The notes beneath the pieces were generated by a model. The model had not been told where the DNA came from, did no database searches, and saw nothing but the letters and a program-made list of their open reading frames with translations. A stretch of DNA of 64,000 bases from Nitrosococcus watsonii C-113 (GTDB taxonomy: Bacteria > Pseudomonadota > Gammaproteobacteria > Nitrosococcales > Nitrosococcaceae): positions 2,572,001 through 2,636,000 of the forward strand of contig NC_014315.1 of NCBI RefSeq assembly GCF_000143085.1, read 5' to 3'. Shown piece by piece: positions 1-64,000 of the stretch; the first letter of the stretch is position 1; the number at the start of each line of letters is the position of its first letter. The translations under genes and the position numbers were made by a program.

Positions 1-1063
1 TCCACTCCTGACCCCCCTGAATAGGCAAGTCGATAAAAGATTCCGTTCCGGGACCCGACCAGCGAAAAGTTGAATTATCGGCTGGCGCCCGCTCCCGCCT
101 ATGCCATCCAGACCCTAATAAAGGCTCTTGGAGGGAAAGATAAAGACTTTCCTGGGCTAAAGGTCGCGCTTCCAGATGATGCCGATAATGACGGTCGAGA
201 AGCTGGTTGACCAGAGCCGGATTTTTGGCAAACGTTCCAGGAACCACTTCCCCTGGCCGGGCGTAACGCATCAAATCCCCCAACATGTCCGCCACGCGAT
301 CCTGGAAAAGACGCTCCGCCTCTTGGTACAGGGCCATATCCAATTTATTACAATTGAGCACCTTCTCCCGCACCTCTTCCGGCAAATCATCACTATTTGA
401 CCCGCCCGGCGCTACCCGCAGCTTTTGAACCTGCCCCACGGGCGGCCAGCCAAACGTCCAGCTTAGCAGCGCCATGGATTCATCAAAGCGCTCGGCCAAA
501 CCCAACCAGGCGCAGGCATGGAGCATCCTTTTAGCCCGTTCCAAACGCTGCTCAGCGGATAGGGAAACTTCATGCTCCAGCACCCATTTATCTACCGCGG
601 ACCGGGACTCGGCGGATAAAAAAATTGGGCCTGTATCGGGATCGTGCCGGAGATCAAAGGAAAGATGGCGGACTTGCATATCGCTGACCTTTTTCCTTGT
701 TTCCGGGGAATCGAGAAAGTCGGAAAAAGACATAGCGCGCTCTTTTACTAAATGATGAACCCGGGTGCCCGACTCCCGTAAAATAAACCGATAGGTGGAA
801 AGCGTAAGCGACAGGGGGTGGCGCAGCATGGTGAGATAAAGGGGCGGTTCCGGTAAAAATGGTTGCAAACCGCCGGCACCAAAATGGCCCCGGAAAAACC
901 GGTACTGAGGAAGCGACTCTTGGGGCAAGGTAACCAGCTCGCGCCATAATTGCGCAGGGCAAATATCATTGGCGTCAAAGCGGGCATCCAGCAGCGGGAT
1001 CAGGGTCGTTCCCGCCGTTTTTGGAATATGGATGAAATAGAAACGGTCGCTGAAATTCAGCAT
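1..1063 (-). CDS. Sulfotransferase family protein, C-terminus cut by window edge
   Basis: The frame is open without a stop from the ATG at 1063 to the window edge (about 354 codons visible). The N-terminus carries the 5'-phosphosulfate-binding loop of the sulfotransferase-2 type (FIHIPKTAGTT, residues 10-20), followed by RGHFGA and TMLRHP motifs. It closely resembles the gene at 15481-16965 along its length. After about residue 310 a second domain starts with GSGWH and RWSGPG motifs, shared with 15481-16965 and 4153-5445. By family it transfers sulfate from PAPS to a carbohydrate or similar acceptor; the acceptor is unknown. It is the first of seven sulfotransferase genes in the first 17 kb. 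Confidence 0.85.
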   Translation of the reverse strand, partial: MLNFSDRFYFIHIPKTAGTTLIPLLDARFDANDICPAQLWRELVTLPQESLPQYRFFRGHFGAGGLQPFLPEPPLYLTMLRHPLSLTLSTYRFILRESGTRVHHLVKERAMSFSDFLDSPETRKKVSDMQVRHLSFDLRHDPDTGPIFLSAESRSAVDKWVLEHEVSLSAEQRLERAKRMLHACAWLGLAERFDESMALLSWTFGWPPVGQVQKLRVAPGGSNSDDLPEEVREKVLNCNKLDMALYQEAERLFQDRVADMLGDLMRYARPGEVVPGTFAKNPALVNQLLDRHYRHHLEARPLAQESLYLSLQEPLLGSGWHRRERAPADNSTFRWSGPGTESFIDLPIQGGQEW

Positions 1064-1102
1064 AATCCGGGAATATATTTCTAATAAATGTCAGCTTTTA
1101 CA

Positions 1103-2038
1103 CTAACGCTGTAACAAAAGATTAGTAAAGCCGCAGGACAAAAGCTGTTGGCGGTTGATGGGATGAACGCCGCTGTTTGCAAGGTTAAAGATATTAAAGC
1201 CAAACCCTTCCACCATATCAATAAAACTGTCCAGCGGCATGCGGTTTTTAAAGCGGTCAGGCGAATATTCAATAATCACTTTGATATTTCTGGAGCGATG
1301 GATAAGTTGGGACATGCCCTTCAGGCCCAGGGGCTCCGAACCTTCAATATCCATTTTCACCACATCGGCGGTAAAATCGGAACCCAAAAATTCATCAAGG
1401 GTAACCACGGGAACGGTAATTTCATCCATGCCTTTGTTTTTAGACTGCTTTTCCGATACAAAAAACGACCCTCCCCCCATTTGATTGGGAGGAAAACGAA
1501 GCACCATTTCTCCTGCCCGATCCATGACGCCCTTATTGAACAATTGCGCTTTGCCATTGCGGAACATTCCATTCGCTATGAAACTTCTTTCAACCAAGGC
1601 GCACAGCCTTGGGTTTGCCTCGAAGGCCATGATTTTGCCCCGTTCTCCCACGAGAGGCGCGGCAATCACCGAAAAATAGCCCAGATTCGCGCCAATATCG
1701 AGCACCGTATCCCCTTTTTTTATCAAGCTAGTAAACGTCCTGGTAATATGGGGCTCCCATCTCCCCGTGCTGATGATATGAGGCGCGATACTGATGTCAT
1801 CAGTAAACACATACAGTTTCGAGCCATTGGCAAGGAAAGTCAGCGCGGTATGGTCGCCAAGGTAAAAGGTGCGGGTGTCGAGCAGCTTTCTTACCTCTTC
1901 TCGCAGCTGCTTGTTTTCCTCTAAAAGCTGATTAAGCTTGCCTTCGATGGAGTAAGTATCGGTAGGCATTTTAGTCCGCACGTGATTCCATAGCTGCAAT
2001 ATTTTCTTGGTTAATCGTTCCACGCTGATATCCTGCAT
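1103..2038 (-). CDS. FkbM family methyltransferase
   Basis: A 311-aa SAM-dependent methyltransferase of the FkbM type. Motif I reads [13 protein letters not shown] near residue 114, and the later KMDIEGSE motif is characteristic of FkbM proteins, which usually O-methylate sugars or other polar acceptors. The N-terminal 60 residues include a short charged helix ([16 protein letters not shown]) that may be a coiled coil. The start overlaps the stop of the upstream FG-GAP gene by one base (TAATG), indicating translational coupling. In this cluster a role in methylating the surface glycan is inferred. Confidence 0.85.
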
Positions 2039-4122
2039 TAGGGAGAGGAAATTTTGAGAAGCTGATTCGCCTTAAGATTGGAGTGGGTCGTCACCTTCCC
2101 ATCTGGCCAGTAGATCGTTGCCTGCTTGGCTTGTGGAGATTTTCCCAGGCCAAAGTAAAGACGGTAATGCCCCTGGGAAAAGTGCGCGCCCTCCGAGACT
2201 CCCACCTCGCGCACCTGAACGCCCTCATCCGTTGAAAGCTCCACCCGGGCGCCAATGGCGTTCCGGTTACCCGCTGGACCCACCAGTTCAAGCTGTAACC
2301 AATGATTTGCGGGCGGCTGGCCTTGGTAGAGCCGGGTACGGTACCAACGCCACATGGGCCGCAAGGGCCAGGCTACATCCTTGCGCGCTAGCCGCCATTC
2401 TTGAAGCGTTTGGCCCTGTTCCTCCGCCTGCTGCCGCCGCCATTCCTGCAGGATTTTGAAATAGCCTTCCGCAGGGAAAATACCCAACGTCATCAACACA
2501 TCCCAGGCCCCGTCATTATCAGCATCGAACCAAGAGCTTACGCCATTTCTCGCCCTCTGGGCCAGCTTCCAGCCGGTCCATTCCCTAGCGCGTTGAAAGC
2601 GCCCGTTTTCGGTTTGATAAAAAATGCCAACGGGCAAGCAATGAAAATCCAGCTTGCCATCCAGATCCACATCAACCCAGCTTGCCGACAGACAGCCCCT
2701 GGGAAGCCCCCATTGCTCCATATCCCGGGGCTCCAGCTTGCCCCTATTGTTCACCAACAAGAAACTCTCATGGCGGTATTTTTTACGGGCCGTGACGACA
2801 TAGACATCCTGATCCCCATCGGAGTCAAAATCCCCCAGAGCAAACTGCATCACGCTGCCTGTAAACGGCCGGGAAATAAGTTGCCGTTTAAACGTCACCT
2901 TATCGTTGATAAAGACCGCAAGCCAACTATTGCTATCAGTATATAAACCAAAATTAGGATCTTGATGGCTACCGTCGCCATTGAGATCGGCCAACAAATC
3001 CATATCGCCATCCTGATCCACATCAAACCAGACGAATTGAGCGCCGGGCCTGGTCGCCAGGCCATACTTTCTAGCAACCTCTTTGAACCGTCCCGTTGAG
3101 TCCTGCGAATAAAACTGATTGGGACCGCCCAGGCAACCCACATAGAGTTCCAGGCGATTATCCCCATTAATATCCACCCAGGCGGGCCTATAGGTTCGGC
3201 AGTTTTTTTTCTGAATGCCCCGCTCGATGGCGACATCCCGGTAGCGGCCGCCGCCGTCGCTGAGCAGGAGTTCATCGGAAGCGATGTGGGGCTGCTGGAA
3301 GCGATCGAGGGCGGCCCGCAGACCGCCGGTGGACATAAAGGCATCCAGCCACCCGTCGCCATTCAACTCTGCCCAGGCTACCCCATGCCGATCACGCCAG
3401 CTTAGGACAAAATGATGTTCCTTGGGATGGAGGGCATGCTGCCCCACCTTCACCTTGTTTAAGGGCAGGGATGAATCCAGCGTCACCTCGAAGGGCAAGG
3501 CAATGTAAAGGGTATCAAGCACCAACGTACCTTGGGGAGCGATAGAAAATTGGACCTTGGTCCAAGTCTCGCCAGCTTCCGAAGCCAAATTGGTGATATC
3601 CGCGCTAGCGTGCTCAGCCCAGTAAATCTGGATCGGCGAGGGCTCGCCGGTGGGAGAAGGCACCAGAATGCGGCCGGAAACCGTTCCCGCCTCGCCTAAT
3701 TCATGGGCTCTAAAAATTAATAACCGCCGCCGCCGATGAATGTAGAGGCCGGGTTCCTTCAATGCGGGATCGGCGTCCATATCCTCCAGGTAGGGAAACG
3801 CTCTTGCCTGATCCAGACCCAAGCGAGTCAGGGCATCGGTATAATTTCCCTTGCCATCGCCCAACAGCAAATTCTCGCGGGTATAATGGCCGGTTGTATA
3901 AATATCGAGGATATCATCGCCATTGATATCGGCCACGCCCACATCGAAAACATCGTGGGGAGAGGCCAGTTTAATTTTTTGATAAGACTTAACCGCAAAG
4001 GACTTTTCCGCAACCGGCTCTTTCGACTTAACGGGAATTGGTTGGCTATTTTCCTTGGCAAAAAGAATTAGACTAAAAAATAAGCCGCTCATAAGAGACG
4101 CTGTTATAAAAGATTTTATCAT
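2038..4122 (-). CDS. FG-GAP/VCBS repeat protein with ASPIC/UnbV C-terminus
   Basis: A 694-aa exported protein with an N-terminal hydrophobic signal segment ([17 protein letters not shown]). It has many calcium-binding-like repeats of the form DxNGDxxxD (for example [30 protein letters not shown]), as in FG-GAP/VCBS beta-propellers. The last 80 residues match the ASPIC/UnbV domain ([25 protein letters not shown]). Such proteins (CRTAC1-like) are extracellular and probably bind carbohydrates or partner proteins; no enzymatic activity is evident. It lies in the same direction as the FkbM and sulfotransferase genes and is translationally coupled to FkbM. Confidence 0.85.
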
Positions 4123-4152
4123 TTTCTAAATTGTTAGCCTCAATATCCTCTG

Positions 4153-5445
4153 TTAGCCTTCGACGGGCTTTAGGGCGATTGCCCGCAATGCGAAACCCCG
4201 CTTATCGCTATCATTAGGATCTCCGCCTAGCTCGGCCACCGACACGGTTTCAGACACGTGAAAGCTTAACCTTAAAAAAGGCTCTTCGGTAGATTGGCCA
4301 TTGACTATCCCCTGGCCCACCCAGCCACTACCCTTCTTTCTTCCTGTTAAGGAAATAGGACCGGAAGAGGTGTGCACTTCCAACTGACGTTGGTTCCGCC
4401 AGGTCATGAATCGCAATAGGTGGATTGTTACTTCGTAATCGCGCCGGGGATCAACCGGCGCATCAACGGTAGAAACCAGCTTTGGCCCCGACCAACGGTG
4501 AGGCGTTTCTCCCAACCGCCCATGCACATCCGACCAGCCTGTTCCCTGGAGCCCCCTGGAGGCATCCCAATCCCAACTTTCCTGCTGCTCCACCCGCATA
4601 CGTTGGGCATACTGAAATAAGCAACTCTCCCATAAAACCTGCTTTCTCTCATTCGCATAATCCAGAGCGGTCTCCACGGGCATAGAGAGCATTTCTGGCA
4701 GATTAAATTCACGGGCTAAATCACCTACCAGAAGAGTCTTCCCATGACGATATAATGCCATATCCAGCTGATTCTCTGCTTCCAAATGCTTGAGCACTTC
4801 AGCGGATACCTGCTTGCTATCTCTTTCCCGTTCTCTCCGCTTGACCGCATCGAGTTCAGGAAGCGCGGCCAGTTTATGGCACAGCAGAAGCATGGAGACC
4901 TCATAATATTCAGTCAATCCCACGAAAAAAAAGTTATTGAGATTTTGCTTGGCCTCCGCTAACAATAGGGGCGAGGCCAGATCTTCAAAAAATCTATCCG
5001 GCGGAAGGTTTAATATGCCAGTGTGCGCCCAAAACTGGCCTACTCCAAATTTTTTTCCGATATAGCGAGTCTGGAGGTTGCGGAATAATTTGCGCCCCTG
5101 TTTATGGCGCATGAATTCTGCTAGCTCCATTTCGCTAGCAAATTTATACAATCCCTCGGTCGGCGTTTTACGAATATGATGGTACTGGGACATCACCCTG
5201 CTAACAGGCTCCCGCAGGAAGGTCAACACTTTAAATTCCGGGCCAATCATTTTAGTTAAGTTAATACCAAAATGGCCACGAAATAATTTCAACCTCGGCA
5301 TGCGTGGCTGATATTTAAAAAGCTCCCGCCAGGTAGTTTCAAAAACAATGTGTTCTAAATCATATTGCCGCTGAAGAAACTGGGTGACAGAGGTTCCGGC
5401 TGTTTTCGGAATATGCAAAAAATGAAGTTTGGGCACTGTCGGCAT
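4153..5445 (-). CDS. Sulfotransferase family protein with extra C-terminal domain
   Basis: A 430-aa protein. The N-terminal half is a sulfotransferase-2 domain with the PAPS loop FLHIPKTAGTS (residues 9-19), RGHFG and FLREPVSRVMSQYHH. The C-terminal 140 residues form a separate beta-rich region with GTGWSDVHG and HRWSGPKLVSTV motifs, shared with the genes at 1-1063 and 15481-16965. The extra domain may recognise the acceptor glycan, but that is inference. It lies 30 bp upstream of the FG-GAP gene in the same direction and is probably co-transcribed with it. Confidence 0.85.
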   Translation of the reverse strand: MPTVPKLHFLHIPKTAGTSVTQFLQRQYDLEHIVFETTWRELFKYQPRMPRLKLFRGHFGINLTKMIGPEFKVLTFLREPVSRVMSQYHHIRKTPTEGLYKFASEMELAEFMRHKQGRKLFRNLQTRYIGKKFGVGQFWAHTGILNLPPDRFFEDLASPLLLAEAKQNLNNFFFVGLTEYYEVSMLLLCHKLAALPELDAVKRRERERDSKQVSAEVLKHLEAENQLDMALYRHGKTLLVGDLAREFNLPEMLSMPVETALDYANERKQVLWESCLFQYAQRMRVEQQESWDWDASRGLQGTGWSDVHGRLGETPHRWSGPKLVSTVDAPVDPRRDYEVTIHLLRFMTWRNQRQLEVHTSSGPISLTGRKKGSGWVGQGIVNGQSTEEPFLRLSFHVSETVSVAELGGDPNDSDKRGFALRAIALKPVEG

Positions 5446-5489
5446 GGCGGTAATACTATTTCTTAAATCTCAATAATTTTTTTAATGAC

Positions 5490-7178
5490 TTAACTTTCGC
5501 ATCCGCTGAGACGCTCCATGGCTATCCCCTTTACTTCCATGGAACGCCATATGGAAAGATAAAATAAAGTTTCTTTTAGACCTATCTCTTGGGGATAGAA
5601 CCAAATTTCATAGCCTTCTTGGCTCTCTACCTTCACAACCTTAGAAGGTTTGCCAAAAAATTTTTGAAGAGCCACGGGAGGAATACGGTGCTTTGATTTT
5701 TGGGCGATGATAATGAACGAAAAAAAACGGAGAGCAGGGCAACCACTATCCCAATTCCAGAAACCATAAGCATTATTCCTCCATAACCAGGGTCTGGCGT
5801 CATCCGCAATAGCTCCCACATAGAAGGGCGTGCGGAGTGTTACCGGATAGGCTATCTGATAGGGGGCCAAACCACTGTTGCCAATTTCACCTTGGGAATG
5901 CAGTTCAGTCAGGGTATTGGTAAGCACAGTGAATGCCGGTGGCTTCGATTGCATCGCGATCGCTTTGGGAAACAATAATAATACCGCTACGGCAGCAACG
6001 CTTCCAATGAACAATCCTCTAAACCGCGGTGGGCCCGTTTCCAAACGCTCGAGAAAAACGGTATGGTTGCTTGCAATCACTAGCACCGCAATGAAGAAAA
6101 TATAAAAATAATAGTGGGAAGCAAGCTTGCCGGTAACCATCATAGTCGTGGGAAGCAAGAAAACCGTGACCAAAAATAACACCGCCATGAAAAAATCTAT
6201 AGGCTGTTCCCCTTTCTTATCATCCGATCGCCTGCTTGGCCACAACGTAGCTAAACACAACAGCACGGCAAACACCTGGACAGCAAGCAAACTCAATGAA
6301 CCGGGATGCATGTACACTTGCCTCAGCGTATAAAATCGGTCGATTACTTCTTCCATGGAGCCGGGAAATTGTTCCAGAAAGTTATCACCGCGATGAATAG
6401 CTACGAAGGGCAAAAATTCCACAATAATATTCGCCGCGCCAGCAATGCCCAAGGAAAGGCCCAGTATCATGCCGCAGAGAATAAAGATCTGTATATTGCC
6501 TTTTCGCAGCAGTGCAAGGATAAGCCATGTCATGAATAAAGGCCCACAGACCCACGCCAGGAAAATGAGATCAGCATGGATAGCCAGCCCAAAAACCATT
6601 GAAAACCCCACTATACCCATTTCCCTAGCAGCGCGATCATCCAACCGCGCACAGATAAGCGGAGCGGCATAGAAGAGCATGGCCAAGGGCAACAACCCGT
6701 TATGCTGGGCAGGGGCTAGCCATTGCTGGGCAAAAAAAGGACTCATTGCTGCGCAGAGCAAACAGCCCAGCATAAAAGCGCAGGCGATGGGGCGTCTCCT
6801 GGATTCAGCGCTCCCATAGGCCCATAGCCATACAAGGGTCGCGCCATACAGCAATCCCAGATTTAATAATGAAAACAGAATTCCCCATTTAGCAAGATCC
6901 CCAAAAGCCAGCAAATAGGCAATGGTGGAGATAATGAGATCCGGAAAATAGCGTGGTGCTTCTTGCCAGCTCCAAGCAATTGGAATGCCATCAAAAATTG
7001 CTTGAATGATATCCTGCGTATAGCGAAATGTGCCTAAGGCATCAACATCCATCCCGTTTATATTATTCACGCTGTACGCTGCAAACAGGGCCGGCAACAC
7101 CCATGCCCAGGACAACATTGCCTGCCTGGCGGGGGCATATTGGTTATAAATACTCCCTATCCTTCGATTGAATATCAT
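5490..7178 (-). CDS. Polytopic inner-membrane protein, possibly glycan related
   Basis: A 562-aa protein with about ten to twelve hydrophobic segments spread over residues 20-400 and a soluble C-terminal tail of about 160 residues. I do not recognise a specific family. The topology, a large first periplasmic loop with several acidic residues and a soluble C-terminal part, resembles GT-C glycosyltransferases or polymerase-like membrane proteins of polysaccharide clusters, but no diagnostic motif is visible. It sits between a sulfotransferase and a glycosyltransferase, so a role in assembling or modifying the exported glycan is plausible only by context. Confidence 0.65.
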   Translation of the reverse strand: MIFNRRIGSIYNQYAPARQAMLSWAWVLPALFAAYSVNNINGMDVDALGTFRYTQDIIQAIFDGIPIAWSWQEAPRYFPDLIISTIAYLLAFGDLAKWGILFSLLNLGLLYGATLVWLWAYGSAESRRRPIACAFMLGCLLCAAMSPFFAQQWLAPAQHNGLLPLAMLFYAAPLICARLDDRAAREMGIVGFSMVFGLAIHADLIFLAWVCGPLFMTWLILALLRKGNIQIFILCGMILGLSLGIAGAANIIVEFLPFVAIHRGDNFLEQFPGSMEEVIDRFYTLRQVYMHPGSLSLLAVQVFAVLLCLATLWPSRRSDDKKGEQPIDFFMAVLFLVTVFLLPTTMMVTGKLASHYYFYIFFIAVLVIASNHTVFLERLETGPPRFRGLFIGSVAAVAVLLLFPKAIAMQSKPPAFTVLTNTLTELHSQGEIGNSGLAPYQIAYPVTLRTPFYVGAIADDARPWLWRNNAYGFWNWDSGCPALRFFSFIIIAQKSKHRIPPVALQKFFGKPSKVVKVESQEGYEIWFYPQEIGLKETLFYLSIWRSMEVKGIAMERLSGCES

Positions 7179-7269
7179 TAGAACTTACTTTGGCAATAGG
7201 CGCTTAAAAGGGGCGGGATAATAACTCAAGATACTGGGCATTTCCCGCCATGTTTTTTACCAAGGCTGT

Positions 7270-8376
7270 TTACCCACCATTCTTTTGTCTCCGGCTAAGA
7301 TTTTCCCTAACGCAAGTAGCTAATTCAAGATAGTCTTGCCGGGTCAACGCCCAATCAAATCGCTTTGCTTCCGCCTGGGTACTCGCCGCTAGGGCAGACA
7401 ACCTGACTGGATCGCTGAGTTCCTCGATACATTCCTGCAAATGTCCTTCGTCAGGCTCGAAAATAGGAAGGCCACAACGATTCTTGCGCTTGGAGAAACT
7501 ACGCGCCAGCAAGCCACTTCGCCCATGGCGGATCACTTCATTGATGGGGGCGATATCATTGGAAATCACTGGCATCCCATAGGCCAGGGCCTCGAACAAA
7601 TGGACCCCTAGCCCTTCCCAACGGCTCGGGCAAAGACAAACGTGACAACTTGAAAACAACCGCCGGTGTTCCTCGAAGGGTAAATCCGCCACTATATGGG
7701 TCATTCTGGGATCATCTTCGATGATCACGGGCTCGGAGGCTTTATCAATGCACTGGCTCTTAATAATCAACCTAATATGGGGGTTCTTTACCTGCTTGAA
7801 CGCCCTGAGGGTAGCCTGGATGGGCTTGCGGGTTCCCTGGGTACCCCCGTGGAAGAAAAAATAAAGGGCATCGGTGCGCTTAGTAGGAGAGAAGGCCGTC
7901 AACGAGGGCGCCAAGCCAAACCGGACATAGGGGGAGGCAATTCCCACTTTTCGGTAGTTCTCCTGCTCGCAGCGGGTCAAAGAATAGACAATATCATAGG
8001 CTTGTTTGACCGTCGCCACGTAATCCGGATGGAAAGCCTCCCACACGAAGCGCCCGATGGTCCGTACCCCCAACCTTCGAATAGCAGCAATGGCCTCGAA
8101 TTGCATATTCATATCGCAAAAAAGCACATCCAGGGTGGACTGCTTGGCCCAAGCTACATATTCTTCGAGGGGCATATCATAAGCCGAACCGTGAGTAAGA
8201 CGAGGCACTTGCCACTCCTCCCGGCTATCAATAAGATTGGACATGGCCGCCCTGGTCCGCGTGGGCCGGGCCAGTACGTAAGTATCATGTCCCGCCTCAG
8301 CGAAAATGCTCCGAATCTGGCGGGTCACGATCCCTTGCCCGCGATTGCACCAGTTACTGATAAAGCCGATATTCAT
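7270..8376 (-). CDS. Glycosyltransferase, GT4-like (group 1)
   Basis: A 368-aa protein with the GT-B fold pattern. The N-terminus contains ISNWCNRGQGIVTRQI, as in nucleotide-sugar-dependent glycosyltransferases. The C-terminal domain has a group-1 signature around CPSRWEGLGVHLFEALAYGMPVI and an EVIRHGRSGLL segment, where the conserved Glu binds the donor sugar nucleotide. It is predicted to transfer a sugar onto a growing glycan at the cytoplasmic face. The stop codon of the upstream sulfotransferase is only 6 bp away, so the two are probably one transcription unit. Confidence 0.85.
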   Translation of the reverse strand: MNIGFISNWCNRGQGIVTRQIRSIFAEAGHDTYVLARPTRTRAAMSNLIDSREEWQVPRLTHGSAYDMPLEEYVAWAKQSTLDVLFCDMNMQFEAIAAIRRLGVRTIGRFVWEAFHPDYVATVKQAYDIVYSLTRCEQENYRKVGIASPYVRFGLAPSLTAFSPTKRTDALYFFFHGGTQGTRKPIQATLRAFKQVKNPHIRLIIKSQCIDKASEPVIIEDDPRMTHIVADLPFEEHRRLFSSCHVCLCPSRWEGLGVHLFEALAYGMPVISNDIAPINEVIRHGRSGLLARSFSKRKNRCGLPIFEPDEGHLQECIEELSDPVRLSALAASTQAEAKRFDWALTRQDYLELATCVRENLSRRQKNGG

Positions 8377-8382
8377 TGAAAG

Positions 8383-9285
8383 TTACCGGCAAGAGTCATA
8401 GCCCGCGGCCTTTAAACTTTCTACCAAACCAAGCGTCTCATAGGCTGCCAGCCAACGGGGATCGTCTTGATAACAGGCTTTATCGTTTTCACGGACATGG
8501 GCTTCCGCCCACGCCACGACTTCCTCGCTCACGGGAAGGCCCATGTGCTGATAAAGCTGGATCACAGTATCCCGAGGATGAGCGCACAGTTCCTCGTGGC
8601 GCAATACGCGGAAGGCTTCTCCAAAGGCGGCACGGCCATCGTGATAAGCATGATCAAAAGTATATTTCCATAGCACCAGGCAACGAATCCAATTAGGGGC
8701 ATCCGCCAGCTCTGGCCTTCCCTGCTGGGCGATGATACCCTCGAAAAATTCACGGAATTTCCAAGCGTTAAATTGATCCCGGATAGTAAAAAACTGCTCC
8801 CGGCTTGCAAGCTGCCCTAAACGTCTTTGTCCACGGCCATAAAGGTAGGAGGCCACCACCTGCTGGGGATGGCGGACGAGTAACACAAAACGGGCTTGGG
8901 GAGCCAAGGCGGCAAGTTCTTCCACTTTCCGGTACATGCGGGTGAATTTAATAACGCTATGTTCCCTACGCTCCACCATAAACCGAAGATAATCCCGGCA
9001 AAATTGGGGCAATTCTTTTTGCAACTCCAGGCCCGGCGCCCGTGGCGCGCCGTAGTTAAGAGCCGTCATGTCCACAGACTCCGGGTAGGAAGCAATGAAA
9101 GCTTGCTTAACTTGGCGGTGCTTTACCATAAAATCAGTCTCTTGGACCCCACTCCCGCCCCCAAGCTCGCCTATTTTACCTGCGGCAAAAGGCTCGTAAT
9201 AAAGATCCAAACGCCTGTCCTGGGACAACACATCATAAACGATGGTCGTCCCTGAACGGCGCAAACCCTGCATAAACAATTTCAT
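8383..9285 (-). CDS. Sulfotransferase family protein
   Basis: A 300-aa protein beginning MKLFMQGLRRSGTTIVYDVL, where the RRSGTT loop near the N-terminus is the PAPS-binding motif. A second conserved element, FVLLVRHPQQVVASYLYG, corresponds to the 3'-phosphate-binding region. It belongs to a different sulfotransferase subfamily from the KTAGT proteins in this cluster. Its start overlaps by 4 bp (ATGA) with a 40-codon ORF upstream, and the glycosyltransferase gene follows 6 bp after its stop. Confidence 0.85.
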   Translation of the reverse strand: MKLFMQGLRRSGTTIVYDVLSQDRRLDLYYEPFAAGKIGELGGGSGVQETDFMVKHRQVKQAFIASYPESVDMTALNYGAPRAPGLELQKELPQFCRDYLRFMVERREHSVIKFTRMYRKVEELAALAPQARFVLLVRHPQQVVASYLYGRGQRRLGQLASREQFFTIRDQFNAWKFREFFEGIIAQQGRPELADAPNWIRCLVLWKYTFDHAYHDGRAAFGEAFRVLRHEELCAHPRDTVIQLYQHMGLPVSEEVVAWAEAHVRENDKACYQDDPRWLAAYETLGLVESLKAAGYDSCR

Positions 9286-9404
9286 TCCAGTATCTGAACA
9301 AGCTGCCCGGCTGCCAACAAGACCCGCCAGGCGGCAATCGTCTCGCTATCTATTGGAATTAATAAAGCCTGGTGGTTAATAATTTCAACCGACCTTCTTT
9401 CCAT
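9282..9404 (-). CDS. Possible 40-aa small protein translationally coupled to a sulfotransferase
   Basis: A short open frame starting with ATG 11 bp after the sulfatase stop and ending in a TGA that overlaps the ATG of the downstream sulfotransferase (ATGA). The peptide starts MERRSVEIINHQ and ends AAGQLVQILE. I recognise no family. It fills the gap between two tightly packed genes, which argues for a real coupled ORF or a leader that sets sulfotransferase translation, but at 40 codons chance is possible. Confidence 0.4.
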   Translation of the reverse strand: MERRSVEIINHQALLIPIDSETIAAWRVLLAAGQLVQILE

Positions 9405-9415
9405 AATAGGCTTAC

Positions 9416-10807
9416 TTACCATTCGGCTTTCCGCATCCTGCCAGCATCTACATACTTTTCCCAGGTGGTAAGCTCGTGCTGTAAACTTTTTAACTTCTCC
9501 GGATAAATCCCGGCAAGGTTATGTTGCTCTGAAAGATCACTATCAAGAGAATACAAGGCTATGCTCGCCGGCCTTTCTTTCTTGGCAGGCCGCATGAGCA
9601 TTTTCCAAGGCCCCTTACGAACCGCTTTTTTACCCTTGCTGCGCCAAAAAACTGTTCTTTCCGAAAGCTTGCCGCCTTCACAAAGCAGCGGCAATAAATT
9701 AACGCCATCGATTTTCTTTTCAGGCAACGACGCGCCCGCCATTGCCGCCATGGTAGGAAATAAATCCATGCTCATTGCAATCTCGTCAATCACCACATTT
9801 GGCTGGATTTTTCCGCGCCAGCAGGCAATGAAAGGCACCCTATGCCCACCTTCCCATAGCGCTCCCTTTTTCCCTCTCAATGGACCCGCGGAACCAATGG
9901 CGGGGCCATTATCGGACGTAAATGCCACCAAAGTCTTGTCTTCTATCCCTAGCGATTTTATCGTCTTAATCACCTCACCAACGCTCCAGTCGATTTCTTC
10001 AATGGCGGCGGAGTACAGGAATTTCCTGGATTTTTTATCCTCTCCCTGGATGGCGGCTAGTTGTTCCTTGGAAAATCGTTGCGCGAATCTCTTAGAAACA
10101 TGCACCGGCTGATGGGGCATCGGATGAGGCATATAAAGCAGAAAGGGGTTGCTTTTATGCTTGCTAATAAATTGGACGGCTTCTTCAGTACAATACTGCG
10201 TCATGTCATCTAGATCGGGATTTAGCTCGATAATCTCCTCGTTCCTCATCAAGGGAAGAGGCGGAAACGACTTGCGCCAAGGGTGCATATCATGGCTGTA
10301 AGGAATCCCAAAATACTCATCAAAACCCTGTCGAGAAGGCGAAAAAGAGGGACGATCCCCTAAATGCCATTTACCTATCAGCGCCGTGCTATAACCCACC
10401 GCTTTTAACGCTTCTGCGAAAGTGATCTCTGCCAGCGGCATCGCCTTGGCCATGGCATAGCGTTGATCCTTTGGAATAATTTGAAGGCCCACTCTTTGCT
10501 GATAGCAGCCGGTCAAAAGCGCGGCCCGGGTGGGCGTGCATAACGGACCATTGCTATGAAAATCCGTAAATCGCGCCCCCCTTTTCGCCAAAGCATCAAG
10601 ATTGGGAGTTTTTATATGCTGATTTCCATAACATCCCACATCTCCATAACCCATATCATCAGCGACGATCAAGACAATATTAGGCCGCCCCCTCTCTCTT
10701 TCAGCAACTAAGGATAGGCTATCAATAGGCCAGGATAGAGCCATCGAGGCACCCGCAAAACCAAGCGTTTTTAAAAAATGACGCCTCGTATAGGTGTATT
10801 CGTTCAA
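9416..10807 (-). CDS. Sulfatase with Tat-type signal peptide
   Basis: A 463-aa arylsulfatase-family protein. The N-terminus has a twin-arginine motif (TRRHFLK) before a hydrophobic stretch, so it is probably exported folded. The metal-binding start of the fold (NIVLIVADDMGYGDVG) is followed by the sulfatase signature CTPTRAALLTG, whose Cys would become formylglycine. GKWHLG and TSDNGP are further family motifs. The predicted start is a TTG at 10807: an in-frame stop lies directly upstream and no ATG precedes the Tat motif. It hydrolyses sulfate esters and could remodel or recycle the sulfated glycan this cluster appears to make. Confidence 0.88.
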   Translation of the reverse strand: MNEYTYTRRHFLKTLGFAGASMALSWPIDSLSLVAERERGRPNIVLIVADDMGYGDVGCYGNQHIKTPNLDALAKRGARFTDFHSNGPLCTPTRAALLTGCYQQRVGLQIIPKDQRYAMAKAMPLAEITFAEALKAVGYSTALIGKWHLGDRPSFSPSRQGFDEYFGIPYSHDMHPWRKSFPPLPLMRNEEIIELNPDLDDMTQYCTEEAVQFISKHKSNPFLLYMPHPMPHQPVHVSKRFAQRFSKEQLAAIQGEDKKSRKFLYSAAIEEIDWSVGEVIKTIKSLGIEDKTLVAFTSDNGPAIGSAGPLRGKKGALWEGGHRVPFIACWRGKIQPNVVIDEIAMSMDLFPTMAAMAGASLPEKKIDGVNLLPLLCEGGKLSERTVFWRSKGKKAVRKGPWKMLMRPAKKERPASIALYSLDSDLSEQHNLAGIYPEKLKSLQHELTTWEKYVDAGRMRKAEW

Positions 10808-10973
10808 ATTTTATTACTCATTAAACCGGTTATATGCAGAAAAATATTATAAGCTTAGAAAACTCCCGTAGGTTAAGTATACTTTAAAGGGTGTTTACCC
10901 CGCTCGATAAAAAGGAGGGGGCCAGATTTCCTTGTAATCGCAACGCAGACCCCTTACGCCTATTCGCTACTTC

Positions 10974-11975
10974 ATGAATCATGCTTTTTTATTTTGCCTC
11001 GAGGCGGGCTATCTGGAACCCCAGTCCCTACTCCTGGCCCATTCCATCCGCCGCTGGGGCGGGCGCTACGCCTACTGTCCTCTTCACGCCTTCAAACCCC
11101 GGCAAGGTCCACCTTTAGCCCCAACCACGCTTGATGCTTTACGCACGCTGGGTGTGGCGCTGCATGAGGAGCCTCTCAACCAGGAGCATCGCTTCTATCC
11201 CTTCGCCAATAAAATCTATGCTTGCGCCAGGGCCGAGGAGATGCTGCAAGAGGAATTTTTGGTATTTTGCGACAGCGATACGGTTTTTCTTGGGGAGCCT
11301 GCCGCTTTTGACTTAAATCCCGCCTTGGATGCCACTCTTCAGCCTGTGGTTTTGGTGGGTCAGGGAAGCACCGGCCCAGACCACCCGCACGACGGCTTCT
11401 GGCGGCGCATGTATCAACTGGCGGGGGCCAAGCATGCGCCCTATGTCAACACCATGGAACGAGGTATTTCCATCCGCGGTTACTGGAATGCAGGTCTAAT
11501 TGCGGCGCGGCGCGAGCAAAAAATTTTTAGGCAGTGGTTCGAGATCTTCCAGTTATTGATAAAAGCAGGCCATATTCCACCCTCGGGCAATATCAATAAT
11601 CTGGACCAACTTTCCCTGGCGGCCACTCTGGCCCGGTTTCCGGAACGGATAGGCACCCTCGATTATCATTATAATTACTCTCTCCCTCGTCGTTCTTTTT
11701 TTCACGGCGCAATGGGTACCGCTGATCTAGACGAGCTAATTCATATTCATTACCACCGCTGGTTTAATCGGCCAGGGTTTCTTGAGTCACTGGAACCGTC
11801 CCTAGGACGAGATACTCTCCAATATCAGTGGCTTAAGCCTTTTTTACCTTTTCACCCCACCATAGACGAGCCCCTCCATGGAGAAATAGGATCTGAGATC
11901 TCGCGCACTGAACTACGGCAGCGTCACGGCACTTCCCGCCCGGATTACAAACTACCAGAATTAAAAGACAGCTAG
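10974..11975 (+). CDS. Nucleotide-diphospho-sugar transferase-like protein
   Basis: A 333-aa protein divergent from the sulfatase gene. It resembles GT-A glycosyltransferases: an N-terminal segment with SLLLAHSIRRWGG, and FLVFCDSDTVFLGEP near residue 95, where the D-x-D is the expected metal/nucleotide-sugar site. A later GYWNAGLIAARR segment also fits that fold. I cannot assign the sugar. A sulfotransferase gene starts 3 bp after its stop, so the two are likely one operon acting on the same product. Confidence 0.7.
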   Translation: MNHAFLFCLEAGYLEPQSLLLAHSIRRWGGRYAYCPLHAFKPRQGPPLAPTTLDALRTLGVALHEEPLNQEHRFYPFANKIYACARAEEMLQEEFLVFCDSDTVFLGEPAAFDLNPALDATLQPVVLVGQGSTGPDHPHDGFWRRMYQLAGAKHAPYVNTMERGISIRGYWNAGLIAARREQKIFRQWFEIFQLLIKAGHIPPSGNINNLDQLSLAATLARFPERIGTLDYHYNYSLPRRSFFHGAMGTADLDELIHIHYHRWFNRPGFLESLEPSLGRDTLQYQWLKPFLPFHPTIDEPLHGEIGSEISRTELRQRHGTSRPDYKLPELKDS

Positions 11976-11978
11976 CGT

Positions 11979-12956
11979 ATGGAAAGCACAGCCCCTTCTC
12001 TTCTCCCTAACCACCCGTTAGGACAAGAGGATCAACAGGATAAGGATTCTCCCATCCCCTTATTCATTGTGGGACTGCAAAAATCCGGCACTTCCCTGCT
12101 AAGCCGTTGCCTGCAAATGGATGCCGCGGTCAGCAGTCCCTTTAAGGCTGAGGGCCACGATTTTTGGGGGGATGTCCCGCCCTTTACCCCAACCGCCTAT
12201 CCCACGGGAACGCTTTACCAGGCCAAGGGGGGAAAACAAGGGCATCTGCTTGAGGCATCCGATATTGATACCACCATAACTGCCACGGTCCATGGCCGCT
12301 GGCATAGTCTTCCCTGCCTTACTCCCATTCTTCTCAATAAAAACCCTTATAACACCCTCCGCCTGGGGTGGCTACGGGCGCTATTCCCGCAAGCCCGAAT
12401 CGTAGCCATGGTCCGGAACCCGCTAGCCAATACCTACTCCCTGGCCAAAAAATACCTGCCCCACCAGGGGCGGGGAAAGGCGCCTGAAGAGGGTTGGTGG
12501 GGGGTCAAGCCTCCCCAGTGGCGAGAGATCATCCAAGAGGACAAACTTGAGCAATGCGCCCGTCAATGGCTGACCGTCAACCAGCATTTGCTAGCAAATG
12601 CCTGGCACGTGGATTTATACTTGACCTATGAAGCTTTCTGTCAACAACCCCGTCTCTGGCTGCAACGGATTCTACAACTTTGCCAACCCCACCGTGTCGA
12701 TCCACCGCCTATCGTGCTCCCCTTGCAAAACTGTGACGGGGAATATCTTACTGGCGCTCGCCTCCGCTCAAACAACCGCTATTTCCATGAGCGGGGCAAT
12801 CTTTCCCTGCCAGCCCACACGGTTACGGAGTTTCCACCACTAACAGCGGAGCAAACCCGCCGTATTGAAAAGCTGGCCTGGCCCCTATGGCAAGCATTCA
12901 GGGAAATCCAGAAAAGCAAAATGCCGCCGGAAGCAATTAAAAAGCATACCCCCTAA
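11979..12956 (+). CDS. Sulfotransferase family protein
   Basis: A 325-aa protein with the PAPS-binding loop FIVGLQKSGTSLLSR near residue 30 and the 3'-phosphate-binding segment ARIVAMVRNPLANTYSLAK near residue 140. The first 25 residues are low-complexity and probably disordered. It follows the glycosyltransferase-like gene by 3 bp. Its 3' end overlaps the convergent sulfotransferase gene at 12937 by 20 bp. Confidence 0.85.
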   Translation: MESTAPSLLPNHPLGQEDQQDKDSPIPLFIVGLQKSGTSLLSRCLQMDAAVSSPFKAEGHDFWGDVPPFTPTAYPTGTLYQAKGGKQGHLLEASDIDTTITATVHGRWHSLPCLTPILLNKNPYNTLRLGWLRALFPQARIVAMVRNPLANTYSLAKKYLPHQGRGKAPEEGWWGVKPPQWREIIQEDKLEQCARQWLTVNQHLLANAWHVDLYLTYEAFCQQPRLWLQRILQLCQPHRVDPPPIVLPLQNCDGEYLTGARLRSNNRYFHERGNLSLPAHTVTEFPPLTAEQTRRIEKLAWPLWQAFREIQKSKMPPEAIKKHTP

Positions 12957-13755
12957 ACAGGCCGCTAAACTCCGCCGTTGCCATTCGTGCCAGCACCTCT
13001 TGTTTTGCTTTAGCGGGCCACACCGTTTTATACCGACGGGCATGGGGAGCCGGGCTGACTATTCGGATACAGTTTTCCAGCAAGGAGGAACTTACTGGGC
13101 ATCCAAGGAAAGCAAATAATCGCTCCAGATGAGGTTTCGGATCCCGTACAAAATCTTCATGGCGCAGCAATAAAAATTGCTCCTCAGGCAAGTTAGCCTG
13201 AACCTTCAAGATACTAGAAGCATTGATAAAATAACGGTTTATCAAATGATCATCAATCATGCGTTGTTGCCGGTAAGCCATGGCGCTGAGGTTATCGAAG
13301 GGGTTTCTTATGACGCTCATGATATGCAGTTTTTCTGCAAAGCGTTCATAGAGTTGATCCAAAAGAGCCGGATTTTGGCTCAAAGCCCGGGATGTGCCAC
13401 CCCCTTTTTTGTCCCCGAGCACCCGAATACGCGTGTATTGGCCTTGCCAGGCATGGGGAACACAATAGCGGTAACCCGTATTCAGCCAACCCTCCGGGCG
13501 AGAGTTTTTGCTCGCATAATGTAAAATCAGGGCTTGTAGCTGATGAAGTGGCAACTCGCAGCGCTCGACCAACTGCGCTATATTGAGTTCATTAGCAATC
13601 ACGATTTCAGGATGGGCGTCCAGCAAGGCGCCCACCAGGCTATGGCCGCTATGGCCATGGCCCACGAACAACGCATAGCGTTCAACCTGATCAAAAAGAG
13701 ATTCAGGATAATAACGAGTAAGCTTTTGGATAGCTGCTACATCAACAGTGGTCAC
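12937..13755 (-). CDS. Sulfotransferase family protein
   Basis: Encodes about 272 aa from a GTG at 13755. The frame is open back to a TTG at 13830, but the extra AT-rich region encodes hydrophobic residues and looks more like upstream DNA; the start is uncertain. The PAPS loop is a variant: ALFVGHGHSGHSLVGALL, with GHSGHS replacing the usual KSGTS/KTAGT. MSVIRNPFDNLSAM is the second conserved motif and LLLRHEDFVRDP a third. The altered loop may change cofactor binding. The last 20 bp overlap the convergent sulfotransferase gene. Confidence 0.75.
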   Translation of the reverse strand: MTTVDVAAIQKLTRYYPESLFDQVERYALFVGHGHSGHSLVGALLDAHPEIVIANELNIAQLVERCELPLHQLQALILHYASKNSRPEGWLNTGYRYCVPHAWQGQYTRIRVLGDKKGGGTSRALSQNPALLDQLYERFAEKLHIMSVIRNPFDNLSAMAYRQQRMIDDHLINRYFINASSILKVQANLPEEQFLLLRHEDFVRDPKPHLERLFAFLGCPVSSSLLENCIRIVSPAPHARRYKTVWPAKAKQEVLARMATAEFSGLFRGYAF

Positions 13756-13833
13756 GAGTATACTATAAAATATATCCTTATTACTTGCAGGGATAAATAT
13801 TAACTTAAAGAACTCGATAATAAAGTACAAGCC

Positions 13834-14544
13834 ATGAAACTAATTATTTGGGGCGCTGCCCTTTATGGACTACTGCTTCCCGCGTCCGGTTTTGCTGCCT
13901 GCGCGGGGGGCACCACTGCTGCCTGGGAAACGGAAGATCCCGGCAACCATTTACTCGTCAACGCAATGGCGGCCATGAGAGGCAGCGACTGCGGTCTTGA
14001 GATCCAACTGGGCGGGACCGAGGGTCCTAACGGCAAACGCTATGTCCAGGACTCCACGCCCAACCAGGAAACCCGTTATCGGGCCCGATTTTATTTTGAT
14101 CCCAGTGGGGTTGGCATCGCCTCGGATGGTTCCGAAAAATTAAAATTTTTTAATCAACAGCAGCTTAGCCAGTCCTCTCTCCCCATCGGCGTGGCCCAAA
14201 TGAAGCTGAAAGGCACATCTTCAGGTTATGCCATTCGCGCCTGGGCGCGATGGACACGGCCAGACAGTAGCGACGGCAAAAGACGGGTGACCCTGCCTCT
14301 TGAAAACGGCCCTAACATCATTGAAATTGAGCTGATTATCGGGAATGGCAATGGCGCTTACCGAATCTGGATTAATAAGTCTAATGAAGCCAACCCGGAT
14401 TTTGAAGCTACCCATCTCAATAACGCCACCTATGGGGGTATTGATCGAATCCGACTCGGGTATCTGGGGGGTAATTTTACCCCGGCTGGAAGCCTCTTCA
14501 TTGATGAATTCGTATCTACCCGCTCCAGCTTCATTGGTCCCTGA
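13834..14544 (+). CDS. Secreted protein, possibly lectin-like beta-sandwich
   Basis: A 236-aa protein with a clear signal peptide (hydrophobic core then ASGFAA, cleavage probably near residue 22). The mature part is rich in beta-type sequence and aromatic residues (YRARFYFDPSG, YAIRAWARWT, YRIWINKS, GGIDRIRLGYLGG). This resembles the concanavalin-A-like fold of secreted carbohydrate-associated proteins, but I do not recognise a family. Two Cys near the mature N-terminus and one at about residue 50 could form a disulfide. An inverted-repeat element follows its stop. Confidence 0.65.
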   Translation: MKLIIWGAALYGLLLPASGFAACAGGTTAAWETEDPGNHLLVNAMAAMRGSDCGLEIQLGGTEGPNGKRYVQDSTPNQETRYRARFYFDPSGVGIASDGSEKLKFFNQQQLSQSSLPIGVAQMKLKGTSSGYAIRAWARWTRPDSSDGKRRVTLPLENGPNIIEIELIIGNGNGAYRIWINKSNEANPDFEATHLNNATYGGIDRIRLGYLGGNFTPAGSLFIDEFVSTRSSFIGP

Positions 14545-14557
14545 CCACGTATTCGTC

Positions 14558-14649
14558 GAGCAAGGTAAGGCGGGAAAGCGCAGCGCATCCCGCCGAAGTC
14601 GCTTCCATTCATAGGGGGCTCCACTTTCCCGCCCTACGTATGCTTGCTC
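14558..14649. repeat. Nested inverted repeat, possible REP/MITE-like element
   Basis: Between the convergent genes 13834-14544 and 14663-15478 lie two nested inverted repeats. The outer arms are GAGCAAGG..GGCGGGAAAG at 14558-14578 and its imperfect complement CTTTCCCGCC..CTTGCTC at 14624-14649. An inner hairpin pairs GGCGGGA (14569-14575) with TCCCGCC (14588-14594). The same left arm can pair with either partner, giving alternative folds. It may act as a bidirectional terminator or be a small non-autonomous repeat. Confidence 0.55.
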
Positions 14650-14662
14650 TATCGGTTCTAAT

Positions 14663-15478
14663 TTAAGGGATTTTTTGATACCCCCAATAGCGGCAATAGT
14701 CCGCCATTAGTTCAAAAACCTGTTCTGCTTCTCCCACTAAGGTGGCATTGGTTTCCACCTGCCATCGGCGGACACGCTGAGTGGTAATCCGCTTGCCATG
14801 AAGCTGGTATTCCCGTCTACCTCCTGCCGCTCCATTACCTAAAAACTCACCAATATTCCCTATCCCCTGCAAAGGACACTTCACAAAGCGCTTGATTTTT
14901 TCAAAAGCTTGAGAATCCTGGCATAAATCTTCATAGCGAACAGATAGACAGTCTATTGTCGTCGCTATTTCTAGTTGTCTTTGAAACTCAGCATTTAAAT
15001 CCGCCGCTACTAATGCTGGATTATAGGGCCCCCGCCATCGCCCATACCCCTCTTTCTGGCGGTAAAAAAGGGAGATATAAATATCCCGCGGGTCCCGACC
15101 CATAAGAATGACCTTCATCCCAGGAAATCGCTGATAATAGCACCGCCAGTTTTTGTGCCTTATTTCCTTGACCCCCCATTGCTGCATGGGTGGAAAGAGC
15201 TTGGGCAACAACTCTTCTTGCAGGGCAGTGAGAATAGGACGCTCAGTTCTGTTCTCTAACCACTGCTCCCGCAGCTGATCTAAATCAACCCCAAACGGTC
15301 TCAGCCTGTCGGCATCCCCTAATTTTAAGGAAAATTTATTACGGCTAAAATGAGGTTCTCGAAAGATAAATGAATGGGGCAAGGCAGTAAGCGCCTCGCT
15401 CAGCATGGTTGAACCGGTTCGCCGCAAAGCGGCAATATAAATAAAGGGTCGGGGAAAACCCACAGAAGAAGCAACCAT
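14663..15478 (-). CDS. Sulfotransferase family protein
   Basis: A 271-aa protein starting at the ATG two bases after the stop of the upstream sulfotransferase (MVASSVGFPRPF). The frame is open much further back, but that part is out-of-frame overlap with the neighbour. The PAPS loop is IAALRRTGSTMLSEAL near residue 17, and VILMGRDPRDIYISLFYR is the second conserved motif. YEDLCQD fits the third. It is probably translated as an operon with 15481-16965. Confidence 0.85.
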   Translation of the reverse strand: MVASSVGFPRPFIYIAALRRTGSTMLSEALTALPHSFIFREPHFSRNKFSLKLGDADRLRPFGVDLDQLREQWLENRTERPILTALQEELLPKLFPPMQQWGVKEIRHKNWRCYYQRFPGMKVILMGRDPRDIYISLFYRQKEGYGRWRGPYNPALVAADLNAEFQRQLEIATTIDCLSVRYEDLCQDSQAFEKIKRFVKCPLQGIGNIGEFLGNGAAGGRREYQLHGKRITTQRVRRWQVETNATLVGEAEQVFELMADYCRYWGYQKIP

Positions 15479-15480
15479 AG

Positions 15481-16965
15481 CTATGAAAAATAGGCAGCGC
15501 GCAGGTAAAGATAAAATTTTCTTAGCCGAGGGCCAAACCAAGGAATTTGCAGTGGCCAGAGCCGCCATGAAATAGGGCGGCGGAGCTTCTTTAACCGAGC
15601 TATGAGAACCTCCTCCGGCAGGGCTTCCCGGGCAGGAACGAGCTCCACCCCACCGATGGCGACGCCTACCATGCGCATATCCCAGTAATAGCGTTCCCGG
15701 CGCACCGTCTTGGCGACCCGAAAGGCCAGCTGGATATGCCTGGCTCTGGAGGTGAAAATATGCCGGGAAATAAAGGCCCGATAGTAACGGGGGCACGAAC
15801 CGCGACCGAAGGAACGAAGCGCCACCGGCTGGCCGTTGACGGTTAATTGCAGACTTTCCAGTATCGTCGGAGAAGCTGCATCCAGCACCAGAAAAGTCAC
15901 TACGAAATCTTCCGCAACGCCCAAGGGGAACGCCAGGGTAGACACCCTGCCGGGGCCAGTCCAACGATAGAATATTCCCTTGGAGGACGCCTTCTCCCGG
16001 CCGTGCCAACCACTTCCCGACAGGGGCTCGGCAAAGGTCATACGAATAGGCGCGCCTGCCGGGCGGGTTTGCTTTGGCCGCTGATATCGGTAATGGCGTT
16101 TCAGTAGCTTATGGAGCAATAGGGGATTGGCAATCAAGGGGTCCGGCACTACCTCCCCCGCTCTTGCGTATTGCCGTAGATCCTCTCTCATAGCAGCTAG
16201 CCGCTCCTCAAACCGCTTTTCCGCCGCTTCATAGAGCGCCAAGTCCAACAAATTATAAGCGCAAATCTGCGCTTCCAAGGCGGAAGAAAGAGCCGCTCCC
16301 TGGCGAGAAGCCGAAGGCGCTACCATTAATTTTTGCACGGGCCCCACCGGCGGCCAGCCAAAAGTCCAGGATAAAAGGGCCATGGACTCATCGAAACGCT
16401 CTACCAAACCAAAGAAAACGCACTCCTGAAGTACGGCAAAAGCCCGCTCAAGCCGCTCTTGCGGAGATCGATAGACCACCTTGTGGCTATTTACCCACCG
16501 CTTGGCGCCGCGGGCGGCAGAAAGTACCGATCCCCTGCCTGGCTGGTAATGCAGCTCGAAACCCAGGTTGTTCACTTGCTTATTAGTCACCGCCAGGCGG
16601 GCTTTGGGGTGCCGTAAAAATTCAGCAAAGCTCATTTTTCTGGATTTTACCAGACGGTGTCCCTGAGTCCCCGGTTCCCGCAAAATAAATTGATAGGTGG
16701 AGAAAGCCAAGGGCACGGGATGGCGCAGCATGGTTATCCGTAGTGGTGGCTGCGGTAAAAAACAATCCAGCCCCTTAGCCCCAAAATGTCCTCGGAACAG
16801 GCGGTAGCGGGGTAATGTCTCCTGGGGAAGCAACAAGAGCTGGGGCCAAAGTTGCGCCGGACAGATTTCATCCACATGAAAGCGAGCGTCCAGATGGGGA
16901 ATCAGGGTAGTCCCGGCGGTTTTAGGAATATGAATGAAATACAAGCGGTCTTGAGGCTGCAACAT
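15481..16965 (-). CDS. Sulfotransferase family protein with extra C-terminal domain
   Basis: A 494-aa protein, a close paralogue of the partial gene at 1-1063. The N-terminal sulfotransferase-2 domain has FIHIPKTAGTT (residues 10-20), RGHFGAKG and TMLRHPVPLAFSTY. The C-terminal domain from about residue 310 contains SGSGWHGRE and YRWTGPGRVSTL, shared with two other sulfotransferases here. The final 40 residues are basic and end with a short aromatic segment. It starts a run of minus-strand genes ending in the sulfotransferase at 14663. Confidence 0.87.
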   Translation of the reverse strand: MLQPQDRLYFIHIPKTAGTTLIPHLDARFHVDEICPAQLWPQLLLLPQETLPRYRLFRGHFGAKGLDCFLPQPPLRITMLRHPVPLAFSTYQFILREPGTQGHRLVKSRKMSFAEFLRHPKARLAVTNKQVNNLGFELHYQPGRGSVLSAARGAKRWVNSHKVVYRSPQERLERAFAVLQECVFFGLVERFDESMALLSWTFGWPPVGPVQKLMVAPSASRQGAALSSALEAQICAYNLLDLALYEAAEKRFEERLAAMREDLRQYARAGEVVPDPLIANPLLLHKLLKRHYRYQRPKQTRPAGAPIRMTFAEPLSGSGWHGREKASSKGIFYRWTGPGRVSTLAFPLGVAEDFVVTFLVLDAASPTILESLQLTVNGQPVALRSFGRGSCPRYYRAFISRHIFTSRARHIQLAFRVAKTVRRERYYWDMRMVGVAIGGVELVPAREALPEEVLIARLKKLRRPISWRLWPLQIPWFGPRLRKFYLYLRAAYFS

Positions 16966-17000
16966 CTCTGGCGCCTATTGCTCTGCTCGCTGGAGAGATC

Positions 17001-18287
17001 TCAGGCCAGGATCTGGCCGTAGGCCGCGGAGAGACGATCGGCATAACGTTCCGGGCTGAAATACTCAACCCGGCGATAACCCGCTTCAATCAAGCGCGCC
17101 CTTAAACAAACATCTTCCTGGAGCGACTCAATATGAGCAAAAAGCCCATCTGAGTCATAGGGATCCATATAAAGGGCAGCCTCACCACATACTTCCGGCA
17201 ATGAACTAGCATTGGAGGTAATGACTGGGCAGCCATGGCTCATGGCTTCCAAGGCAGGGAGCCCGAAACCTTCATAGAGAGAAGGGAAGGCCATGCAGAG
17301 AGCGTGGCTATAAAGGGTGCTCAAAACAGCAGAAGGCACATAGTCCAGTATTCGCAGGCGCTTGGACTCATCCTCGCCAAAGTAGCGCTTGGCCATCTGG
17401 AGTGGTTCTTCCCAAAGCCATGCCTTGCGGCCTACCACTACTAGAGGGAGATCATGCTGGAGCATGCTCATAGCCTTGATCAAAGTCGCCAGATTTTTTT
17501 TGGGCTCAATATTCCCTACGAATAGCACATATTGGCCCGGCGTCAACCCGTAATTCTTTAGGACAGAAAAAGACTGCCTTTTATGGGTGTTGGCCCTCTT
17601 CAAGGATAAGGACTGGTAGGTCACTACAACTCGCTCTTCAGGAATATCATAAAAAGCGAGAATATCCCTTTTCGAGCATTCGGAAACGGTAAGTACCAGA
17701 TCTGAATCCCGCAGTGCATCCCGCACCAACCGGTAGAAAAATTGTTTGTTATCCAAAGTAGTATAGGGCAGACGCAGGGGAATCAAATCATGGATAGTGG
17801 TAACCATCCGGGCCCCCCGAATACGAATAGGCACGGGCGTAGTGGCATGCCAAAGGGCAGGTGGCCGCGGAAATTTAACCCGGGTCAACCTGCCCAACCG
17901 CAAATAGGTCTGGTTGGCCATATCATAAAGCTGAGGCAAATTATAGCAACGATGGATAGCAGCCCCGCCCGAGTCTTCCATGGGAATAACCCGGGAAATA
18001 TCCACTGGCATTGCCCGTAGGGTGCGGCCTGCATGGGAGAGCATCCGCCATCCTCGCCAAAGTCGGGGATGGCGGGGAGCATGGTCCATGGCCTGATCAA
18101 ACAGATGTACCTCGGACAGAACTGGATACCGGCTTTTAGGCACATGCCGATCCGTCAGCAAGGAAACCTGAGCCTGGCACTGGCTCAAGGCATTGAGCAA
18201 GGAAAGCCCATAGGTCTTAATCCCAGAACCCTGGGGCAACCGAAGGTTATAGGTATCTACCAAAATTTCGTGAGTGGCCAAATTCAT
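17001..18287 (-). CDS. Glycosyltransferase family 4-type protein
   Basis: A 428-aa GT-B glycosyltransferase. The C-terminal Rossmann domain contains VLFVGNIEPKKNLATLIKA, then FPSLYEGFGLPALEAMSHG, the donor-nucleotide EX7E region typical of GT4 mannosyl- or related transferases. The N-terminal part has the GSGIKTYGLSLLNAL glycine loop. It lies directly downstream of the exporter ATPase (15 bp gap), as in ABC-transporter-dependent O-antigen and capsule operons, so it probably helps build the exported chain. Confidence 0.87.
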   Translation of the reverse strand: MNLATHEILVDTYNLRLPQGSGIKTYGLSLLNALSQCQAQVSLLTDRHVPKSRYPVLSEVHLFDQAMDHAPRHPRLWRGWRMLSHAGRTLRAMPVDISRVIPMEDSGGAAIHRCYNLPQLYDMANQTYLRLGRLTRVKFPRPPALWHATTPVPIRIRGARMVTTIHDLIPLRLPYTTLDNKQFFYRLVRDALRDSDLVLTVSECSKRDILAFYDIPEERVVVTYQSLSLKRANTHKRQSFSVLKNYGLTPGQYVLFVGNIEPKKNLATLIKAMSMLQHDLPLVVVGRKAWLWEEPLQMAKRYFGEDESKRLRILDYVPSAVLSTLYSHALCMAFPSLYEGFGLPALEAMSHGCPVITSNASSLPEVCGEAALYMDPYDSDGLFAHIESLQEDVCLRARLIEAGYRRVEYFSPERYADRLSAAYGQILA

Positions 18288-18302
18288 AAATCTGCTATAC
18301 GG

Positions 18303-19154
18303 TTATGATTCATCAAGATCAAGGATTTCCTCTCCCCCCATGGCTTTTTCGTAGGCATCTAGCACCTGGGGAGCCTCCCCAAACAGCCGGGTCCGGCCAT
18401 GGTCCAGCCACAGGCAATGGGTGCAAATTTGCCGTAGCAAGGCGCAAGAGTGGGAAACCACGATCAGCAGTTGGCTATGCTGAATCATCTCCATCATCCG
18501 GGCCCGGCTTTTGGCTTTAAAAACTAAATCCCCAGGCGCCAGAGACTCATCCAGGATCATGATTTTTGGGTCTAGGATAGAGGCCACGGAAAAGCCGAGC
18601 CTGGCCTTCATTCCCGCCGAGTAGCTGCGCATGGGCTGGTCGATAAAATTACCCAACTCTGAAAAAGCGATAATATCATCCAAACGGCGATCCACCACCC
18701 GGTGGGGAATGCCCAGAAAAGAGGCATAAAGATAGGCATTAGCCCGGCCTGACAACTCCCGGTTAAAGCCGGCGCCAAAATTCAGCAACGGCGTCACTTC
18801 GCCACGAACCTGGACTGTCCCGCTATCCGGCGTCAAGATACCGGCCAAAACCAAGCATAAAGTACTTTTACCCGCTCCATTGTGACCCACGATTCCTAAT
18901 GCCTCCCCCTCATGGCACTGGAAATTCACCCCGTTCAGTGCCCAATGAACCTGCGCCAATCCCTTGCGGGGAGACAGCAGAACTTCTTTAATCGAGCGAC
19001 GCTTATGCTGTTGCAGTTGGTACCAAAGTTTGAGATTACGAACCTCAATTAAGGGAGGGCTGGCCAGATTCAGTTGACTTGGCACTTTTCCCTGACTCCC
19101 GGTCAAGGTAGGATGGCCTCCGGCCATCGAGTGCTTGGCAGGCCGCTCACTCAC
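18303..19154 (-). CDS. Polysaccharide ABC exporter, ATP-binding subunit (Wzt/KpsT-like)
   Basis: A 283-aa ATPase. Walker A is GHNGAGKST (residues 90-98), the signature region is SYSAGMKARLGFSVAS, Walker B is IMILDESLAPGD, and the H-loop is VVSHS. The spacing and the segment LNFGAGFNRELSGRANAYLY are typical of polysaccharide exporters. There is no long C-terminal carbohydrate-binding domain of the Wzt type, so chain recognition may be of the KpsT kind. The start is a GTG that overlaps the permease stop by one base. Confidence 0.9.
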   Translation of the reverse strand: MSERPAKHSMAGGHPTLTGSQGKVPSQLNLASPPLIEVRNLKLWYQLQQHKRRSIKEVLLSPRKGLAQVHWALNGVNFQCHEGEALGIVGHNGAGKSTLCLVLAGILTPDSGTVQVRGEVTPLLNFGAGFNRELSGRANAYLYASFLGIPHRVVDRRLDDIIAFSELGNFIDQPMRSYSAGMKARLGFSVASILDPKIMILDESLAPGDLVFKAKSRARMMEMIQHSQLLIVVSHSCALLRQICTHCLWLDHGRTRLFGEAPQVLDAYEKAMGGEEILDLDES

Positions 19155-19999
19155 TAGAGAAATTTGATGACACGGCGGTCATAATAAAGATAAATACGAT
19201 ATCCCAAAAAGAGTAAAATTCCAGCCTCTAGGAGGAGTACAAGCCAAAAATAAAACGGCATGAGCTCTCCATAGAAAATACTGTCCCGGTAGCCACTAAT
19301 CAGGATAGCAAAGGGATTAAGCATGTAGAGGTTAAACAGCTTATTACCCCATTCGGAACCGAACTCGGCTGTCAAAAGGCGCTGGATAAGATCGATACCA
19401 TAAAGTCCTGGCGACAGGTAATAGGCCATTCTAAGAAAGTGGCTAATAAAGGGAGAAAGATCCCGGACCAAGGCACCTATACATGCCAGGGGCAAGGCAA
19501 TCCCAGTGACAATGAGCAACTGCAACGCCATCAAGCCCGGCAGTTGAAGCAGCGGCAGCAAGTCGCCGCTGTGTTGGACTAACGCGCCGGATAAAGCGGC
19601 GCCTAGGGCGAAAACCAGAAGCACTATCATGCCGAACAAAAAAAAACCAAAACTCGAAAACACGATGGCAATCGGCAAAATAATAGTAGGAAAGGGCACC
19701 GACTTAATAAGATGATCCTTGGCGCTGAGCACATTGGTAGCCTTGGCGGCGCTCTCCGCAAAATGCTTCCAGGCGATCAGGCCGCAGAAGAGGAAAATCC
19801 AGTAGGGCTCGTAACGGATATTTCCCCGGCCAAGGATGATCACCATCACTCCCCAATATACCCCCATCAACAGCAAAGGGTCCAGCAGCCACCATAACCA
19901 GCCCAACCGCATTTGGGCCGTGGAAGACTGCAGCTCACTCAGGGTGAGGGATTTAAGAAGATCCTGGCGGGCAATAATATTAGTTAAAGTCGAAAGCAT
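19154..19999 (-). CDS. Polysaccharide ABC exporter, permease subunit (Wzm/KpsM-like)
   Basis: An ABC-2 type permease of about 281 aa from the ATG at 19999; the frame is open to a TTG at 20041. About six hydrophobic segments are seen, with the conserved LGWLWWLLDPLLLM start and LNPFAILISGYRDSIFYG near the end, as in Wzm/KpsM/TagG. With the coupled ATPase it would export a lipid-linked polysaccharide across the inner membrane. It is the first gene of the exporter-glycosyltransferase operon. Confidence 0.9.
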   Translation of the reverse strand: MLSTLTNIIARQDLLKSLTLSELQSSTAQMRLGWLWWLLDPLLLMGVYWGVMVIILGRGNIRYEPYWIFLFCGLIAWKHFAESAAKATNVLSAKDHLIKSVPFPTIILPIAIVFSSFGFFLFGMIVLLVFALGAALSGALVQHSGDLLPLLQLPGLMALQLLIVTGIALPLACIGALVRDLSPFISHFLRMAYYLSPGLYGIDLIQRLLTAEFGSEWGNKLFNLYMLNPFAILISGYRDSIFYGELMPFYFWLVLLLEAGILLFLGYRIYLYYDRRVIKFL

Positions 20000-20153
20000 G
20001 ATGGTGATGGCGCACTGCCCCGATTTCCGTATGCCGACCAAAAAAAGACAGTATAATGGGGGAATATTCCCACAACATCAAGTCGTGTGGAACTTTAACC
20101 CGGCTAAATTAACCTATCAACAACTCGCAATCGAAGCCAAAAGCTTGTCATAT

Positions 20154-20175
20154 ACCGCCAGCTAAAGCAGGCGGT
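20154..20175. other. Hairpin in the 20.0-20.35 kb intergenic region
   Basis: ACCGCC at 20154-20159 plus GCT pairs with AGC plus GGCGGT at 20170-20175, with one A-A mismatch and a two-base loop. It has no T tract. It sits between the divergent exporter operon and the STN-like gene. I see no clear promoter or other feature in the rest of this roughly 350-bp region. Confidence 0.4.
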
Positions 20176-20352
20176 CCCCGCACTCGAATAACTATGATAG
20201 TCCTAAAACCTCATATTCCAGCGGTTTCCAAATTTAACAGACCAAATTATGACTCAGAACCCGCGTCACTCAGACCGCAAGTTTTTTAAGGAAGATTTAT
20301 ACACAATCTTCTCCAGGATACCCTTTAAATATCCCCATAAGATGGTAAGCTA

Positions 20353-20838
20353 ATGAAAATAAAAAAATTGCTTCGCTGCTCATTCGGAATACTGGTGTTG
20401 CTTGCAGGGGGGGAAATAGCCGCCCAAAACCTTGCTGGCGCTTCCTTCAAGCTATCCGTAAAGGATAATGTGGTCAGCTTCCAGGGAGAGGGAGCGTTAC
20501 TGGGAGAAGTGTTAGCGGAATTAGAGCGGCAAACAGATATTAAAATTCATGTTTCCGACTCCGTGGCTACCGAGCCAATCCCCCTGTCTTTTGACGATTT
20601 TCCCTTAGCCGAGGGCCTAAAATTACTCTTGAGAGGAAGGAATTATATTCTCACTTACCAAAAACCCCTCCTACCCAAAGATCGAGACTCCCCTCCCAAA
20701 ATAGCTGAGATTCGGGTTTTACCTGACGGGGAAGCGAAGGAAGTACCCACTGAGGCTCAAAAACGTGCCTCCCCGCAACAGGTTCCGCCCACTTCCTCTC
20801 AAAAAGAGAAGGATGAATCGAATGATATTGAAGAATAA
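20353..20838 (+). CDS. Exported STN-like (secretin/TonB short N-terminal) domain protein
   Basis: A 161-aa protein with a signal peptide (LLRCSFGILVLLAGGEIAA). Residues 35-100 match the STN domain pattern: FQGEGALLGEVLAELERQTD, then DDFPLAEGLKLLLRGRNYIL. STN domains occur at the periplasmic end of secretins and TonB-dependent transducers; here the domain is free, followed by a proline- and charge-rich disordered tail. It precedes the metallopeptidase gene by 44 bp in the same direction and may be co-expressed with it. Confidence 0.65.
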   Translation: MKIKKLLRCSFGILVLLAGGEIAAQNLAGASFKLSVKDNVVSFQGEGALLGEVLAELERQTDIKIHVSDSVATEPIPLSFDDFPLAEGLKLLLRGRNYILTYQKPLLPKDRDSPPKIAEIRVLPDGEAKEVPTEAQKRASPQQVPPTSSQKEKDESNDIEE

Positions 20839-20882
20839 TCCGCTTCGATTACGTTAAAAAGGCAAAACAATCGCATAAAAAC

Positions 20883-22940
20883 ATGAAGAAACTGCTTGGA
20901 AAAATAAGACTCATTACTATCATACAGACCATGATAGCGTTCATGGCCTGTATGGCCCCCCTTGCAGCCCAAGGACAAGCCGCCTCTTCCCCAGACTCCC
21001 TTTGGGAGGATGCCGCCCCCCCGACTATCGCCCGACGGGGCCTAGCGGCGCCCGAAAGCTACTATCGCCTCCTGCGGGTCGATATTACCGCCCTGGAACG
21101 GACTCTGGGCCAAGCGCCTTTCGAGGAACGCCCCGGTGCAGAGATCATCCTGTCCATTCCCATGCCAAGCGGGGGATTTCAGCGTTTCCTCATCGAAGAA
21201 TCTCCAATTATGGCTCCAGCCCTAACCGCCAAGTTTCCCGACATCAAAACCTACCGGGGCATCAGCCTGGATGATCCTCAGGGCACCGCCCGGTTTGACC
21301 TGACGCCCAAGGGATTCCACGCTATCTTCCATTCCAGCAAGGGAACAGTGTACATCGACCCGGACTCCCCGACCCAAGATGGCCTGCCAGAACTTTACCG
21401 TAGTTATTTTAAGCGGGACTTCAAACCGGCCCAACCCAAGAAGCGGGAATGTCAAGTGGATGAGACAGAATCCCCCGCAGAAATCCTGGGCTTTCGCCCC
21501 TCCCCCCTGGCGCTACGGCCTTCCGGCAACACACTGCGCACCTACCGCATCGCCATTGCCGCCTCCGGTGAGTACACTTGTTTTGTGACCACGGGTGATT
21601 CCCAAGCCTGCGCGGGTGGGGCGACGGGGACTAAAAATGATGCCCTAGCCGCTATTGTAACCACCCTCAACCGGGTTGATTTTATCTACGAGCGGGAAGT
21701 AGCGGTGCGGTTTGAGTTGGTGGAAGATAATGATTTGATTATTTATACTAATCGCGACACCGATCCCTACACCAATGATGACGGCCACACCATGCTGGGT
21801 GAAAATCAAATGAATTTGGATAACATCATTGGCAACGATAACTACGACATCGGCCACGTGTTTAGTACCGGCGGCGGCGGGGCCGCGGTCCCCGCCACGG
21901 TCTGCCAGGCGGGCAGTAAGGCCAAGGGGGTCACCGGCTCATCCCGTCCTCTGGGCGATCCCTTTGATGTGGATTTCGTGGCCCATGAAATGGGCCACCA
22001 ATTCAGCGCCCAACACACCTTTAATGGCACCGCAGGCGCCTGTGGAGGTAAAAATGCCCGAAAGCCTAACGACGCCTATGAACCGGGCAGCGGCTCTACC
22101 ATCATGTCCTATGCGGGCATCTGCGGCGAACAGAACCTGCAACCCCATGCCGACCCTTATTTTCATGGTCTTAGCTTCGACCAAATCGTAGACTATACGA
22201 CCCAAAGCACGGGCAATAGCTGCCCTCTTATCACCAGCACCTTGAATCAGGCACCCGTCGGCGTGGATGCGGGGCCAAGCTACACGCTTCCCATGGGAAC
22301 CCCCTTTACTCTCACCGGAACAGCCATCGATCCCGATGACGATCCCCTTACCTATAATTGGGAAGAATTTGATCTGGAGAAGGATGGCAATAGTCCCCTT
22401 TTCCGTTCCTTTCCCCCTACCGACGACCCTTCCCGGACTTTTCCCCAGCTTTCAGATTTGCTCAATAATACCTCGACCCTGGGGGAGCAACTACCCGCCG
22501 AAGCCCGTGAACTCACTTTCCGATTGACAGCCCGGGACAACCGGGCGGGGGGCGGCGGCGTGGATTATGATATGGTCACCCTGGAAGTCACCGACCTTGC
22601 CGGCCCTTTTAGGGTGACCGAGCCTAACAGTCCGGTCACCTGGGCCAGCAACACCTCCAAGCTGGTGACCTGGGAGGTGGCTAATACCGATCTCGCCCCG
22701 GTAAGCTGCGGCCAGGTTGACATCCTATTGTCCATCGACGGGGGCGACAGCTATCCCATTACGCTGGCTACTACCGCCAATGATGGCGAGGCAAGCATTA
22801 TCGTGCCGGATAGTGCTACCACTCGGGCCCGCCTCAAGGTAGCCTGCGCGGATAATATTTTCTTTGGTATCTCCGATACCGATTTCACCATTACCGGGAC
22901 TTTGCCGGATATCATCTTTGCTGATGGCTTTGAGTCCTAG
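20883..22940 (+). CDS. Secreted reprolysin-type zinc metallopeptidase
   Basis: A 685-aa exported protein with an N-terminal signal segment. The zinc site HEMGHQFSAQH (residues 368-378, HExxHxxxxxH) and a downstream SGSTIMSYAGICG Met-turn place it in the metzincin M12B/reprolysin-like group. A propeptide-like region occupies about residues 50-200. After the peptidase come Ig/PKD-like segments (DAGPSYTLP, TAIDPDDDPLTYNWEEF). The C-terminus ends DIIFADGFES, a tail seen at the end of many exported gammaproteobacterial proteins. It is probably secreted or surface attached and cleaves extracellular proteins. Confidence 0.85.
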   Translation: MKKLLGKIRLITIIQTMIAFMACMAPLAAQGQAASSPDSLWEDAAPPTIARRGLAAPESYYRLLRVDITALERTLGQAPFEERPGAEIILSIPMPSGGFQRFLIEESPIMAPALTAKFPDIKTYRGISLDDPQGTARFDLTPKGFHAIFHSSKGTVYIDPDSPTQDGLPELYRSYFKRDFKPAQPKKRECQVDETESPAEILGFRPSPLALRPSGNTLRTYRIAIAASGEYTCFVTTGDSQACAGGATGTKNDALAAIVTTLNRVDFIYEREVAVRFELVEDNDLIIYTNRDTDPYTNDDGHTMLGENQMNLDNIIGNDNYDIGHVFSTGGGGAAVPATVCQAGSKAKGVTGSSRPLGDPFDVDFVAHEMGHQFSAQHTFNGTAGACGGKNARKPNDAYEPGSGSTIMSYAGICGEQNLQPHADPYFHGLSFDQIVDYTTQSTGNSCPLITSTLNQAPVGVDAGPSYTLPMGTPFTLTGTAIDPDDDPLTYNWEEFDLEKDGNSPLFRSFPPTDDPSRTFPQLSDLLNNTSTLGEQLPAEARELTFRLTARDNRAGGGGVDYDMVTLEVTDLAGPFRVTEPNSPVTWASNTSKLVTWEVANTDLAPVSCGQVDILLSIDGGDSYPITLATTANDGEASIIVPDSATTRARLKVACADNIFFGISDTDFTITGTLPDIIFADGFES

Positions 22941-22951
22941 CTCTTCCCGCC

Positions 22952-24295
22952 CTATGGGCGCGCTTGATCTTCTTGCGGGGGAGCTTGGTGCAACCAAACC
23001 TGTAACTGGGGCAGGGCACTCTCATCCTTTACGGGATCTTTGGTACCATCCACTGCTCCCCCAGTACCCACGGCAAAATCCAGCCACTGATCGCCATTCA
23101 CATCGGCCGTGGCAATACCCCAGGTAAAGGGTAGCCCGCTAGTGGGAAGACTCGTATCTTGAAGCTGAGTCCAACCACCCTTGCCGTCACCGCGCAGGAT
23201 AAACAGCCCATAGCCGGTTCCCTTTGTTTCCAAGCGCCCCCCTACCACTAAATCTAAATGGCCATCCCGGTCCAAATCACCTAAGGCAATACCTTCCGCT
23301 CCGCCAAGCATGGAGGGCATGACATCGGGCGTTCGCTGCCATGATCCTTCCTGGGTTTGCAGAAAAACCTCAGGGCCGTTGATACTGTTAGCCACCGCTA
23401 AATCCAAGCGGCCATCTTCGTTAATATCGCCCACCGCCAAGCCGCGGAAAAGCCCGCCAATCATGGGCCGGGGTAATCCTTTGGAATAATCCTCCCACTG
23501 CCCTTTGCCATTACCTCGCCAAACCCAGGGCCCTAAGTAATAGCTGGCTACCACATCTAAATGCCCATCTCCATCTATATCCAATAACCGCACCTGATTG
23601 GCCCAACCGCCGTTTTCCTCGGCTCCTGGCCCCAGGTGCTTAACGGTGGGCAAACCCTCGGCGTCACTTTCTTGCCAGGATTTACCGCTACCATCTCCCA
23701 GATAAACCGCAAATCCACCTTCATCGGAGGCGGCTACTACCAAGTCCAGAAAACCATCCTCATTAATATCCCCCAGGGCTAAATCTTCGGCTCCGGTCAG
23801 GGTATTTTCCCCCTCCTCTTCCAAACTTATCTGGTGCGACAGGGCTGGATTCAGCCTTTCGGTACTGGCTGTCCACTCCCCTTTACCATTGCCTAAATAT
23901 ACGAATATCCCGCCACAATGATCCGCTACCGCCAAATCAAGCATGCCATCCCGGTTAATATCGCCAAAGGCCACCCCCCCACCGCAAGAATCGGCGGGAC
24001 CCAGCCCCTGGGAAGAATCTTGCCACCGGCCCTTTCCATCCCCGAGCCACACCTGAGCCCCATCACCCACGCGGGAGATAGCGGCTAGATCCAAAAAACC
24101 ATCCCCATTGCTATCAATCATGACCGGGGTGCTTTTCCAGATGGGAAGGGGAGCCCTAGGGGGCAGCCCCTCTACCGCCAGCCGATAGCTGAGCAAGGGA
24201 GTTTCCGGAGAAGAGGGTAATGATCCTTCTTCGGCAAAAACCTGGGTGGCAAGGGCCATACCCATAATTCCACTCAATAGCCGCCGCTCCTTCAT
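22952..24295 (-). CDS. FG-GAP/VCBS repeat protein
   Basis: A 447-aa exported protein starting at the ATG at 24295 (MKERRLLSGIMGMALA, a signal peptide ending near FAEEG). The body is made of repeats such as DSNGDGFLDLA, DINRDGMLDLA, DINEDGFLDLV and DIDGDGHLDVV, each followed by a WLGDGKGRW-like strand. This is a typical calcium-binding seven-blade beta-propeller. The start overlaps the stop of the preceding gene (ATGA), so the two are translationally coupled. The frame extends further upstream, but the signal peptide fixes the start. Confidence 0.85.
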   Translation of the reverse strand: MKERRLLSGIMGMALATQVFAEEGSLPSSPETPLLSYRLAVEGLPPRAPLPIWKSTPVMIDSNGDGFLDLAAISRVGDGAQVWLGDGKGRWQDSSQGLGPADSCGGGVAFGDINRDGMLDLAVADHCGGIFVYLGNGKGEWTASTERLNPALSHQISLEEEGENTLTGAEDLALGDINEDGFLDLVVAASDEGGFAVYLGDGSGKSWQESDAEGLPTVKHLGPGAEENGGWANQVRLLDIDGDGHLDVVASYYLGPWVWRGNGKGQWEDYSKGLPRPMIGGLFRGLAVGDINEDGRLDLAVANSINGPEVFLQTQEGSWQRTPDVMPSMLGGAEGIALGDLDRDGHLDLVVGGRLETKGTGYGLFILRGDGKGGWTQLQDTSLPTSGLPFTWGIATADVNGDQWLDFAVGTGGAVDGTKDPVKDESALPQLQVWLHQAPPQEDQARP

Positions 24296-25092
24296 GATTC
24301 CCCCCCGTTCAACGGTGAGACATGCCGATACCATACGCCATCCACCTTGACCCATTCTGCAATCATACTGTCCTCCTCGGGTTGTAATTTGTATAACGTA
24401 GGGTCATTTAACTTCCGAGCATACACCACATTGACCCGGCCCTGATCACCACTGACCTCCACCCACTCAAAGCGGTGGGTAACATAGACAAACAGGGATT
24501 GTTTGCTTAAAAATTCGGCTTTAGAAACCTTGGCGCGATAGCTCGGTTCTAAAAAACGATAGATAAGATCCCAGTTTTGCGCTTCCTTGGCTTTCCAAAA
24601 TTCATCCGCCCGCTGGGACAGGGCAGCTTCTTCTTCCACAGGCCGCAAATGGGGAGGTAGCTTGGGCATCTGCTCCCGTAACTGAGGGGGAACAGGATAC
24701 CATTGCTTCTCCCTAATTTGCCAAGGCTCCCACATTTCTACCCGATCCGGCGATACTTCTGGATAATTGTAAGGTTGGGCAGTATAGTGCATTTCTACCC
24801 ATCCACTGTTTCCGGCTACCGCCACCTTGCCTACCTCGGCGGATAAATATCGAAAAGGCCCTTTTTTTTCCCGAAAGGCGACAAACTGTTCCTTAGTCGC
24901 TTTGTTTCTCGCCTCGGAGGGTAAAAAATCATAGACCGTGGCCCAGTCTTCCTGAACCCGCGCTTTCCAGAAAATACTGGCCCGGGCCTTGAGAGCGGCT
25001 TCTCCTCCCTGACCCTCCTGACCCTGGGCAAACCCCAAACCCATAAAGAATAAACACAAAAATAAGGCAAAAAAATTATATCGTTGCTGCAT
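24292..25092 (-). CDS. Exported protein with two tandem copies of an unrecognised domain
   Basis: A 266-aa protein with a signal peptide (FALFLCLFFMGLGFAQG). The mature part contains two related halves: KARASIFWKARVQEDWATVYDFLPSEAR and SQRADEFWKAKEAQNWDLIYRFLEPSYR, each followed by strands ending in EMHYTA or NVVYAR. The pattern resembles NTF2/SnoaL-like domains, but this is only a fold guess. It is coupled by a 4-bp overlap to the FG-GAP gene, so the two exported proteins probably work together. Confidence 0.65.
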   Translation of the reverse strand: MQQRYNFFALFLCLFFMGLGFAQGQEGQGGEAALKARASIFWKARVQEDWATVYDFLPSEARNKATKEQFVAFREKKGPFRYLSAEVGKVAVAGNSGWVEMHYTAQPYNYPEVSPDRVEMWEPWQIREKQWYPVPPQLREQMPKLPPHLRPVEEEAALSQRADEFWKAKEAQNWDLIYRFLEPSYRAKVSKAEFLSKQSLFVYVTHRFEWVEVSGDQGRVNVVYARKLNDPTLYKLQPEEDSMIAEWVKVDGVWYRHVSPLNGGES

Positions 25093-25453
25093 TGAATGGT
25101 CCTATCTTCGGCTGAAGCGGAGGCGCTCACTTCTTTAATCCCATAAAATAAAAAACCTGCTTCATCTTCAACCAGGGATTGAAAGAGCAGGTAAAGCGAT
25201 AAAACTTTATTTTTGAAACTATCGGCCAGAAAAACCGGATCTTTATCTCGCTCAAGCTATTTCATAAGCGCCCCAAAAAAAGATTTTGAGAGCTAATTTT
25301 TCTGGTTCTTCATTCCAGTCCTCTACTCTATTGCATGCAGTGATTGCCTCGTAGAAGCGGCTGATAAGCATAAAACGATTTAAATCTCTCAAAATCTTTT
25401 ACCGGGATATTTTTTAAACCTCAAGAGTTTAAACCTTTGGCCGTTATGGCCAT
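25093..25453. other. Intergenic region, no gene seen
   Basis: About 360 bp of AT-rich sequence upstream of the 24292-25092 gene and downstream of the 25536 gene on the minus strand. It probably holds the promoter of the minus-strand pair. I could not assign a convincing -35/-10 pair, and no open frame is credible. Confidence 0.4.
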
Positions 25454-25483
25454 AAAAAAAGGGCAAGACTTCAAGTCTTGCCC
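25454..25483 (-). terminator. Rho-independent terminator of the 25536-26762 gene
   Basis: A perfect 10-bp stem, GGGCAAGACT (25461-25470) with AGTCTTGCCC (25474-25483), and a three-base loop. On the minus strand it is followed by seven T residues (complement of 25454-25460). It lies about 50 bp after the stop of the minus-strand gene. Confidence 0.85.
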
Positions 25484-25535
25484 CTTCCAAATTTTGGTTT
25501 TTTTATATTATTTTAATTTTGATTTGGCACTAAGT

Positions 25536-26762
25536 TTAGCGAGCAGGACGCTCCTCAATCGGCTCTTCTGCATCATAGGCGATAAAGCCGGGCAGCTGGC
25601 CTAGCATGTGGAGGGTAGAGCCCGACTCGGCCAAGCCTCCCGAGCCACCATTCTCTGAATCATCGTCATCATCGCCAAGGGGAATGCCTTTTCCAAACCC
25701 GTAGGTAGTTGCTAGCACGCCCATGATTCCCGCATCTTCGGTAACGATACTCTCATCGACAAACGGAGTCCGTGGCGCATCCGGGCGTTCGCAGACACTA
25801 CTCTTCACGCCCTTGACTTTGAAACGGGCCACATTGGTGCCGGAAGCGCTGAAATTACGGCCATTGTTCTGAACACCGCTGAGCAGTAGCTGGTGCCAAC
25901 TGTCAATACATTGGTAAGCTCCGGTAAGCTTTACTTCCTGCTCATTCCAGACATTAAACTTCAGCTTAGTGAAATGGAACTGCTGGTCCTGGGACAAGTC
26001 TTGATTGCAGGAGGCAATGGTCAGCTCATTCTGGCGCACATGGAGGTTACCGACAGAAGTACCCGCCGGGCTGAAATGGCCAATGAGTTTTTTCGGGCAG
26101 GCCTCGTATTCGGCCCCATCCAGATTCAGTTTGCCGGCCTCGGCAGTCACACACGAATCCCCGTTATTTCCAACCAAGCAACGGTATCCCCAAGCGCTGT
26201 ATTCATAAGCCGTACCCTTGGAAGCATCAACCACGGTGGCCGTACCCACCAGGTGATTCCAGCGAATTTCACTGGCGCCAGAGGAATCCACTGCCCAGCA
26301 TTGCAATTCACCCGCTTCCTTGGCGTTGTCCGGTAACAGCACCTGGCTTGGCCTGACTCCACGATGGTTGCGGCCACCATTGATGCTATTTTCTTCGGGA
26401 CCTTGGTAACCGACGCCAATGTTGTCCAAATAAGCCTGATTGGTGAAGTCAGGAAAGGGCGTTACATTATAAGTGCCCCGACCATCCTTGGCGCTTATCC
26501 AGATAGGTTGAAACTTAGTCAACTCAATCTGGAAATCGGCGAAGAATTTGGTCCCGTTTTTCCAGTAGCACTTCAAGCTCACCGAATCAGAGTAATCATT
26601 CTGGATACGAATGATGGTATTCCGGTTCCCACTAACATCCACATTCGGGAACACCAGTAGGCTTCCTTTCTCGGAGGTATTGCCCCTGTCCAGGGCCAGG
26701 GCGGAGGTGCTTAGCAAAGAAGCAGCCACTACCGTCCCCATAATTACAGCATAGCGTTTCAT
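25536..26762 (-). CDS. Secreted protein of unrecognised family, paralogue A
   Basis: A 408-aa protein with a signal peptide ending near ALALD. It is highly similar along its whole length to the neighbour at 27221-28372: shared blocks include GSLLVFPNVDVSGNRNTII, YSDSVSLKCYWKNG, LQCWAVDSSGASEIRWNHLV and ARFKVKGVKSSVC. There are many Cys and Trp residues in a beta-rich mature domain. Compared with its paralogue it carries an extra acidic stretch (DDDDDSENGGSGG) near the end, and both finish with EERPAR. No enzymatic motif is visible. Confidence 0.7.
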   Translation of the reverse strand: MKRYAVIMGTVVAASLLSTSALALDRGNTSEKGSLLVFPNVDVSGNRNTIIRIQNDYSDSVSLKCYWKNGTKFFADFQIELTKFQPIWISAKDGRGTYNVTPFPDFTNQAYLDNIGVGYQGPEENSINGGRNHRGVRPSQVLLPDNAKEAGELQCWAVDSSGASEIRWNHLVGTATVVDASKGTAYEYSAWGYRCLVGNNGDSCVTAEAGKLNLDGAEYEACPKKLIGHFSPAGTSVGNLHVRQNELTIASCNQDLSQDQQFHFTKLKFNVWNEQEVKLTGAYQCIDSWHQLLLSGVQNNGRNFSASGTNVARFKVKGVKSSVCERPDAPRTPFVDESIVTEDAGIMGVLATTYGFGKGIPLGDDDDDSENGGSGGLAESGSTLHMLGQLPGFIAYDAEEPIEERPAR

Positions 26763-27134
26763 AATTTTTTTACTCCTTAGATATTATTTTGGAGCTTTCT
26801 TGTCGCGGTTAATTTTAATTTATCCTTAACAAAACCTCACCAGACAAGCTTCATACGCTTTATATTTTGGATCTTCCCGACCCTAAAAGTCTCCATGAGG
26901 TTGCAAGAGTGTAACTTGGATCTAATACTGAAACAATATTTATTTTAATAAAATTGATTCTTGCGCCTGTCTGTTAAGGGCACGTAGACAGACAAAATGT
27001 TTCTAAAATTACTGGCCTCCTCCACCGCAGAAACAACCTCAGATTAAGGGTTAACCAGGGCAACAAAGAGATCTTCATCAAGCAGGAGATAAACTTGTTA
27101 GTGGCAGCCTGCTTGCAAGGGTCCAGGCGAAAAG
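26763..27134. other. Intergenic region between the two paralogues
   Basis: About 370 bp, AT-rich near 26763-27000, which probably carries the promoter of paralogue A on the minus strand. I see no credible ORF or RNA gene. Confidence 0.4.
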
Positions 27135-27165
27135 AAGGGGTCTGCCTGGTATAGGCGGACCCCTT
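27135..27165 (-). terminator. Rho-independent terminator of the 27221-28372 gene
   Basis: AAGGGGTCTGCC (27135-27146) pairs with GGCGGACCCCTT (27154-27165), with one imperfect pair and a seven-base loop. On the minus strand the stem is followed by CTTTT. It lies about 56 bp after the stop codon, so each paralogue has its own terminator. Confidence 0.75.
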
Positions 27166-27220
27166 GGTGGAAGGTACTTTTTGTTGACCGTGCTAAGCTG
27201 ATGTTAATAGAGCACTGAGC

Positions 27221-28372
27221 TTAGCGAGCGGGACGCTCCTCAATCTCCCCATCGGCGGGATCGTAGAGGATAAAGCCCTCCATCTGACCGAGCATGTGCA
27301 GTGTGGTGCCTGTTTGGGCGATGCCCACCTCTTCCCCGATGCCGTAGGTAGTGGCCATGACCCCGAGCAGCCCGGCCTCTTCGGTGACAATGCTCTCGTC
27401 AATGTTGAAGGTCTTGCGGTTATCGGCACGCTCACAGACGCTGCCCTTCATCGCCTTGACCTTGAAGCGGGCCACATCGCTTTTGAGGCTGGCGGCGGAG
27501 AAGTTACGCCCATTGTTCTGCATCTCATCGAGCAGCCCCTGATGCCAGCTGTCTATGCACTGGTAGGCGCCGGTGTATTTAACTTCCTGCTCGTTCCAGA
27601 CGTTAAACTTCAAAAAGCTGAAGTGGTATTGCTGCTCTTCGGTCAGGTCCTGATTGCAGGAGGCCAGGGTCAGCTCATTGCGCTGGACATCAAACCCACC
27701 CATCTCTCTGCCCGCTGGGGTAAATTGACTAATGAGCTTTTTGGGGCAGGCTTCGTATTCGCTGCCATTGAGGTCCAGTTGACCCGCATCGGCGACCACG
27801 CATGCCTCCCCATTGTCGCCCACCAGGCAGCGGAAGCCCCAGGCGTTGTACTCATAGGCGGTTCCCTGGGAGGCATCGACCACGGTGGCGGTGCCAACCA
27901 GATGGTTCCAGCGAATTTCACTGGCCCCGGCGCTATCCACCGCCCAGCATTGCAGCTCGCCGGTATGGGTGGCGTTCTCGGGCAAGGAGACCTTGCTGGG
28001 GGTGGCATGTTCACCACCACTGAGACCTATTTTATCCAGGTAGCGCTGGTTGGTGGCGGTGGGAAAGGGCGGCACTTGGTAGGTCCCGTTGCCATCCCGG
28101 GCGCTGAGCCAGATGGGTTGAAACTTGGTCAGCTTGATTTGAAAATCAGCAAAGTGCTTGGTGCCGTTTTTCCAGTAGCACTTCAAACTCACCGAATCGG
28201 AGTAATCATTTTGGAGACGAATAATCGTATTGCGCTCTCCACTCACATCGATTTTCGGGAACACCAAGAGGCTGCCTTTCTCGGAGGTATTGGCCCGGTC
28301 TAGCGCCAGGGCGGAGGTGCTTAGCATGGAGGCGGCTACAACCGCGCTCATCATAAGGGTAGTGTGTTTCAT
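27221..28372 (-). CDS. Secreted protein of unrecognised family, paralogue B
   Basis: A 383-aa protein starting at the ATG at 28372 with a signal peptide (MMSAVVAASMLSTSALALD). It is the tandem paralogue of 25536-26762 and keeps the same blocks and the C-terminal EERPAR. Both copies have GTTLHMLGQ or STLHMLGQ near the end. The pair clearly arose by duplication. The family is not one I recognise; the Cys-rich exported nature suggests an extracellular or periplasmic structural role. Confidence 0.7.
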   Translation of the reverse strand: MKHTTLMMSAVVAASMLSTSALALDRANTSEKGSLLVFPKIDVSGERNTIIRLQNDYSDSVSLKCYWKNGTKHFADFQIKLTKFQPIWLSARDGNGTYQVPPFPTATNQRYLDKIGLSGGEHATPSKVSLPENATHTGELQCWAVDSAGASEIRWNHLVGTATVVDASQGTAYEYNAWGFRCLVGDNGEACVVADAGQLDLNGSEYEACPKKLISQFTPAGREMGGFDVQRNELTLASCNQDLTEEQQYHFSFLKFNVWNEQEVKYTGAYQCIDSWHQGLLDEMQNNGRNFSAASLKSDVARFKVKAMKGSVCERADNRKTFNIDESIVTEEAGLLGVMATTYGIGEEVGIAQTGTTLHMLGQMEGFILYDPADGEIEERPAR

Positions 28373-28977
28373 CAAATGTGCTCCTTAGCATTGGTTGTCT
28401 GGGTGCGCCTGTCCCTGCGCCGTGTTGGCCCTGCTACGCCCTTCTCAAGCGTGTTTACTCATCAGGTATCCCCTTTTTCTGTGGGAAGCTCTGTCCTTGA
28501 CATCCCTTGTCTGCCCCTAGACATTGCTAAGTCCATGCCAAACCTTCTAAGCCCTTGTTACTACACACCATTCCTATCCCCCGCACCCCGGAAAGACCCT
28601 CTCCTCCCCCCGCACCCCCTCGCTCCTTGTTTCAGCTATGTAACACTTCTACCCCCCACCCCCTAAAAACACTAACAATCGACCTCAATTCAATCCCTTA
28701 CCTCTCCCCTCCCCCTTGTCAACTTCTCTGTACAGAAGGCGTTCATATTTTGGTGTGCTAAGATTAAGCGGCTGTTTTCAAGGAGTATTTCTGCCTGTTT
28801 AAAGCCATGGCGCAACGGCGTCGATTGGAGGAAGACGAAGGGAATTACTAAAAAATCAGAGGCTTGGGAAGTAATTCAGGTTCCACGGCTACTGCCCAGG
28901 ACCTATTACCGGATTAAATGTTGGTTTAGGGACTTTTACCTTTTTAGGCTAAGCGCCCCAAATGGCAAACGACCGGC
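28373..28977. other. Intergenic region with a C-rich pyrimidine tract
   Basis: About 600 bp without a supported gene. From about 28490 to 28740 the plus strand is strongly C- and T-rich with several runs of five or six C and few G. The region beside 28373 should hold the promoter of paralogue B. A 14-codon frame near 28808 is too short to support. Confidence 0.5.
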
Positions 28978-30315
28978 TTATTCCAACTCCAGTTTTTTTA
29001 ACCGGTAACGTAAAGCACGGAAAGTAATACCTAAAATTTTAGCAGCAGCGGTTTTATTGTAGCGAGTTTGTTCGAGTGCTTGGAGGATAGTCTGTTTTTC
29101 TAATCCCGCTAAACGCTCTTCTAAAGAATTTGCAGGAAGGAATTCTGAGCTACTAGGCAATTCTACTTGAGGCAGGCGCAGATCCTTGGTCCCAATGGTT
29201 TCGGATTCGCACAGGGTTACGGCCCGCTCCAGGATATTTTCCAACTCTCTGATATTCCCAGGAAAGAGATAACCTTGTAGCACTTCTAAAGCTTCAAGCG
29301 CTAGTTTAAAAGGAGTCCCCCCATTGGTCTCGGCGAGTTTGTCCAAGATATGTCCGGCTAGCTGAGAAATATCGCTTGTCCGCTGTCTCAAGGAAGGAAC
29401 AGCTAATTCAATGACATTGAGCCGATAGAAAAGATCCTGGCGAAAGTCACCTTGTCGCACCAAGGCGGCCAGATCTTTATGGGTAGCACAAAGAATACGG
29501 ACATCAACAGCAATTTCTTTCTGACTGCCAATGGGCCGCACGCTCCTCTCCTGGATAGCCCGCAGAAGCTTGACCTGCATGGGGAGAGGTAAATCGGCTA
29601 CTTCGTCCAAAAACAAAGTGCCCCCATCTGCGGCCTGAAACAATCCCTACTGGTCACCAACAGCGCCACTAAAACTGCCCTTTCTATGACCAAAAAATTC
29701 ACTTTCCATCAGCTCGGTGGGTATAGCTCCACAATTGACGGGTACGAAGGAACCCGCCGAACGGGGCCCTTGCTCATGGATAAGCCTAGCAACCAGTTCC
29801 TTACCCGTGCCCGATTCACCGCTAATGTAAACTGGCGCTTGACTACGACGGGCCAGCTTGGCAATTTGGGCGCGCACTGCCCGCATGGCGGCCGACTCCC
29901 CAAGTAACCGGTGGCGGGTTCGCCTTTCCATTTTGGGATAGGGAAGAGGAAGTTTTAGCGCCCTCTTGACCAGATTGCGCAACGCCTGTAAATCCACCGG
30001 TTTTGAGATGAAATCAAATGCGCCGGCTTTCAAGGCGGCAACGGCAGTCTCCACGTTGCCATGGGCGGTAATCACCGCTACTGGCGTTTCCGGGCAGTAC
30101 TGGCTAATTAACCTAACTAGCTCGATGCCATCCCCATCCGGAAGGCGCATATCAGTCAAGCAGAGATCGAAGGGCTGTTGTTGCAGATAGTGACGAGCCC
30201 TAGCAAGATTAGCCGCCTTTTGGCAGACAATACCCAAGGGCGTCAGGGTAAGGTCGAGTAATTCCAGAATATCCGGCTCATCATCCACGATGAGGGCCAA
30301 GGGGCATTCCTTCAT
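28978..30315 (-). pseudogene. pilR: Sigma-54 response regulator PilR, interrupted by an in-frame amber codon
   Basis: Start MKECPLALIVDDEPD at 30315, overlapping the pilS stop (ATGA). The receiver domain has CLTDMRLPDGDG, and the AAA+ domain has GESGTGKE and the sigma-54 contact loop GSFSGA. A TAG at 29647-29649 stops the frame just after the loop (AVGDQ), and the same frame resumes GLFQAADGGTLFLDEVADLP and continues intact to a Fis-type helix-turn-helix (NKTAAAKILGITFRALRY). In PilR proteins this position is usually polar, often Gln, so a single CAG-to-TAG change would explain it. The truncated product lacks the rest of the ATPase and the DNA-binding domain. PilR normally activates type IV pilin transcription. 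Confidence 0.85.
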
Positions 30316-31908
30316 GCCACATTCGCTCCCATGCTCAGGGGAGCAAAACAAAGCCGAAAACAGCTTCCTCCGCCAGGAACTGGGCGATACTCCAGACTCG
30401 CGCCATTACATTCCGACAGTTCCCGGGCAAAATAAAGGCCCAACCCGGTACCCGTTTTTTGGGTAGTAAAAAAGGGTTCGAATATTTTATCGGCCATATC
30501 ATCGGGAATACCGGGTCCCCTATCCATGACCTCCAAAAAAACCTGGCCCCTATCCGTTTCATTCTCCATCCAAGATTTGGAAATAGGGAACATGGCCCCG
30601 ACTTCGGGAATGACGCCAGGCATTATCGCAAAGATTCCATACTATCTGGCGAAACTGAGAAGGGTCCATATGAACCTGGGCTGTGCCGGAGCGTATTTGG
30701 AGCGCCACCTCTGTCCGGTCAATGCCTTGGGTACGGCAAAATTCATCCAGGAAATCCAGCAACCATGGCTTGAGGGGCAACACTTTTAGACGGCTATGCT
30801 GCTGCCGGCGGCTCAACTGCAAGACATTCTTGACGATCCCGTTTACCCGGGTACAGTGATTAAGAATAATTTCCAGCAGCCGCCGCTCCCTTTGACTTAG
30901 GGTGGAAGATTCCCTTAAAAGCTGACTGGCATGACTGATGACGCCCAGGGGATTACGGATTTCATGGGCAATGCTCGCTGTGAGCCGCCCCAGGGAAGCC
31001 AGCTTCAATTGCTGGGCTTGGCGGGCCGAGGCCGAAGCATCCTCTAAAAAAATTAATGTGCCTGAGCGGGGCCCCAGGCTAATGAATTTAGGCAATATTT
31101 CGGATTGTCCCCGAAGCGGCCGGAAAGCTTCAGACTGGTGAAAGTGCAGTCCTTCCCGCCAGCTATTAAGCCGTTTAGCCAGGTATGGGGCTATCTGGTC
31201 CAGCGAATTTTTTTCCTCTCCTGGTTTCAGCCCTAATAGGATCTGCCCAGCCTGATTAATGAGCCGAAGGGTACCTTCCCAATCTATCACGAGGACTCCG
31301 GACTGTAGATGCTGGATAATATACCCATTAAGCTGGCTGATATTGGCCAGATCCAAGCTCCGCTGGGCCGCACGGGCCTCGCTCTCCCGAAGCCGTGCTG
31401 TTAGCACCTGGGCCAGTAAAGCCGTGGCAAACAGGGTGGCGCCTAATAAGCCCGCCTGAGTATAGTGAGCAGCATCGGAATCACGGAATACGAGAGCATA
31501 AGACTGTTCAAGCAACACCGCCAATGTGGCCAGGGCAGCCAAGGCACTGGCAGTCCGCCCCACCGTTAAAATACCCCCGGCGGCAATCACTACCACCAGC
31601 AGCATTCCCAAGCCACTAAGCACACCGTCACTGGCGTGCATCAAAAGCGTAATCGCGCCAATATCCAAGGTTAACTGAAACCACACTTGGAAATAAAATC
31701 CGCCCATTCGAGCTACCGTGGCAACGCCTAGGGCAATGGCTGCGGCGGCATAAACCAGAGCTGTCATCAAGAATAGATGAGGGTGAGATTCACCCAGAAA
31801 ACCGGGGCCGGTACCGGTAATAACGGCCATCAAAAACAAGGAGATAATTAATAAACGATAGAGGCAAAAAATGGCGAGCGGCCGCCAAGAAGATAGGGCT
31901 TCCTCCAC
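30312..31908 (-). pseudogene. pilS: Sensor histidine kinase PilS, frameshifted before the ATPase N-box region ends
   Basis: From a GTG at 31908 the protein has about six N-terminal membrane segments, a PAS-like region and the H-box SIAHEIRNPLGVISHA. It then reaches NLCDNAWRHSRS in the N-box and ends at a stop at 30559. The remaining kinase part, EVMDRGPGIPDDMADKIFEPFF and GTGLGLYFARELSE, is in another frame from about 30620 to 30312. A one-base insertion or equivalent between about 30560 and 30620 explains this. PilS would phosphorylate PilR; without the G boxes the product cannot bind ATP properly. Gene order beside a PP0621-like gene supports the identity. Confidence 0.85.
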
Positions 31909-31938
31909 TACATCCTGGCCATTAAACTCGATGTTTTT

Positions 31939-32166
31939 TTATCCTTTATCGCTTTTCGCCAATTCACGGTGCTCACGGCAACAAAAATTGTGATTGCTCT
32001 CTGTCAGGGCTTCGTCCTCGGGAAGGAAAATTCCACAGTGAGCGCAACGAACCATCCGCTTGCTATCTATTACTTGATTCTTTCGGCTAAATTGGTAATT
32101 CTTTAATAGTTTTTTCAGCAAAAAATAGGTTAATAACGCAATCAAACCAAAGAGTAATAACCGCAT
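31939..32166 (-). CDS. PP0621 family protein
   Basis: A 75-aa protein with one N-terminal membrane helix (LLFGLIALLTYFLL) and a C-terminal zinc-binding segment (MVRCAHCGIFLPEDEA, then NHNFCCREH). This matches the small PP0621-type proteins found upstream of pilS in pseudomonads and relatives. The function is unknown. It lies between typA (4-bp gap) and pilS in the same direction. Confidence 0.8.
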   Translation of the reverse strand: MRLLLFGLIALLTYFLLKKLLKNYQFSRKNQVIDSKRMVRCAHCGIFLPEDEALTESNHNFCCREHRELAKSDKG

Positions 32167-32170
32167 TTCG

Positions 32171-34000
32171 CTACCCTTCCGCTGCTACTTTGCTCCGCGC
32201 TGCCCGTTTCCTTTCATGTTCCAACAAAAGTTTCTTGCGCAAGCGGATATGTTCGGGGGTCACCTCGACTAACTCGTCGTCATCGATAAACTCCAAGGCT
32301 TGCTCCAAGCTCAATCGTAAGGGGGGGGTCAACAAAATATTTTCATCGCTTCCAGCCGCACGGATATTGGTAAGCTGCTTGGCTTTCAGGGGATTAACAA
32401 CCAAATCGTTCTCCCGCGAATGAATACCAATAATCATGCCTTCATAAACCTCGGCACCCGGTCCGATGAGGAGCCGCCCCCGTTCCTGTAAATTAAACAA
32501 AGCATATCCCAAAGCTTTCCCAACACCATTGGCTATCAAAACCCCGTTCTTGCGATGGGCAATGGTACCTTTTTTAATAGGTCCGTAGCGGTCGAAAACA
32601 TGGTACATTAAACCAGTGCCCGAGGTGGCCGTCAGAAATTCGGTCTGAAAACCAATGAGGCCCCGGGACAGGATAGAGTATTCCAAACGCACCCGTCCCT
32701 TGCCATCGGGTACCATGTCGGCAAGATCACCTTTGCGCTCGCCCAGCTTTTCCATTACGGCGCCTTGGTGCTGCTCTTCCACATCCACCACAAGCTGCTC
32801 ATAAGGCTCACACAGCTCCCCTTCGATTTCCTTGGCGATCACTTCGGGCCGGGACACGCCCAATTCATACCCCTCCCGCCGCATATTCTCGATAAGAATG
32901 GAAAGATGAAGCTCGCCTCGTCCCGAGACCTTGAATTTATCTGGATCTTCACTCTCCTCGACCCGCAAGGCAACATTATGAATCAGCTCTCTGAGTAAAC
33001 GCTCCCGTAACTGCCGGCTGGTTATATATTTTCCGTCCCGACCGGCAAAAGGAGAATTATTCACCTGAAAGGTCATGCTTACGGTAGGTTCATCCACCGT
33101 GAGAGGCGGCAGCCCCTCAACCTGAGCAGGATCGCAAAGGGTATCGGAGATTCGCAGATTATCGATACCCGAAACCGCGATAATATCCCCCGCCTGAGCT
33201 TCAGGCACCTCAACCCGTTCCAACCCCCTAAAACCCATGACTTGCAGCACCCGCCCCTTGCGCCGCTGGCCTTCCCTATCCAAAATTTCCACGGGGGTGT
33301 TGGTACTAACCCCGCCTCGCTGAATACGGCCAATGCCGATCACCCCCACGTAGGGACTATAATCCAGGCTGCTGATTTGCATTTGGAAAGAGCCTTCCAG
33401 ATCTACCCGCGGGGGAGAGACGCATTGAACGATGGTCTGAAATAAAGGAGTCATATCTCCAGTCCGCGTTTCTGGCGATAAGCCCCCATAGCCTTGAAGC
33501 GCGGAAGCATACACCACCGGGAAATCTAATTGCTCCTCGGTTGCGCCAAGGCGGTCGAATAGATCAAATGTTTGATCCAGCACCCAATTGGGACGACTGC
33601 CTGGCCGATCAATTTTATTAATCACCACAATAGGGTGGAGCCCCAGGGCAAAAGCCTTCTGGGTTACAAACCGGGTCTGGGGCATCGGTCCCTCTACAGC
33701 ATCCACCAGCAATAGCACCGAATCCACCATGGACAACACCCGTTCTACCTCGCCACCAAAATCCGCATGACCAGGGGTATCCACAATATTAATTCGGTAA
33801 CCATTCCATTCGATGGCAGTATTCTTGGCAAGGATAGTAATTCCTCGTTCCCGTTCCAAATCATTGGAATCAAGTACCCGTTCAGCCACAGTCTCCCATT
33901 CGTCAAAAGTACCGGACTGCTTAAGCAGTTGATCGACCAAGGTGGTTTTGCCGTGGTCCACGTGAGCAATGATAGCGATATTACGTAGTTTATCGACCAT
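32171..34000 (-). CDS. typA: Ribosome-associated GTPase TypA/BipA
   Basis: A 609-aa translational GTPase of usual length. The G1 motif is [15 protein letters not shown] near residue 10, G2 includes RERGITI, G3 is DTPGHADF and G4 is NKIDRPG. Domains II-V and the TypA-specific C-terminal domain ([19 protein letters not shown], then [20 protein letters not shown]) are present. It acts on the ribosome and supports growth under cold and stress by aiding assembly and translation. Confidence 0.97.
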
Positions 34001-34139
34001 AATTTATAGAAACCGACTCTATGAATTTACCTTGATGAAAAAAATAAAATTCCCGAAATGATAACGGGTAATTACCGCTACCCTTTTAAAACACGATGAA
34101 GCACAGCCCATAAGCGGCTTCTAGGAGTCAGGCAAGAAT

Positions 34140-34937
34140 TTATGAGGTAAATTCCTCCACCAACAGAGGCTGAATGGCTTGCAGGATGGCCTTATGCACC
34201 GAAAGACTTCCCGCCACCACATTGCCCGTGGTAAAGAAATCATGATCCCCAGAAAAACTAGTCACAATGCCGCCTGCTTCCTGAATAAGCAATGCTCCGG
34301 CAGCCATATCCCACTCGGCAAGGCTCATCTCCCAGAACCCATCTAAACGTCCTGCCGCCACATAGGCGAGATCCAAAGCCGCCGAACCGGGCCGGCGAAT
34401 ATCGGCGGCATCACGAAATAGGGCCTTAAAGGTCGCCAGATAGCAATCTAAATAGTGATGTTTTTTAAAGGGAAAACCCGTCCCCAAAAGAGCTCCTTCT
34501 AATCCTCTTTGTTGGCTGACTCGTATCCGCCGATCATTTAATTGAGCGCCGCCTCCCCGGGAAGCGGTAAAAAGTTCCTGCCGTAGGGGATCGTAAATTA
34601 CGGCATGCTGTAAACGGTCTTTGTGTTTTACGGCAATAGATACGGCAAACTGGGGAAACCCGTGGAGAAAGTTAGTCGTGCCATCTAAAGGATCGATGAC
34701 CCAAATTGTCTCATCTCCTGCTTGCCCGCCACCTTCTTCAGCCAAGATCCCATGACTAGGGTAAGCCTTGCGGATGACACTAATAATTTCCTGCTCGGCC
34801 AGACGATCAACATCGCTGACAAAATCATTTCGCCCCTTTACCGTCACCTCAAGGTGGTCGACTCGGTCTAAAGAGCGCACAATTAAATTACCAGCACCGC
34901 GCGCTGCACGCACAGCAATATTAAGGAGGGGATGCAT
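34140..34937 (-). CDS. suhB: Inositol-1-monophosphatase SuhB
   Basis: A 265-aa protein of the expected length. It has the Mg-binding motifs ILAEEGGG, WVIDPLDGTTNFLHGFPQ and AEWDMAAGALLIQEAGG of the inositol monophosphatase family. SuhB dephosphorylates inositol phosphates and also takes part in rRNA transcription antitermination in enterobacteria. A strong ribosome binding site (AAGGAGGGG) lies just upstream of its ATG. It reads in the same direction as typA, about 140 bp upstream of it. Confidence 0.93.
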   Translation of the reverse strand: MHPLLNIAVRAARGAGNLIVRSLDRVDHLEVTVKGRNDFVSDVDRLAEQEIISVIRKAYPSHGILAEEGGGQAGDETIWVIDPLDGTTNFLHGFPQFAVSIAVKHKDRLQHAVIYDPLRQELFTASRGGGAQLNDRRIRVSQQRGLEGALLGTGFPFKKHHYLDCYLATFKALFRDAADIRRPGSAALDLAYVAAGRLDGFWEMSLAEWDMAAGALLIQEAGGIVTSFSGDHDFFTTGNVVAGSLSVHKAILQAIQPLLVEEFTS

Positions 34938-34967
34938 GAATAAAGCCTTTTTTAAGGACGTGGTTTA

Positions 34968-35307
34968 AAAATCAAATGGCCAGCGCCGCATCCAATGCGA
35001 CGGACCCTGCAAATATTTATTATGATACCTTGTGAATTTTGCCTGCCGCAAACAGCAAACGGCTTAATCCCTTCTCCCCTAGGAAGGCAGGCATCACGGT
35101 TTTGTAAAAAATCTCCTAAATATAGACATAAAATACTGGCGGTTATTCCTAATTAACAGTGAGTTGCTGCTATAATTGGAAGTCTTTTATTGGACTTTCT
35201 CAATTTTTCCTGCTAGTTTTCATGCGGCTCTTTAAAAGTAGTGATCATTTTATTTATCCGCCCTTATTTACCGCAACTTCTCCTACGAAATAACGAAGGA
35301 TTCCACA
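34968..35307. promoter_or_regulatory. Intergenic region with an extended -10 promoter for the lipoprotein gene
   Basis: The motif TGCTATAAT at 35168-35176 is a consensus extended -10 element pointing at the lipoprotein gene, about 130 bp upstream of its ATG. No good -35 is visible, which is usual for extended -10 promoters. The rest of the region is AT-rich and I see no gene in it. Confidence 0.6.
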
Positions 35308-35619
35308 ATGAAAAAACGCTTTCATAACTTCCTAAGCCTAGGTATTGCCATGATTTTTTTGGTGCTTCTGAGCGCTTGCGCGGGTACTTCCCGAGTAGAA
35401 CAGTTAGAATCCCAAATCCAGGAGGTAAAAAATACGGCTGAGGAAGCGAAAAATACTGCCCGTAGCGCCCAAAATGCTGCTGCTTCTGCCTCACAATCGG
35501 CGGAAGATGCCTCCATAAAGGCCGACAATGCCCAGCAAACAGCCAATGAAGCTCAACAAACAGCCGATGAAGCCCTACAGAAAGTTGATCGTATGTTTGA
35601 GAAGGCAATGAGTAAATAA
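35308..35619 (+). CDS. Lpp-like outer-membrane lipoprotein with alanine-zipper coiled coil
   Basis: A 103-aa protein with a lipoprotein signal peptide and lipobox LLSAC (Cys24). The mature part is a continuous heptad-type helix very rich in Ala, Gln, Asn and Glu (TAEEAKNTARSAQNAAASAS), as in Lpp/OprI alanine-zipper trimers. It ends in Lys (KAMSK), the residue by which Lpp is attached to peptidoglycan. It faces a convergent L,D-transpeptidase, the enzyme class that makes such attachments. Confidence 0.85.
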   Translation: MKKRFHNFLSLGIAMIFLVLLSACAGTSRVEQLESQIQEVKNTAEEAKNTARSAQNAAASASQSAEDASIKADNAQQTANEAQQTADEALQKVDRMFEKAMSK

Positions 35620-35639
35620 GTATTTATGCACTCATCGCC

Positions 35640-35683
35640 TGGCCCGGTTGCTATTACGCTAAAACAGCGAAGCAATCGGGCCA
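35640..35683. terminator. Hairpin between convergent genes
   Basis: TGGCCCGGTTGCT (35640-35652) pairs with AGCAATCGGGCCA (35671-35683), 12 of 13 positions. It lies 20 bp after the lipoprotein stop. Its right arm encodes part of the last ten residues of the convergent L,D-transpeptidase gene. It probably ends lipoprotein transcription and may also act on the opposite strand. Confidence 0.7.
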
Positions 35684-36729
35684 GACGGTATTTTAAAAGT
35701 TAAAATTTCCTGGTAACTAATTTCGGCTTTACTATATTCATACCCAGCGGCTCTTCCCGCCCGAGACAGCGAATTTCCATCGTCTATCTCACTTACTCGC
35801 GTTGCTATCCCGGTTCGATCAGCAGCGGTACGCTTAGCTAGCTCCCAGTTAATGTCTTGAATCGGCTTGTCGGTAATGGCAACGATAGCCGCTACCATGG
35901 ATGTCAATGCGCCTTGTTCCGAGTTCTCTAGCTCTGGCAGAGGGGCATGGGCTTCAAGATAAAGTATGCCGTCCTTGATTCCGGCTTTAAAAGGCTGATA
36001 AACAATATTAACTGGCGTACCCACCTTCACCTGACTGAATAAGCCCAAAATATCTTCCGGATAAAGCCGTATACAGCCATGGCTCACCCGCATCCCCACG
36101 CCCCAAGGACGATTAGTACCATGAATCAGATAACCCGGCATCCCTAAACGCATGGCAAATTTACCCAAAGGATTATCGGGGCCGGGCGGAACTCTCTTTG
36201 GTAACGGATTTCCATCAGCTGCGTGCTCCGCCCGAATCGACTCTGGTGGAACCCAGGCGGGATTTTTCTTCTTGCTAATCACTGAAGTCCGCCCTAAGGG
36301 GGTAGACCAACCTTCTCGCCCAATCCCTATGGGATGGGTAACCACGGTGCTTGGCTGCGCCGATGAGGGCTCCGGAAAATAATACAGCCGCATTTCAGCC
36401 AGATTAATGACGATACCCCTACGAGGCGCTTGCGGTAACACATACTGAGCTGGAACCACTACCAGGCTGCCCTCCTTGGGCAGCCAGAGATCGATATCAG
36501 GGTTAGCGGCTTTAATTTCGCTGTAACCAACATCATAGCGGCGGGCAATATCCAGCAAAGTCTCGGAAGCTTTTGCAGGTACTATAAGATTGCGCCCTAC
36601 CACCGTCTCTCCTACCGAAGGCAGCGCAAAAGTTACTGCCGGGGCAGGAGCAGAGAAAAAAATGCTGCCAGCTATTATACTAGTATAAAAATTTGCGATA
36701 ATGAGAGGCACTATTTTTAATTTAACCAT
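35659..36729 (-). CDS. L,D-transpeptidase with LysM-type domain
   Basis: A 356-aa exported protein with an N-terminal hydrophobic segment. Residues 40-95 form a LysM-like domain (PAKASETLLDIARRYDVGYSEIKAANPDI). The YkuD catalytic domain follows, with YLIHGTNRPWGVGM and RVSHGCIRLYPED, where the Cys is the nucleophile. The family cross-links peptidoglycan by 3-3 bonds or attaches Lpp-type lipoproteins; the neighbouring Lpp-like gene makes the second role attractive. It is divergent from bamD. Confidence 0.92.
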   Translation of the reverse strand: MVKLKIVPLIIANFYTSIIAGSIFFSAPAPAVTFALPSVGETVVGRNLIVPAKASETLLDIARRYDVGYSEIKAANPDIDLWLPKEGSLVVVPAQYVLPQAPRRGIVINLAEMRLYYFPEPSSAQPSTVVTHPIGIGREGWSTPLGRTSVISKKKNPAWVPPESIRAEHAADGNPLPKRVPPGPDNPLGKFAMRLGMPGYLIHGTNRPWGVGMRVSHGCIRLYPEDILGLFSQVKVGTPVNIVYQPFKAGIKDGILYLEAHAPLPELENSEQGALTSMVAAIVAITDKPIQDINWELAKRTAADRTGIATRVSEIDDGNSLSRAGRAAGYEYSKAEISYQEILTFKIPSGPIASLF

Positions 36730-36810
36730 AAAACATTTTTTCCCAGTATAGCCTTCGGTTTTGCTCAGTATCTGCTTTGCTCCTGCCCTTAGTTAGGGTA
36801 ATCTAACAGC

Positions 36811-37599
36811 ATGTGGATTTTTAAATTTCTGTCCTTGTGCCTAATCCTATGGCTTGGTGGATGCGCTTGGCTTGGCAAGTCTCCACCGGAAGAGAAGCCG
36901 GAAGCTGATTGGACTGTGGAACGTTTCTATGCCGAGGCCAAAGCCGCTCTTAATGCCGGTGATTACCAAAAAGCCATCACGTTCTATGAACAGCTTGAAG
37001 CCCGTTATCCCTTTGGTGTTTATGCCCAGCAAGCACTCCTAGAGTCCGCTTATGCTTACTACAAATTCAATGAACCCGAATCGGCGCTTGCTGCGTTAGA
37101 CCGTTTTATTCGCTTGTATCCTCTCAACTCTCATATGGATTACGCTCATTACCTTAAAGGGCTGGTAAGCTTCCATCGCGGCGTTGGGATCGTAGAAAGA
37201 TATATTCCCCGGGACGAGACCCAGCGCGACCCAGAATCCGCCCGGAATGCCCTCAAGAGCTTCAAGACATTAATTCAGCGCTTCCCTGACAGCAAGTATG
37301 CCGAAGACAGCGCTCAACGCATCGTCTACCTGCGTAATCGGCTTGCCCAACATGAAATTAACGTAGCCCATTATTATATGCGACGGGGTGCCTATATTGG
37401 AGCCATCAACCGGGCCAAATATGTCGTGGAAAACTATCAGCGTACTCCCCCGGTGCCTGAAGCACTCACTATTATGGCGCGGGGATATGAAATCCTTGGC
37501 TTAAATGAGCTAAAGGAAGATACCCTGCGAATATTGGAATTAAGCTTCCCAGGACATTCTGGTATTGCCAAGGCGAGGACGCTTAAAGCAGTAAAATAA
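36811..37599 (+). CDS. bamD: Outer membrane assembly lipoprotein BamD
   Basis: A 262-aa lipoprotein with lipobox LGGC (Cys18). Tetratricopeptide-like repeats fill the mature part: FYAEAKAALNAGDYQKAITFYEQLEARYPFG, in the classic BamD order, then SMDYAHYLKG-like and RFPDSKYAEDS segments. It is the essential scaffold lipoprotein of the BAM complex that inserts beta-barrel proteins in the outer membrane. Length and motif order match the family. Confidence 0.95.
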   Translation: MWIFKFLSLCLILWLGGCAWLGKSPPEEKPEADWTVERFYAEAKAALNAGDYQKAITFYEQLEARYPFGVYAQQALLESAYAYYKFNEPESALAALDRFIRLYPLNSHMDYAHYLKGLVSFHRGVGIVERYIPRDETQRDPESARNALKSFKTLIQRFPDSKYAEDSAQRIVYLRNRLAQHEINVAHYYMRRGAYIGAINRAKYVVENYQRTPPVPEALTIMARGYEILGLNELKEDTLRILELSFPGHSGIAKARTLKAVK

Positions 37600-37667
37600 A
37601 TAGGTAGGCTCTTGGAAGTAAAACGTCTACAAAAATCATCACGCCAGCCTTCCAGCAAGTGGCTGCT

Positions 37668-37687
37668 CCTCGCCCGAAGGGGCGAGG
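37668..37687 (+). terminator. Stable GC-rich hairpin after bamD
   Basis: CCTCGCCC (37668-37675) pairs with GGGCGAGG (37680-37687) around a GAAG tetraloop, about 70 bp after the bamD stop. No strong T tract follows, so it may be a weak terminator or an RNA 3'-end stabiliser. Confidence 0.5.
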
Positions 37688-37743
37688 GTTTACGTGGATT
37701 TTGCTAAGCTAGTTGCCATGCTTTCACGCGAAACTGCTGCCGC

Positions 37744-38085
<342 letters not shown>

Positions 38086-38314
38086 CTACTCTTTAAAATT
38101 TGGAGTTTTATTAGGACCAGTTTCCATCTTACCCATTACTAAATCTCGTCTGCCTGATAAATGGGTGTTTCCCCGCCATTCCTAGAGCGGAGATAGTTTT
38201 TACCGTCTCAGAAATTTTATCGTTCTTCTCGACTTATAACGCCCTATAAGCGGGGAAACTCTAGCGCGAATTCAGCGGCGAAGCAACCTTCAGACATTAT
38301 TGGTTTTATTTTCC

Positions 38315-39190
38315 TTATCCACCACCCATAGCCTGTTCCATACACGCTCCCATCTCGGCCGGTGAATGAGCAATAGACACACCCGCCGCGGATAATGCTT
38401 TTAACTTACCTTCCGCGGTTCCCTTGCCACCACTGATAATGGCGCCGGCATGCCCCATACGTTTGCCCTTGGGAGCCGTCAGCCCCGCAATATAAGCAAC
38501 AACGGGTTTACTAACATGATACTGAATATACTCGGCGGCTTCTTCTTCAGCACTGCCACCTATTTCACCCACCAAAATTACCCCCTCAGTTTGGGGATCT
38601 TGCTCGAACAAAGCCAAACAATCGACAAAGCTCATGCCTTGGATAGGATCTCCCCCAATCCCCACGCAGGTACTTTGGCCCAGCCCCTTCTGGCTCGTTT
38701 GATAGACTGCCTCATAGGTGAGAGTGCCTGAACGGGAGATAATGCCAATCCGGCCCGCTTGATGAATATCGCCTGGCATAATACCGATTTTACAAGCCCC
38801 GGGAGTAATAATACCAGGGCAATTAGGTCCCACTAGATAGGATGGGAGACCTGTCAGAGCCGCTTTAACCCTGAGCATATCAAGCACGGGAATCCCCTCG
38901 GTAATACACACGATAAGGGGGACTCCCCCATCTGCGGCCTCTAAAATAGCATCGGCGGCAAAAGCTGCGGGAACATAGATCATAGTAGCGTTAGCACCGG
39001 TCGCCTCTACCGCCTCCGCTACCGTGTCGAATACAGGCTGCCCCAGATGGGTCTGCCCTCCCTTGCCTGGCGTTACGCCACCCACCAGCTGCGTGCCATA
39101 CTCTAAGGCTTGCCGGGAATGGAAAGTGCCTTGCTTACCCGTAAACCCTTGGCAAATGACCCGTGTCTGCTTATCAACCAAGATACTCAT
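38315..39190 (-). CDS. sucD: Succinyl-CoA ligase, alpha subunit
   Basis: A 291-aa protein. It has the CoA-binding start ([13 protein letters not shown]), the central GGVTPGKGG motif, NCPGIITPG and the active-site phosphohistidine region, here [17 protein letters not shown]. It converts succinyl-CoA to succinate with nucleoside triphosphate formation in the TCA cycle. Its start overlaps the sucC stop by 4 bp (ATGA), a tight two-gene operon. Confidence 0.96.
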
Positions 39191-40356
39191 GCCCGCTCCC
39201 CCGCCGCGGCAACCGCTTTGCGTGCGGCATCCGTCAAATCATCCGCCGTGATTAGCTTCATTCCGCTCTCCCGCAATAGGGCACGGCCCTGTTTGGCATT
39301 CGTACCTTCCAAACGCACCACGACCGGTAACTGAATCTCTACCTCTTGCACTGCCTGAATAATCCCTTCCGCAATCAGATCACAGCGAACGATACCGCCA
39401 AAAATATTGACCAGAATCGACTTCACCTTAGTATCGGTAAGGATCAACTTAAAAGCTTCGGTCACCCGTTCAGCCGTCGCTGTTCCCCCCACATCGAGGA
39501 AATTAGCTGGCTCCCCATGCTGGAGCTTTATTAGATCCATGGTCGCCATGGCCAGACCCGCCCCATTAACCATACAGGCAATATCCCCTTCCAAGGCAAT
39601 GTAGCTTAAACCATGAGTCCGGGCCTCAACTTCTTTCTGATTTTCTTGGGTAGGGTCGCGTAACGCCTCCCAAGTAGCGTGCCGGAAAGCGGCATTATCA
39701 TCCAGTACCACCTTGGCATCCAAAGCGAGCAAATCGCCCTGCTCCGTTACCACTAATGGGTTCATCTCCACCAAGCTTGCATCTTGCTCCAAAAATAAGC
39801 GGTACATTTTTTCCATAATCTGGACGAGTTGCCGGTGCTGTTCCGAAGTCAATCCAAAAGCGAAGCCTACCCGCCGACACTGATAAGACTGTAATCCTAC
39901 TACGGGATGGATTGCCAATTGGAGAATTTCGCCGGGATACGTTGCTGCTACCTGCTCAATATTTACCCCGCCACGGCTTGAAGCCATGATCACCACCCGT
40001 TCCAACTGGCGGTCCAGGGTTGCAGCAAGATAAAATTCCCGAGCTATCGCCGCTGGCTGCTCCACCAAGAGGTTTTGCACCGGTAACCCCGTGGCATCGG
40101 TTTGCGCCGTCACTAAACGGGTCCCCAACAAGTGGGAGCAAAAGTCCGATAGTTCCTCCATACTGGCAACTACCCGCACCCCACCGGCCTTGCCGCGCCC
40201 ACCAGCATGCACCTGGGCCTTGATTACCCAGCGCTCCCCCCCTAACTTCCGCGCCCATGCGCAAGCTTCCTCCGCAGACCTGGCAGGACCTCCGGAAGGA
40301 ACAGGGATTCCATAATCCGAGAACAGGCATTTAGCCTGAAATTCATGCAAAATCAT
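39187..40356 (-). CDS. sucC: Succinyl-CoA ligase, beta subunit
   Basis: A 389-aa protein of standard length with an ATP-grasp domain. Motifs include [18 protein letters not shown] at the start, [22 protein letters not shown] and [16 protein letters not shown] near the C-terminus. It forms the heteromeric enzyme with SucD. A malyl-CoA ligase role cannot be excluded by sequence alone, but the overall fit is to SucC. It starts the sucCD operon. Confidence 0.96.
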
Positions 40357-40377
40357 ATTTTGAGCCCATTTGAGTAC

Positions 40378-40392
40378 AATAATAGTATTATT
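40378..40392. promoter_or_regulatory. Palindrome in the sucC-pip divergent promoter region
   Basis: A perfect odd palindrome, AATAATA-G-TATTATT, in the 71-bp gap between the divergent sucC and proline iminopeptidase genes. It could be an operator or a chance AT-rich symmetry. Confidence 0.35.
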
Positions 40393-40427
40393 ATGTCCAT
40401 AAATATGAAGTGTAGGCGAAATATTGA

Positions 40428-41372
40428 ATGCTGACTCTCTATCCCGACATCAAGCCTTATGTACGCCATACCCTGACGGTAGACCCACCCCATGAACTCT
40501 ATGTCGAGGAATGCGGCCACCCAGGAGGACTCCCCATCCTCTTTCTCCACGGAGGGCCGGGTAGTGGTTGCCAGCCCCATCACCGCTGCTTTTTCGATCC
40601 CGACATTTATCGGATAATTTTATTCGATCAGCGTGGTTGCGGCAGCTCCCAACCCCATGGCGAACTGGAGAAAAACACCACTACAGCGCTACTTGCGGAT
40701 ATGGAATTTATCCGCAACTACTTGGGAATTGAGCGCTGGCTTATTTTTGGGGGCTCTTGGGGTGCCGCCCTCGGGCTACTCTACGGCGAAGCTCACCCAA
40801 GCCGGGTTTTGGGGCTCATTTTGCGCGGTATTTTCCTCGGCCGGAAGCAAGATACCCGCTGGTTCCTGCAAGAGGGCGCGCCGCGAATTTTTCCCGATAC
40901 CTGGGCGGCCCTGGTAGAAGATATTCCCACTGGGGAAAGGAATAACCTCATAGAATTCTTCCACCACCGTCTCAATGGTCCCGACGAGTTGGCTCAGATG
41001 GCGGCCGCTAAGGCACTGTATGCCTGGGAGTCCAGTTGTATGCACCTTGCTAGCAATGAAACGCCTTCCCAATCTGGCCACACCACACTGCTAGCCCATG
41101 CCCGTTTGCTTATTCACTACGCTAGGCATCATTACTTTATTCAACCCAACCAGATACTTGATCATGCCCGCCAGTTAAAAAATATTCCTGGCATCATCGT
41201 CCACGGCCGCTATGATGTCATTTGTCCTGCCAGCAATGCCTGGGAGCTGCATCAAGCGTGGCCTTCATCCGAGCTACAAATCGTGCCCCTAGCCGGCCAT
41301 GGAGCAACCGAACCAGCCATCGTGGACGCGCTAATCCGGGCAACGAACCTGATGGCAAGGCGGGTAGGATAA
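40428..41372 (+). CDS. pip: Proline iminopeptidase
   Basis: A 314-aa alpha/beta hydrolase. It has the HGGPGSGCQPHH oxyanion region, FDQRGCGSSQPHG, and the nucleophile elbow GGSWGAALGLLY. A C-terminal GRYDVICPASNAWEL and LAGHGATEP supply Asp and His. These motifs are specific for prolyl aminopeptidases, which remove N-terminal Pro from peptides in the cytoplasm. The dtd gene begins 9 bp after its stop, so they are probably one operon. Confidence 0.94.
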   Translation: MLTLYPDIKPYVRHTLTVDPPHELYVEECGHPGGLPILFLHGGPGSGCQPHHRCFFDPDIYRIILFDQRGCGSSQPHGELEKNTTTALLADMEFIRNYLGIERWLIFGGSWGAALGLLYGEAHPSRVLGLILRGIFLGRKQDTRWFLQEGAPRIFPDTWAALVEDIPTGERNNLIEFFHHRLNGPDELAQMAAAKALYAWESSCMHLASNETPSQSGHTTLLAHARLLIHYARHHYFIQPNQILDHARQLKNIPGIIVHGRYDVICPASNAWELHQAWPSSELQIVPLAGHGATEPAIVDALIRATNLMARRVG

Positions 41373-41381
41373 AACTCGCTG

Positions 41382-41849
41382 GTGATTGCCCTGCTGCAGC
41401 GGGTCACCCAGGCCCAAGTCGCCGTCGCGGGAGAGGTTATTGCGCACATCGGTCCCGGATTAGTGGTATTGGTGGGAATCGAGCGGGGCGACGGCACGTC
41501 CCAAGCCGAACGGCTCCTAGAACGTCTATTAAGTTACCGGGTATTTGCCGACTCCAAAGGACACATGAACCTAAGCCTGGCCGATGCGGAAGGCAATCTC
41601 TTATTGGTGCCTCAATTCACCTTGGCGGCCGACACCCGCAAAGGAACCCGTCCCAACTTTACTCCAGCGGCCCCACCCCCCTTGGGTAAGCAAATAGTCG
41701 AATATCTATTTGCCCAGGCTAAGGCCCGTTACTCTAGATGCGCGGCAGGCCGTTTCGGCGCCCACATGCAACTCTCCCTGACCAATGATGGCCCTGTTAC
41801 CTTTACCTTGCGGATTCCGCCAGCGGTTCAAACAGCCAAAAACAAATAA
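41382..41849 (+). CDS. dtd: D-aminoacyl-tRNA deacylase
   Basis: A 155-aa protein starting at a GTG (MIALLQRVTQAQV). It has the family signatures LLLVPQFTLAADTRKG (the SQ/PQFTL motif, here PQFTL) and LTNDGPVTF, corresponding to NxGPVT. Dtd removes D-amino acids, and some glycine, from mischarged tRNAs. The SQ to PQ change in the SQxxLxxD motif is a minor deviation. Length is slightly over the usual 145-150 aa. Confidence 0.93.
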   Translation: MIALLQRVTQAQVAVAGEVIAHIGPGLVVLVGIERGDGTSQAERLLERLLSYRVFADSKGHMNLSLADAEGNLLLVPQFTLAADTRKGTRPNFTPAAPPPLGKQIVEYLFAQAKARYSRCAAGRFGAHMQLSLTNDGPVTFTLRIPPAVQTAKNK

Positions 41850-41854
41850 AAAAT

Positions 41855-42394
41855 ATGGAATTTCCGGAACAAAAACTCCAACGGTTTACGGCTTTTACCG
41901 ATAAATTAAGTGCCAGAATAGGCCACCTAGTGGCCTGGCTAGTCCTGCTTTTGGTGTTATTGGTCTGTTATGACGTTAGTATGCGCTACCTTTTCCACAA
42001 CGGCTCGGTGGCCTTGCAGGAACTGGAATGGCATCTCTTTGCCCTTATCTTTTTATTGGGCGCCGCGCCCACCTTGAAGGATGATGGCCACGTGCGGGTC
42101 GATATCTTTCATCAAGATAAGTGGTTAAGTCTCCGGGCGCGAATCTGGATCAATCTCCTTGGCACCCTTATCTTTCTTCTCCCTTTCTGCCTCGTCATTA
42201 TTACCGCCTCCTGGCCTTTTGTCCGTAACGCCTTTTTGCAAAACGAAGGTTCTCCCGATCCTGGCGGCCTCCCTGATCGCTATCTTCTGAAAGCTATCAT
42301 TCCACTTGCCTTTAGCTTACTCGCACTCCAAGGCGTGGCTGATTTTATCCGCAACTTACTAAAGTTGCGGCACATCTCGGACACCATCCAATAA
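41855..42394 (+). CDS. TRAP transporter small permease (DctQ-type)
   Basis: A 179-aa membrane protein with four predicted helices and the DctQ hallmark region around NGSVALQELEWHLFALIFLLGAA, then GHVRVDIF. It is the small membrane subunit of a tripartite ATP-independent periplasmic transporter. Its stop overlaps the start of the large permease gene (TAATG). No DctP solute-binding gene is adjacent. Confidence 0.88.
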   Translation: MEFPEQKLQRFTAFTDKLSARIGHLVAWLVLLLVLLVCYDVSMRYLFHNGSVALQELEWHLFALIFLLGAAPTLKDDGHVRVDIFHQDKWLSLRARIWINLLGTLIFLLPFCLVIITASWPFVRNAFLQNEGSPDPGGLPDRYLLKAIIPLAFSLLALQGVADFIRNLLKLRHISDTIQ

Positions 42395-43722
42395 TGGAAG
42401 TTTGGGCGCTCGTCATGTTTGCAGTGCTATTTGCACTGCTGCTATTAGGTTATCCGGTTGCCTTTACCCTGGGAGGTGTTGCGCTAGCTTTCGGCGCAAT
42501 CTTCCTGGATATGGATTTCTTCCGGCTTTTGCCCCTGCGTATTTGGGGCATCATGACCAATTTCACTTTATTGGCGGTACCCTTGTTTGTATTTATGGGG
42601 GTCATCCTAGAAAAGTCGGGGCTAGCCGAAGATCTACTGGAAACCATGGGCTTATTGTTTGGCCGATTGCGGGGAGGATTAGGAATCTCCATCGTTGTGG
42701 TAGGCGCCTTGTTGGCGGCAACCACGGGGGTAGTAGGCGCTACGGTAGTCACCATGGGAATCATTGCTTTACCCTCCATGCTCAAACATGGCTACGCCAA
42801 GGAACTGGCGACAGGGACTATTGCCTCTGCGGGCACATTAGGGCAGATCATCCCCCCTAGTATTGTGCTGATTCTATTAGGAGATGTAATGGGAGTAGCG
42901 GTAGGCCAGCTATTTATGGCGGCAGTCGTCCCAGGGGTTTTGCTTATCCTGCTCTACATTCTCCATATCGCGATAACTGCCTGGCGGCGACCAGAGGCCG
43001 CGCCAGCTTTGAACAGAACGGCATCCCAGGATAACCCTAACTTAGGGCGGCAGGTAGTCAAAAGCCTTATTCCTCCCCTCACCTTAGTAATGGCGGTATT
43101 AGGCTCCATTTTTTTTGGGATTGCTTCTCCCACCGAGTCGGCGGCTGTGGGTGCTCTCGGTGCAATCCTCCTGGCACTCTGGCACCGGCGGCTAACACTG
43201 GCTAACTTGCATGCAGCCAGCGCCCAGACCGTGCGCCTGACCAGCATGGTGTTTCTTATCCTAATTGGCGCTACTGCCTTTGGCCTGGTTTTTCGCGGAA
43301 TGGGAGGTGATACCCTGGTCTTAGAATTAATGACGGGACTACCAGGAGGAAGCTGGACTTTCCTCGCCATCAGCATGTTACTAATTTTCTTGCTAGGATT
43401 TTTTCTGGATTTCCTTGAAATTTGCTTTATTGTGGTCCCCATTCTTACCCCCGTGGCTATCCACTTAGGGCTTAATCCGCTGTGGTTCGCAGTATTGATC
43501 GCGCTCAACTTGCAAACCTCTTTTCTCACGCCACCCTTTGGCTTTTCTCTGTTTTATTTAAAAGCAGTAGCCCCTCCTGAAATCCATATCACTCACCTTT
43601 ATCGCGGCATACTGCCCTTTATTGCTATCCAGCTCATCACCTTGGCGCTCCTGTTGGTCTTTCCCGAAATAGGACTCTGGCTGCCTACAACCATGGATCG
43701 CTTGCAGGGGATGGGTGGCTAA
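42394..43722 (+). CDS. TRAP transporter large permease (DctM-type)
   Basis: A 442-aa protein with about twelve hydrophobic segments. It has the family motifs VPLFVFMGVILEKSGLAEDLL, TVTMGIIALP-like stretches, GTLGQIIPPSIVLILLGD and a second half with SPTESAAVGA and LQTSFLTPPFGFSLFYLK. It carries the Na-coupled substrate translocation path of TRAP transporters, usually for carboxylates. The missing solute-binding protein must be encoded elsewhere, if the system is functional. Confidence 0.9.
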   Translation: MEVWALVMFAVLFALLLLGYPVAFTLGGVALAFGAIFLDMDFFRLLPLRIWGIMTNFTLLAVPLFVFMGVILEKSGLAEDLLETMGLLFGRLRGGLGISIVVVGALLAATTGVVGATVVTMGIIALPSMLKHGYAKELATGTIASAGTLGQIIPPSIVLILLGDVMGVAVGQLFMAAVVPGVLLILLYILHIAITAWRRPEAAPALNRTASQDNPNLGRQVVKSLIPPLTLVMAVLGSIFFGIASPTESAAVGALGAILLALWHRRLTLANLHAASAQTVRLTSMVFLILIGATAFGLVFRGMGGDTLVLELMTGLPGGSWTFLAISMLLIFLLGFFLDFLEICFIVVPILTPVAIHLGLNPLWFAVLIALNLQTSFLTPPFGFSLFYLKAVAPPEIHITHLYRGILPFIAIQLITLALLLVFPEIGLWLPTTMDRLQGMGG

Positions 43723-43863
43723 AATTTTGGATTTTAACTACCTCTGTACAAATTATAAGGTGGAAGTCTATCAGTAGTTGAAAATCTTTCATGATTTTAC
43801 TCTTGTCCTCACGAGGAGTTAGGTATTTTTGCTAAAACGGGGTTTAGATTGACCTAGACGAAC

Positions 43864-44098
43864 TCACCCCTTCGGCGAATACAGATCGTTCCCGTGGCTG
43901 TCCTTACTCTGGATTTTCCCATCTTTAGCCGTGGATGTAGAACTCAGTGCCTTAGTTCTGGCTAATTTTGCATTCGGCATCAACGACACCTTGCTTCTTG
44001 TCAAAGTAGCCGCTGCTGCAGATGGTGTTACCCTTCTTAACCTCCCAACCGCTATTGGCGTTCGAGACTACATGATGTGATCCTGGTTTCTTTGGCAT
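43864..44098 (-). pseudogene. Broken DUF2188 protein
   Basis: Starts MPKKPGSHHVVSNANSGWEV with a strong AGGAGG ribosome binding site 7 bp upstream. The first frame stops after KISQN. The expected continuation GTEFYIHG follows after the stop in the same frame, then a further stop and a frame change, and the C-terminus KDGKIQSKDSHGNDLYSPKG reads in another frame. The order fits DUF2188 proteins of about 70 aa. At least one nonsense change and one frameshift are needed. Confidence 0.7.
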
Positions 44099-44111
44099 GG
44101 TCGCCTCCTGT

Positions 44112-45320
44112 CTACTTGTGAAAATTTCCCGAGGAGATCTGCAGTATGTACATCAGCCACGAATTGGTTCTGAGGAGAATGGCCCTGAGCTGTTCATCGG
44201 TCAGCGCAGTCTCCAGCTCGTGAACCCGATTGAACAGCTCGATCATCTTCACCAGCGCCCGGGTATCGTGCATCAGGAAGTCGGTCAGTGGATCGTTGTT
44301 CAGCTCCCGGCAAACATAAAGAACCCTGGCTCAACGGGTAGGTTTACCCTCATGAAGCAGGTCCTTCTGGTTGGACACCCCCGGAATCCACGCGGCGACA
44401 AGATCATCGGGTGCCAATCGCCTGAGCAGATGGTTCCACAGCTCCCTGAGCGAGCTCAGAATATGCCGTGCCCGGTCGGCATTGTTACCATACAGGGCAT
44501 CCCGAGCGCCGATGTACGGCCGTGCGAGTCCCGGATCGACCTGTTGCAGAAGAGCGATGCAGCCCGATGTTTCCAGCTCAGATTCGGCGACAAACTGAAT
44601 TTCCGTTTCGGTCTCATCCTCATCCCGTTCATCCCAGGGGCGGAGGGCCTCGAGTGCGAAGCTGGTTGTGTAGATCTCTCGAGTGGCCCGCGGCAAAACG
44701 AAGGCAGGCAGCCGCGTAATGTCCGATATATCCCGCAGTGACTCTGCCAAGCTTCCATACGAGGCTGCCACATGGGCTATCGAGCTCTCCAGCCCCGCAA
44801 TGACCGGCATCTCGATTTGAAAACAACTCCTTATCGCCTCGAAATCAATGCCCGCCATGAGCCGTTCCGTGGCGGCAAGCCGCAAGGAGGTATCACACAG
44901 AGCCAGTCTGGCAGAGGTCTGGAGCTGGGAAAGGTGCGAGAAGTCGTGTTGGACAGGCTTAATATGCTCAAGCCATGACCGGTGTGAAGCAGCAAGGCTC
45001 TCGGCAATGCGGCTTGTCACGGTAGTCTGCTTTACCAACTCCTGCCAGTGTTGGTTGGCATTGGCTATCTCCCGTATTCGAGCCGCTGCTCCAGACATTT
45101 CGAGAGCACGGCTGATTTCCAACTGCTGACGACGTATCGGTTCCAGCGTGCGTTCCATCTGCTCGATCACGCTCAGATAGGACGGCTTGGCCAGCCGGTT
45201 GATGGCCTCCATATCCTGATGGAATTTAGCGAGAGCGGTTCTGGCTGTTTTGACAACCGTCCGACATTGCCGAGTTAACCCGCTTCTTTGGCCCGTTTTG
45301 CAGCACTCAACCCACCGCAT
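44112..45320 (-). pseudogene. HEPN-like domain protein with an in-frame opal codon
   Basis: The frame runs 329 codons to a TGA at 44331 and then stays open in the same frame for 72 more codons (ARVLYVCRELNNDPLTDFLM ... ISSGNFHK). The total would be about 400 aa. SSLRELWNHLLRRLAPD contains the R-x4-H pattern of HEPN RNase domains, which recur in abortive infection and toxin systems. The first 36 residues overlap the sbcC remnant; an ATG at 45212 may be the true start. The downstream segment fits a C-terminal part of the same protein, so one nonsense change is the simplest view. Confidence 0.6.
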
Positions 45321-46112
45321 CCAGGCCCCGCTATCTTGCTCCTGCCACCGGTTTGAGGTATTACCCGAATTTGGGAGCTGATCCGCTCCTTCAGGGCCGG
45401 CACGTGTGAAATCACGCCGATCAGCTTGCCGTCCTGCTGCAGGCCCGCGAGAGTTTCCAGCGCGGTATCCAGAGCCTCCTCATCCAGGGTGCCGAAGCCT
45501 TCATCCAGGAACAGCGAGTCCACCCGAACATTCCTGCTGGCCATGTGGGACAATCCCAGCGCCAGGGACAGGCTGACGATAAAGCTCTCGCCGCCGGAAA
45601 GGTTCTTCGTGGACCGAATCTCCCCAGCCTGGTAGTTGTCAACCACGCTGAGCTCCAGGGGCTGAGCATCGTCGCGGATCAGCAGGTAGCGATCGGTCAT
45701 TTGCTGGAGTTGCCGGTTGGCGTGACCAAGCATCACTTCAAAGGTCAACCCCTGGGCAAAATTGCGGTATTTCTTGCCGTCTGCAGAGCCGATTAATTCG
45801 TGCAGGTTCTTCCACCTGCGGCATTCTTTTTTCTGGGCTTCGATAGCCCCTTGCTTCTCCTTTATCCGCTCTTTGGCGGCAGCATTTTCATCAAGCCTGT
45901 GCTTGAGACCGGCAATGATGTCTCGCAGCTCTTTCAGAGATTCCTCCTGTTCCTTGAATTGGGGCTCGAGCTCTTCCAGCGATTTGTCGGTAACCTTTTG
46001 GGCCATTGCCGTGGCCAGGCGCGTTTCCCGATCCTTTTGTCTGGCCTTCAGGTCGGTTTGACGCTCATCCAGCGCTCTAGCCTTATCCGCCAGCTCATCG
46101 ATGGGTTTTGAG
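45275..46112 (-). pseudogene. 3' remnant of exonuclease subunit SbcC
   Basis: About 280 codons matching the C-terminal third of SbcC: a coiled-coil stretch (LEELEPQFKEQEESLKELR), FAQGLTFEVMLGHANRQL, the signature LSGGESFIVSLSLALGLSHMAS and Walker B SLFLDEGFGTLDEEALD, then VISHVPALKERI. The N-terminal Walker A half is absent. The homology stops near 46112, right at the ribosome binding site of the divergent resolvase gene, so the rest was lost when that module arrived. It cannot form an ATPase by itself. Confidence 0.8.
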
Positions 46113-46132
46113 AAGACCCCAGGAGTAAGAAT

Positions 46133-46687
46133 ATGCGGATTGGCTATGCACGGGTCTCCACTAACGAACAACTGCTCGACCTGCAGCTGGATGCACTCCG
46201 GAAGGCCGGTTGTGAGCGCATTTTTACTGACCAGGCCTCCGGCTCTAAAATCAACCGTCCTGGGCTTGCGGATGCGCTCTCGCACCTGCGGCCGGATGAT
46301 GGATTAGTGGTTTGGAAACCAGACCGGTTGGGGCGGACTATGAAAGGGCTTGTCGATTTTATCAGCGAATTGGCTGAGCGTGAGGTTCAATTCTGTAGCC
46401 TGACCGACGGCATCGACACCGCCACGCCGACAGGGCGATTCTTCTTCCATATTATGGCATCCCTTGCCCAAATGGAGCGGGAATTGATCGCCGAGCGAAC
46501 CCGGGCCGGTTTACTTGCCGCCAGACAACGGGGCCGTGTCGGCGGTCGAAAGCGGCAGATGACTCCAAGTAAAATAGAATCCGCTAGAAAGTTGTTAAAC
46601 AATGGCGTCCCGCCTCAGGAAGTCGCTAAAAATCTCGGTATCTCCATACCCACGCTTTACCGGTGGGTACCCGCATCCTCACGATAA
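46133..46687 (+). CDS. Serine recombinase/resolvase of the Tn3 type
   Basis: A 184-aa complete resolvase. The catalytic Ser is in IGYARVSTNEQ (Ser9), followed by DQASGSKINRPGL, VWKPDRLGRTMKGLV, and LIAERTRAGLLAARQRGR. A C-terminal helix-turn-helix ends PQEVAKNLGISIPTLYRWV. An AGGAG ribosome binding site sits 8 bp upstream. It would catalyse recombination at a res or inversion site. It abuts the sbcC remnant, and a repeat linked to a second, decayed resolvase lies 195 bp downstream. Confidence 0.92.
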   Translation: MRIGYARVSTNEQLLDLQLDALRKAGCERIFTDQASGSKINRPGLADALSHLRPDDGLVVWKPDRLGRTMKGLVDFISELAEREVQFCSLTDGIDTATPTGRFFFHIMASLAQMERELIAERTRAGLLAARQRGRVGGRKRQMTPSKIESARKLLNNGVPPQEVAKNLGISIPTLYRWVPASSR

Positions 46688-47005
46688 ATGAACATTATAC
46701 CGAGGACGTGCAAAATCCTTCCTCCTTAACCCGACTTTTCGTTCCGCTGCCCCTCAAACCCCATTTCCAAGCCCACCCTCTATAGCTATGTCTGGGAGGC
46801 GCAAGAAAAGACCAATAGAGTATGAGCCGTGCTACCCAAAATCCTTAGCGTGTATTTTTACAGTAATCTGGGTGCTGCCCTTATGTCGCGTTTTGTACTT
46901 ATGTTGGAATAGAACCCTTTATCCCAGAAACCCCGTTCTAGACGTTCAGCTACGATATGTCGCTCAAATCTGAGGTGTCTGCGTGAGCAGATGCTACTTT
47001 TTTGC
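46688..47005. other. Intergenic region with resolvase-associated repeat copy A
   Basis: No credible gene. Within it, 46883-46916 (plus strand, ATGTCGCGTTTTGTACTTAT onwards) matches two minus-strand copies at 50121-50157 and 50253-50286. See the separate repeat entries. Confidence 0.5.
46883..46916 (+). repeat. Resolvase-associated repeat, copy A
   Basis: Core TGTCGCGTTTTGTACTTATG followed by TTGGAATAGAACC. It differs from copy B at only a few positions. It lies 195 bp downstream of the intact resolvase on the same strand. Confidence 0.6.
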
Positions 47006-47041
47006 TTGACAAAGGCAGCTATAAAAACTACATTTGTAGTT
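47006..47041 (+). promoter_or_regulatory. brnTA promoter and palindromic operator
   Basis: A consensus -35 TTGACA at 47006-47011 and a weak -10 TACATT at 47029-47034 (17-bp spacing) overlap a perfect palindrome AACTACA-TT-TGTAGTT (47026-47041). This is the expected site for autorepression by the BrnA antitoxin or the BrnTA complex. Confidence 0.65.
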
Positions 47042-47059
47042 ACATTGAAAGGATAGGCC

Positions 47060-47302
47060 GTGTTTGAATGGCATGAAGAAAAACGACAACGTAACCTCGA
47101 TAAACATGGTCTCGATTTCCTGGATTTCAAGGAGATTTGGCAAGGACCGGTTGTGGAAATATTTTCTTCGCAAGCCGGGCATAGTGAAGCCCGGATCATT
47201 GCTATTGGGATGCTGGATGATCGTTGCATCACCGTGATTTATACATGGCGAGAGGAAAAGCGGCGCTTGATTAGCGCCAGAAAGGCGAGAAAAAATGAGT
47301 AA
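47060..47302 (+). CDS. brnT: Type II toxin BrnT
   Basis: An 80-aa protein starting with GTG. It has the BrnT family order: FEWHEEKRQRNLDKHGLDFLD, an internal EARIIAIGMLDDRCITVIYTW, and C-terminal RLISARKARKNE. BrnT is an RNase-like ribosome-independent toxin. It overlaps brnA by 8 bp. The gene order toxin first is standard for this pair. Confidence 0.93.
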   Translation: MFEWHEEKRQRNLDKHGLDFLDFKEIWQGPVVEIFSSQAGHSEARIIAIGMLDDRCITVIYTWREEKRRLISARKARKNE

Positions 47303-47591
47303 GCATATTACGAGAATGAAATTAGGCGAAGGGCTGGAACAAAGTCAAACTGACTGGAAGCGGCTGGATGCCATGAAGGACGAGGAGATTGATTGCAGCG
47401 ATATTCCAGAGCTGGACGCGCGTTTTTTTGAAAATGCCAAGGTGGTGATGCCCCCCGGAAAAAAGCAACTGACCTTGCGGATAGACGCAGACGTATTGGA
47501 CTGGATGAAGGCACAGGGCAAAGGTTACCAAAGCCGGATTAATGCGGTTTTGCGGGCTTACTATGAAGCCCACCGGGATGAGGGACGGTAG
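47295..47591 (+). CDS. brnA: Antitoxin BrnA
   Basis: A 98-aa protein with the ribbon-helix-helix C-terminus KKQLTLRIDADVLDWMKAQG then GYQSRINAVLRAYYEAH, typical of BrnA (CopG-like). The acidic N-terminal part binds the toxin. It should repress the operon at the palindrome upstream of brnT. It appears intact, so the pair can be functional. Confidence 0.92.
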   Translation: MSKHITRMKLGEGLEQSQTDWKRLDAMKDEEIDCSDIPELDARFFENAKVVMPPGKKQLTLRIDADVLDWMKAQGKGYQSRINAVLRAYYEAHRDEGR

Positions 47592-47647
47592 CCTGCGCCA
47601 GGTCGAGCTGGCTGGGTTTTTTATGATTGTGCCTAGAGGTTCTGTTT

Positions 47648-47898
47648 ATGCAGATTGAAATTTCCCCTGGCGTACTCAAAGAGCTTGAGTACATGATCAT
47701 CTTACACAAGAAAGCCGGTGCGCCGAATCCGTTCGACAACGTGCCCGACCTGAACGCCTACATTCTTACCAGTGTCGCCGACGGCAGTCGGCGTCCGGTG
47801 CCTGGGAACGCAGCATACTCGAATCCATGGGGCTGGTGGCCGAATGTCCAGAGCACCGGGAATACCGCGCCAATTACGGCCCCCCGACCGATTACTAA
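47648..47898 (+). pseudogene. Frameshifted small hypothetical protein
   Basis: Begins MQIEISPGVLKELEYMIILH and reads to VADGSRRP. The continuation AWERSILESMGLVAECPEHREYRANYG lies in another frame and ends with a stop at 47898. The two parts together look like one conserved protein of about 82 aa; a one-base change near 47800 separates them. I do not know its function. Confidence 0.55.
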
Positions 47899-47983
47899 GG
47901 ACAGCAGTAGCGGCCCGCAATAAACGCAAACAGAGCACCGCCGCCCGGAAGAAATGTCTACGGCAAAAGTCGATCCAGCTATC

Positions 47984-48003
47984 GTGCCTCATGAACGAGG
48001 CAC
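47984..48003 (+). terminator. Hairpin GTGCCTC/GAGGCAC
   Basis: GTGCCTC at 47984-47990 pairs with GAGGCAC at 47997-48003 and is followed by ATTATTT. It may end plus-strand transcription from the brnTA region. Confidence 0.4.
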
Positions 48004-48004
48004 A

Positions 48005-48187
48005 TTATTTCAATGCCTTAGGAAACTTGATATCAATCTCATTGAGCAACTGGTCGGCGATCATCACATTCTCCTGTGCAACATACGTCCAGACCTCGAT
48101 CAAGTCGTTCTTCGCCTTCGCTGCTAAGACTTTCCGGCGCTCCTCGCTCCGCTTCCTATCCTTCCACTCGATACGATCATCCTCCAC
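48005..48187 (-). pseudogene. ParE/RelE-type toxin fragment
   Basis: The segment AKAKNDLIEVWTYVAQENVMIADQLLNEIDIKF matches the first helices of ParE toxins (usual form: A-x-x-DL-EIWxYI, then A-x-x-ll-xI-x-KF). The frame stops straight after at 48005, and no barrel-like C-terminal part follows. The preceding KDRKRSEERRKVLA is not typical. It is best read as a remnant, and no antitoxin is present. Confidence 0.5.
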
Positions 48188-48207
48188 GATTTCTGATAAT
48201 AAATTTA

Positions 48208-48441
48208 TTAAAATATTTTATTAGCTTTTCCAGCTAAGTTTAGATACGTTTCGCTTTGATCCGATAAAGCTTGCTGTGAAAGCCAGCCTTGCGCTTTTTT
48301 TGCGTCCTGATTGGTCAGCAGGCGAACTCCCAGAAACGAACGAATTTCTGCACGTTGAGATTTCAACAACCGATCGGAAAAGCTGTAAACTTTAAAAACC
48401 GGAGATGGAATGCATAAAGATTTTGCAATATATTCCGCGCA
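48208..48441 (-). pseudogene. Tn3-family transposase remnant (DUF4158 N-terminal region)
   Basis: An open stretch between stops reads CAEYIAKSLCIPSPVFKVYS, then FSDRLLKSQRAEIRSFLGVR and LLTNQDAKKAQGWLSQQAL. This order, an R-A-E-I-R-x-F-L-G-x-R core followed by a QDA..WL helix, is the pattern of the DUF4158 domain at the start of many Tn3 transposases. The rest of TnpA is absent. Confidence 0.6.
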
Positions 48442-48769
48442 TCATGCGGAATCTCCCCGTGCGACCGTGGAAAATAGCCTTCAATCTAAAAAAACTTCAA
48501 TAACAGAGCAAAACCTAACCGGTGCGCGTCTGTGCGGCCTTTAAGAAAGGCAGTTTCATCAGGGCTCAAACCCCAGAATTACGACGGTTCATCTGCCAAC
48601 CAATGCCGTTTCATGGTGCGCTTTCCTTCCCATTTTTAAAAGAAAAAGAAAGAAATAGCACATTTTTTAACAAACCGTACTATATACCATAGTGTCTTCT
48701 ACGTACCTGTTGAGCCCTATTCTGACGTGCTTTCAGCTCCCTCCCTAACATCAGATTAGTCTCTACCTC
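48442..48769. other. Non-coding or fully decayed sequence
   Basis: About 330 bp with no credible gene on either strand. It sits between the Tn3 and IS6 remnants and is probably decayed mobile-element DNA. Confidence 0.4.
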
Positions 48770-49018
48770 AATTCCACACCTTTCCAGGAAAAAATCATCC
48801 TGTGGGCAGTGCGATGGCACTGTAAATACGGCATCTCCAAGATGGGGTTACCGGGGAAGTGTGTCTGATCGAAAGAGCCTTTGATCTCGGCGGTAATCCC
48901 ATCGCCGAAATGCATCCATTACTCAATAAGGAAATGGCTATCTATACCTGATCCAGGTGGTGACAGCTAAGCCAAATTACGTTCTACTATGATTGCAATG
49001 TTTTTTTGCAACAGTGCC
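48770..49018 (+). mobile_element. IS6-family element remnant
   Basis: The plus frame at about 48779-48838 reads PFQEKIILWAVRWHCKYGIS, the start pattern of IS6-type transposases. It then breaks. At 49002-49018 the sequence TTTTTTGCAACAGTGCC is the complement of the GGCACTGTTGCAAA terminal repeat typical of IS6 elements, marking one end. The middle is too decayed to read. Confidence 0.55.
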
Positions 49019-49045
49019 ACAATAAAAAGACGTCTTATCGTGCCA

Positions 49046-49921
49046 TTACAATAATTTCGCTGGCTTGGCCTTGGCGCGCAAGGATTCTGCCAATGCTTTA
49101 AGTAGAGGCACATTGAGCAATTCATAATAGGCATCCACGTGTTGATATGTCATCTGCTCGATGAAGGTCGCCCGTTTTGGCTTGGTGTTTACTTTACCAT
49201 CCAAGGGCTGATGGTCTGTCTCTATGGCAGCTATCTGCGCATAGTCTTTGGTCGCTACTAAATCGATTGCTATATCGATAAGCGGCTTGACTCAAAAAGG
49301 TGACTCAATCGACGGCTTGTACAAATTGGGTATCTGCTTTAGACCGCTAACTTCCCAGGCATACGGCACCACGTCCAAAGAGTTCCAAATCCTGTGAGCA
49401 TGGCTGCCGAGCCGTTCGTGGAAGTAGTTAGCCCAACTGTTATTTCCCGCTGTCGGCCCTGCGTAGCAGTAAGCGTATAGCTTGGCATTTTTTTGCCTAT
49501 CCCATTGCTCTCCTTGAATGTCAGCCAACCATAACGCGACAGTGGAAGCCATTTCACCACCGAGGCTATGGCCGGTGACAGTAAGGTTTGAAACGCTGGC
49601 GCTGTTTATAAAATCGATTAAGCGTAGATTCGCACCCGGAATACCTTGGCAGGGCTTGAGGTTCTGAAATATGGCCAAGCTGAGAGCGGCAGAGGAAGAA
49701 ATTCTTGCACCCGCAGGGCAGCTCCCGTATTTCCATGGATGTGTATGAGCGACGAGGAAATCTTCAAATATCCAATCTGTAATCTCATACGGGTTTGTGC
49801 CGCTGATAGCGATAGCATACTGAGATTCATCATTTACGCTCTGAACAACATAGACAGTATTATCCCTATACTTTGCGAGCAGTGGGAACTTAAAAACAGA
49901 AGGCCCCATACTAATTTTCAT
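49046..49921 (-). pseudogene. Lipase class 3-type protein with an in-frame opal codon
   Basis: Start MKISMGPSVFKFPLL at 49921. The nucleophile elbow is TVTGHSLGGEMASTVA (Ser119), and LDVVPYAW supplies a later conserved region. A TGA at 49292 ends the first 209 codons after SPF. The same frame then continues for 81 codons (VKPLIDIAIDLVATKDY ... AKPAKLL) to a TAA at 49046. The full protein would be about 290 aa. Ser and probably Asp are in the first part, so the short product might retain some fold. It overlaps a 51-codon ORF at its start. Confidence 0.65.
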
Positions 49922-50073
49922 TTACCTTTTACAGGCTCATAAGATTCCAAGTAGTATTTGATTTGGTTGCATACTTCATTTTCTGCATTGCAGTCACTCT
50001 CTTCAATGGACGCGCCGGTATCGGCAATGAAAGCGAGTGCAAACATCACTTGCATAGGGGTGTAGTTTGTCAT
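49918..50073 (-). CDS. Small protein of 51 aa coupled to the lipase gene
   Basis: Reads MTNYTPMQVMFALAFIADTG to YLESYEPVKGK and ends in a TGA overlapping the lipase ATG (ATGA). An AAGGAA ribosome binding site lies about 10 bp upstream. It contains two Cys and is acidic. I recognise no family. The tight coupling suggests that it works with the lipase, for example as a partner or immunity-like protein, but this is only an inference. Confidence 0.55.
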   Translation of the reverse strand: MTNYTPMQVMFALAFIADTGASIEESDCNAENEVCNQIKYYLESYEPVKGK

Positions 50074-50120
50074 TGTATTTTATTTTCCTTTTGAACTCGG
50101 GGTTGTTTTTTTGATACATG

Positions 50121-50157
50121 GGTCTAATCCTACAAAGGTACGAAACGCGACATAGGG
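50121..50157 (-). repeat. Resolvase-associated repeat, copy B
   Basis: On the minus strand it reads CCCTATGTCGCGTTTCGTAC then CTTTGTAGGATTAGACC. It starts 3 bp after the stop of the decayed resolvase fragment. Confidence 0.6.
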
Positions 50158-50160
50158 TTA

Positions 50161-50256
50161 TCATTCCTGTGGAAAGTGGCGGTAAAAGGTTGTTCTTCCG
50201 ATACTGAGTGTTTTGATAATATCCGAAATAAACGGATAATTTTCAGTATCCTGGTT
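50161..50256 (-). pseudogene. C-terminal fragment of a second resolvase
   Basis: An open stretch between stops reads YPFISDIIKTLSIGRTTFYR then HFPQE. This is the C-terminal helix-turn-helix of a Tn3-type resolvase (compare VAKNLGISIPTLYRW in the intact gene at 46133). The catalytic domain is missing. It is bounded on both sides by copies of the 35-bp repeat. Confidence 0.65.
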
Positions 50257-50286
50257 TTATTCCCACAAAGGCATGAAATACGACAC
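50253..50286 (-). repeat. Resolvase-associated repeat, copy C
   Basis: On the minus strand it reads GTGTCGTATTTCATGCCTTT then GTGGGAATAAAACC. It is the most diverged copy and lies just upstream of the resolvase fragment. Confidence 0.5.
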
Positions 50287-50349
50287 ACGATCTTTGATAA
50301 GCTTATGATAAAAATAGATTTTCAGTAACTTTACTACTCCTATGATACC

Positions 50350-50591
50350 TCTGGCACGGTAATGTCTACGAGGCCCGGGAAGAAATTGAAGATCTGGACT
50401 GGCAAGCCGAAGCGCTCGAACTCGATACGAACACTTGGGTAAGCTAGCTAAAATGGTTGCACAAAGGTGCGCATCTATTGCTGCGAATGCGCGCCCGAAT
50501 TTTAAAACGGCGAGCTGAAGACAAGATTTGCCGAATGGTATCCTGGGCTTTGACTGTCATGATGAGACCGATGAACTCAAGCAGGCAGCAT
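50350..50591 (+). pseudogene. ISKra4-type transposase remnant
   Basis: The frame from 50355 reads WHGNVYEAREEIEDLDWQ and stops; a second frame reads KGAHLLLRMRARILKRRAED, and the end FAEWYPG and CHDETDELKQAA is in further frames. These match in order the C-terminal part of ISKra4 transposases. At least two frameshifts and a stop are present. A TTTTGCAACAGAGAC sequence resembling an IS6 terminal repeat follows at 50641. Confidence 0.55.
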
Positions 50592-50658
50592 GATTACCCC
50601 GCAGTTATTGATGCTCCCTATCCTCGCCCGATGACAGAGTTTTTGCAACAGAGACTTA

Positions 50659-52140
50659 TCAAGTGCCACAAAAGGTTTGGGACACACGTTCTTTCGGCGC
50701 AGGAGGGTTTTTGAATTCAGTGTATTTCTCTTTATCTTTATAGGGCTCAGACAGCACATCCAGCAGTTCATGTAGCTTTGAGAAGTCAGCGTTCTGTTCT
50801 ACAGCGTTAAGCGCTGCTTCTACACGATGATTACGGGGTATTACCACCGGGTTAGTCGCACCCATGAGGCACAGGGAAGATGGGAACGGTTTGGTGTTAC
50901 GTTCCAGCCGCTGTTGCCATCTATCGTACCAATGTTTGAATTCTTGATCCTGATAGTGTGGCTCTTCGGGAAAATGCTCATCCATCAAATCACGGAATGT
51001 ATTAGTATAATCCGCATGACTGCGCTGCATCCATTGCAGAAGCCCGTTGATGAATTCCATATCTTCTTTTTCTTCACCGAACAGCCCCAGCTTGCGACGC
51101 ATCATTGCCAGCCATTCCTGCTGAAATAATGCCTTGAATGACTGGATGGCTTCCTCTGCCATTGCGGTAGCCTTCTCAATATTTTCATGCAGTAGCGGAA
51201 GGATAGCTTCAGCAAACCGTGCTAAGTTCCACTGCGCGATACGGGGCTGATTGGCATAGGCATAACGCCCCATGTGGTCGATGGAGCTGAACACGGTGTT
51301 GGGATCATAGCTATCCATGAATGCACAGGGACCATAATCAATGGTCTGACAGGAAACGGCCATATTGTCCGTGTTCATCACACCGTGAATAAACCCTACT
51401 CGCAGCCATTCGGTGATAAGTTTTATCTGGCAAGCCATGACGGCCTTGAGCAGCTCAAGATAGGGGGTATCAGAGTCTATTATTTCTGGATAATGGCGCT
51501 GTATAGTATAATCAGTAAGTTGCTTCAGGCCTGCTTTATCTTCTTGTGCGGCCAGATATTCAAATGTGCCCACACGCAGGTGACTGGATGCGACGCGGGT
51601 CAGAATCGCTCCTTGCAGTACCGTTTCCCGGTAAACAGATTCGCCGGTGGTGGCTATCGCAAGACTACGGGTGGTAGGGATGCCCAGCGCATGCATGGCT
51701 TCGCTGATGATATACTCTCGCAGCATCGGACCTAATGCTGCACGCCCATCACCGCGCCGGGCATAGGGTGTTTGGCCCGAGCCTTTGAACTGAATATCCA
51801 CCCGTTTGCCGTCTGGGGTGAGATGCTCGCCGATTAAATGGGCCCGCCCATCACCCAAATAGGTAAAATGGCCAAACTGATGCCCGGCGTAGACCTGCGC
51901 CAGAGGCTCTGCACCTTCTGGAAGCTGATTGCCTGAAAAAAGCTGTGCTAATTCATCCTCAGAGGAGGCTTTGAAATTTAATCCTAGTTCTTCTGCCAGG
52001 ACATTATTGACAATGACAAGGCGTGGTTCATGCACAGGAACCGGATGCAGCTTCGTGTAAAAGTGGTCGGGCAGCTGCGCATAGGTATTATCAAAATGCC
52101 AACCGATATCCTGATGTTTCATAGCTATATGGGTCTCCAA
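50659..52140 (-). CDS. selO: Protein adenylyltransferase SelO (YdiU/UPF0061)
   Basis: A 493-aa protein of usual length. It has the family motifs AQVYAGHQFGHFTYLGDGRA, QFKGSGQTPYARRGDGRAALGPM, RVASSHLRVGTFEY, GVMNTDNMAV and DYGPCAFMD, and ends in CGT. SelO is a pseudokinase that transfers AMP to Ser, Thr or Tyr of proteins, linked to redox homeostasis. The C-terminal Cys of the CGT end is conserved. It is an intact gene in a decayed region, framed by IS remnants on both sides. Confidence 0.94.
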   Translation of the reverse strand: METHIAMKHQDIGWHFDNTYAQLPDHFYTKLHPVPVHEPRLVIVNNVLAEELGLNFKASSEDELAQLFSGNQLPEGAEPLAQVYAGHQFGHFTYLGDGRAHLIGEHLTPDGKRVDIQFKGSGQTPYARRGDGRAALGPMLREYIISEAMHALGIPTTRSLAIATTGESVYRETVLQGAILTRVASSHLRVGTFEYLAAQEDKAGLKQLTDYTIQRHYPEIIDSDTPYLELLKAVMACQIKLITEWLRVGFIHGVMNTDNMAVSCQTIDYGPCAFMDSYDPNTVFSSIDHMGRYAYANQPRIAQWNLARFAEAILPLLHENIEKATAMAEEAIQSFKALFQQEWLAMMRRKLGLFGEEKEDMEFINGLLQWMQRSHADYTNTFRDLMDEHFPEEPHYQDQEFKHWYDRWQQRLERNTKPFPSSLCLMGATNPVVIPRNHRVEAALNAVEQNADFSKLHELLDVLSEPYKDKEKYTEFKNPPAPKERVSQTFCGT

Positions 52141-52155
52141 ATCTTCAATCGTGAC

Positions 52156-52496
52156 TGAGGTGTCCTGGTCATCGTGGATGCTCCTGTTTCAGTAACCCCC
52201 TGTGGTTTGCGGAAGTTTTGAGCAAATACAGCCGGGGCCAGATAGCCAAGGCACGAGTGGCAGCGTTGGCGCTTTCCCCCTCTGGCTTTGCTGACCCCAT
52301 GTCGTTAAGGTCACTTTCGGAATCGATAACCGCTCGGCAGCCTCCGCCAACGATAACCCTTGCTTAATACTCTAATACTCGCTTCATTGCCTCTGCCCAA
52401 AACTCCGGCGTATCGTTTTGTTTAAGTTCCATTCTCTGCCTCCTCAATCAGTTATTTTAACCTATCAGGGGCGTCCCTTTTTTTCAGGATACCTCA
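52156..52496 (-). mobile_element. IS3-family deletion remnant with both ends
   Basis: A 341-bp element bounded by TGAGGTGTCCTGG at 52156 and its inverted partner CAGGATACCTCA ending at 52496. On the minus strand the orfA start MELKQNDTPEFWAEAMKRVL (ATG at 52432) is followed by a frame break, then GLSLAEAAERLSIPKVTLTT. This passes directly into the end of orfB in another frame, HSCLGYLAPAVFAQNF. The DDE core is gone, so it is non-autonomous, but it could still be moved by a related transposase. A 3-bp target duplication is not evident. Confidence 0.7.
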
Positions 52497-52625
52497 GCCA
52501 TCATTCAGAAATAGCGCAGGTCGCGCTTCAATAGAACTTAGCCGAATAATTTTTGGAATATACCTTTTCGAGGGGATCTGCAAAAAGCCCCATTTTGTCA
52601 CTGCCTATCCTATAAAGGAAAGAGA

Positions 52626-52850
52626 ATGATTCGTGAGCTTGAACTCGTTGTACTCACTCAGGACGTGCCCGAGCATGGACTTAAAGCGGGCGATCTGGGA
52701 ACAGTGGTGCTCATCCACGAAGCCGGCACCGGCTATGAGGTCGAGTTTGCCACCCTCTCGGGAGAGACCCTGGCCGTACTGACCTTACCCGCCGACTCTC
52801 TTCGGCCTGCGGCAACCAGGGAGATTGCCCACGTGCGGGAAGTGGCCTAA
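52626..52850 (+). CDS. DUF4926 protein
   Basis: A 74-aa protein that fits DUF4926: LVVLTQDVPEHGLKAGDLGTVV, EAGTGYEVEFATLSGETLAV, then LTLPADSLRPA. These small beta-rich proteins often accompany DUF6883 or toxin genes and may be antitoxin- or immunity-like. No partner is recognisable here; the next gene is a broken YdjM-type hydrolase. Confidence 0.8.
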   Translation: MIRELELVVLTQDVPEHGLKAGDLGTVVLIHEAGTGYEVEFATLSGETLAVLTLPADSLRPAATREIAHVREVA

Positions 52851-52911
52851 TTGCCGGAAGAAATGACGGTACGGTCTTTGCTCCAAGTCCTACGCCCTTT
52901 CCAACAAGTCC

Positions 52912-54017
52912 ATGATTGCCGGTACCCATATCGCCTTTGCTTCCGCCCTCTACCTGGGTGGCGCGGCTTTATTTGAATACGACACGGATCTCCTTGGCTG
53001 GGCGCTGGCGGCGGGGGCTTCTCTGCTGCCGGATGTGGATTTGCCCACTTCCAAGCTGGGGCGGGTGCTGTTTTGGCTCTCCACTCGCCTGGAGAAGCAT
53101 TTTGGCCACCGCACGATCACCCATTCCTTCCTTGCCCTGATGGTCCTGGCGGTGCTCATTTCCCCCCTCCTGTGGCTCAAGCCGGTCTATTTTGGCTGTT
53201 TCTGGGCGGTTACTGGTCCCACCTGTGGATCGACATGCTCAACCTTCGGGGCGCCGATTTGCTCTGGCCTTCCCCGGTGCGGGTGGTGATGCCGGGGAAT
53301 CGAGACTACCGGATGGCGGTGGGCAGCAAGGCGGAGAGGGTACTCATGACTGTCTTGCTGGCCGCCTGTTTGGCGCTGTATCCCGTGAGCGGCCTGGGCT
53401 TTCGCACCGGCTTGCAGCATTTACTGGGCAATTTTGATCTGGCCCGGGAGGCTTTTATCAAGGAGGCGGGCACCCATTGGTTTACCCTGGAGCTGGAGGC
53501 CATTGATAATCTGACCTTGGAACATATTGCCTGCCGATGCCCCGTGCTCGGGGTGTGGCAGCAGGGACTGATTGTGCTCCATCAGGGCCAGCCGAGAGCC
53601 GTGGGCAAGTCCCAAGTGCATCACAATCTCTATCCCACGAGGGCCAAGCTCCTGGCGGGGGAAGCCTTGCGGGTGGTGTCCCATAAGGTGGAGATGCAGG
53701 GCCGGTCTTTGGATTGGCTTTTGAAACGCTTGGACCCGAAACACACGTATTATTTATCCGGGGAAATGCAGGTGGGGAGCCGACTGGCGCCGGTGGCGGA
53801 TATTGATTTGTACCATCCGGTGGCTTTCAATGGGAAAGTATTGCGGCTGCACTATGCCCGAGGGCAAGAGCTGGCGCCTTATCTGAATAGGGTGGCCATC
53901 CAGGGCGAGGTGTATGTGCAGTTTTGGCTCAGGCCCGGCGATCCACCGGTGGCGTTAAGGATAGCTGATGATAAGCCGGCAGAGGTCATACCGGAGGTGT
54001 TGAAAGGATACTTGTGA
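52912..54017 (+). pseudogene. YdjM-type metal-dependent hydrolase, one-base frameshift
   Basis: The first frame reads MIAGTHIAFASALYLGGAAL, then ASLLPDVDLPTSKLGR and HRTITHSFLAL, the metal-binding pattern of YdjM-type membrane hydrolases. Near 53200 it goes out of frame after KPVYFGCF. The second frame carries GGYWSHLWIDMLNLRGADLL and continues to the stop at 54017. Adding one base in the TTTC run restores one protein of about 368 aa. Its C-terminal 200 residues are a soluble domain. The single lesion suggests recent inactivation, or a sequencing error. Confidence 0.75.
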
Positions 54018-54162
54018 GGCTGGAGTCATTGCTGCCTCATAGGCGGCGAGTCGGTGTAAGAGGCGCAAATAGGCCATTAACCGCCTTGTCCATGGCCTGA
54101 TGGGACGGGCATCAAGTCATTAGGGAATATAAGTAAAACAATAGCTTATATAATTTTTTTGC

Positions 54163-54190
54163 TTGACAATAGGTGACATATTTGTCACCT
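54163..54190 (+). promoter_or_regulatory. Promoter and palindromic operator of the HigBA-like pair
   Basis: A consensus TTGACA at 54163-54168 is followed at once by a perfect palindrome AGGTGACA-TATT-TGTCACCT (54171-54190). The toxin GTG is only 7 bp after it, leaving no room for a normal ribosome binding site, so translation may be leaderless or weak. Confidence 0.65.
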
Positions 54191-54197
54191 TATTGGG

Positions 54198-54545
54198 GTG
54201 ACCCGGAATACCCGACCCATTGCTTGGATCAAGGCGGCTCGAAAAGTGTTTGAGCGGTTCCCCTCAGAAGCCCAGCTTGAAATCCAGCGGGCGTTGACCG
54301 TGGCTGCCGAAGGCCGCAAGGCCGATATCGCCAAGCCTATGAAGGGATTGGGCGCTGGGGTTTACGAGATCGCCTTGCGGTTTCGTACCGATGCCTACCG
54401 AACCGTCTATACCGTCAAGCTCGGTGAAGAAGTTTGGGTCATTCATGCTTTTCAGAAAAAATCCCGGACCGGCATCAAGACTCCCCAACAGGACATCATG
54501 CTCATCCGGGAGCGTATCATACGACTCAAGGAGATGGTGAAATGA
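54198..54545 (+). CDS. Type II toxin, RelE/HigB-like (phage Gp49 type)
   Basis: A 115-aa protein starting with GTG. It has the Gp49/HigB pattern: RPIAWIKAARKVFERFPSEA, KPMKGLGAGVYEIALRFRTDAYRTVYTV, then VIHAFQKKSRTGIKTPQQDI. Such toxins cleave mRNA on the ribosome. Its stop overlaps the antitoxin ATG (ATGA), and a palindrome lies right upstream. Confidence 0.88.
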   Translation: MTRNTRPIAWIKAARKVFERFPSEAQLEIQRALTVAAEGRKADIAKPMKGLGAGVYEIALRFRTDAYRTVYTVKLGEEVWVIHAFQKKSRTGIKTPQQDIMLIRERIIRLKEMVK

Positions 54546-54883
54546 GCAAGGACATCGAAATTGTGCGCGGTAGTGGCCATGTGTTCCGCGACTTTGGGCA
54601 TCCCAACGCCGATGTGGAGCAAGCCAAGGCTATTCTAGCCGCCAAGATCATCGGGGTACTGGAGGACTCTGGGCTCTCGACCCGGCAGGCCGAAGCGGTT
54701 ACGGGGGTTAATCACAGTGAATTTGTACGCATCCGCCGCGTGAAGCTAGACCGCTTTACTATCGATCGGCTCATCACCCTTCTGAACCGCCTTCATCAGC
54801 GGGTTGAATTGGAAGTGACCGTACACCCCGCGCAGGAGAAAGAAGGCGCTTTCCTGGGTCGGGAATACGTGAGCAAGAGATAG
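54542..54883 (+). CDS. Antitoxin with XRE-type helix-turn-helix (HigA-like)
   Basis: A 113-aa protein starting MSKDIEIVRGSGHVFRDFG. The helix-turn-helix is GLSTRQAEAVTGVNHSEFVR, followed by RFTIDRLITLLNRLHQRVEL, typical of antitoxins paired with Gp49-type toxins. The frame is open further upstream inside the toxin gene, but the overlap start at 54542 is the natural one. It should repress the operon at the upstream palindrome. Confidence 0.88.
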   Translation: MSKDIEIVRGSGHVFRDFGHPNADVEQAKAILAAKIIGVLEDSGLSTRQAEAVTGVNHSEFVRIRRVKLDRFTIDRLITLLNRLHQRVELEVTVHPAQEKEGAFLGREYVSKR

Positions 54884-54908
54884 CCCAAGGAAAATTTTCT
54901 CTCCTTGT

Positions 54909-55331
54909 GCTGAGGATCACCTCACCCGGTTTATGCTGGAGTTGGGCAAGGGGTTGGCCTTTGTGGGCAAGCAATATCACCTGGAAGTGGACAGAGATGA
55001 TTTCCACATCGAATTGCCCTGTGATGTGGCGATTGAGCTCAAGAATGGCCCCTTTCGACCCGAATACACAGGAAAGCCGAATTTTTATCTGATCGCCTTG
55101 GTCGAGGATCATCCTTCCATTGGACTGATTCTCCGCAAGGACAGGAACAATGGGGTAGCCGAGTATTCCCCGGGGGAGGCGGGCAAGCCCCTTGGGATTT
55201 CCCGCTATGAGCTGGCCGGGACATTGCCCAAAGAGTTGAAAGCCAATCTGCCGACGGTGGAGGAGGTGGAGGCGAAGTTTGGCCGCCAAGGTGCCGATAA
55301 CTACAACAACACGAACGCAGAAGATGTTTGA
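54909..55331 (+). pseudogene. DUF1016/YhcG-type PDDEXK nuclease remnant
   Basis: The stretch EDHLTRFMLELGKGLAFVGK, then YHLEVDRDDFHIELP, VAIELKNGPFRPEYTGKPNF, HPSIGLILRKDRNNGVAEYS and LPKELKANLPTVEEVEAKF follows the C-terminal domain of YhcG proteins. Relative to the family, pieces are missing inside the catalytic segment (after HIELP and after NFYL), and the whole N-terminal half is gone. The tail overlaps the hsdM start. It is probably a decayed neighbour of the restriction operon. Confidence 0.65.
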
Positions 55332-56775
55332 GCAGACCTTTAAAAATATCGATGACGTGCTCCGGAAGGAAGCGGGGTGCAATTCGGAGCTGGATTACAC
55401 TGAGCAGACCTCGTGGATACTGTTCCTCAAATACCTGGATGATTTGGAGCAGGAACGGGCCATGGAGGCCGAACTTAAAGGCCAGCCCTATACCTTTATC
55501 ATTGACGAGGCGCACCGGTGGTCCCGCTGGGCGGCGCCGAAGCAGGCCGATGGCGCCTTCGATCATGACCAGGCCTTGACCGGCGATGATCTCATCGACT
55601 ATGTGAACCAAGAGCTGTTTCCCTATTTGCAGGGGTTCAAGCAGCGGGCCACCGCACCCGATACCATCGAATACAAGATCGGGGAAATTTTCGGCGAGAT
55701 CAAAAGTAAGTTCCAGAGCGGCTACAGCCTGCGGGATGTGCTGGAGCTGGTGGATCAGCTTCACTTCCGCTCCCAGAAGGAAAAGCATGAGCTGTCCCAC
55801 CTCTATGAAACCAAGATCAAAAACATGGGCAATGCTGGGCGCAATGGCGGGGAGTATTACACCCCGCGGCCGTTGATTCGCGCCCTAATCCAGGTGATAC
55901 AGCCCAAAATTGGCGAGCGCATCTATGACGGGGCGGTGGGCTCTGCCGGGTTCCTGTGCGAAGCCTATGAACACTTACGTCCCCAGGCAGACAGCGTCAG
56001 CCAGTTGCAAACCCTCCAGAGCCGGACGTTTTACGGCAAGGAGAAAAAGAGCCTGGCCTACGTCATTGGCATCATGAACATGATCCTCCACGGCATCGAG
56101 GCCCCTAATATTCTTCACACCAACACCCTGGCCGAGAATATCCGCGATTGGCAGGAAAAAGATCGCTTCGAGGTGATCCTGGCCAATCCCCCCTTTGGCG
56201 GCAAGGAGCGCAAGGAAGTTCAGCAGAACTTTCCCATTAAGACCGGCGAGACGGCCTTTCTGTTCTTGCAGCATTTCATCAAGACCCTGAAAGCCGGGGG
56301 CCGGGCGGCGGTCGTCATCAAAAATACGTTCCTATCCAATTCCGATAATGCCTCACGGGCATTGCGTAAAGAGCTTTTGGAGAGCTGCAATCTGCATACC
56401 GTGTTGGACTGTCCCGGTGGCACCTTCCTGGGAGCTGGAGTGAAAACCGTGGTGCTGTTCTTCGAGAAGGGGGCACCCACCCGGCGTGTTTGGTATTACC
56501 AGCTCGATCCGGGCCGAAGCCTGGGCAAAACCAATCCCCTTAATGATGAGGACTTTAAGGAGTTTCTCGCCCTGCAACCGAGCTTTGCAGATTCAGCAAA
56601 ATCCTGGTCGGTCGAGGTGAAGGACATTAATCCCGATACCGTTGACCTGTCGGTGAAGAATCCCAACAAGCCCGAGGAAACGCCCCTGCGGGAGTCGGAA
56701 GCGATCATTGCCGAAATGGCGGCCTTGGATGCGGAGAGCGCCAAAATCCTGGAAGACATCCGGGGGATGTTATGA
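55324..56775 (+). CDS. hsdM: Type I restriction-modification DNA methyltransferase
   Basis: A 483-aa protein starting MFEQTFKNIDDVLRKEAGCN, the usual HsdM N-terminus; the frame is open further upstream. It has the SAM motif region DGAVGSAGFLCEAY and the adenine methylation motif NPPF (about residue 288, in ILANPPFGGKE). GEYYTPRPLIRALI is a further family motif. It methylates adenine in the sequence chosen by HsdS. hsdS starts at a 4-bp overlap with its stop. Confidence 0.95.
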   Translation: MFEQTFKNIDDVLRKEAGCNSELDYTEQTSWILFLKYLDDLEQERAMEAELKGQPYTFIIDEAHRWSRWAAPKQADGAFDHDQALTGDDLIDYVNQELFPYLQGFKQRATAPDTIEYKIGEIFGEIKSKFQSGYSLRDVLELVDQLHFRSQKEKHELSHLYETKIKNMGNAGRNGGEYYTPRPLIRALIQVIQPKIGERIYDGAVGSAGFLCEAYEHLRPQADSVSQLQTLQSRTFYGKEKKSLAYVIGIMNMILHGIEAPNILHTNTLAENIRDWQEKDRFEVILANPPFGGKERKEVQQNFPIKTGETAFLFLQHFIKTLKAGGRAAVVIKNTFLSNSDNASRALRKELLESCNLHTVLDCPGGTFLGAGVKTVVLFFEKGAPTRRVWYYQLDPGRSLGKTNPLNDEDFKEFLALQPSFADSAKSWSVEVKDINPDTVDLSVKNPNKPEETPLRESEAIIAEMAALDAESAKILEDIRGML

Positions 56776-57953
56776 GGGAGGGCTGGAAGATAATCTCTTT
56801 GGGAGAAATTGCGACGGTTAGTGCGGGAAGTTCTGCGCCTCAGAACAAGGAACTCTTTGAAGGTGGTACGCATCTATTCGTTCGTACATCTGATGTTGGC
56901 AAAATTCGGGTTGGTTTAATTAATAATTCAGCTGACAAACTCAATGAAAAGGGGATAAAGAAGTTAAAGCTATTTCCCTCAGGGACCATACTATTTCCCA
57001 AGAGCGGCGCATCAACATTTTTGAATCATAGAGTAATTCTCACTTGTAATGCATATGTTTCAAGTCACTTAGCAGCAATTAAAGCGAAAACCCAATCTGC
57101 ATTGGATAGATATCTTCTTCACTATCTCACAACAGTGAAGGCGCAGGACTTGATCCAAGATCACAAGTATCCATCTCTAAAAGTAAGTGACATACAAGGT
57201 ATTGAGATTCCCCTTCCCTCTATCCCCGAACAAAAACGCATTGTTGCCATTCTCGATGAAGCCTTTGAAGGGATTGGGCGGGCCGTTGCTAATGCCGAAA
57301 AGAACCTTGCCAATGCCTGTGAGCTGTTTGAGAGCTATTTGAATTCAGTCTTCACCCAGAAGGGCGAGGGGTGGGTTGAGAGGAAGCTTGGTGATGTATG
57401 CAAGAATCTCGATAGCAAACGCATTCCTATTACTAAATCGAAAAGAAAAAGCGGCAATATTCCGTATTATGGCGCATCCGGTATCGTTGATTATGTTGCG
57501 GACTTTATCTTTGATGAAGATTTGCTCCTTGTCTCTGAAGATGGTGCAAATTTATTAGCGCGAACCTATCCAATTGCTTTCTCGATCAGCGGCAAGACAT
57601 GGGTTAACAACCATGCGCATGTTTTACGGTTCGATGAAATCAGCTCGCAAAGGTTTATTGAATACTATTTAAACTCGATTTCTCTAGTCCCGTATGTGAG
57701 CGGAATGGCTCAACCTAAACTCAACCAGAAGGCGCTTAATTCAATACCGGTTTCTCTTCCGCCAGCAGATGAGCAGCGCAAAATAGTCACACAGCTAGAC
57801 AAACTTTCAGCTGAAACCCACCGCTTCGAAGCCATCTACCAACAAAAACTTACCGCCCTCGCTGAACTGAAACAATCCCTTCTGCACAAGGCCTTCACTG
57901 GAGAGCTAACCGCCAAGCCTGACACCGTCCTCAAGCACGAGGCGGTGGCATGA
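56772..57953 (+). CDS. hsdS: Type I restriction-modification specificity subunit
   Basis: A 393-aa protein with two target recognition domains: GWKIISLGEIATVSAGSS to about residue 150, and GWVERKLGDVCKNLDSKR to about residue 340. Each is followed by a conserved helical region (LPSIPEQKRIVAILDEAFEG and LPPADEQRKIVTQLDKLSAE). This is the standard two-half HsdS that recognises a bipartite site. Base composition is lower in GC than in hsdM and hsdR, as often seen in specificity genes. Confidence 0.94.
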   Translation: MREGWKIISLGEIATVSAGSSAPQNKELFEGGTHLFVRTSDVGKIRVGLINNSADKLNEKGIKKLKLFPSGTILFPKSGASTFLNHRVILTCNAYVSSHLAAIKAKTQSALDRYLLHYLTTVKAQDLIQDHKYPSLKVSDIQGIEIPLPSIPEQKRIVAILDEAFEGIGRAVANAEKNLANACELFESYLNSVFTQKGEGWVERKLGDVCKNLDSKRIPITKSKRKSGNIPYYGASGIVDYVADFIFDEDLLLVSEDGANLLARTYPIAFSISGKTWVNNHAHVLRFDEISSQRFIEYYLNSISLVPYVSGMAQPKLNQKALNSIPVSLPPADEQRKIVTQLDKLSAETHRFEAIYQQKLTALAELKQSLLHKAFTGELTAKPDTVLKHEAVA

Positions 57954-60280
57954 ATGAAGCCGAAACCCGTGCCGAACTCATCGATCCTGCCCTAAGAGCC
58001 GCAGGCTGGGGCGTGGTGGAGGGCAGCCGGGTACGGCGCGAGGTCATCACGCTGGGCCGGTTGCAGGGCGCGGGGCAGCGAGCCAGACAGGACATTGCCG
58101 ACTATGTCTTGATCTACCGGGGCCAGAAGCTGGGCGTCATCGAGGCCAAAAAGCGCAGCCTGCCGGTCACGGAAGGGGTCGGTCAGGCCAAGCACTACGC
58201 CGAAAAGCTCCAACTCCGCTATGCCTATGCCACCAATGGCGAGGGGATTTACCAGATCGACATGGAAAGCGGTGAGGAAGGGCCTATCGGTCATTATCCC
58301 ACCCCGGAAGCACTCTGGAACCTCACCTTTGCTGAGGAAAACGCCTGGCGGAACCGTTTTGCCGAAGTACCCTTCGAGGATAAGGGCGGAGCCTGGCAGG
58401 CGCGGTACTATCAGGAGATTGCCATCAATAAGACCCTGGAGGCCATGGCCGTCGGGCGTGCGCGTATTCTCCTGACCCTGGCCACCGGCACCGGTAAAAC
58501 CTTTATTGCTTTCCAGCTGGCCTGGAAATTATTCCACAGCCGCTGGAATTTAAGCCGCGAGCCAAACCGTCGCCCGCGCATCCTGTTTCTGGCCGACCGC
58601 AATATACTCGCCGATCAGGCCTACAATGCCTTTTCGGCTTTCCCCGAGGATGCCCTGGTGCGGATTGACCCGGCCACGATCCGCAAAAAGGGCCGTGTGC
58701 CGAAAAATGGCAGTCTCTTTTTCACCATCTTCCAGACTTTCATGACCGGCCGCGACGCCGCAGGCAATCCCGCACCGAGCTTTGGTGAATACCCCCCGGA
58801 TTTCTTTGATTTCATCGTCATTGACGAGTGTCACCGGGGCGGGGCCAATGATGAAAGCAACTGGCGGGGTATTCTGGAGTATTTCTCCCCGGCGGTGCAG
58901 CTGGGCCTGACCGCCACGCCCAAGCGCCAGAGTAATGGGGACACCTACGCCTATTTTGGCGAGCCGGTTTATGTCTACTCCCTGAAAGAGGGGATCAATG
59001 ACGGCTTTCTCACGCCCTTTAAGGTGAAGCAGATCGCCACCACGCTGGATGATTATGTCTACACCTCGGACGACCAGGTGATCGAGGGAGAGATCGAGGA
59101 AGGCAGGCGCTACACGGAAGACGATTTTAACCGTGTGATCGAGATCAAGGCGCGGGAGCAATACCGCGTCAAGCTGTTCATGGATATCATCGATCCGCGC
59201 CAAAAAACCCTGGTGTTCTGCGCGACCCAGGAGCACGCCCTTGCGGTGCGTGATCTCATCAACCAGATGAAAAAAATCCCGGAGCCGAATTATTGTGTGC
59301 GGGTGACGGCCAATGACGGCGCGCTGGGCGAGCAGCACCTGCGTACCTTCCAGGACAATGAAAAGACGATCCCCACGATTCTCACCACCTCGCAAAAGCT
59401 GTCTACCGGCGTGGATGCCCGCAATGTCCGCCACATCGTCCTGATGCGGCCGATCCATTCAATGATTGAGTTCAAGCAGATCATCGGACGGGGCACCCGC
59501 CTGTTTGACGGCAAGGACTACTTCACGATTTACGATTTTGTGAAGGCTTACGAGCACTTCAATGATCCCGAATGGGACGGGGAGCCGGTGGAACCCGTGC
59601 CGCCAAGACCGAAGAAAAAACGCACAGGCGATGATGACGAATCGGAGAGCGATGGAGAAGACCCGGAAGGAGACATCAGCGAGCCGCCGCCGCGCCAGAC
59701 AATAAAAATCAAACTGGCCGATGGCAAGGCGCGAACCCTCCAGCACATGACGGCCACCACCTTCTGGAGTCCCGAAGGCAGGCCCATGTCTGCGGCGGCA
59801 TTCATTACCCGGCTCTTTGGGGAATTGCCTGAGCTGTTCAAGGACGAAGATGCGCTGCGGGCGCTCTGGAGCCGGCCCGAGACCCGCAAGGCGCTCTTGG
59901 AGCGCCTTCAGGAGAAAGGCTACGGCGAAGCGCAGCTAGGCGACATCCGGCGCATGATCGATGCCGTTAACAGCGATCTGTACGATGTGCTGGCCTATAT
60001 CGCCTTTGCCCTGGCCCCCATCAGCCGTGTTGAGCGGGTTTCAGCCCGCAAAGAGCGGATATTGTCCCGCTACAGCGAGGATGAAAAGCTCCAGGCCTTC
60101 CTGGATTTTGTGCTGGTGCAATACGTCAGGCAGGGTGTGAGTGAGCTGGATCAGGAAAAATTGCCTGACTTGTTAGAGTTGAAATATCACTCTGTAGGGG
60201 ATGCGGCGGCCCAGTTAGGCGGGGTGGCGAAAATCCGTGAGGCCTTCGTCGGTTTTCAGCATTATCTCTATGAGCCGTAG
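57950..60280 (+). CDS. hsdR: Type I restriction-modification restriction subunit
   Basis: A 776-aa protein overlapping hsdS by 4 bp. The nuclease domain has D51 and the EAK of GVIEAKK (E65, K67). The motor has Walker A ATGTGKT (178-184), DECH (292-295), GLTATPKR, and the late helicase motif QIIGRGTRLF. An acidic linker (DDDESESDGEDPEGD) precedes the C-terminal domain. It translocates and cleaves unmodified DNA. All catalytic motifs are present, so the system appears functional. Confidence 0.95.
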   Translation: MNEAETRAELIDPALRAAGWGVVEGSRVRREVITLGRLQGAGQRARQDIADYVLIYRGQKLGVIEAKKRSLPVTEGVGQAKHYAEKLQLRYAYATNGEGIYQIDMESGEEGPIGHYPTPEALWNLTFAEENAWRNRFAEVPFEDKGGAWQARYYQEIAINKTLEAMAVGRARILLTLATGTGKTFIAFQLAWKLFHSRWNLSREPNRRPRILFLADRNILADQAYNAFSAFPEDALVRIDPATIRKKGRVPKNGSLFFTIFQTFMTGRDAAGNPAPSFGEYPPDFFDFIVIDECHRGGANDESNWRGILEYFSPAVQLGLTATPKRQSNGDTYAYFGEPVYVYSLKEGINDGFLTPFKVKQIATTLDDYVYTSDDQVIEGEIEEGRRYTEDDFNRVIEIKAREQYRVKLFMDIIDPRQKTLVFCATQEHALAVRDLINQMKKIPEPNYCVRVTANDGALGEQHLRTFQDNEKTIPTILTTSQKLSTGVDARNVRHIVLMRPIHSMIEFKQIIGRGTRLFDGKDYFTIYDFVKAYEHFNDPEWDGEPVEPVPPRPKKKRTGDDDESESDGEDPEGDISEPPPRQTIKIKLADGKARTLQHMTATTFWSPEGRPMSAAAFITRLFGELPELFKDEDALRALWSRPETRKALLERLQEKGYGEAQLGDIRRMIDAVNSDLYDVLAYIAFALAPISRVERVSARKERILSRYSEDEKLQAFLDFVLVQYVRQGVSELDQEKLPDLLELKYHSVGDAAAQLGGVAKIREAFVGFQHYLYEP

Positions 60281-60351
60281 AGACGGTTCATCTGCTTTTT
60301 TTGAGAAGTGTTTATCGTTATGCTTTTGTAAAATAAGTAAAAATAAGGCAC

Positions 60352-60591
60352 ATGATGGAAGATATAGACGCAAAAGAAGAAACAATAACACCGGAAGCAC
60401 TCATCACCGAGTTCCTTAAGGACATGCGAGGGACGGAAGGAACGGACGTTGAGTTGCTTGATATTCTCTCTGAGCACATTCTGACTGTGACGCCATCTGA
60501 GACGGCTGTTAACTGTGCTGCTTCAGCCATAGAAGTGCTAGCAAAAGAACGAGCGGAGGTTCTGGGTGGTAGTTCCAGCAATCACAATTGA
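60352..60591 (+). CDS. Small acidic protein, first gene of the four-gene ATPase module
   Basis: A 79-aa protein (ATG at 60352 or 60355) 71 bp after hsdR. It is acidic and helical (EALITEFLKDMRGTEGTDVE) and ends GGSSSNHN. I recognise no family. Its 3' end contains the strong GGAGGT ribosome binding site and the GTG start of the following ATPase, a 26-bp overlap, so translation of the two must be linked. A partner or accessory subunit of the ATPase is the natural guess. Confidence 0.7.
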   Translation: MMEDIDAKEETITPEALITEFLKDMRGTEGTDVELLDILSEHILTVTPSETAVNCAASAIEVLAKERAEVLGGSSSNHN

Positions 60592-63031
60592 GGCGCTTAA
60601 GGTTGAGGGATTTCGGGCATATCTTCAGCCCCAGACACTCGATCTCTACCGAGGTAAGACGCCTCTTAGCCTTGCTGTTTTCGCGCCAAACGCCAAGGGC
60701 AAATCAAGCCTTGTGGACGCTTTTGAGTTCTATTTTTCTAAATCTGCGACTCTTGGACGTTTAGGAGTGCGCACTGCCGAGCGGAATGCTGGTCGTATTG
60801 CCATAGAGCATATAGATGCCCAAGCCAATGGCGTAACTCCCTCTGTGCATCTTTGGTTTCGAGAAGGGGTGGGTAAATTTGATGAAGCACGGCTCTTAAA
60901 CTCTGTGGAAGTGCCAGCAGCGGCAGAGCGAGTACTTTCCTGTACTAGACTACCTTTCATTATCCGTGGGCATGAACTTCGCGGCTTTGTAGAAAAGGAT
61001 ACGCCAGAAGAGAGGTACAAAGAAATTGCCGTATGGCTATCACTCGATCCTCTTCTTGCAATTCAGAAGAACTTGCGTGCTTTACGGCTGGAGGTGAAGC
61101 AGCGGGCAGAGTTAAAGAGTGAAGCTGATGAGCGCATCCGCGATCTTCTGCGTATTACCAAGAATACTATAACTGCTTGGGATGAAGAAAAAATCTGTAC
61201 TTGGTTTAATACCCATGTTCTCGCCTGTTTAGACAAAACTCTAACGCTTGCCGCGCTTTCCGATAAGGATGCTGGCTATCAGGAGCTTGGTAAGCGCAAA
61301 GATGTTGAGGATGAACGGTTTGGGCTACCAATACTGAAGAGGTTTATTATGCTTATTGAAGACCTCTTCAAAGCACCCGTCGAGGAAGGCAGCAATTCTA
61401 CTGGCAAAATTACAGCCTTTGAAAACGCTATTGCCGTTTATACAAAGGCTATGGCCCGAGAAGCCGGAGAACGGTCGAAGGCAAGCGGGGCTGTTTTTAA
61501 TAATATTTGGAACGCGGCTAAGGCTCTCTTTGAGAATGGAGAAGAGCTTCTTGATGTATGTCCCGTCTGTGATATGGACTTAAAATTCGGCCCACATGGT
61601 TCACGTGAGGGAGTTCGAATTAGCCTTGAAACGAAACTCAGCGATCTAGCTGATTACCGAAATGCTCATAATGAATTGGAAAAAGCTGAGGTGGCGCTTC
61701 CTGAGAAGCTCCGAGTACTTAAACATGGTCTCGATACATTAATCTCGCTCCTAACGGATGCGGGATATGAGGATAAGATAAAAAAGATTATTGCCTATCG
61801 GCAAGCTGTAGAGGGCTGCAAGAGAGGCGACCAAGTGCCCGACAGCACAGATGCATTATTAGAACTGAAGACGCTTCATAACTTTATCAATGCAGAAAAG
61901 AAACGTATCGAAGGCCATCAGGGCAAATTTACTTATGCTAGTGCGCTAAAGACCATAAACGATCTTCTCCAGATTAAGGCGGACTTGGAAAGAATTGAGC
62001 GCACCAAGGTGGAGCTTGGAAAACTGCATAAGCAGCTTAACCAGCAAGCTCTCACTATTAACAAGGCAATAGTCGAGCATACCCAGAATCTTATTGGTAA
62101 GCTACGGGATGAGGTTAATATCCTCTATAAGGATATCCAGGGTGGCAATGGAGATGCGCCGCCCATTTGGCTCAAACTACCCAGCGAAGAAGAAACCAAT
62201 AAACAGCGCATTCAACTTCTGATAGACTTTTCTGAAAACCGCAAAGGTGTAGTGCCAAGTGGGTACCTATGTGACTCACAAGTCCATACACTTGCTTTAA
62301 GCTTACGGCTCGCGGCTATTCGCCTCTTCAATAAGCAAGCGCGAACCATCATTCTTGATGATGTAGTTACATCCTACGATGCGGATCACCGTAAAAATAT
62401 TGCAGCGATGTTGGCGAAGCACTTTGGTGACTTCCAGATTATTCTCGCTACCCACGATGAACAATTCTTCAGCCTCCTTCAGGATCACCTCCCTCCCTCC
62501 AAGTGGGCATTCCGACGGATCACTAGAATCGAGCCCGGTTTTGGTCCTAATTTTCACGATCATTTAACTCCGGACGAGGTTATCCAATCAAAGCTGGATA
62601 GCGGCGAAAGTGCTGCTGTCCAGATACGACAGGCTGAAGAAGAATGGCTGCTCAGGATATGCCGGGATTTTGGTACAAAGGTTGTGATTCGCTCTGTAGA
62701 GCGTGCCTACAAATATGACCGGAGCGAACTGGCGGATGCACTAGCCAGCTTTTTGAAGGGAATTGATATTTCTCCCCCGAAGGTTCCCGGCATTTCTAAT
62801 CCTTTTCTTTTCAGCCTTCAGCGAGGTTCCGTGGAGAATTTAAATAGCCACTTCTCCGATAATCCGAGCCAATCTGCATCCATAGGCGATGAAAGGGCAC
62901 GCTGGGAGGAATTCAAGTTCTTTCGAGATAAGTTTACATGTCCGAATTGTGGTAAGCGCCGTTTTAGGAGACCACATGGTTTTACGAAACCCATGTGTAG
63001 AAGTTGCCAAACACCATTTAATTTTTCTTAG
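60566..63031 (+). CDS. SMC/RecF-like ATPase with central CxxC and C-terminal zinc ribbon
   Basis: An 821-aa protein from a GTG preceded by GGAGGT. The ATPase head is split. The N-terminal part has IEALKVEGFRAYLQ and a variant Walker A APNAKGKSS (40-48). The C-terminal part has GYLCDSQVHTLALSLRLAAI (566-585), Walker B ARTIILDDVVTSYD (592-605) and ILATHDE (626-632). Between them lie long helical stretches with a single CPVC (332-335), like the Rad50 or RloC zinc hook. A further 190 residues end in a zinc ribbon (C792, C795, C811, C814). DNA binding or sensing in phage defence is inferred from the location after hsdR; the effector is not visible. Confidence 0.8.
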   Translation: MVVPAITIEALKVEGFRAYLQPQTLDLYRGKTPLSLAVFAPNAKGKSSLVDAFEFYFSKSATLGRLGVRTAERNAGRIAIEHIDAQANGVTPSVHLWFREGVGKFDEARLLNSVEVPAAAERVLSCTRLPFIIRGHELRGFVEKDTPEERYKEIAVWLSLDPLLAIQKNLRALRLEVKQRAELKSEADERIRDLLRITKNTITAWDEEKICTWFNTHVLACLDKTLTLAALSDKDAGYQELGKRKDVEDERFGLPILKRFIMLIEDLFKAPVEEGSNSTGKITAFENAIAVYTKAMAREAGERSKASGAVFNNIWNAAKALFENGEELLDVCPVCDMDLKFGPHGSREGVRISLETKLSDLADYRNAHNELEKAEVALPEKLRVLKHGLDTLISLLTDAGYEDKIKKIIAYRQAVEGCKRGDQVPDSTDALLELKTLHNFINAEKKRIEGHQGKFTYASALKTINDLLQIKADLERIERTKVELGKLHKQLNQQALTINKAIVEHTQNLIGKLRDEVNILYKDIQGGNGDAPPIWLKLPSEEETNKQRIQLLIDFSENRKGVVPSGYLCDSQVHTLALSLRLAAIRLFNKQARTIILDDVVTSYDADHRKNIAAMLAKHFGDFQIILATHDEQFFSLLQDHLPPSKWAFRRITRIEPGFGPNFHDHLTPDEVIQSKLDSGESAAVQIRQAEEEWLLRICRDFGTKVVIRSVERAYKYDRSELADALASFLKGIDISPPKVPGISNPFLFSLQRGSVENLNSHFSDNPSQSASIGDERARWEEFKFFRDKFTCPNCGKRRFRRPHGFTKPMCRSCQTPFNFS

Positions 63032-63038
63032 GTTGAGA

Positions 63039-63458
63039 ATGTCCAAATCGCAGAAACTAACTGAGTTCCATGTTTTAGAAGTTTTCGTTGATGAAATGGA
63101 AGCGCAAGGGCGCAGCAAAAACCTTGTCCGCCTAAATCTTGATGAGACATTTGCCAAGAGGGTTTCAGAAAGATTAGGAGATTCTATTTCGTTAGATACG
63201 ATTCATGAACTAGCGGATAGATGTCTTGCTAACGAGTGGCTTGAACCCAAAGTGATGGGAGGTGGCAACTATGGGGGTCTAGAGTTGACGACTACAGGCT
63301 TTGGCGTAGTTCGTTCTCGGCAACGCAAAGAGCAGCAGCTGGCGGAAAGATCTCTTCTTAAGCGAGCCTCTGATTACATAGAGGATCACAAAGGTCTATT
63401 CGTTGCATTCGCCGCGGCAATAGGACTTATAGGGATACTTATACGACTACTGAGGTAG
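63039..63458 (+). CDS. Winged-helix-like protein with a C-terminal membrane helix
   Basis: A 139-aa protein 7 bp after the ATPase stop. The N-terminal 100 residues look like a winged helix: LTEFHVLEVFVDEMEAQG, ISLDTIHELADRCLANEWL, then GGLELTTTGFGVVRS. The C-terminus has one hydrophobic segment, LFVAFAAAIGLIGILIRLL, so the protein is probably tail-anchored in the membrane. This gives a possible membrane effector for the module, but no toxin motif is recognisable. The longer frame upstream lies inside the ATPase gene and is not used. Confidence 0.7.
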   Translation: MSKSQKLTEFHVLEVFVDEMEAQGRSKNLVRLNLDETFAKRVSERLGDSISLDTIHELADRCLANEWLEPKVMGGGNYGGLELTTTGFGVVRSRQRKEQQLAERSLLKRASDYIEDHKGLFVAFAAAIGLIGILIRLLR

Positions 63459-63463
63459 GTAAT

Positions 63464-63700
63464 ATGGAAGGTATTGAACGAAGAGTGACATTGGTCTGTT
63501 TGTTTTGCAATTCCCCACTTCAAGGCCCGGAAGATGCCGAATATGCCTCCGGTGATGTGATCGAATGTAACGAATGTGGTGAGTCCAATGATTACGACAG
63601 TGTCGTTGAGGTCGCTAAGGAAAAAGGAGTCGAGGAGGTATCAGAAGAAATTCAGCGGCAGCTTAAGAAGGAATTGGGCAATCTATTCAAGACAAACTAA
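63464..63700 (+). CDS. Small zinc-ribbon protein
   Basis: A 78-aa protein 5 bp after the preceding stop, with a GAGGTAGGT ribosome binding site. Four Cys form a ribbon: CLFC near residue 12, then CNECG near residue 34. The C-terminal half is an acidic-basic helix (KGVEEVSEEIQRQLKKELG). It is the last gene of the module. I do not recognise a family beyond the zinc ribbon. Confidence 0.65.
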   Translation: MEGIERRVTLVCLFCNSPLQGPEDAEYASGDVIECNECGESNDYDSVVEVAKEKGVEEVSEEIQRQLKKELGNLFKTN

Positions 63701-63703
63701 ATA

Positions 63704-63967
63704 TCATGGTGATAACGGGACGTATCCCCGCCTTGTTTTCTGCTTCATGAGTTTTTCCCCCGCTGCCACGGCTTCCTGCTCACTGTCATACCAGACTTCC
63801 CGCACGGTGCCGGGGCTGCCGATCCTGCCCCATTCGCGGATCAAGGCCCAGGGGCCAAAGAGCGTCTGGGTGATGATAATGCGGTAGAAGCGAAACTGGC
63901 GTTTCTCCGGGTCTCGTTTTTCCAAGTAGGCCGCTCTCATCCAATCTGCTTCATTGGGGTGATTCAT
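63704..63967 (-). CDS. WGR domain protein
   Basis: An 87-aa protein convergent with the module. It has the WGR domain order: RDPEKRQFRFYRIIITQTLFG, then LIREWGRIGSPGTVREVWY, and EQEAVAAGEKLMKQKTRRGY. WGR domains bind nucleic acids and occur as free small proteins of unknown role in many bacteria. It lies only 3 bp from the end of the module on the opposite strand, and its start is 33 bp from the window edge. Confidence 0.85.
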   Translation of the reverse strand: MNHPNEADWMRAAYLEKRDPEKRQFRFYRIIITQTLFGPWALIREWGRIGSPGTVREVWYDSEQEAVAAGEKLMKQKTRRGYVPLSP

Positions 63968-64000
63968 GCCCGCAGTGTACCGCCCTCCAGGCGCAGGACA

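What the first reader, a model, noticed from the sequence alone, without database searches (positions are those of the whole stretch)
1..20041. Sulfated polysaccharide cluster with seven sulfotransferases, a sulfatase and an ABC exporter
Seven sulfotransferase-family genes (1, 4153, 8383, 11979, 12937, 14663, 15481) of at least three loop types (KTAGT, RRSGT/RRTGS, KSGTS) lie with a formylglycine sulfatase, FkbM methyltransferase, glycosyltransferases and Wzm/Wzt-like exporter. Sulfated exopolysaccharides are well known in algae and animals but few bacterial clusters carry so many sulfotransferases. The number suggests site-specific sulfation of one glycan. The cluster continues beyond the left edge.
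Basis: partly seen in the sequence, partly recalled or inferred. Interest (0 to 1): 0.72.

Follow-up and report, generated by a model that had tools for sequence, protein, structure and literature searches.

The report
Sulfated surface sugar cluster, marine nitrifier
This stretch of an ammonia-oxidising marine bacterium (Nitrosococcus watsonii or a very close relative) carries eight sulfate-attaching enzymes next to sugar-joining enzymes and an exporter, so the cell probably coats itself with a heavily sulfated polysaccharide; this is a known kind of bacterial gene cluster with an unusually large set of sulfate-attaching enzymes.

Summary
All seven genes named are sulfotransferases by profile or fold, and an eighth lies just beyond the left edge. 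Eight of the 13 sulfotransferase-family genes found in this genome lie within about 18.5 kb, among glycosyltransferases, an FkbM methyltransferase, a Tat-exported sulfatase (CTPTR motif) and a Wzm/Wzt-type ABC exporter. The cluster is syntenic in Nitrosococcus oceani ATCC 19707 (nine sulfotransferases), and every gene is under purifying selection. Two other Nitrosococcus genomes carry a different glycan cluster, with other sulfotransferases, at the same site.

The interpretation (a sulfated exported glycan) is well supported. The KTAGT enzymes have a heparan-sulfate 6-O/2-O-sulfotransferase fold plus a C-terminal domain resembling carbohydrate-binding modules. The genome has an APS kinase, and its CysH is of the APS-reductase type, so PAPS is probably reserved for sulfation.

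Two parts are weaker. 'One glycan, site-specific sulfation' is not shown, and the sulfatase has no recognisable maturase (FGE or anSME) in the genome. Marine Nitrospiraceae MAGs hold similar clusters (seven sulfotransferases with Wzm/Wzt), and sulfated, ABC-exported capsules are known in Vibrio and Cobetia. I call it a new member of a known kind.

The parts
1..1063 (-). KTAGT-type sulfotransferase, 461 aa in full (continues to C1:2571678, left of the window); HS6ST-like catalytic domain plus CBM-like C-terminal domain
   Evidence: PF06990 weak; 54% to the 15481 protein over the part in the window
1103..2038 (-). FkbM-family methyltransferase
   Evidence: PF05050 51.9 bits
2038..4122 (-). Secreted FG-GAP repeat protein with C-terminal ASPIC/UnbV domain; role in the cluster unknown
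   Evidence: PF13517, PF07593; N-terminal hydrophobic segment
4153..5445 (-). KTAGT-type sulfotransferase with CBM-like C-terminal domain
   Evidence: PF03567 27.2 bits; A2 profile to HS6ST/HS2ST
5490..7178 (-). Multi-pass membrane protein, 562 aa, about 9 TM segments; candidate GT-C glycosyltransferase (inferred)
   Evidence: no family hit; hydropathy
7270..8376 (-). GT4-type glycosyltransferase
   Evidence: PF13692 57.2 bits
8383..9285 (-). Sulfotransfer_3 enzyme (RRSGTT loop)
   Evidence: PF13469 67.9 bits; dN/dS 0.12
9416..10807 (-). S1-type sulfatase, Tat signal, CTPTR formylglycine motif
   Evidence: PF00884 208 bits; nearest solved: kappa-carrageenan sulfatases S1_16 and exo-4S, 2e-70; motif; Tat signal TIGR01409
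10974..11975 (+). Uncharacterised protein with DSD motif, probable glycosyltransferase (inferred)
   Evidence: no family hit; structure prediction failed, pLDDT 32
11979..12956 (+). Sulfotransfer_3 enzyme (QKSGTS loop)
   Evidence: PF13469 66.7 bits
12937..13830 (-). Sulfotransfer_3 enzyme with variant loop GHGHSGHS (start codon uncertain; GTG at 13755 possible)
   Evidence: PF13469 45.6 bits; starts
13834..14544 (+). Small secreted protein of unknown family
   Evidence: no hits; N-terminal hydrophobic segment; conserved in N. oceani, 78%
14663..15460 (-). Sulfotransfer_3 enzyme (RRTGST loop); likely start between 15460 and 15568
   Evidence: PF13469 42.0 bits; start candidates
15481..16965 (-). 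KTAGT-type sulfotransferase, residues 1-272 HS6ST/HS2ST fold, about 303-446 CBM-like beta-sandwich
   Evidence: AlphaFold2 pLDDT 82.9; Z 18.4 to 5t03 HS6ST
17001..18287 (-). GT4 glycosyltransferase; travels with the KTAGT sulfotransferase in other Gammaproteobacteria
   Evidence: PF00534 98.2 bits; synteny in L035, L036, L037, L070, L034
18303..19154 (-). Wzt/TagH-type ABC exporter ATPase (no Wzt_C domain)
   Evidence: PF00005; NF050108 199 bits, below its cut-off of 400; O-antigen and teichoic-acid exporter structures E~1e-50
19154..20041 (-). Wzm/TagG-type ABC exporter permease
   Evidence: NF050109 3.5e-9; TarG 1e-10 and Wzm structures; 5 hydrophobic segments

Best explanation
The region is a biosynthesis and export locus for a sulfated surface polysaccharide (O-antigen or capsule type). 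Cytosolic glycosyltransferases build the chain on a lipid carrier. The chain is decorated by an FkbM methyltransferase and by up to eight cytosolic PAPS-dependent sulfotransferases of several families. Three of these are HS6ST-like and carry a C-terminal CBM-like domain that probably holds the polymer. The finished sulfated chain is exported by the Wzm/Wzt pair. A Tat-exported S1 sulfatase may then trim some sulfates in the periplasm or recycle the polymer. Sulfate is activated by CysDN and CysC. Shown by sequence: gene identities, intact motifs, purifying selection, conserved synteny, PAPS pathway, predicted fold. Inferred: that the STs act on the exported glycan, the order of steps, the sulfatase's role, and the sugar composition.
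For: Profile identities. HS6ST/HS2ST fold, Z 17-18, with a CBM-like second domain, and PAPS-loop (K15 T16 G18 T19), 3'-phosphate (R81, S89) and His60 residues invariant in 20 homologues. Sulfotransferases show no export signal or convincing TM segment by hydropathy, as expected for PAPS use in the cytosol before ABC export. CysD/CysN present; CysH scores above the APS-reductase cut-off and below the PAPS-reductase cut-off, so CysC is free for sulfation; CysC sits beside ManC and a Wzx-like flippase. Tight operon Wzm-Wzt-GT-ST-ST with gaps of -1 to 35 bp. 82-91% DNA identity with N. oceani over most of the region and dN/dS 0.07-0.32. 11 of 62 loci holding KTAGT-ST relatives have a Wzm/Wzt pair within 10 kb. 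Sulfatase nearest to carrageenan sulfatases.
Against: No initiating transferase, polymerase, nucleotide-sugar genes or outer-membrane export genes (kpsD/kpsE/wza-like) were seen in the cluster. The middle genes lie on both strands, so it is not one operon. No FGE or anSME maturase was found for the sulfatase. No chemistry for N. watsonii surface glycans was found in the papers searched.
Confidence: 0.75

Rival explanations
1. The sulfotransferases are a shared toolbox: they sulfate several glycans of the cell (this locus, the second ABC-type locus near C1:931-941 kb, the Wzx locus near C1:675 kb), and the count of eight reflects several acceptors rather than one densely patterned polymer.
For: Other ST genes and a second Wzm homologue sit together elsewhere in the genome. 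CysC lies in a different glycan locus. Several loop types and three Pfam families are represented.
Against: Eight of 13 lie in one place with one exporter and are kept together in N. oceani.
Confidence: 0.3
2. The products are sulfated glycoproteins (for example of the outer wall layer), not a free polysaccharide: GT2/GT-C genes glycosylate secreted proteins, which the STs then modify.
For: A polyprenyl-phosphate GT2 (nearest NCBIfam model PpgS, below cut-off), a small membrane protein and a multi-TM protein flank the cluster; type II secretion genes adjoin; two secreted proteins lie inside it.
Against: STs show no export signal by hydropathy and PAPS is cytosolic; the ABC pair is of polysaccharide-export type; no oligosaccharyltransferase was seen.
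Confidence: 0.1
3. The enzymes sulfate a glycolipid or small molecule (as NodH and Stf0 do) and the exporter is unrelated.
For: PF13469 also covers NodH-type glycolipid enzymes (PMC11625862).
Against: HS6ST/HS2ST fold plus CBM-like domain; tight operon of exporter, GT and two STs; recurrent ST-Wzm/Wzt neighbourhood in other phyla.
Confidence: 0.08

Closest known systems
Sulfated capsule clusters of Vibrio sp. KMM 8419 and Cobetia marina KMM 1449 (PMC11641403, PMC11766843)
   Same: Marine Gammaproteobacteria; GTs, STs, PAPS genes and an ABC exporter; the sulfated product is structurally proven there
   Different: They have kps genes, and in Cobetia wcb lipid-carrier genes, with PAPS genes in the cluster. 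Vibrio has three ST genes over an 80-gene locus, one of them near O-antigen genes. Here eight STs lie in ~18.5 kb, no kps genes were seen and CysC is elsewhere
Synechan xss cluster, Synechocystis PCC 6803 (PMC8205485)
   Same: STs of different subfamilies among GTs; sulfated exopolysaccharide shown
   Different: Two STs, Wzx/Wzy export, cyanobacterium; eight GTs against about four or five here
Nitrospiraceae MAG loci L063, L057, L056
   Same: Five to seven STs of the same families beside Wzm/Wzt
   Different: Wzt has a Wzt_C domain (L063); KTAGT STs lack the CBM-like domain (~270-300 aa); gene order differs; no homologue of the cluster's sulfatase found
Animal heparan sulfate 6-O- and 2-O-sulfotransferases
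   Same: Fold of the catalytic domain, PAPS-binding residues, aligned His
   Different: Bacterial, predicted cytosolic, extra C-terminal CBM-like domain; acceptor unknown

Membership tests
PAPS-dependent sulfotransferases (PF00685/PF03567/PF13469 superfamily) | Profile match above curated cut-off | tested here: met
   Five of the seven in the window plus the eighth outside it; the 1-1063 and 15481 proteins only below cut-off, but they join through the HS6ST profile and fold
PAPS-dependent sulfotransferases (PF00685/PF03567/PF13469 superfamily) | Conserved 5'-phosphosulfate loop and 3'-phosphate Arg/Ser | tested here: met
   Invariant in 20 KTAGT homologues; loops read directly in the others. 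The 12937 protein has a variant GHGHSGHS loop, so it is less certain
HS6ST/HS2ST-like polysaccharide sulfotransferase | Fold of the catalytic domain | tested here: met
   Z 18.4 over 229 residues to 5t03, 17.3 to HS2ST, for the predicted model of the 15481 protein
HS6ST/HS2ST-like polysaccharide sulfotransferase | Sulfation of a polysaccharide acceptor | not testable with these tools
   Needs an enzyme assay
Wzm/Wzt (ABC-2) polysaccharide exporter | Adjacent permease and ATPase related to O-antigen/teichoic-acid exporters | tested here: met
   both below NCBIfam equivalog cut-offs, so exact substrate class is open
Wzm/Wzt (ABC-2) polysaccharide exporter | Wzt_C glycan-binding domain (optional subclass) | tested here: not met
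   ATPase is 283 aa with only PF00005 and AAA_29; contrast L063
Group 2/3 (Kps) capsule locus | KpsC/KpsS Kdo transferases and KpsD/KpsE in the locus | tested here: inconclusive
   None among the cluster ORFs scanned with Pfam; genome not searched for them
Formylglycine-dependent S1 sulfatase | PF00884 and C-x-P/S-x-R motif | tested here: met
   208 bits; CTPTR
Formylglycine-dependent S1 sulfatase | Maturase (FGE or anSME) in the genome | tested here: not met
   Only PF03781 protein is EgtB (587 bits, cut-off 360); no TIGR03942 match
Sulfated polysaccharide biosynthesis locus | PAPS supply | tested here: met
   CysD, CysN, CysC, APS-reductase-type CysH
Sulfated polysaccharide biosynthesis locus | Sulfate ester present in the product | not testable with these tools
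   Needs glycan chemistry

The most novel reading that the evidence does not exclude
Nitrifiers (Nitrosococcus, and separately marine Nitrospiraceae) make a densely and positionally patterned sulfated polymer, a bacterial counterpart of animal glycosaminoglycans. It would be written by a set of eight or nine dedicated sulfotransferases, including HS6ST-like enzymes with a built-in carbohydrate-binding module, and edited by a sulfatase matured by an unrecognised route.
Probability: 0.15. Interest if true: 0.75.

Novelty: new member of a known kind. Interest (0 to 1): 0.45.

Why it matters
Structurally proven bacterial sulfated polysaccharides are few, and a review counts six genera (PMC11625862). 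A marine ammonia oxidiser with eight clustered sulfotransferases is a strong candidate producer, and the enzymes are a source of cytosolic, HS6ST-like polysaccharide sulfotransferases with a CBM-like domain. If the glycan is confirmed, it bears on metal and salt binding, phage contact and aggregation of nitrifiers, and the eight-enzyme set makes it testable whether sulfotransferase number tracks the number of sulfation sites.

Tried and rejected
Structure prediction of the 10974 protein from two sequences failed (pLDDT 32), so its glycosyltransferase role is inferred from a DSD motif only. The 5490, 10974 and 13834 proteins gave no useful match to solved structures. The PF03781 hit looked like a sulfatase maturase but is EgtB, next to an EgtD-like gene. 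High Foldseek rows to diphtheria toxin and Cry toxins were rejected as spurious or shared beta-sandwich matches: TM about 0.1, or only the C-terminal domain. The idea that the total number of sulfotransferases is exceptional was rejected: 80 of 140 sampled class genomes have PF13469 genes at E <= 1e-6, and 17 of the other genomes have seven or more. It is the clustering with an exporter that stands out, and one search also shows tandem arrays (for example G158:C35, five in about 8 kb). Literature searches for Nitrosococcus polysaccharide sulfate found one paper that mentions a sulfotransferase in a strain-variable N. oceani glycan cluster (PMC7285500). A direct look-up of a remembered N. watsonii accession was not possible.
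Full report
Source. The window lies at C1:2572001-2636000 of a 3,373,286-base genome with plasmid-sized contigs of 39,105 and 5,611 bases. Its nearest relative, G002, carries a plasmid identical over 8 kb to N. oceani ATCC 19707 plasmid NC_007483.1, 40,420 bases. The genus has four species here, and G002 is about 82-91% identical to the window over most of this region. PMC7285500 gives 89.3% ANI between N. oceani and N. watsonii. I therefore take the source as Nitrosococcus watsonii, a marine ammonia oxidiser.

Observation. An eighth lies just outside the window (C1:2570514-2571563, PF13469 40.5 bits), followed by a GT4 and, further left, a polyprenyl-phosphate GT2 and a small membrane protein. 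The genome has five other sulfotransferase-family genes, so 8 of 13 sit in about 18.5 kb. One correction: the 14663 gene should start near 15460-15568, not 16009.

Architecture. The right end is a tight minus-strand run of Wzm, Wzt, GT4, KTAGT-ST and RRTGST-ST, with gaps of -1, 15, 35 and 20 bp. The left part is a minus-strand run: ST 8383, GT4, a nine-TM protein, KTAGT-ST, FG-GAP protein, FkbM, KTAGT-ST, then the eighth ST and a GT4 outside. The middle holds the sulfatase and a short stretch with genes on both strands. The boundaries are type II secretion genes on the left and a reprolysin-like protein on the right.

What the KTAGT enzymes are. With 20 homologues, the residues H12, K15, T16, G18, T19, H60, R81, P83 and S89 are invariant. 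The profile finds heparan sulfate 6-O-sulfotransferase at 2e-28 and HS2ST at 1e-6, where the RGHFG segment with His60 aligns to HGHVSY of HS2ST. From general knowledge the histidines there are the catalytic ones. The AlphaFold2 model (pLDDT 82.9) gives Z 18.4 to HS6ST over residues 1-272. A second domain at about 303-446 matches CBM-like beta-sandwiches (CBM6, 22, 29, 35) at Z 8-9.5. That Z is middling, so 'CBM-like' is a fold statement, not proof of sugar binding. Matches spanning both domains occur in several Gammaproteobacteria, in Planctomycetota MAGs and in MAGs labelled cyanobacterium and Nitrosopumilus.

Sulfate donor. CysD, CysN and CysH lie together. CysH scores 266.8 bits against the APS-reductase model (cut-off 235.3) and 158 against the PAPS-reductase model (cut-off 254). 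If it uses APS, PAPS is not needed for cysteine. The single APS kinase (C1:674778) sits between ManC and a Wzx-like flippase, which points to PAPS being made for sulfation. Some CysH enzymes accept both donors (general knowledge), so this is strong but not absolute.

Export. The ATPase is closest to Wzt/TarH/TagH structures (E about 1e-50) and the permease to TarG and Wzm. Both fall below NCBIfam equivalog cut-offs, so the class is clear and the substrate is not. Among 62 loci fetched for KTAGT-ST relatives, 11 carry a Wzm/Wzt pair within 10 kb, three of them related Nitrospiraceae loci. At one or two such pairs per genome (an assumption) I would expect fewer than one in the roughly 1 Mb examined.

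Sulfatase. It is an S1 sulfatase nearest to kappa-carrageenan sulfatases, with a Tat signal and CTPTR. No maturase was recognised: the only FGE-domain protein is EgtB, and no anSME was found. It is under purifying selection (dN/dS 0.17), so it is probably used. How it is activated is open.

Comparison in the genus. N. oceani has the same cluster with nine sulfotransferases: one extra KTAGT-like ST (805392-806363, PF03567 30.9 bits) and one ST fused to an N-terminal methyltransferase domain. All genes show dN/dS 0.07-0.32. In the two larger genomes (G001, G003; probably N. halophilus and N. wardiae) the same site, next to the same secretion and GT genes, holds a different set: a divergent Wzm/Wzt pair (about 29% and 47% identity), GT2s, methyltransferases and other sulfotransferase-family genes. 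This is the pattern of a surface-glycan locus that is swapped between lineages (inference). In N. oceani strains, PMC7285500 reports strain-variable glycan clusters, one with a sulfotransferase.

Outside the genus. A GT4 - KTAGT-ST - FRSGST-ST module like the Nitrosococcus genes occurs in Alcanivoracaceae and Lysobacterales MAGs (L035, L036, L037, L070). Marine Nitrospiraceae MAGs (L063, L057) have seven sulfotransferases with Wzm/Wzt; in L063 the Wzt has the Wzt_C domain. Their marine origin is inferred from the record names, not checked. So high-density sulfotransferase clusters with ABC export are not unique to this genome.

Against the literature. Sulfated capsules exported by ABC systems are proven in Vibrio sp. 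KMM 8419 (three ST genes) and Cobetia marina. Synechan uses two STs and Wzx/Wzy, and its authors knew of no other bacterial cluster with two sulfotransferases. The present locus fits the same kind with more enzymes; hence 'new member of a known kind'. The unusual points are the number, the CBM-like fusion and the missing maturase.

Limits. No glycan data exist here. The acceptor, the number of sites, and whether all eight act on one chain are unknown. The roles of the 5490, 10974, 13834 and 2038 proteins are inferred or unknown.

Noticed in passing
window 20883-22940 (end): Reprolysin-like secreted protease ends in LPDIIFADGFES, and the N. oceani orthologue has the same tail; possibly a C-terminal sorting signal, near type II secretion genes.
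   Followed up: partly
window 28978-30351 and 30559-31908: A response regulator is split in two ORFs (221 and 234 aa) while N. oceani has one 457-aa gene; the neighbouring histidine kinase is 449 aa against 555 aa in N. oceani. The two-component pair looks broken in this genome.
   Followed up: partly
window 25536-26762 and 27221-28375: Tandem paralogous secreted proteins (67% identical) with no Pfam hit for the first (the second was not scanned); both conserved in N. oceani.
   Followed up: partly
window 2038-4122 and 22952-24355: Two FG-GAP repeat proteins near the cluster; the first, inside it, also has an ASPIC/UnbV domain.
   Followed up: no
L096:13216-15909 (N. oceani): Orthologue of the 1-1063 sulfotransferase is fused to an N-terminal methyltransferase domain (897 aa).
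   Followed up: partly
C1:1126926-1127627 (L136): EgtB beside an EgtD-like gene: probable ergothioneine synthesis in this nitrifier.
   Followed up: partly
L130:11795-15718 (G001): 1307-aa protein with an N-terminal weak Sulfotransfer_3 match (below cut-off) and GT2 and GT4 domains, at the same genomic site; 1342 aa in G003.
   Followed up: partly
window 45275-46687: SbcC-like fragment overlapping a serine resolvase gene; looks like an insertion or remnant.
   Followed up: no
window 55279-60280: Genes resembling a type I restriction-modification system.
   Followed up: no
L008:2895-4001: TnpB-like gene left of the cluster, with no counterpart found in the N. oceani stretch compared.
   Followed up: no
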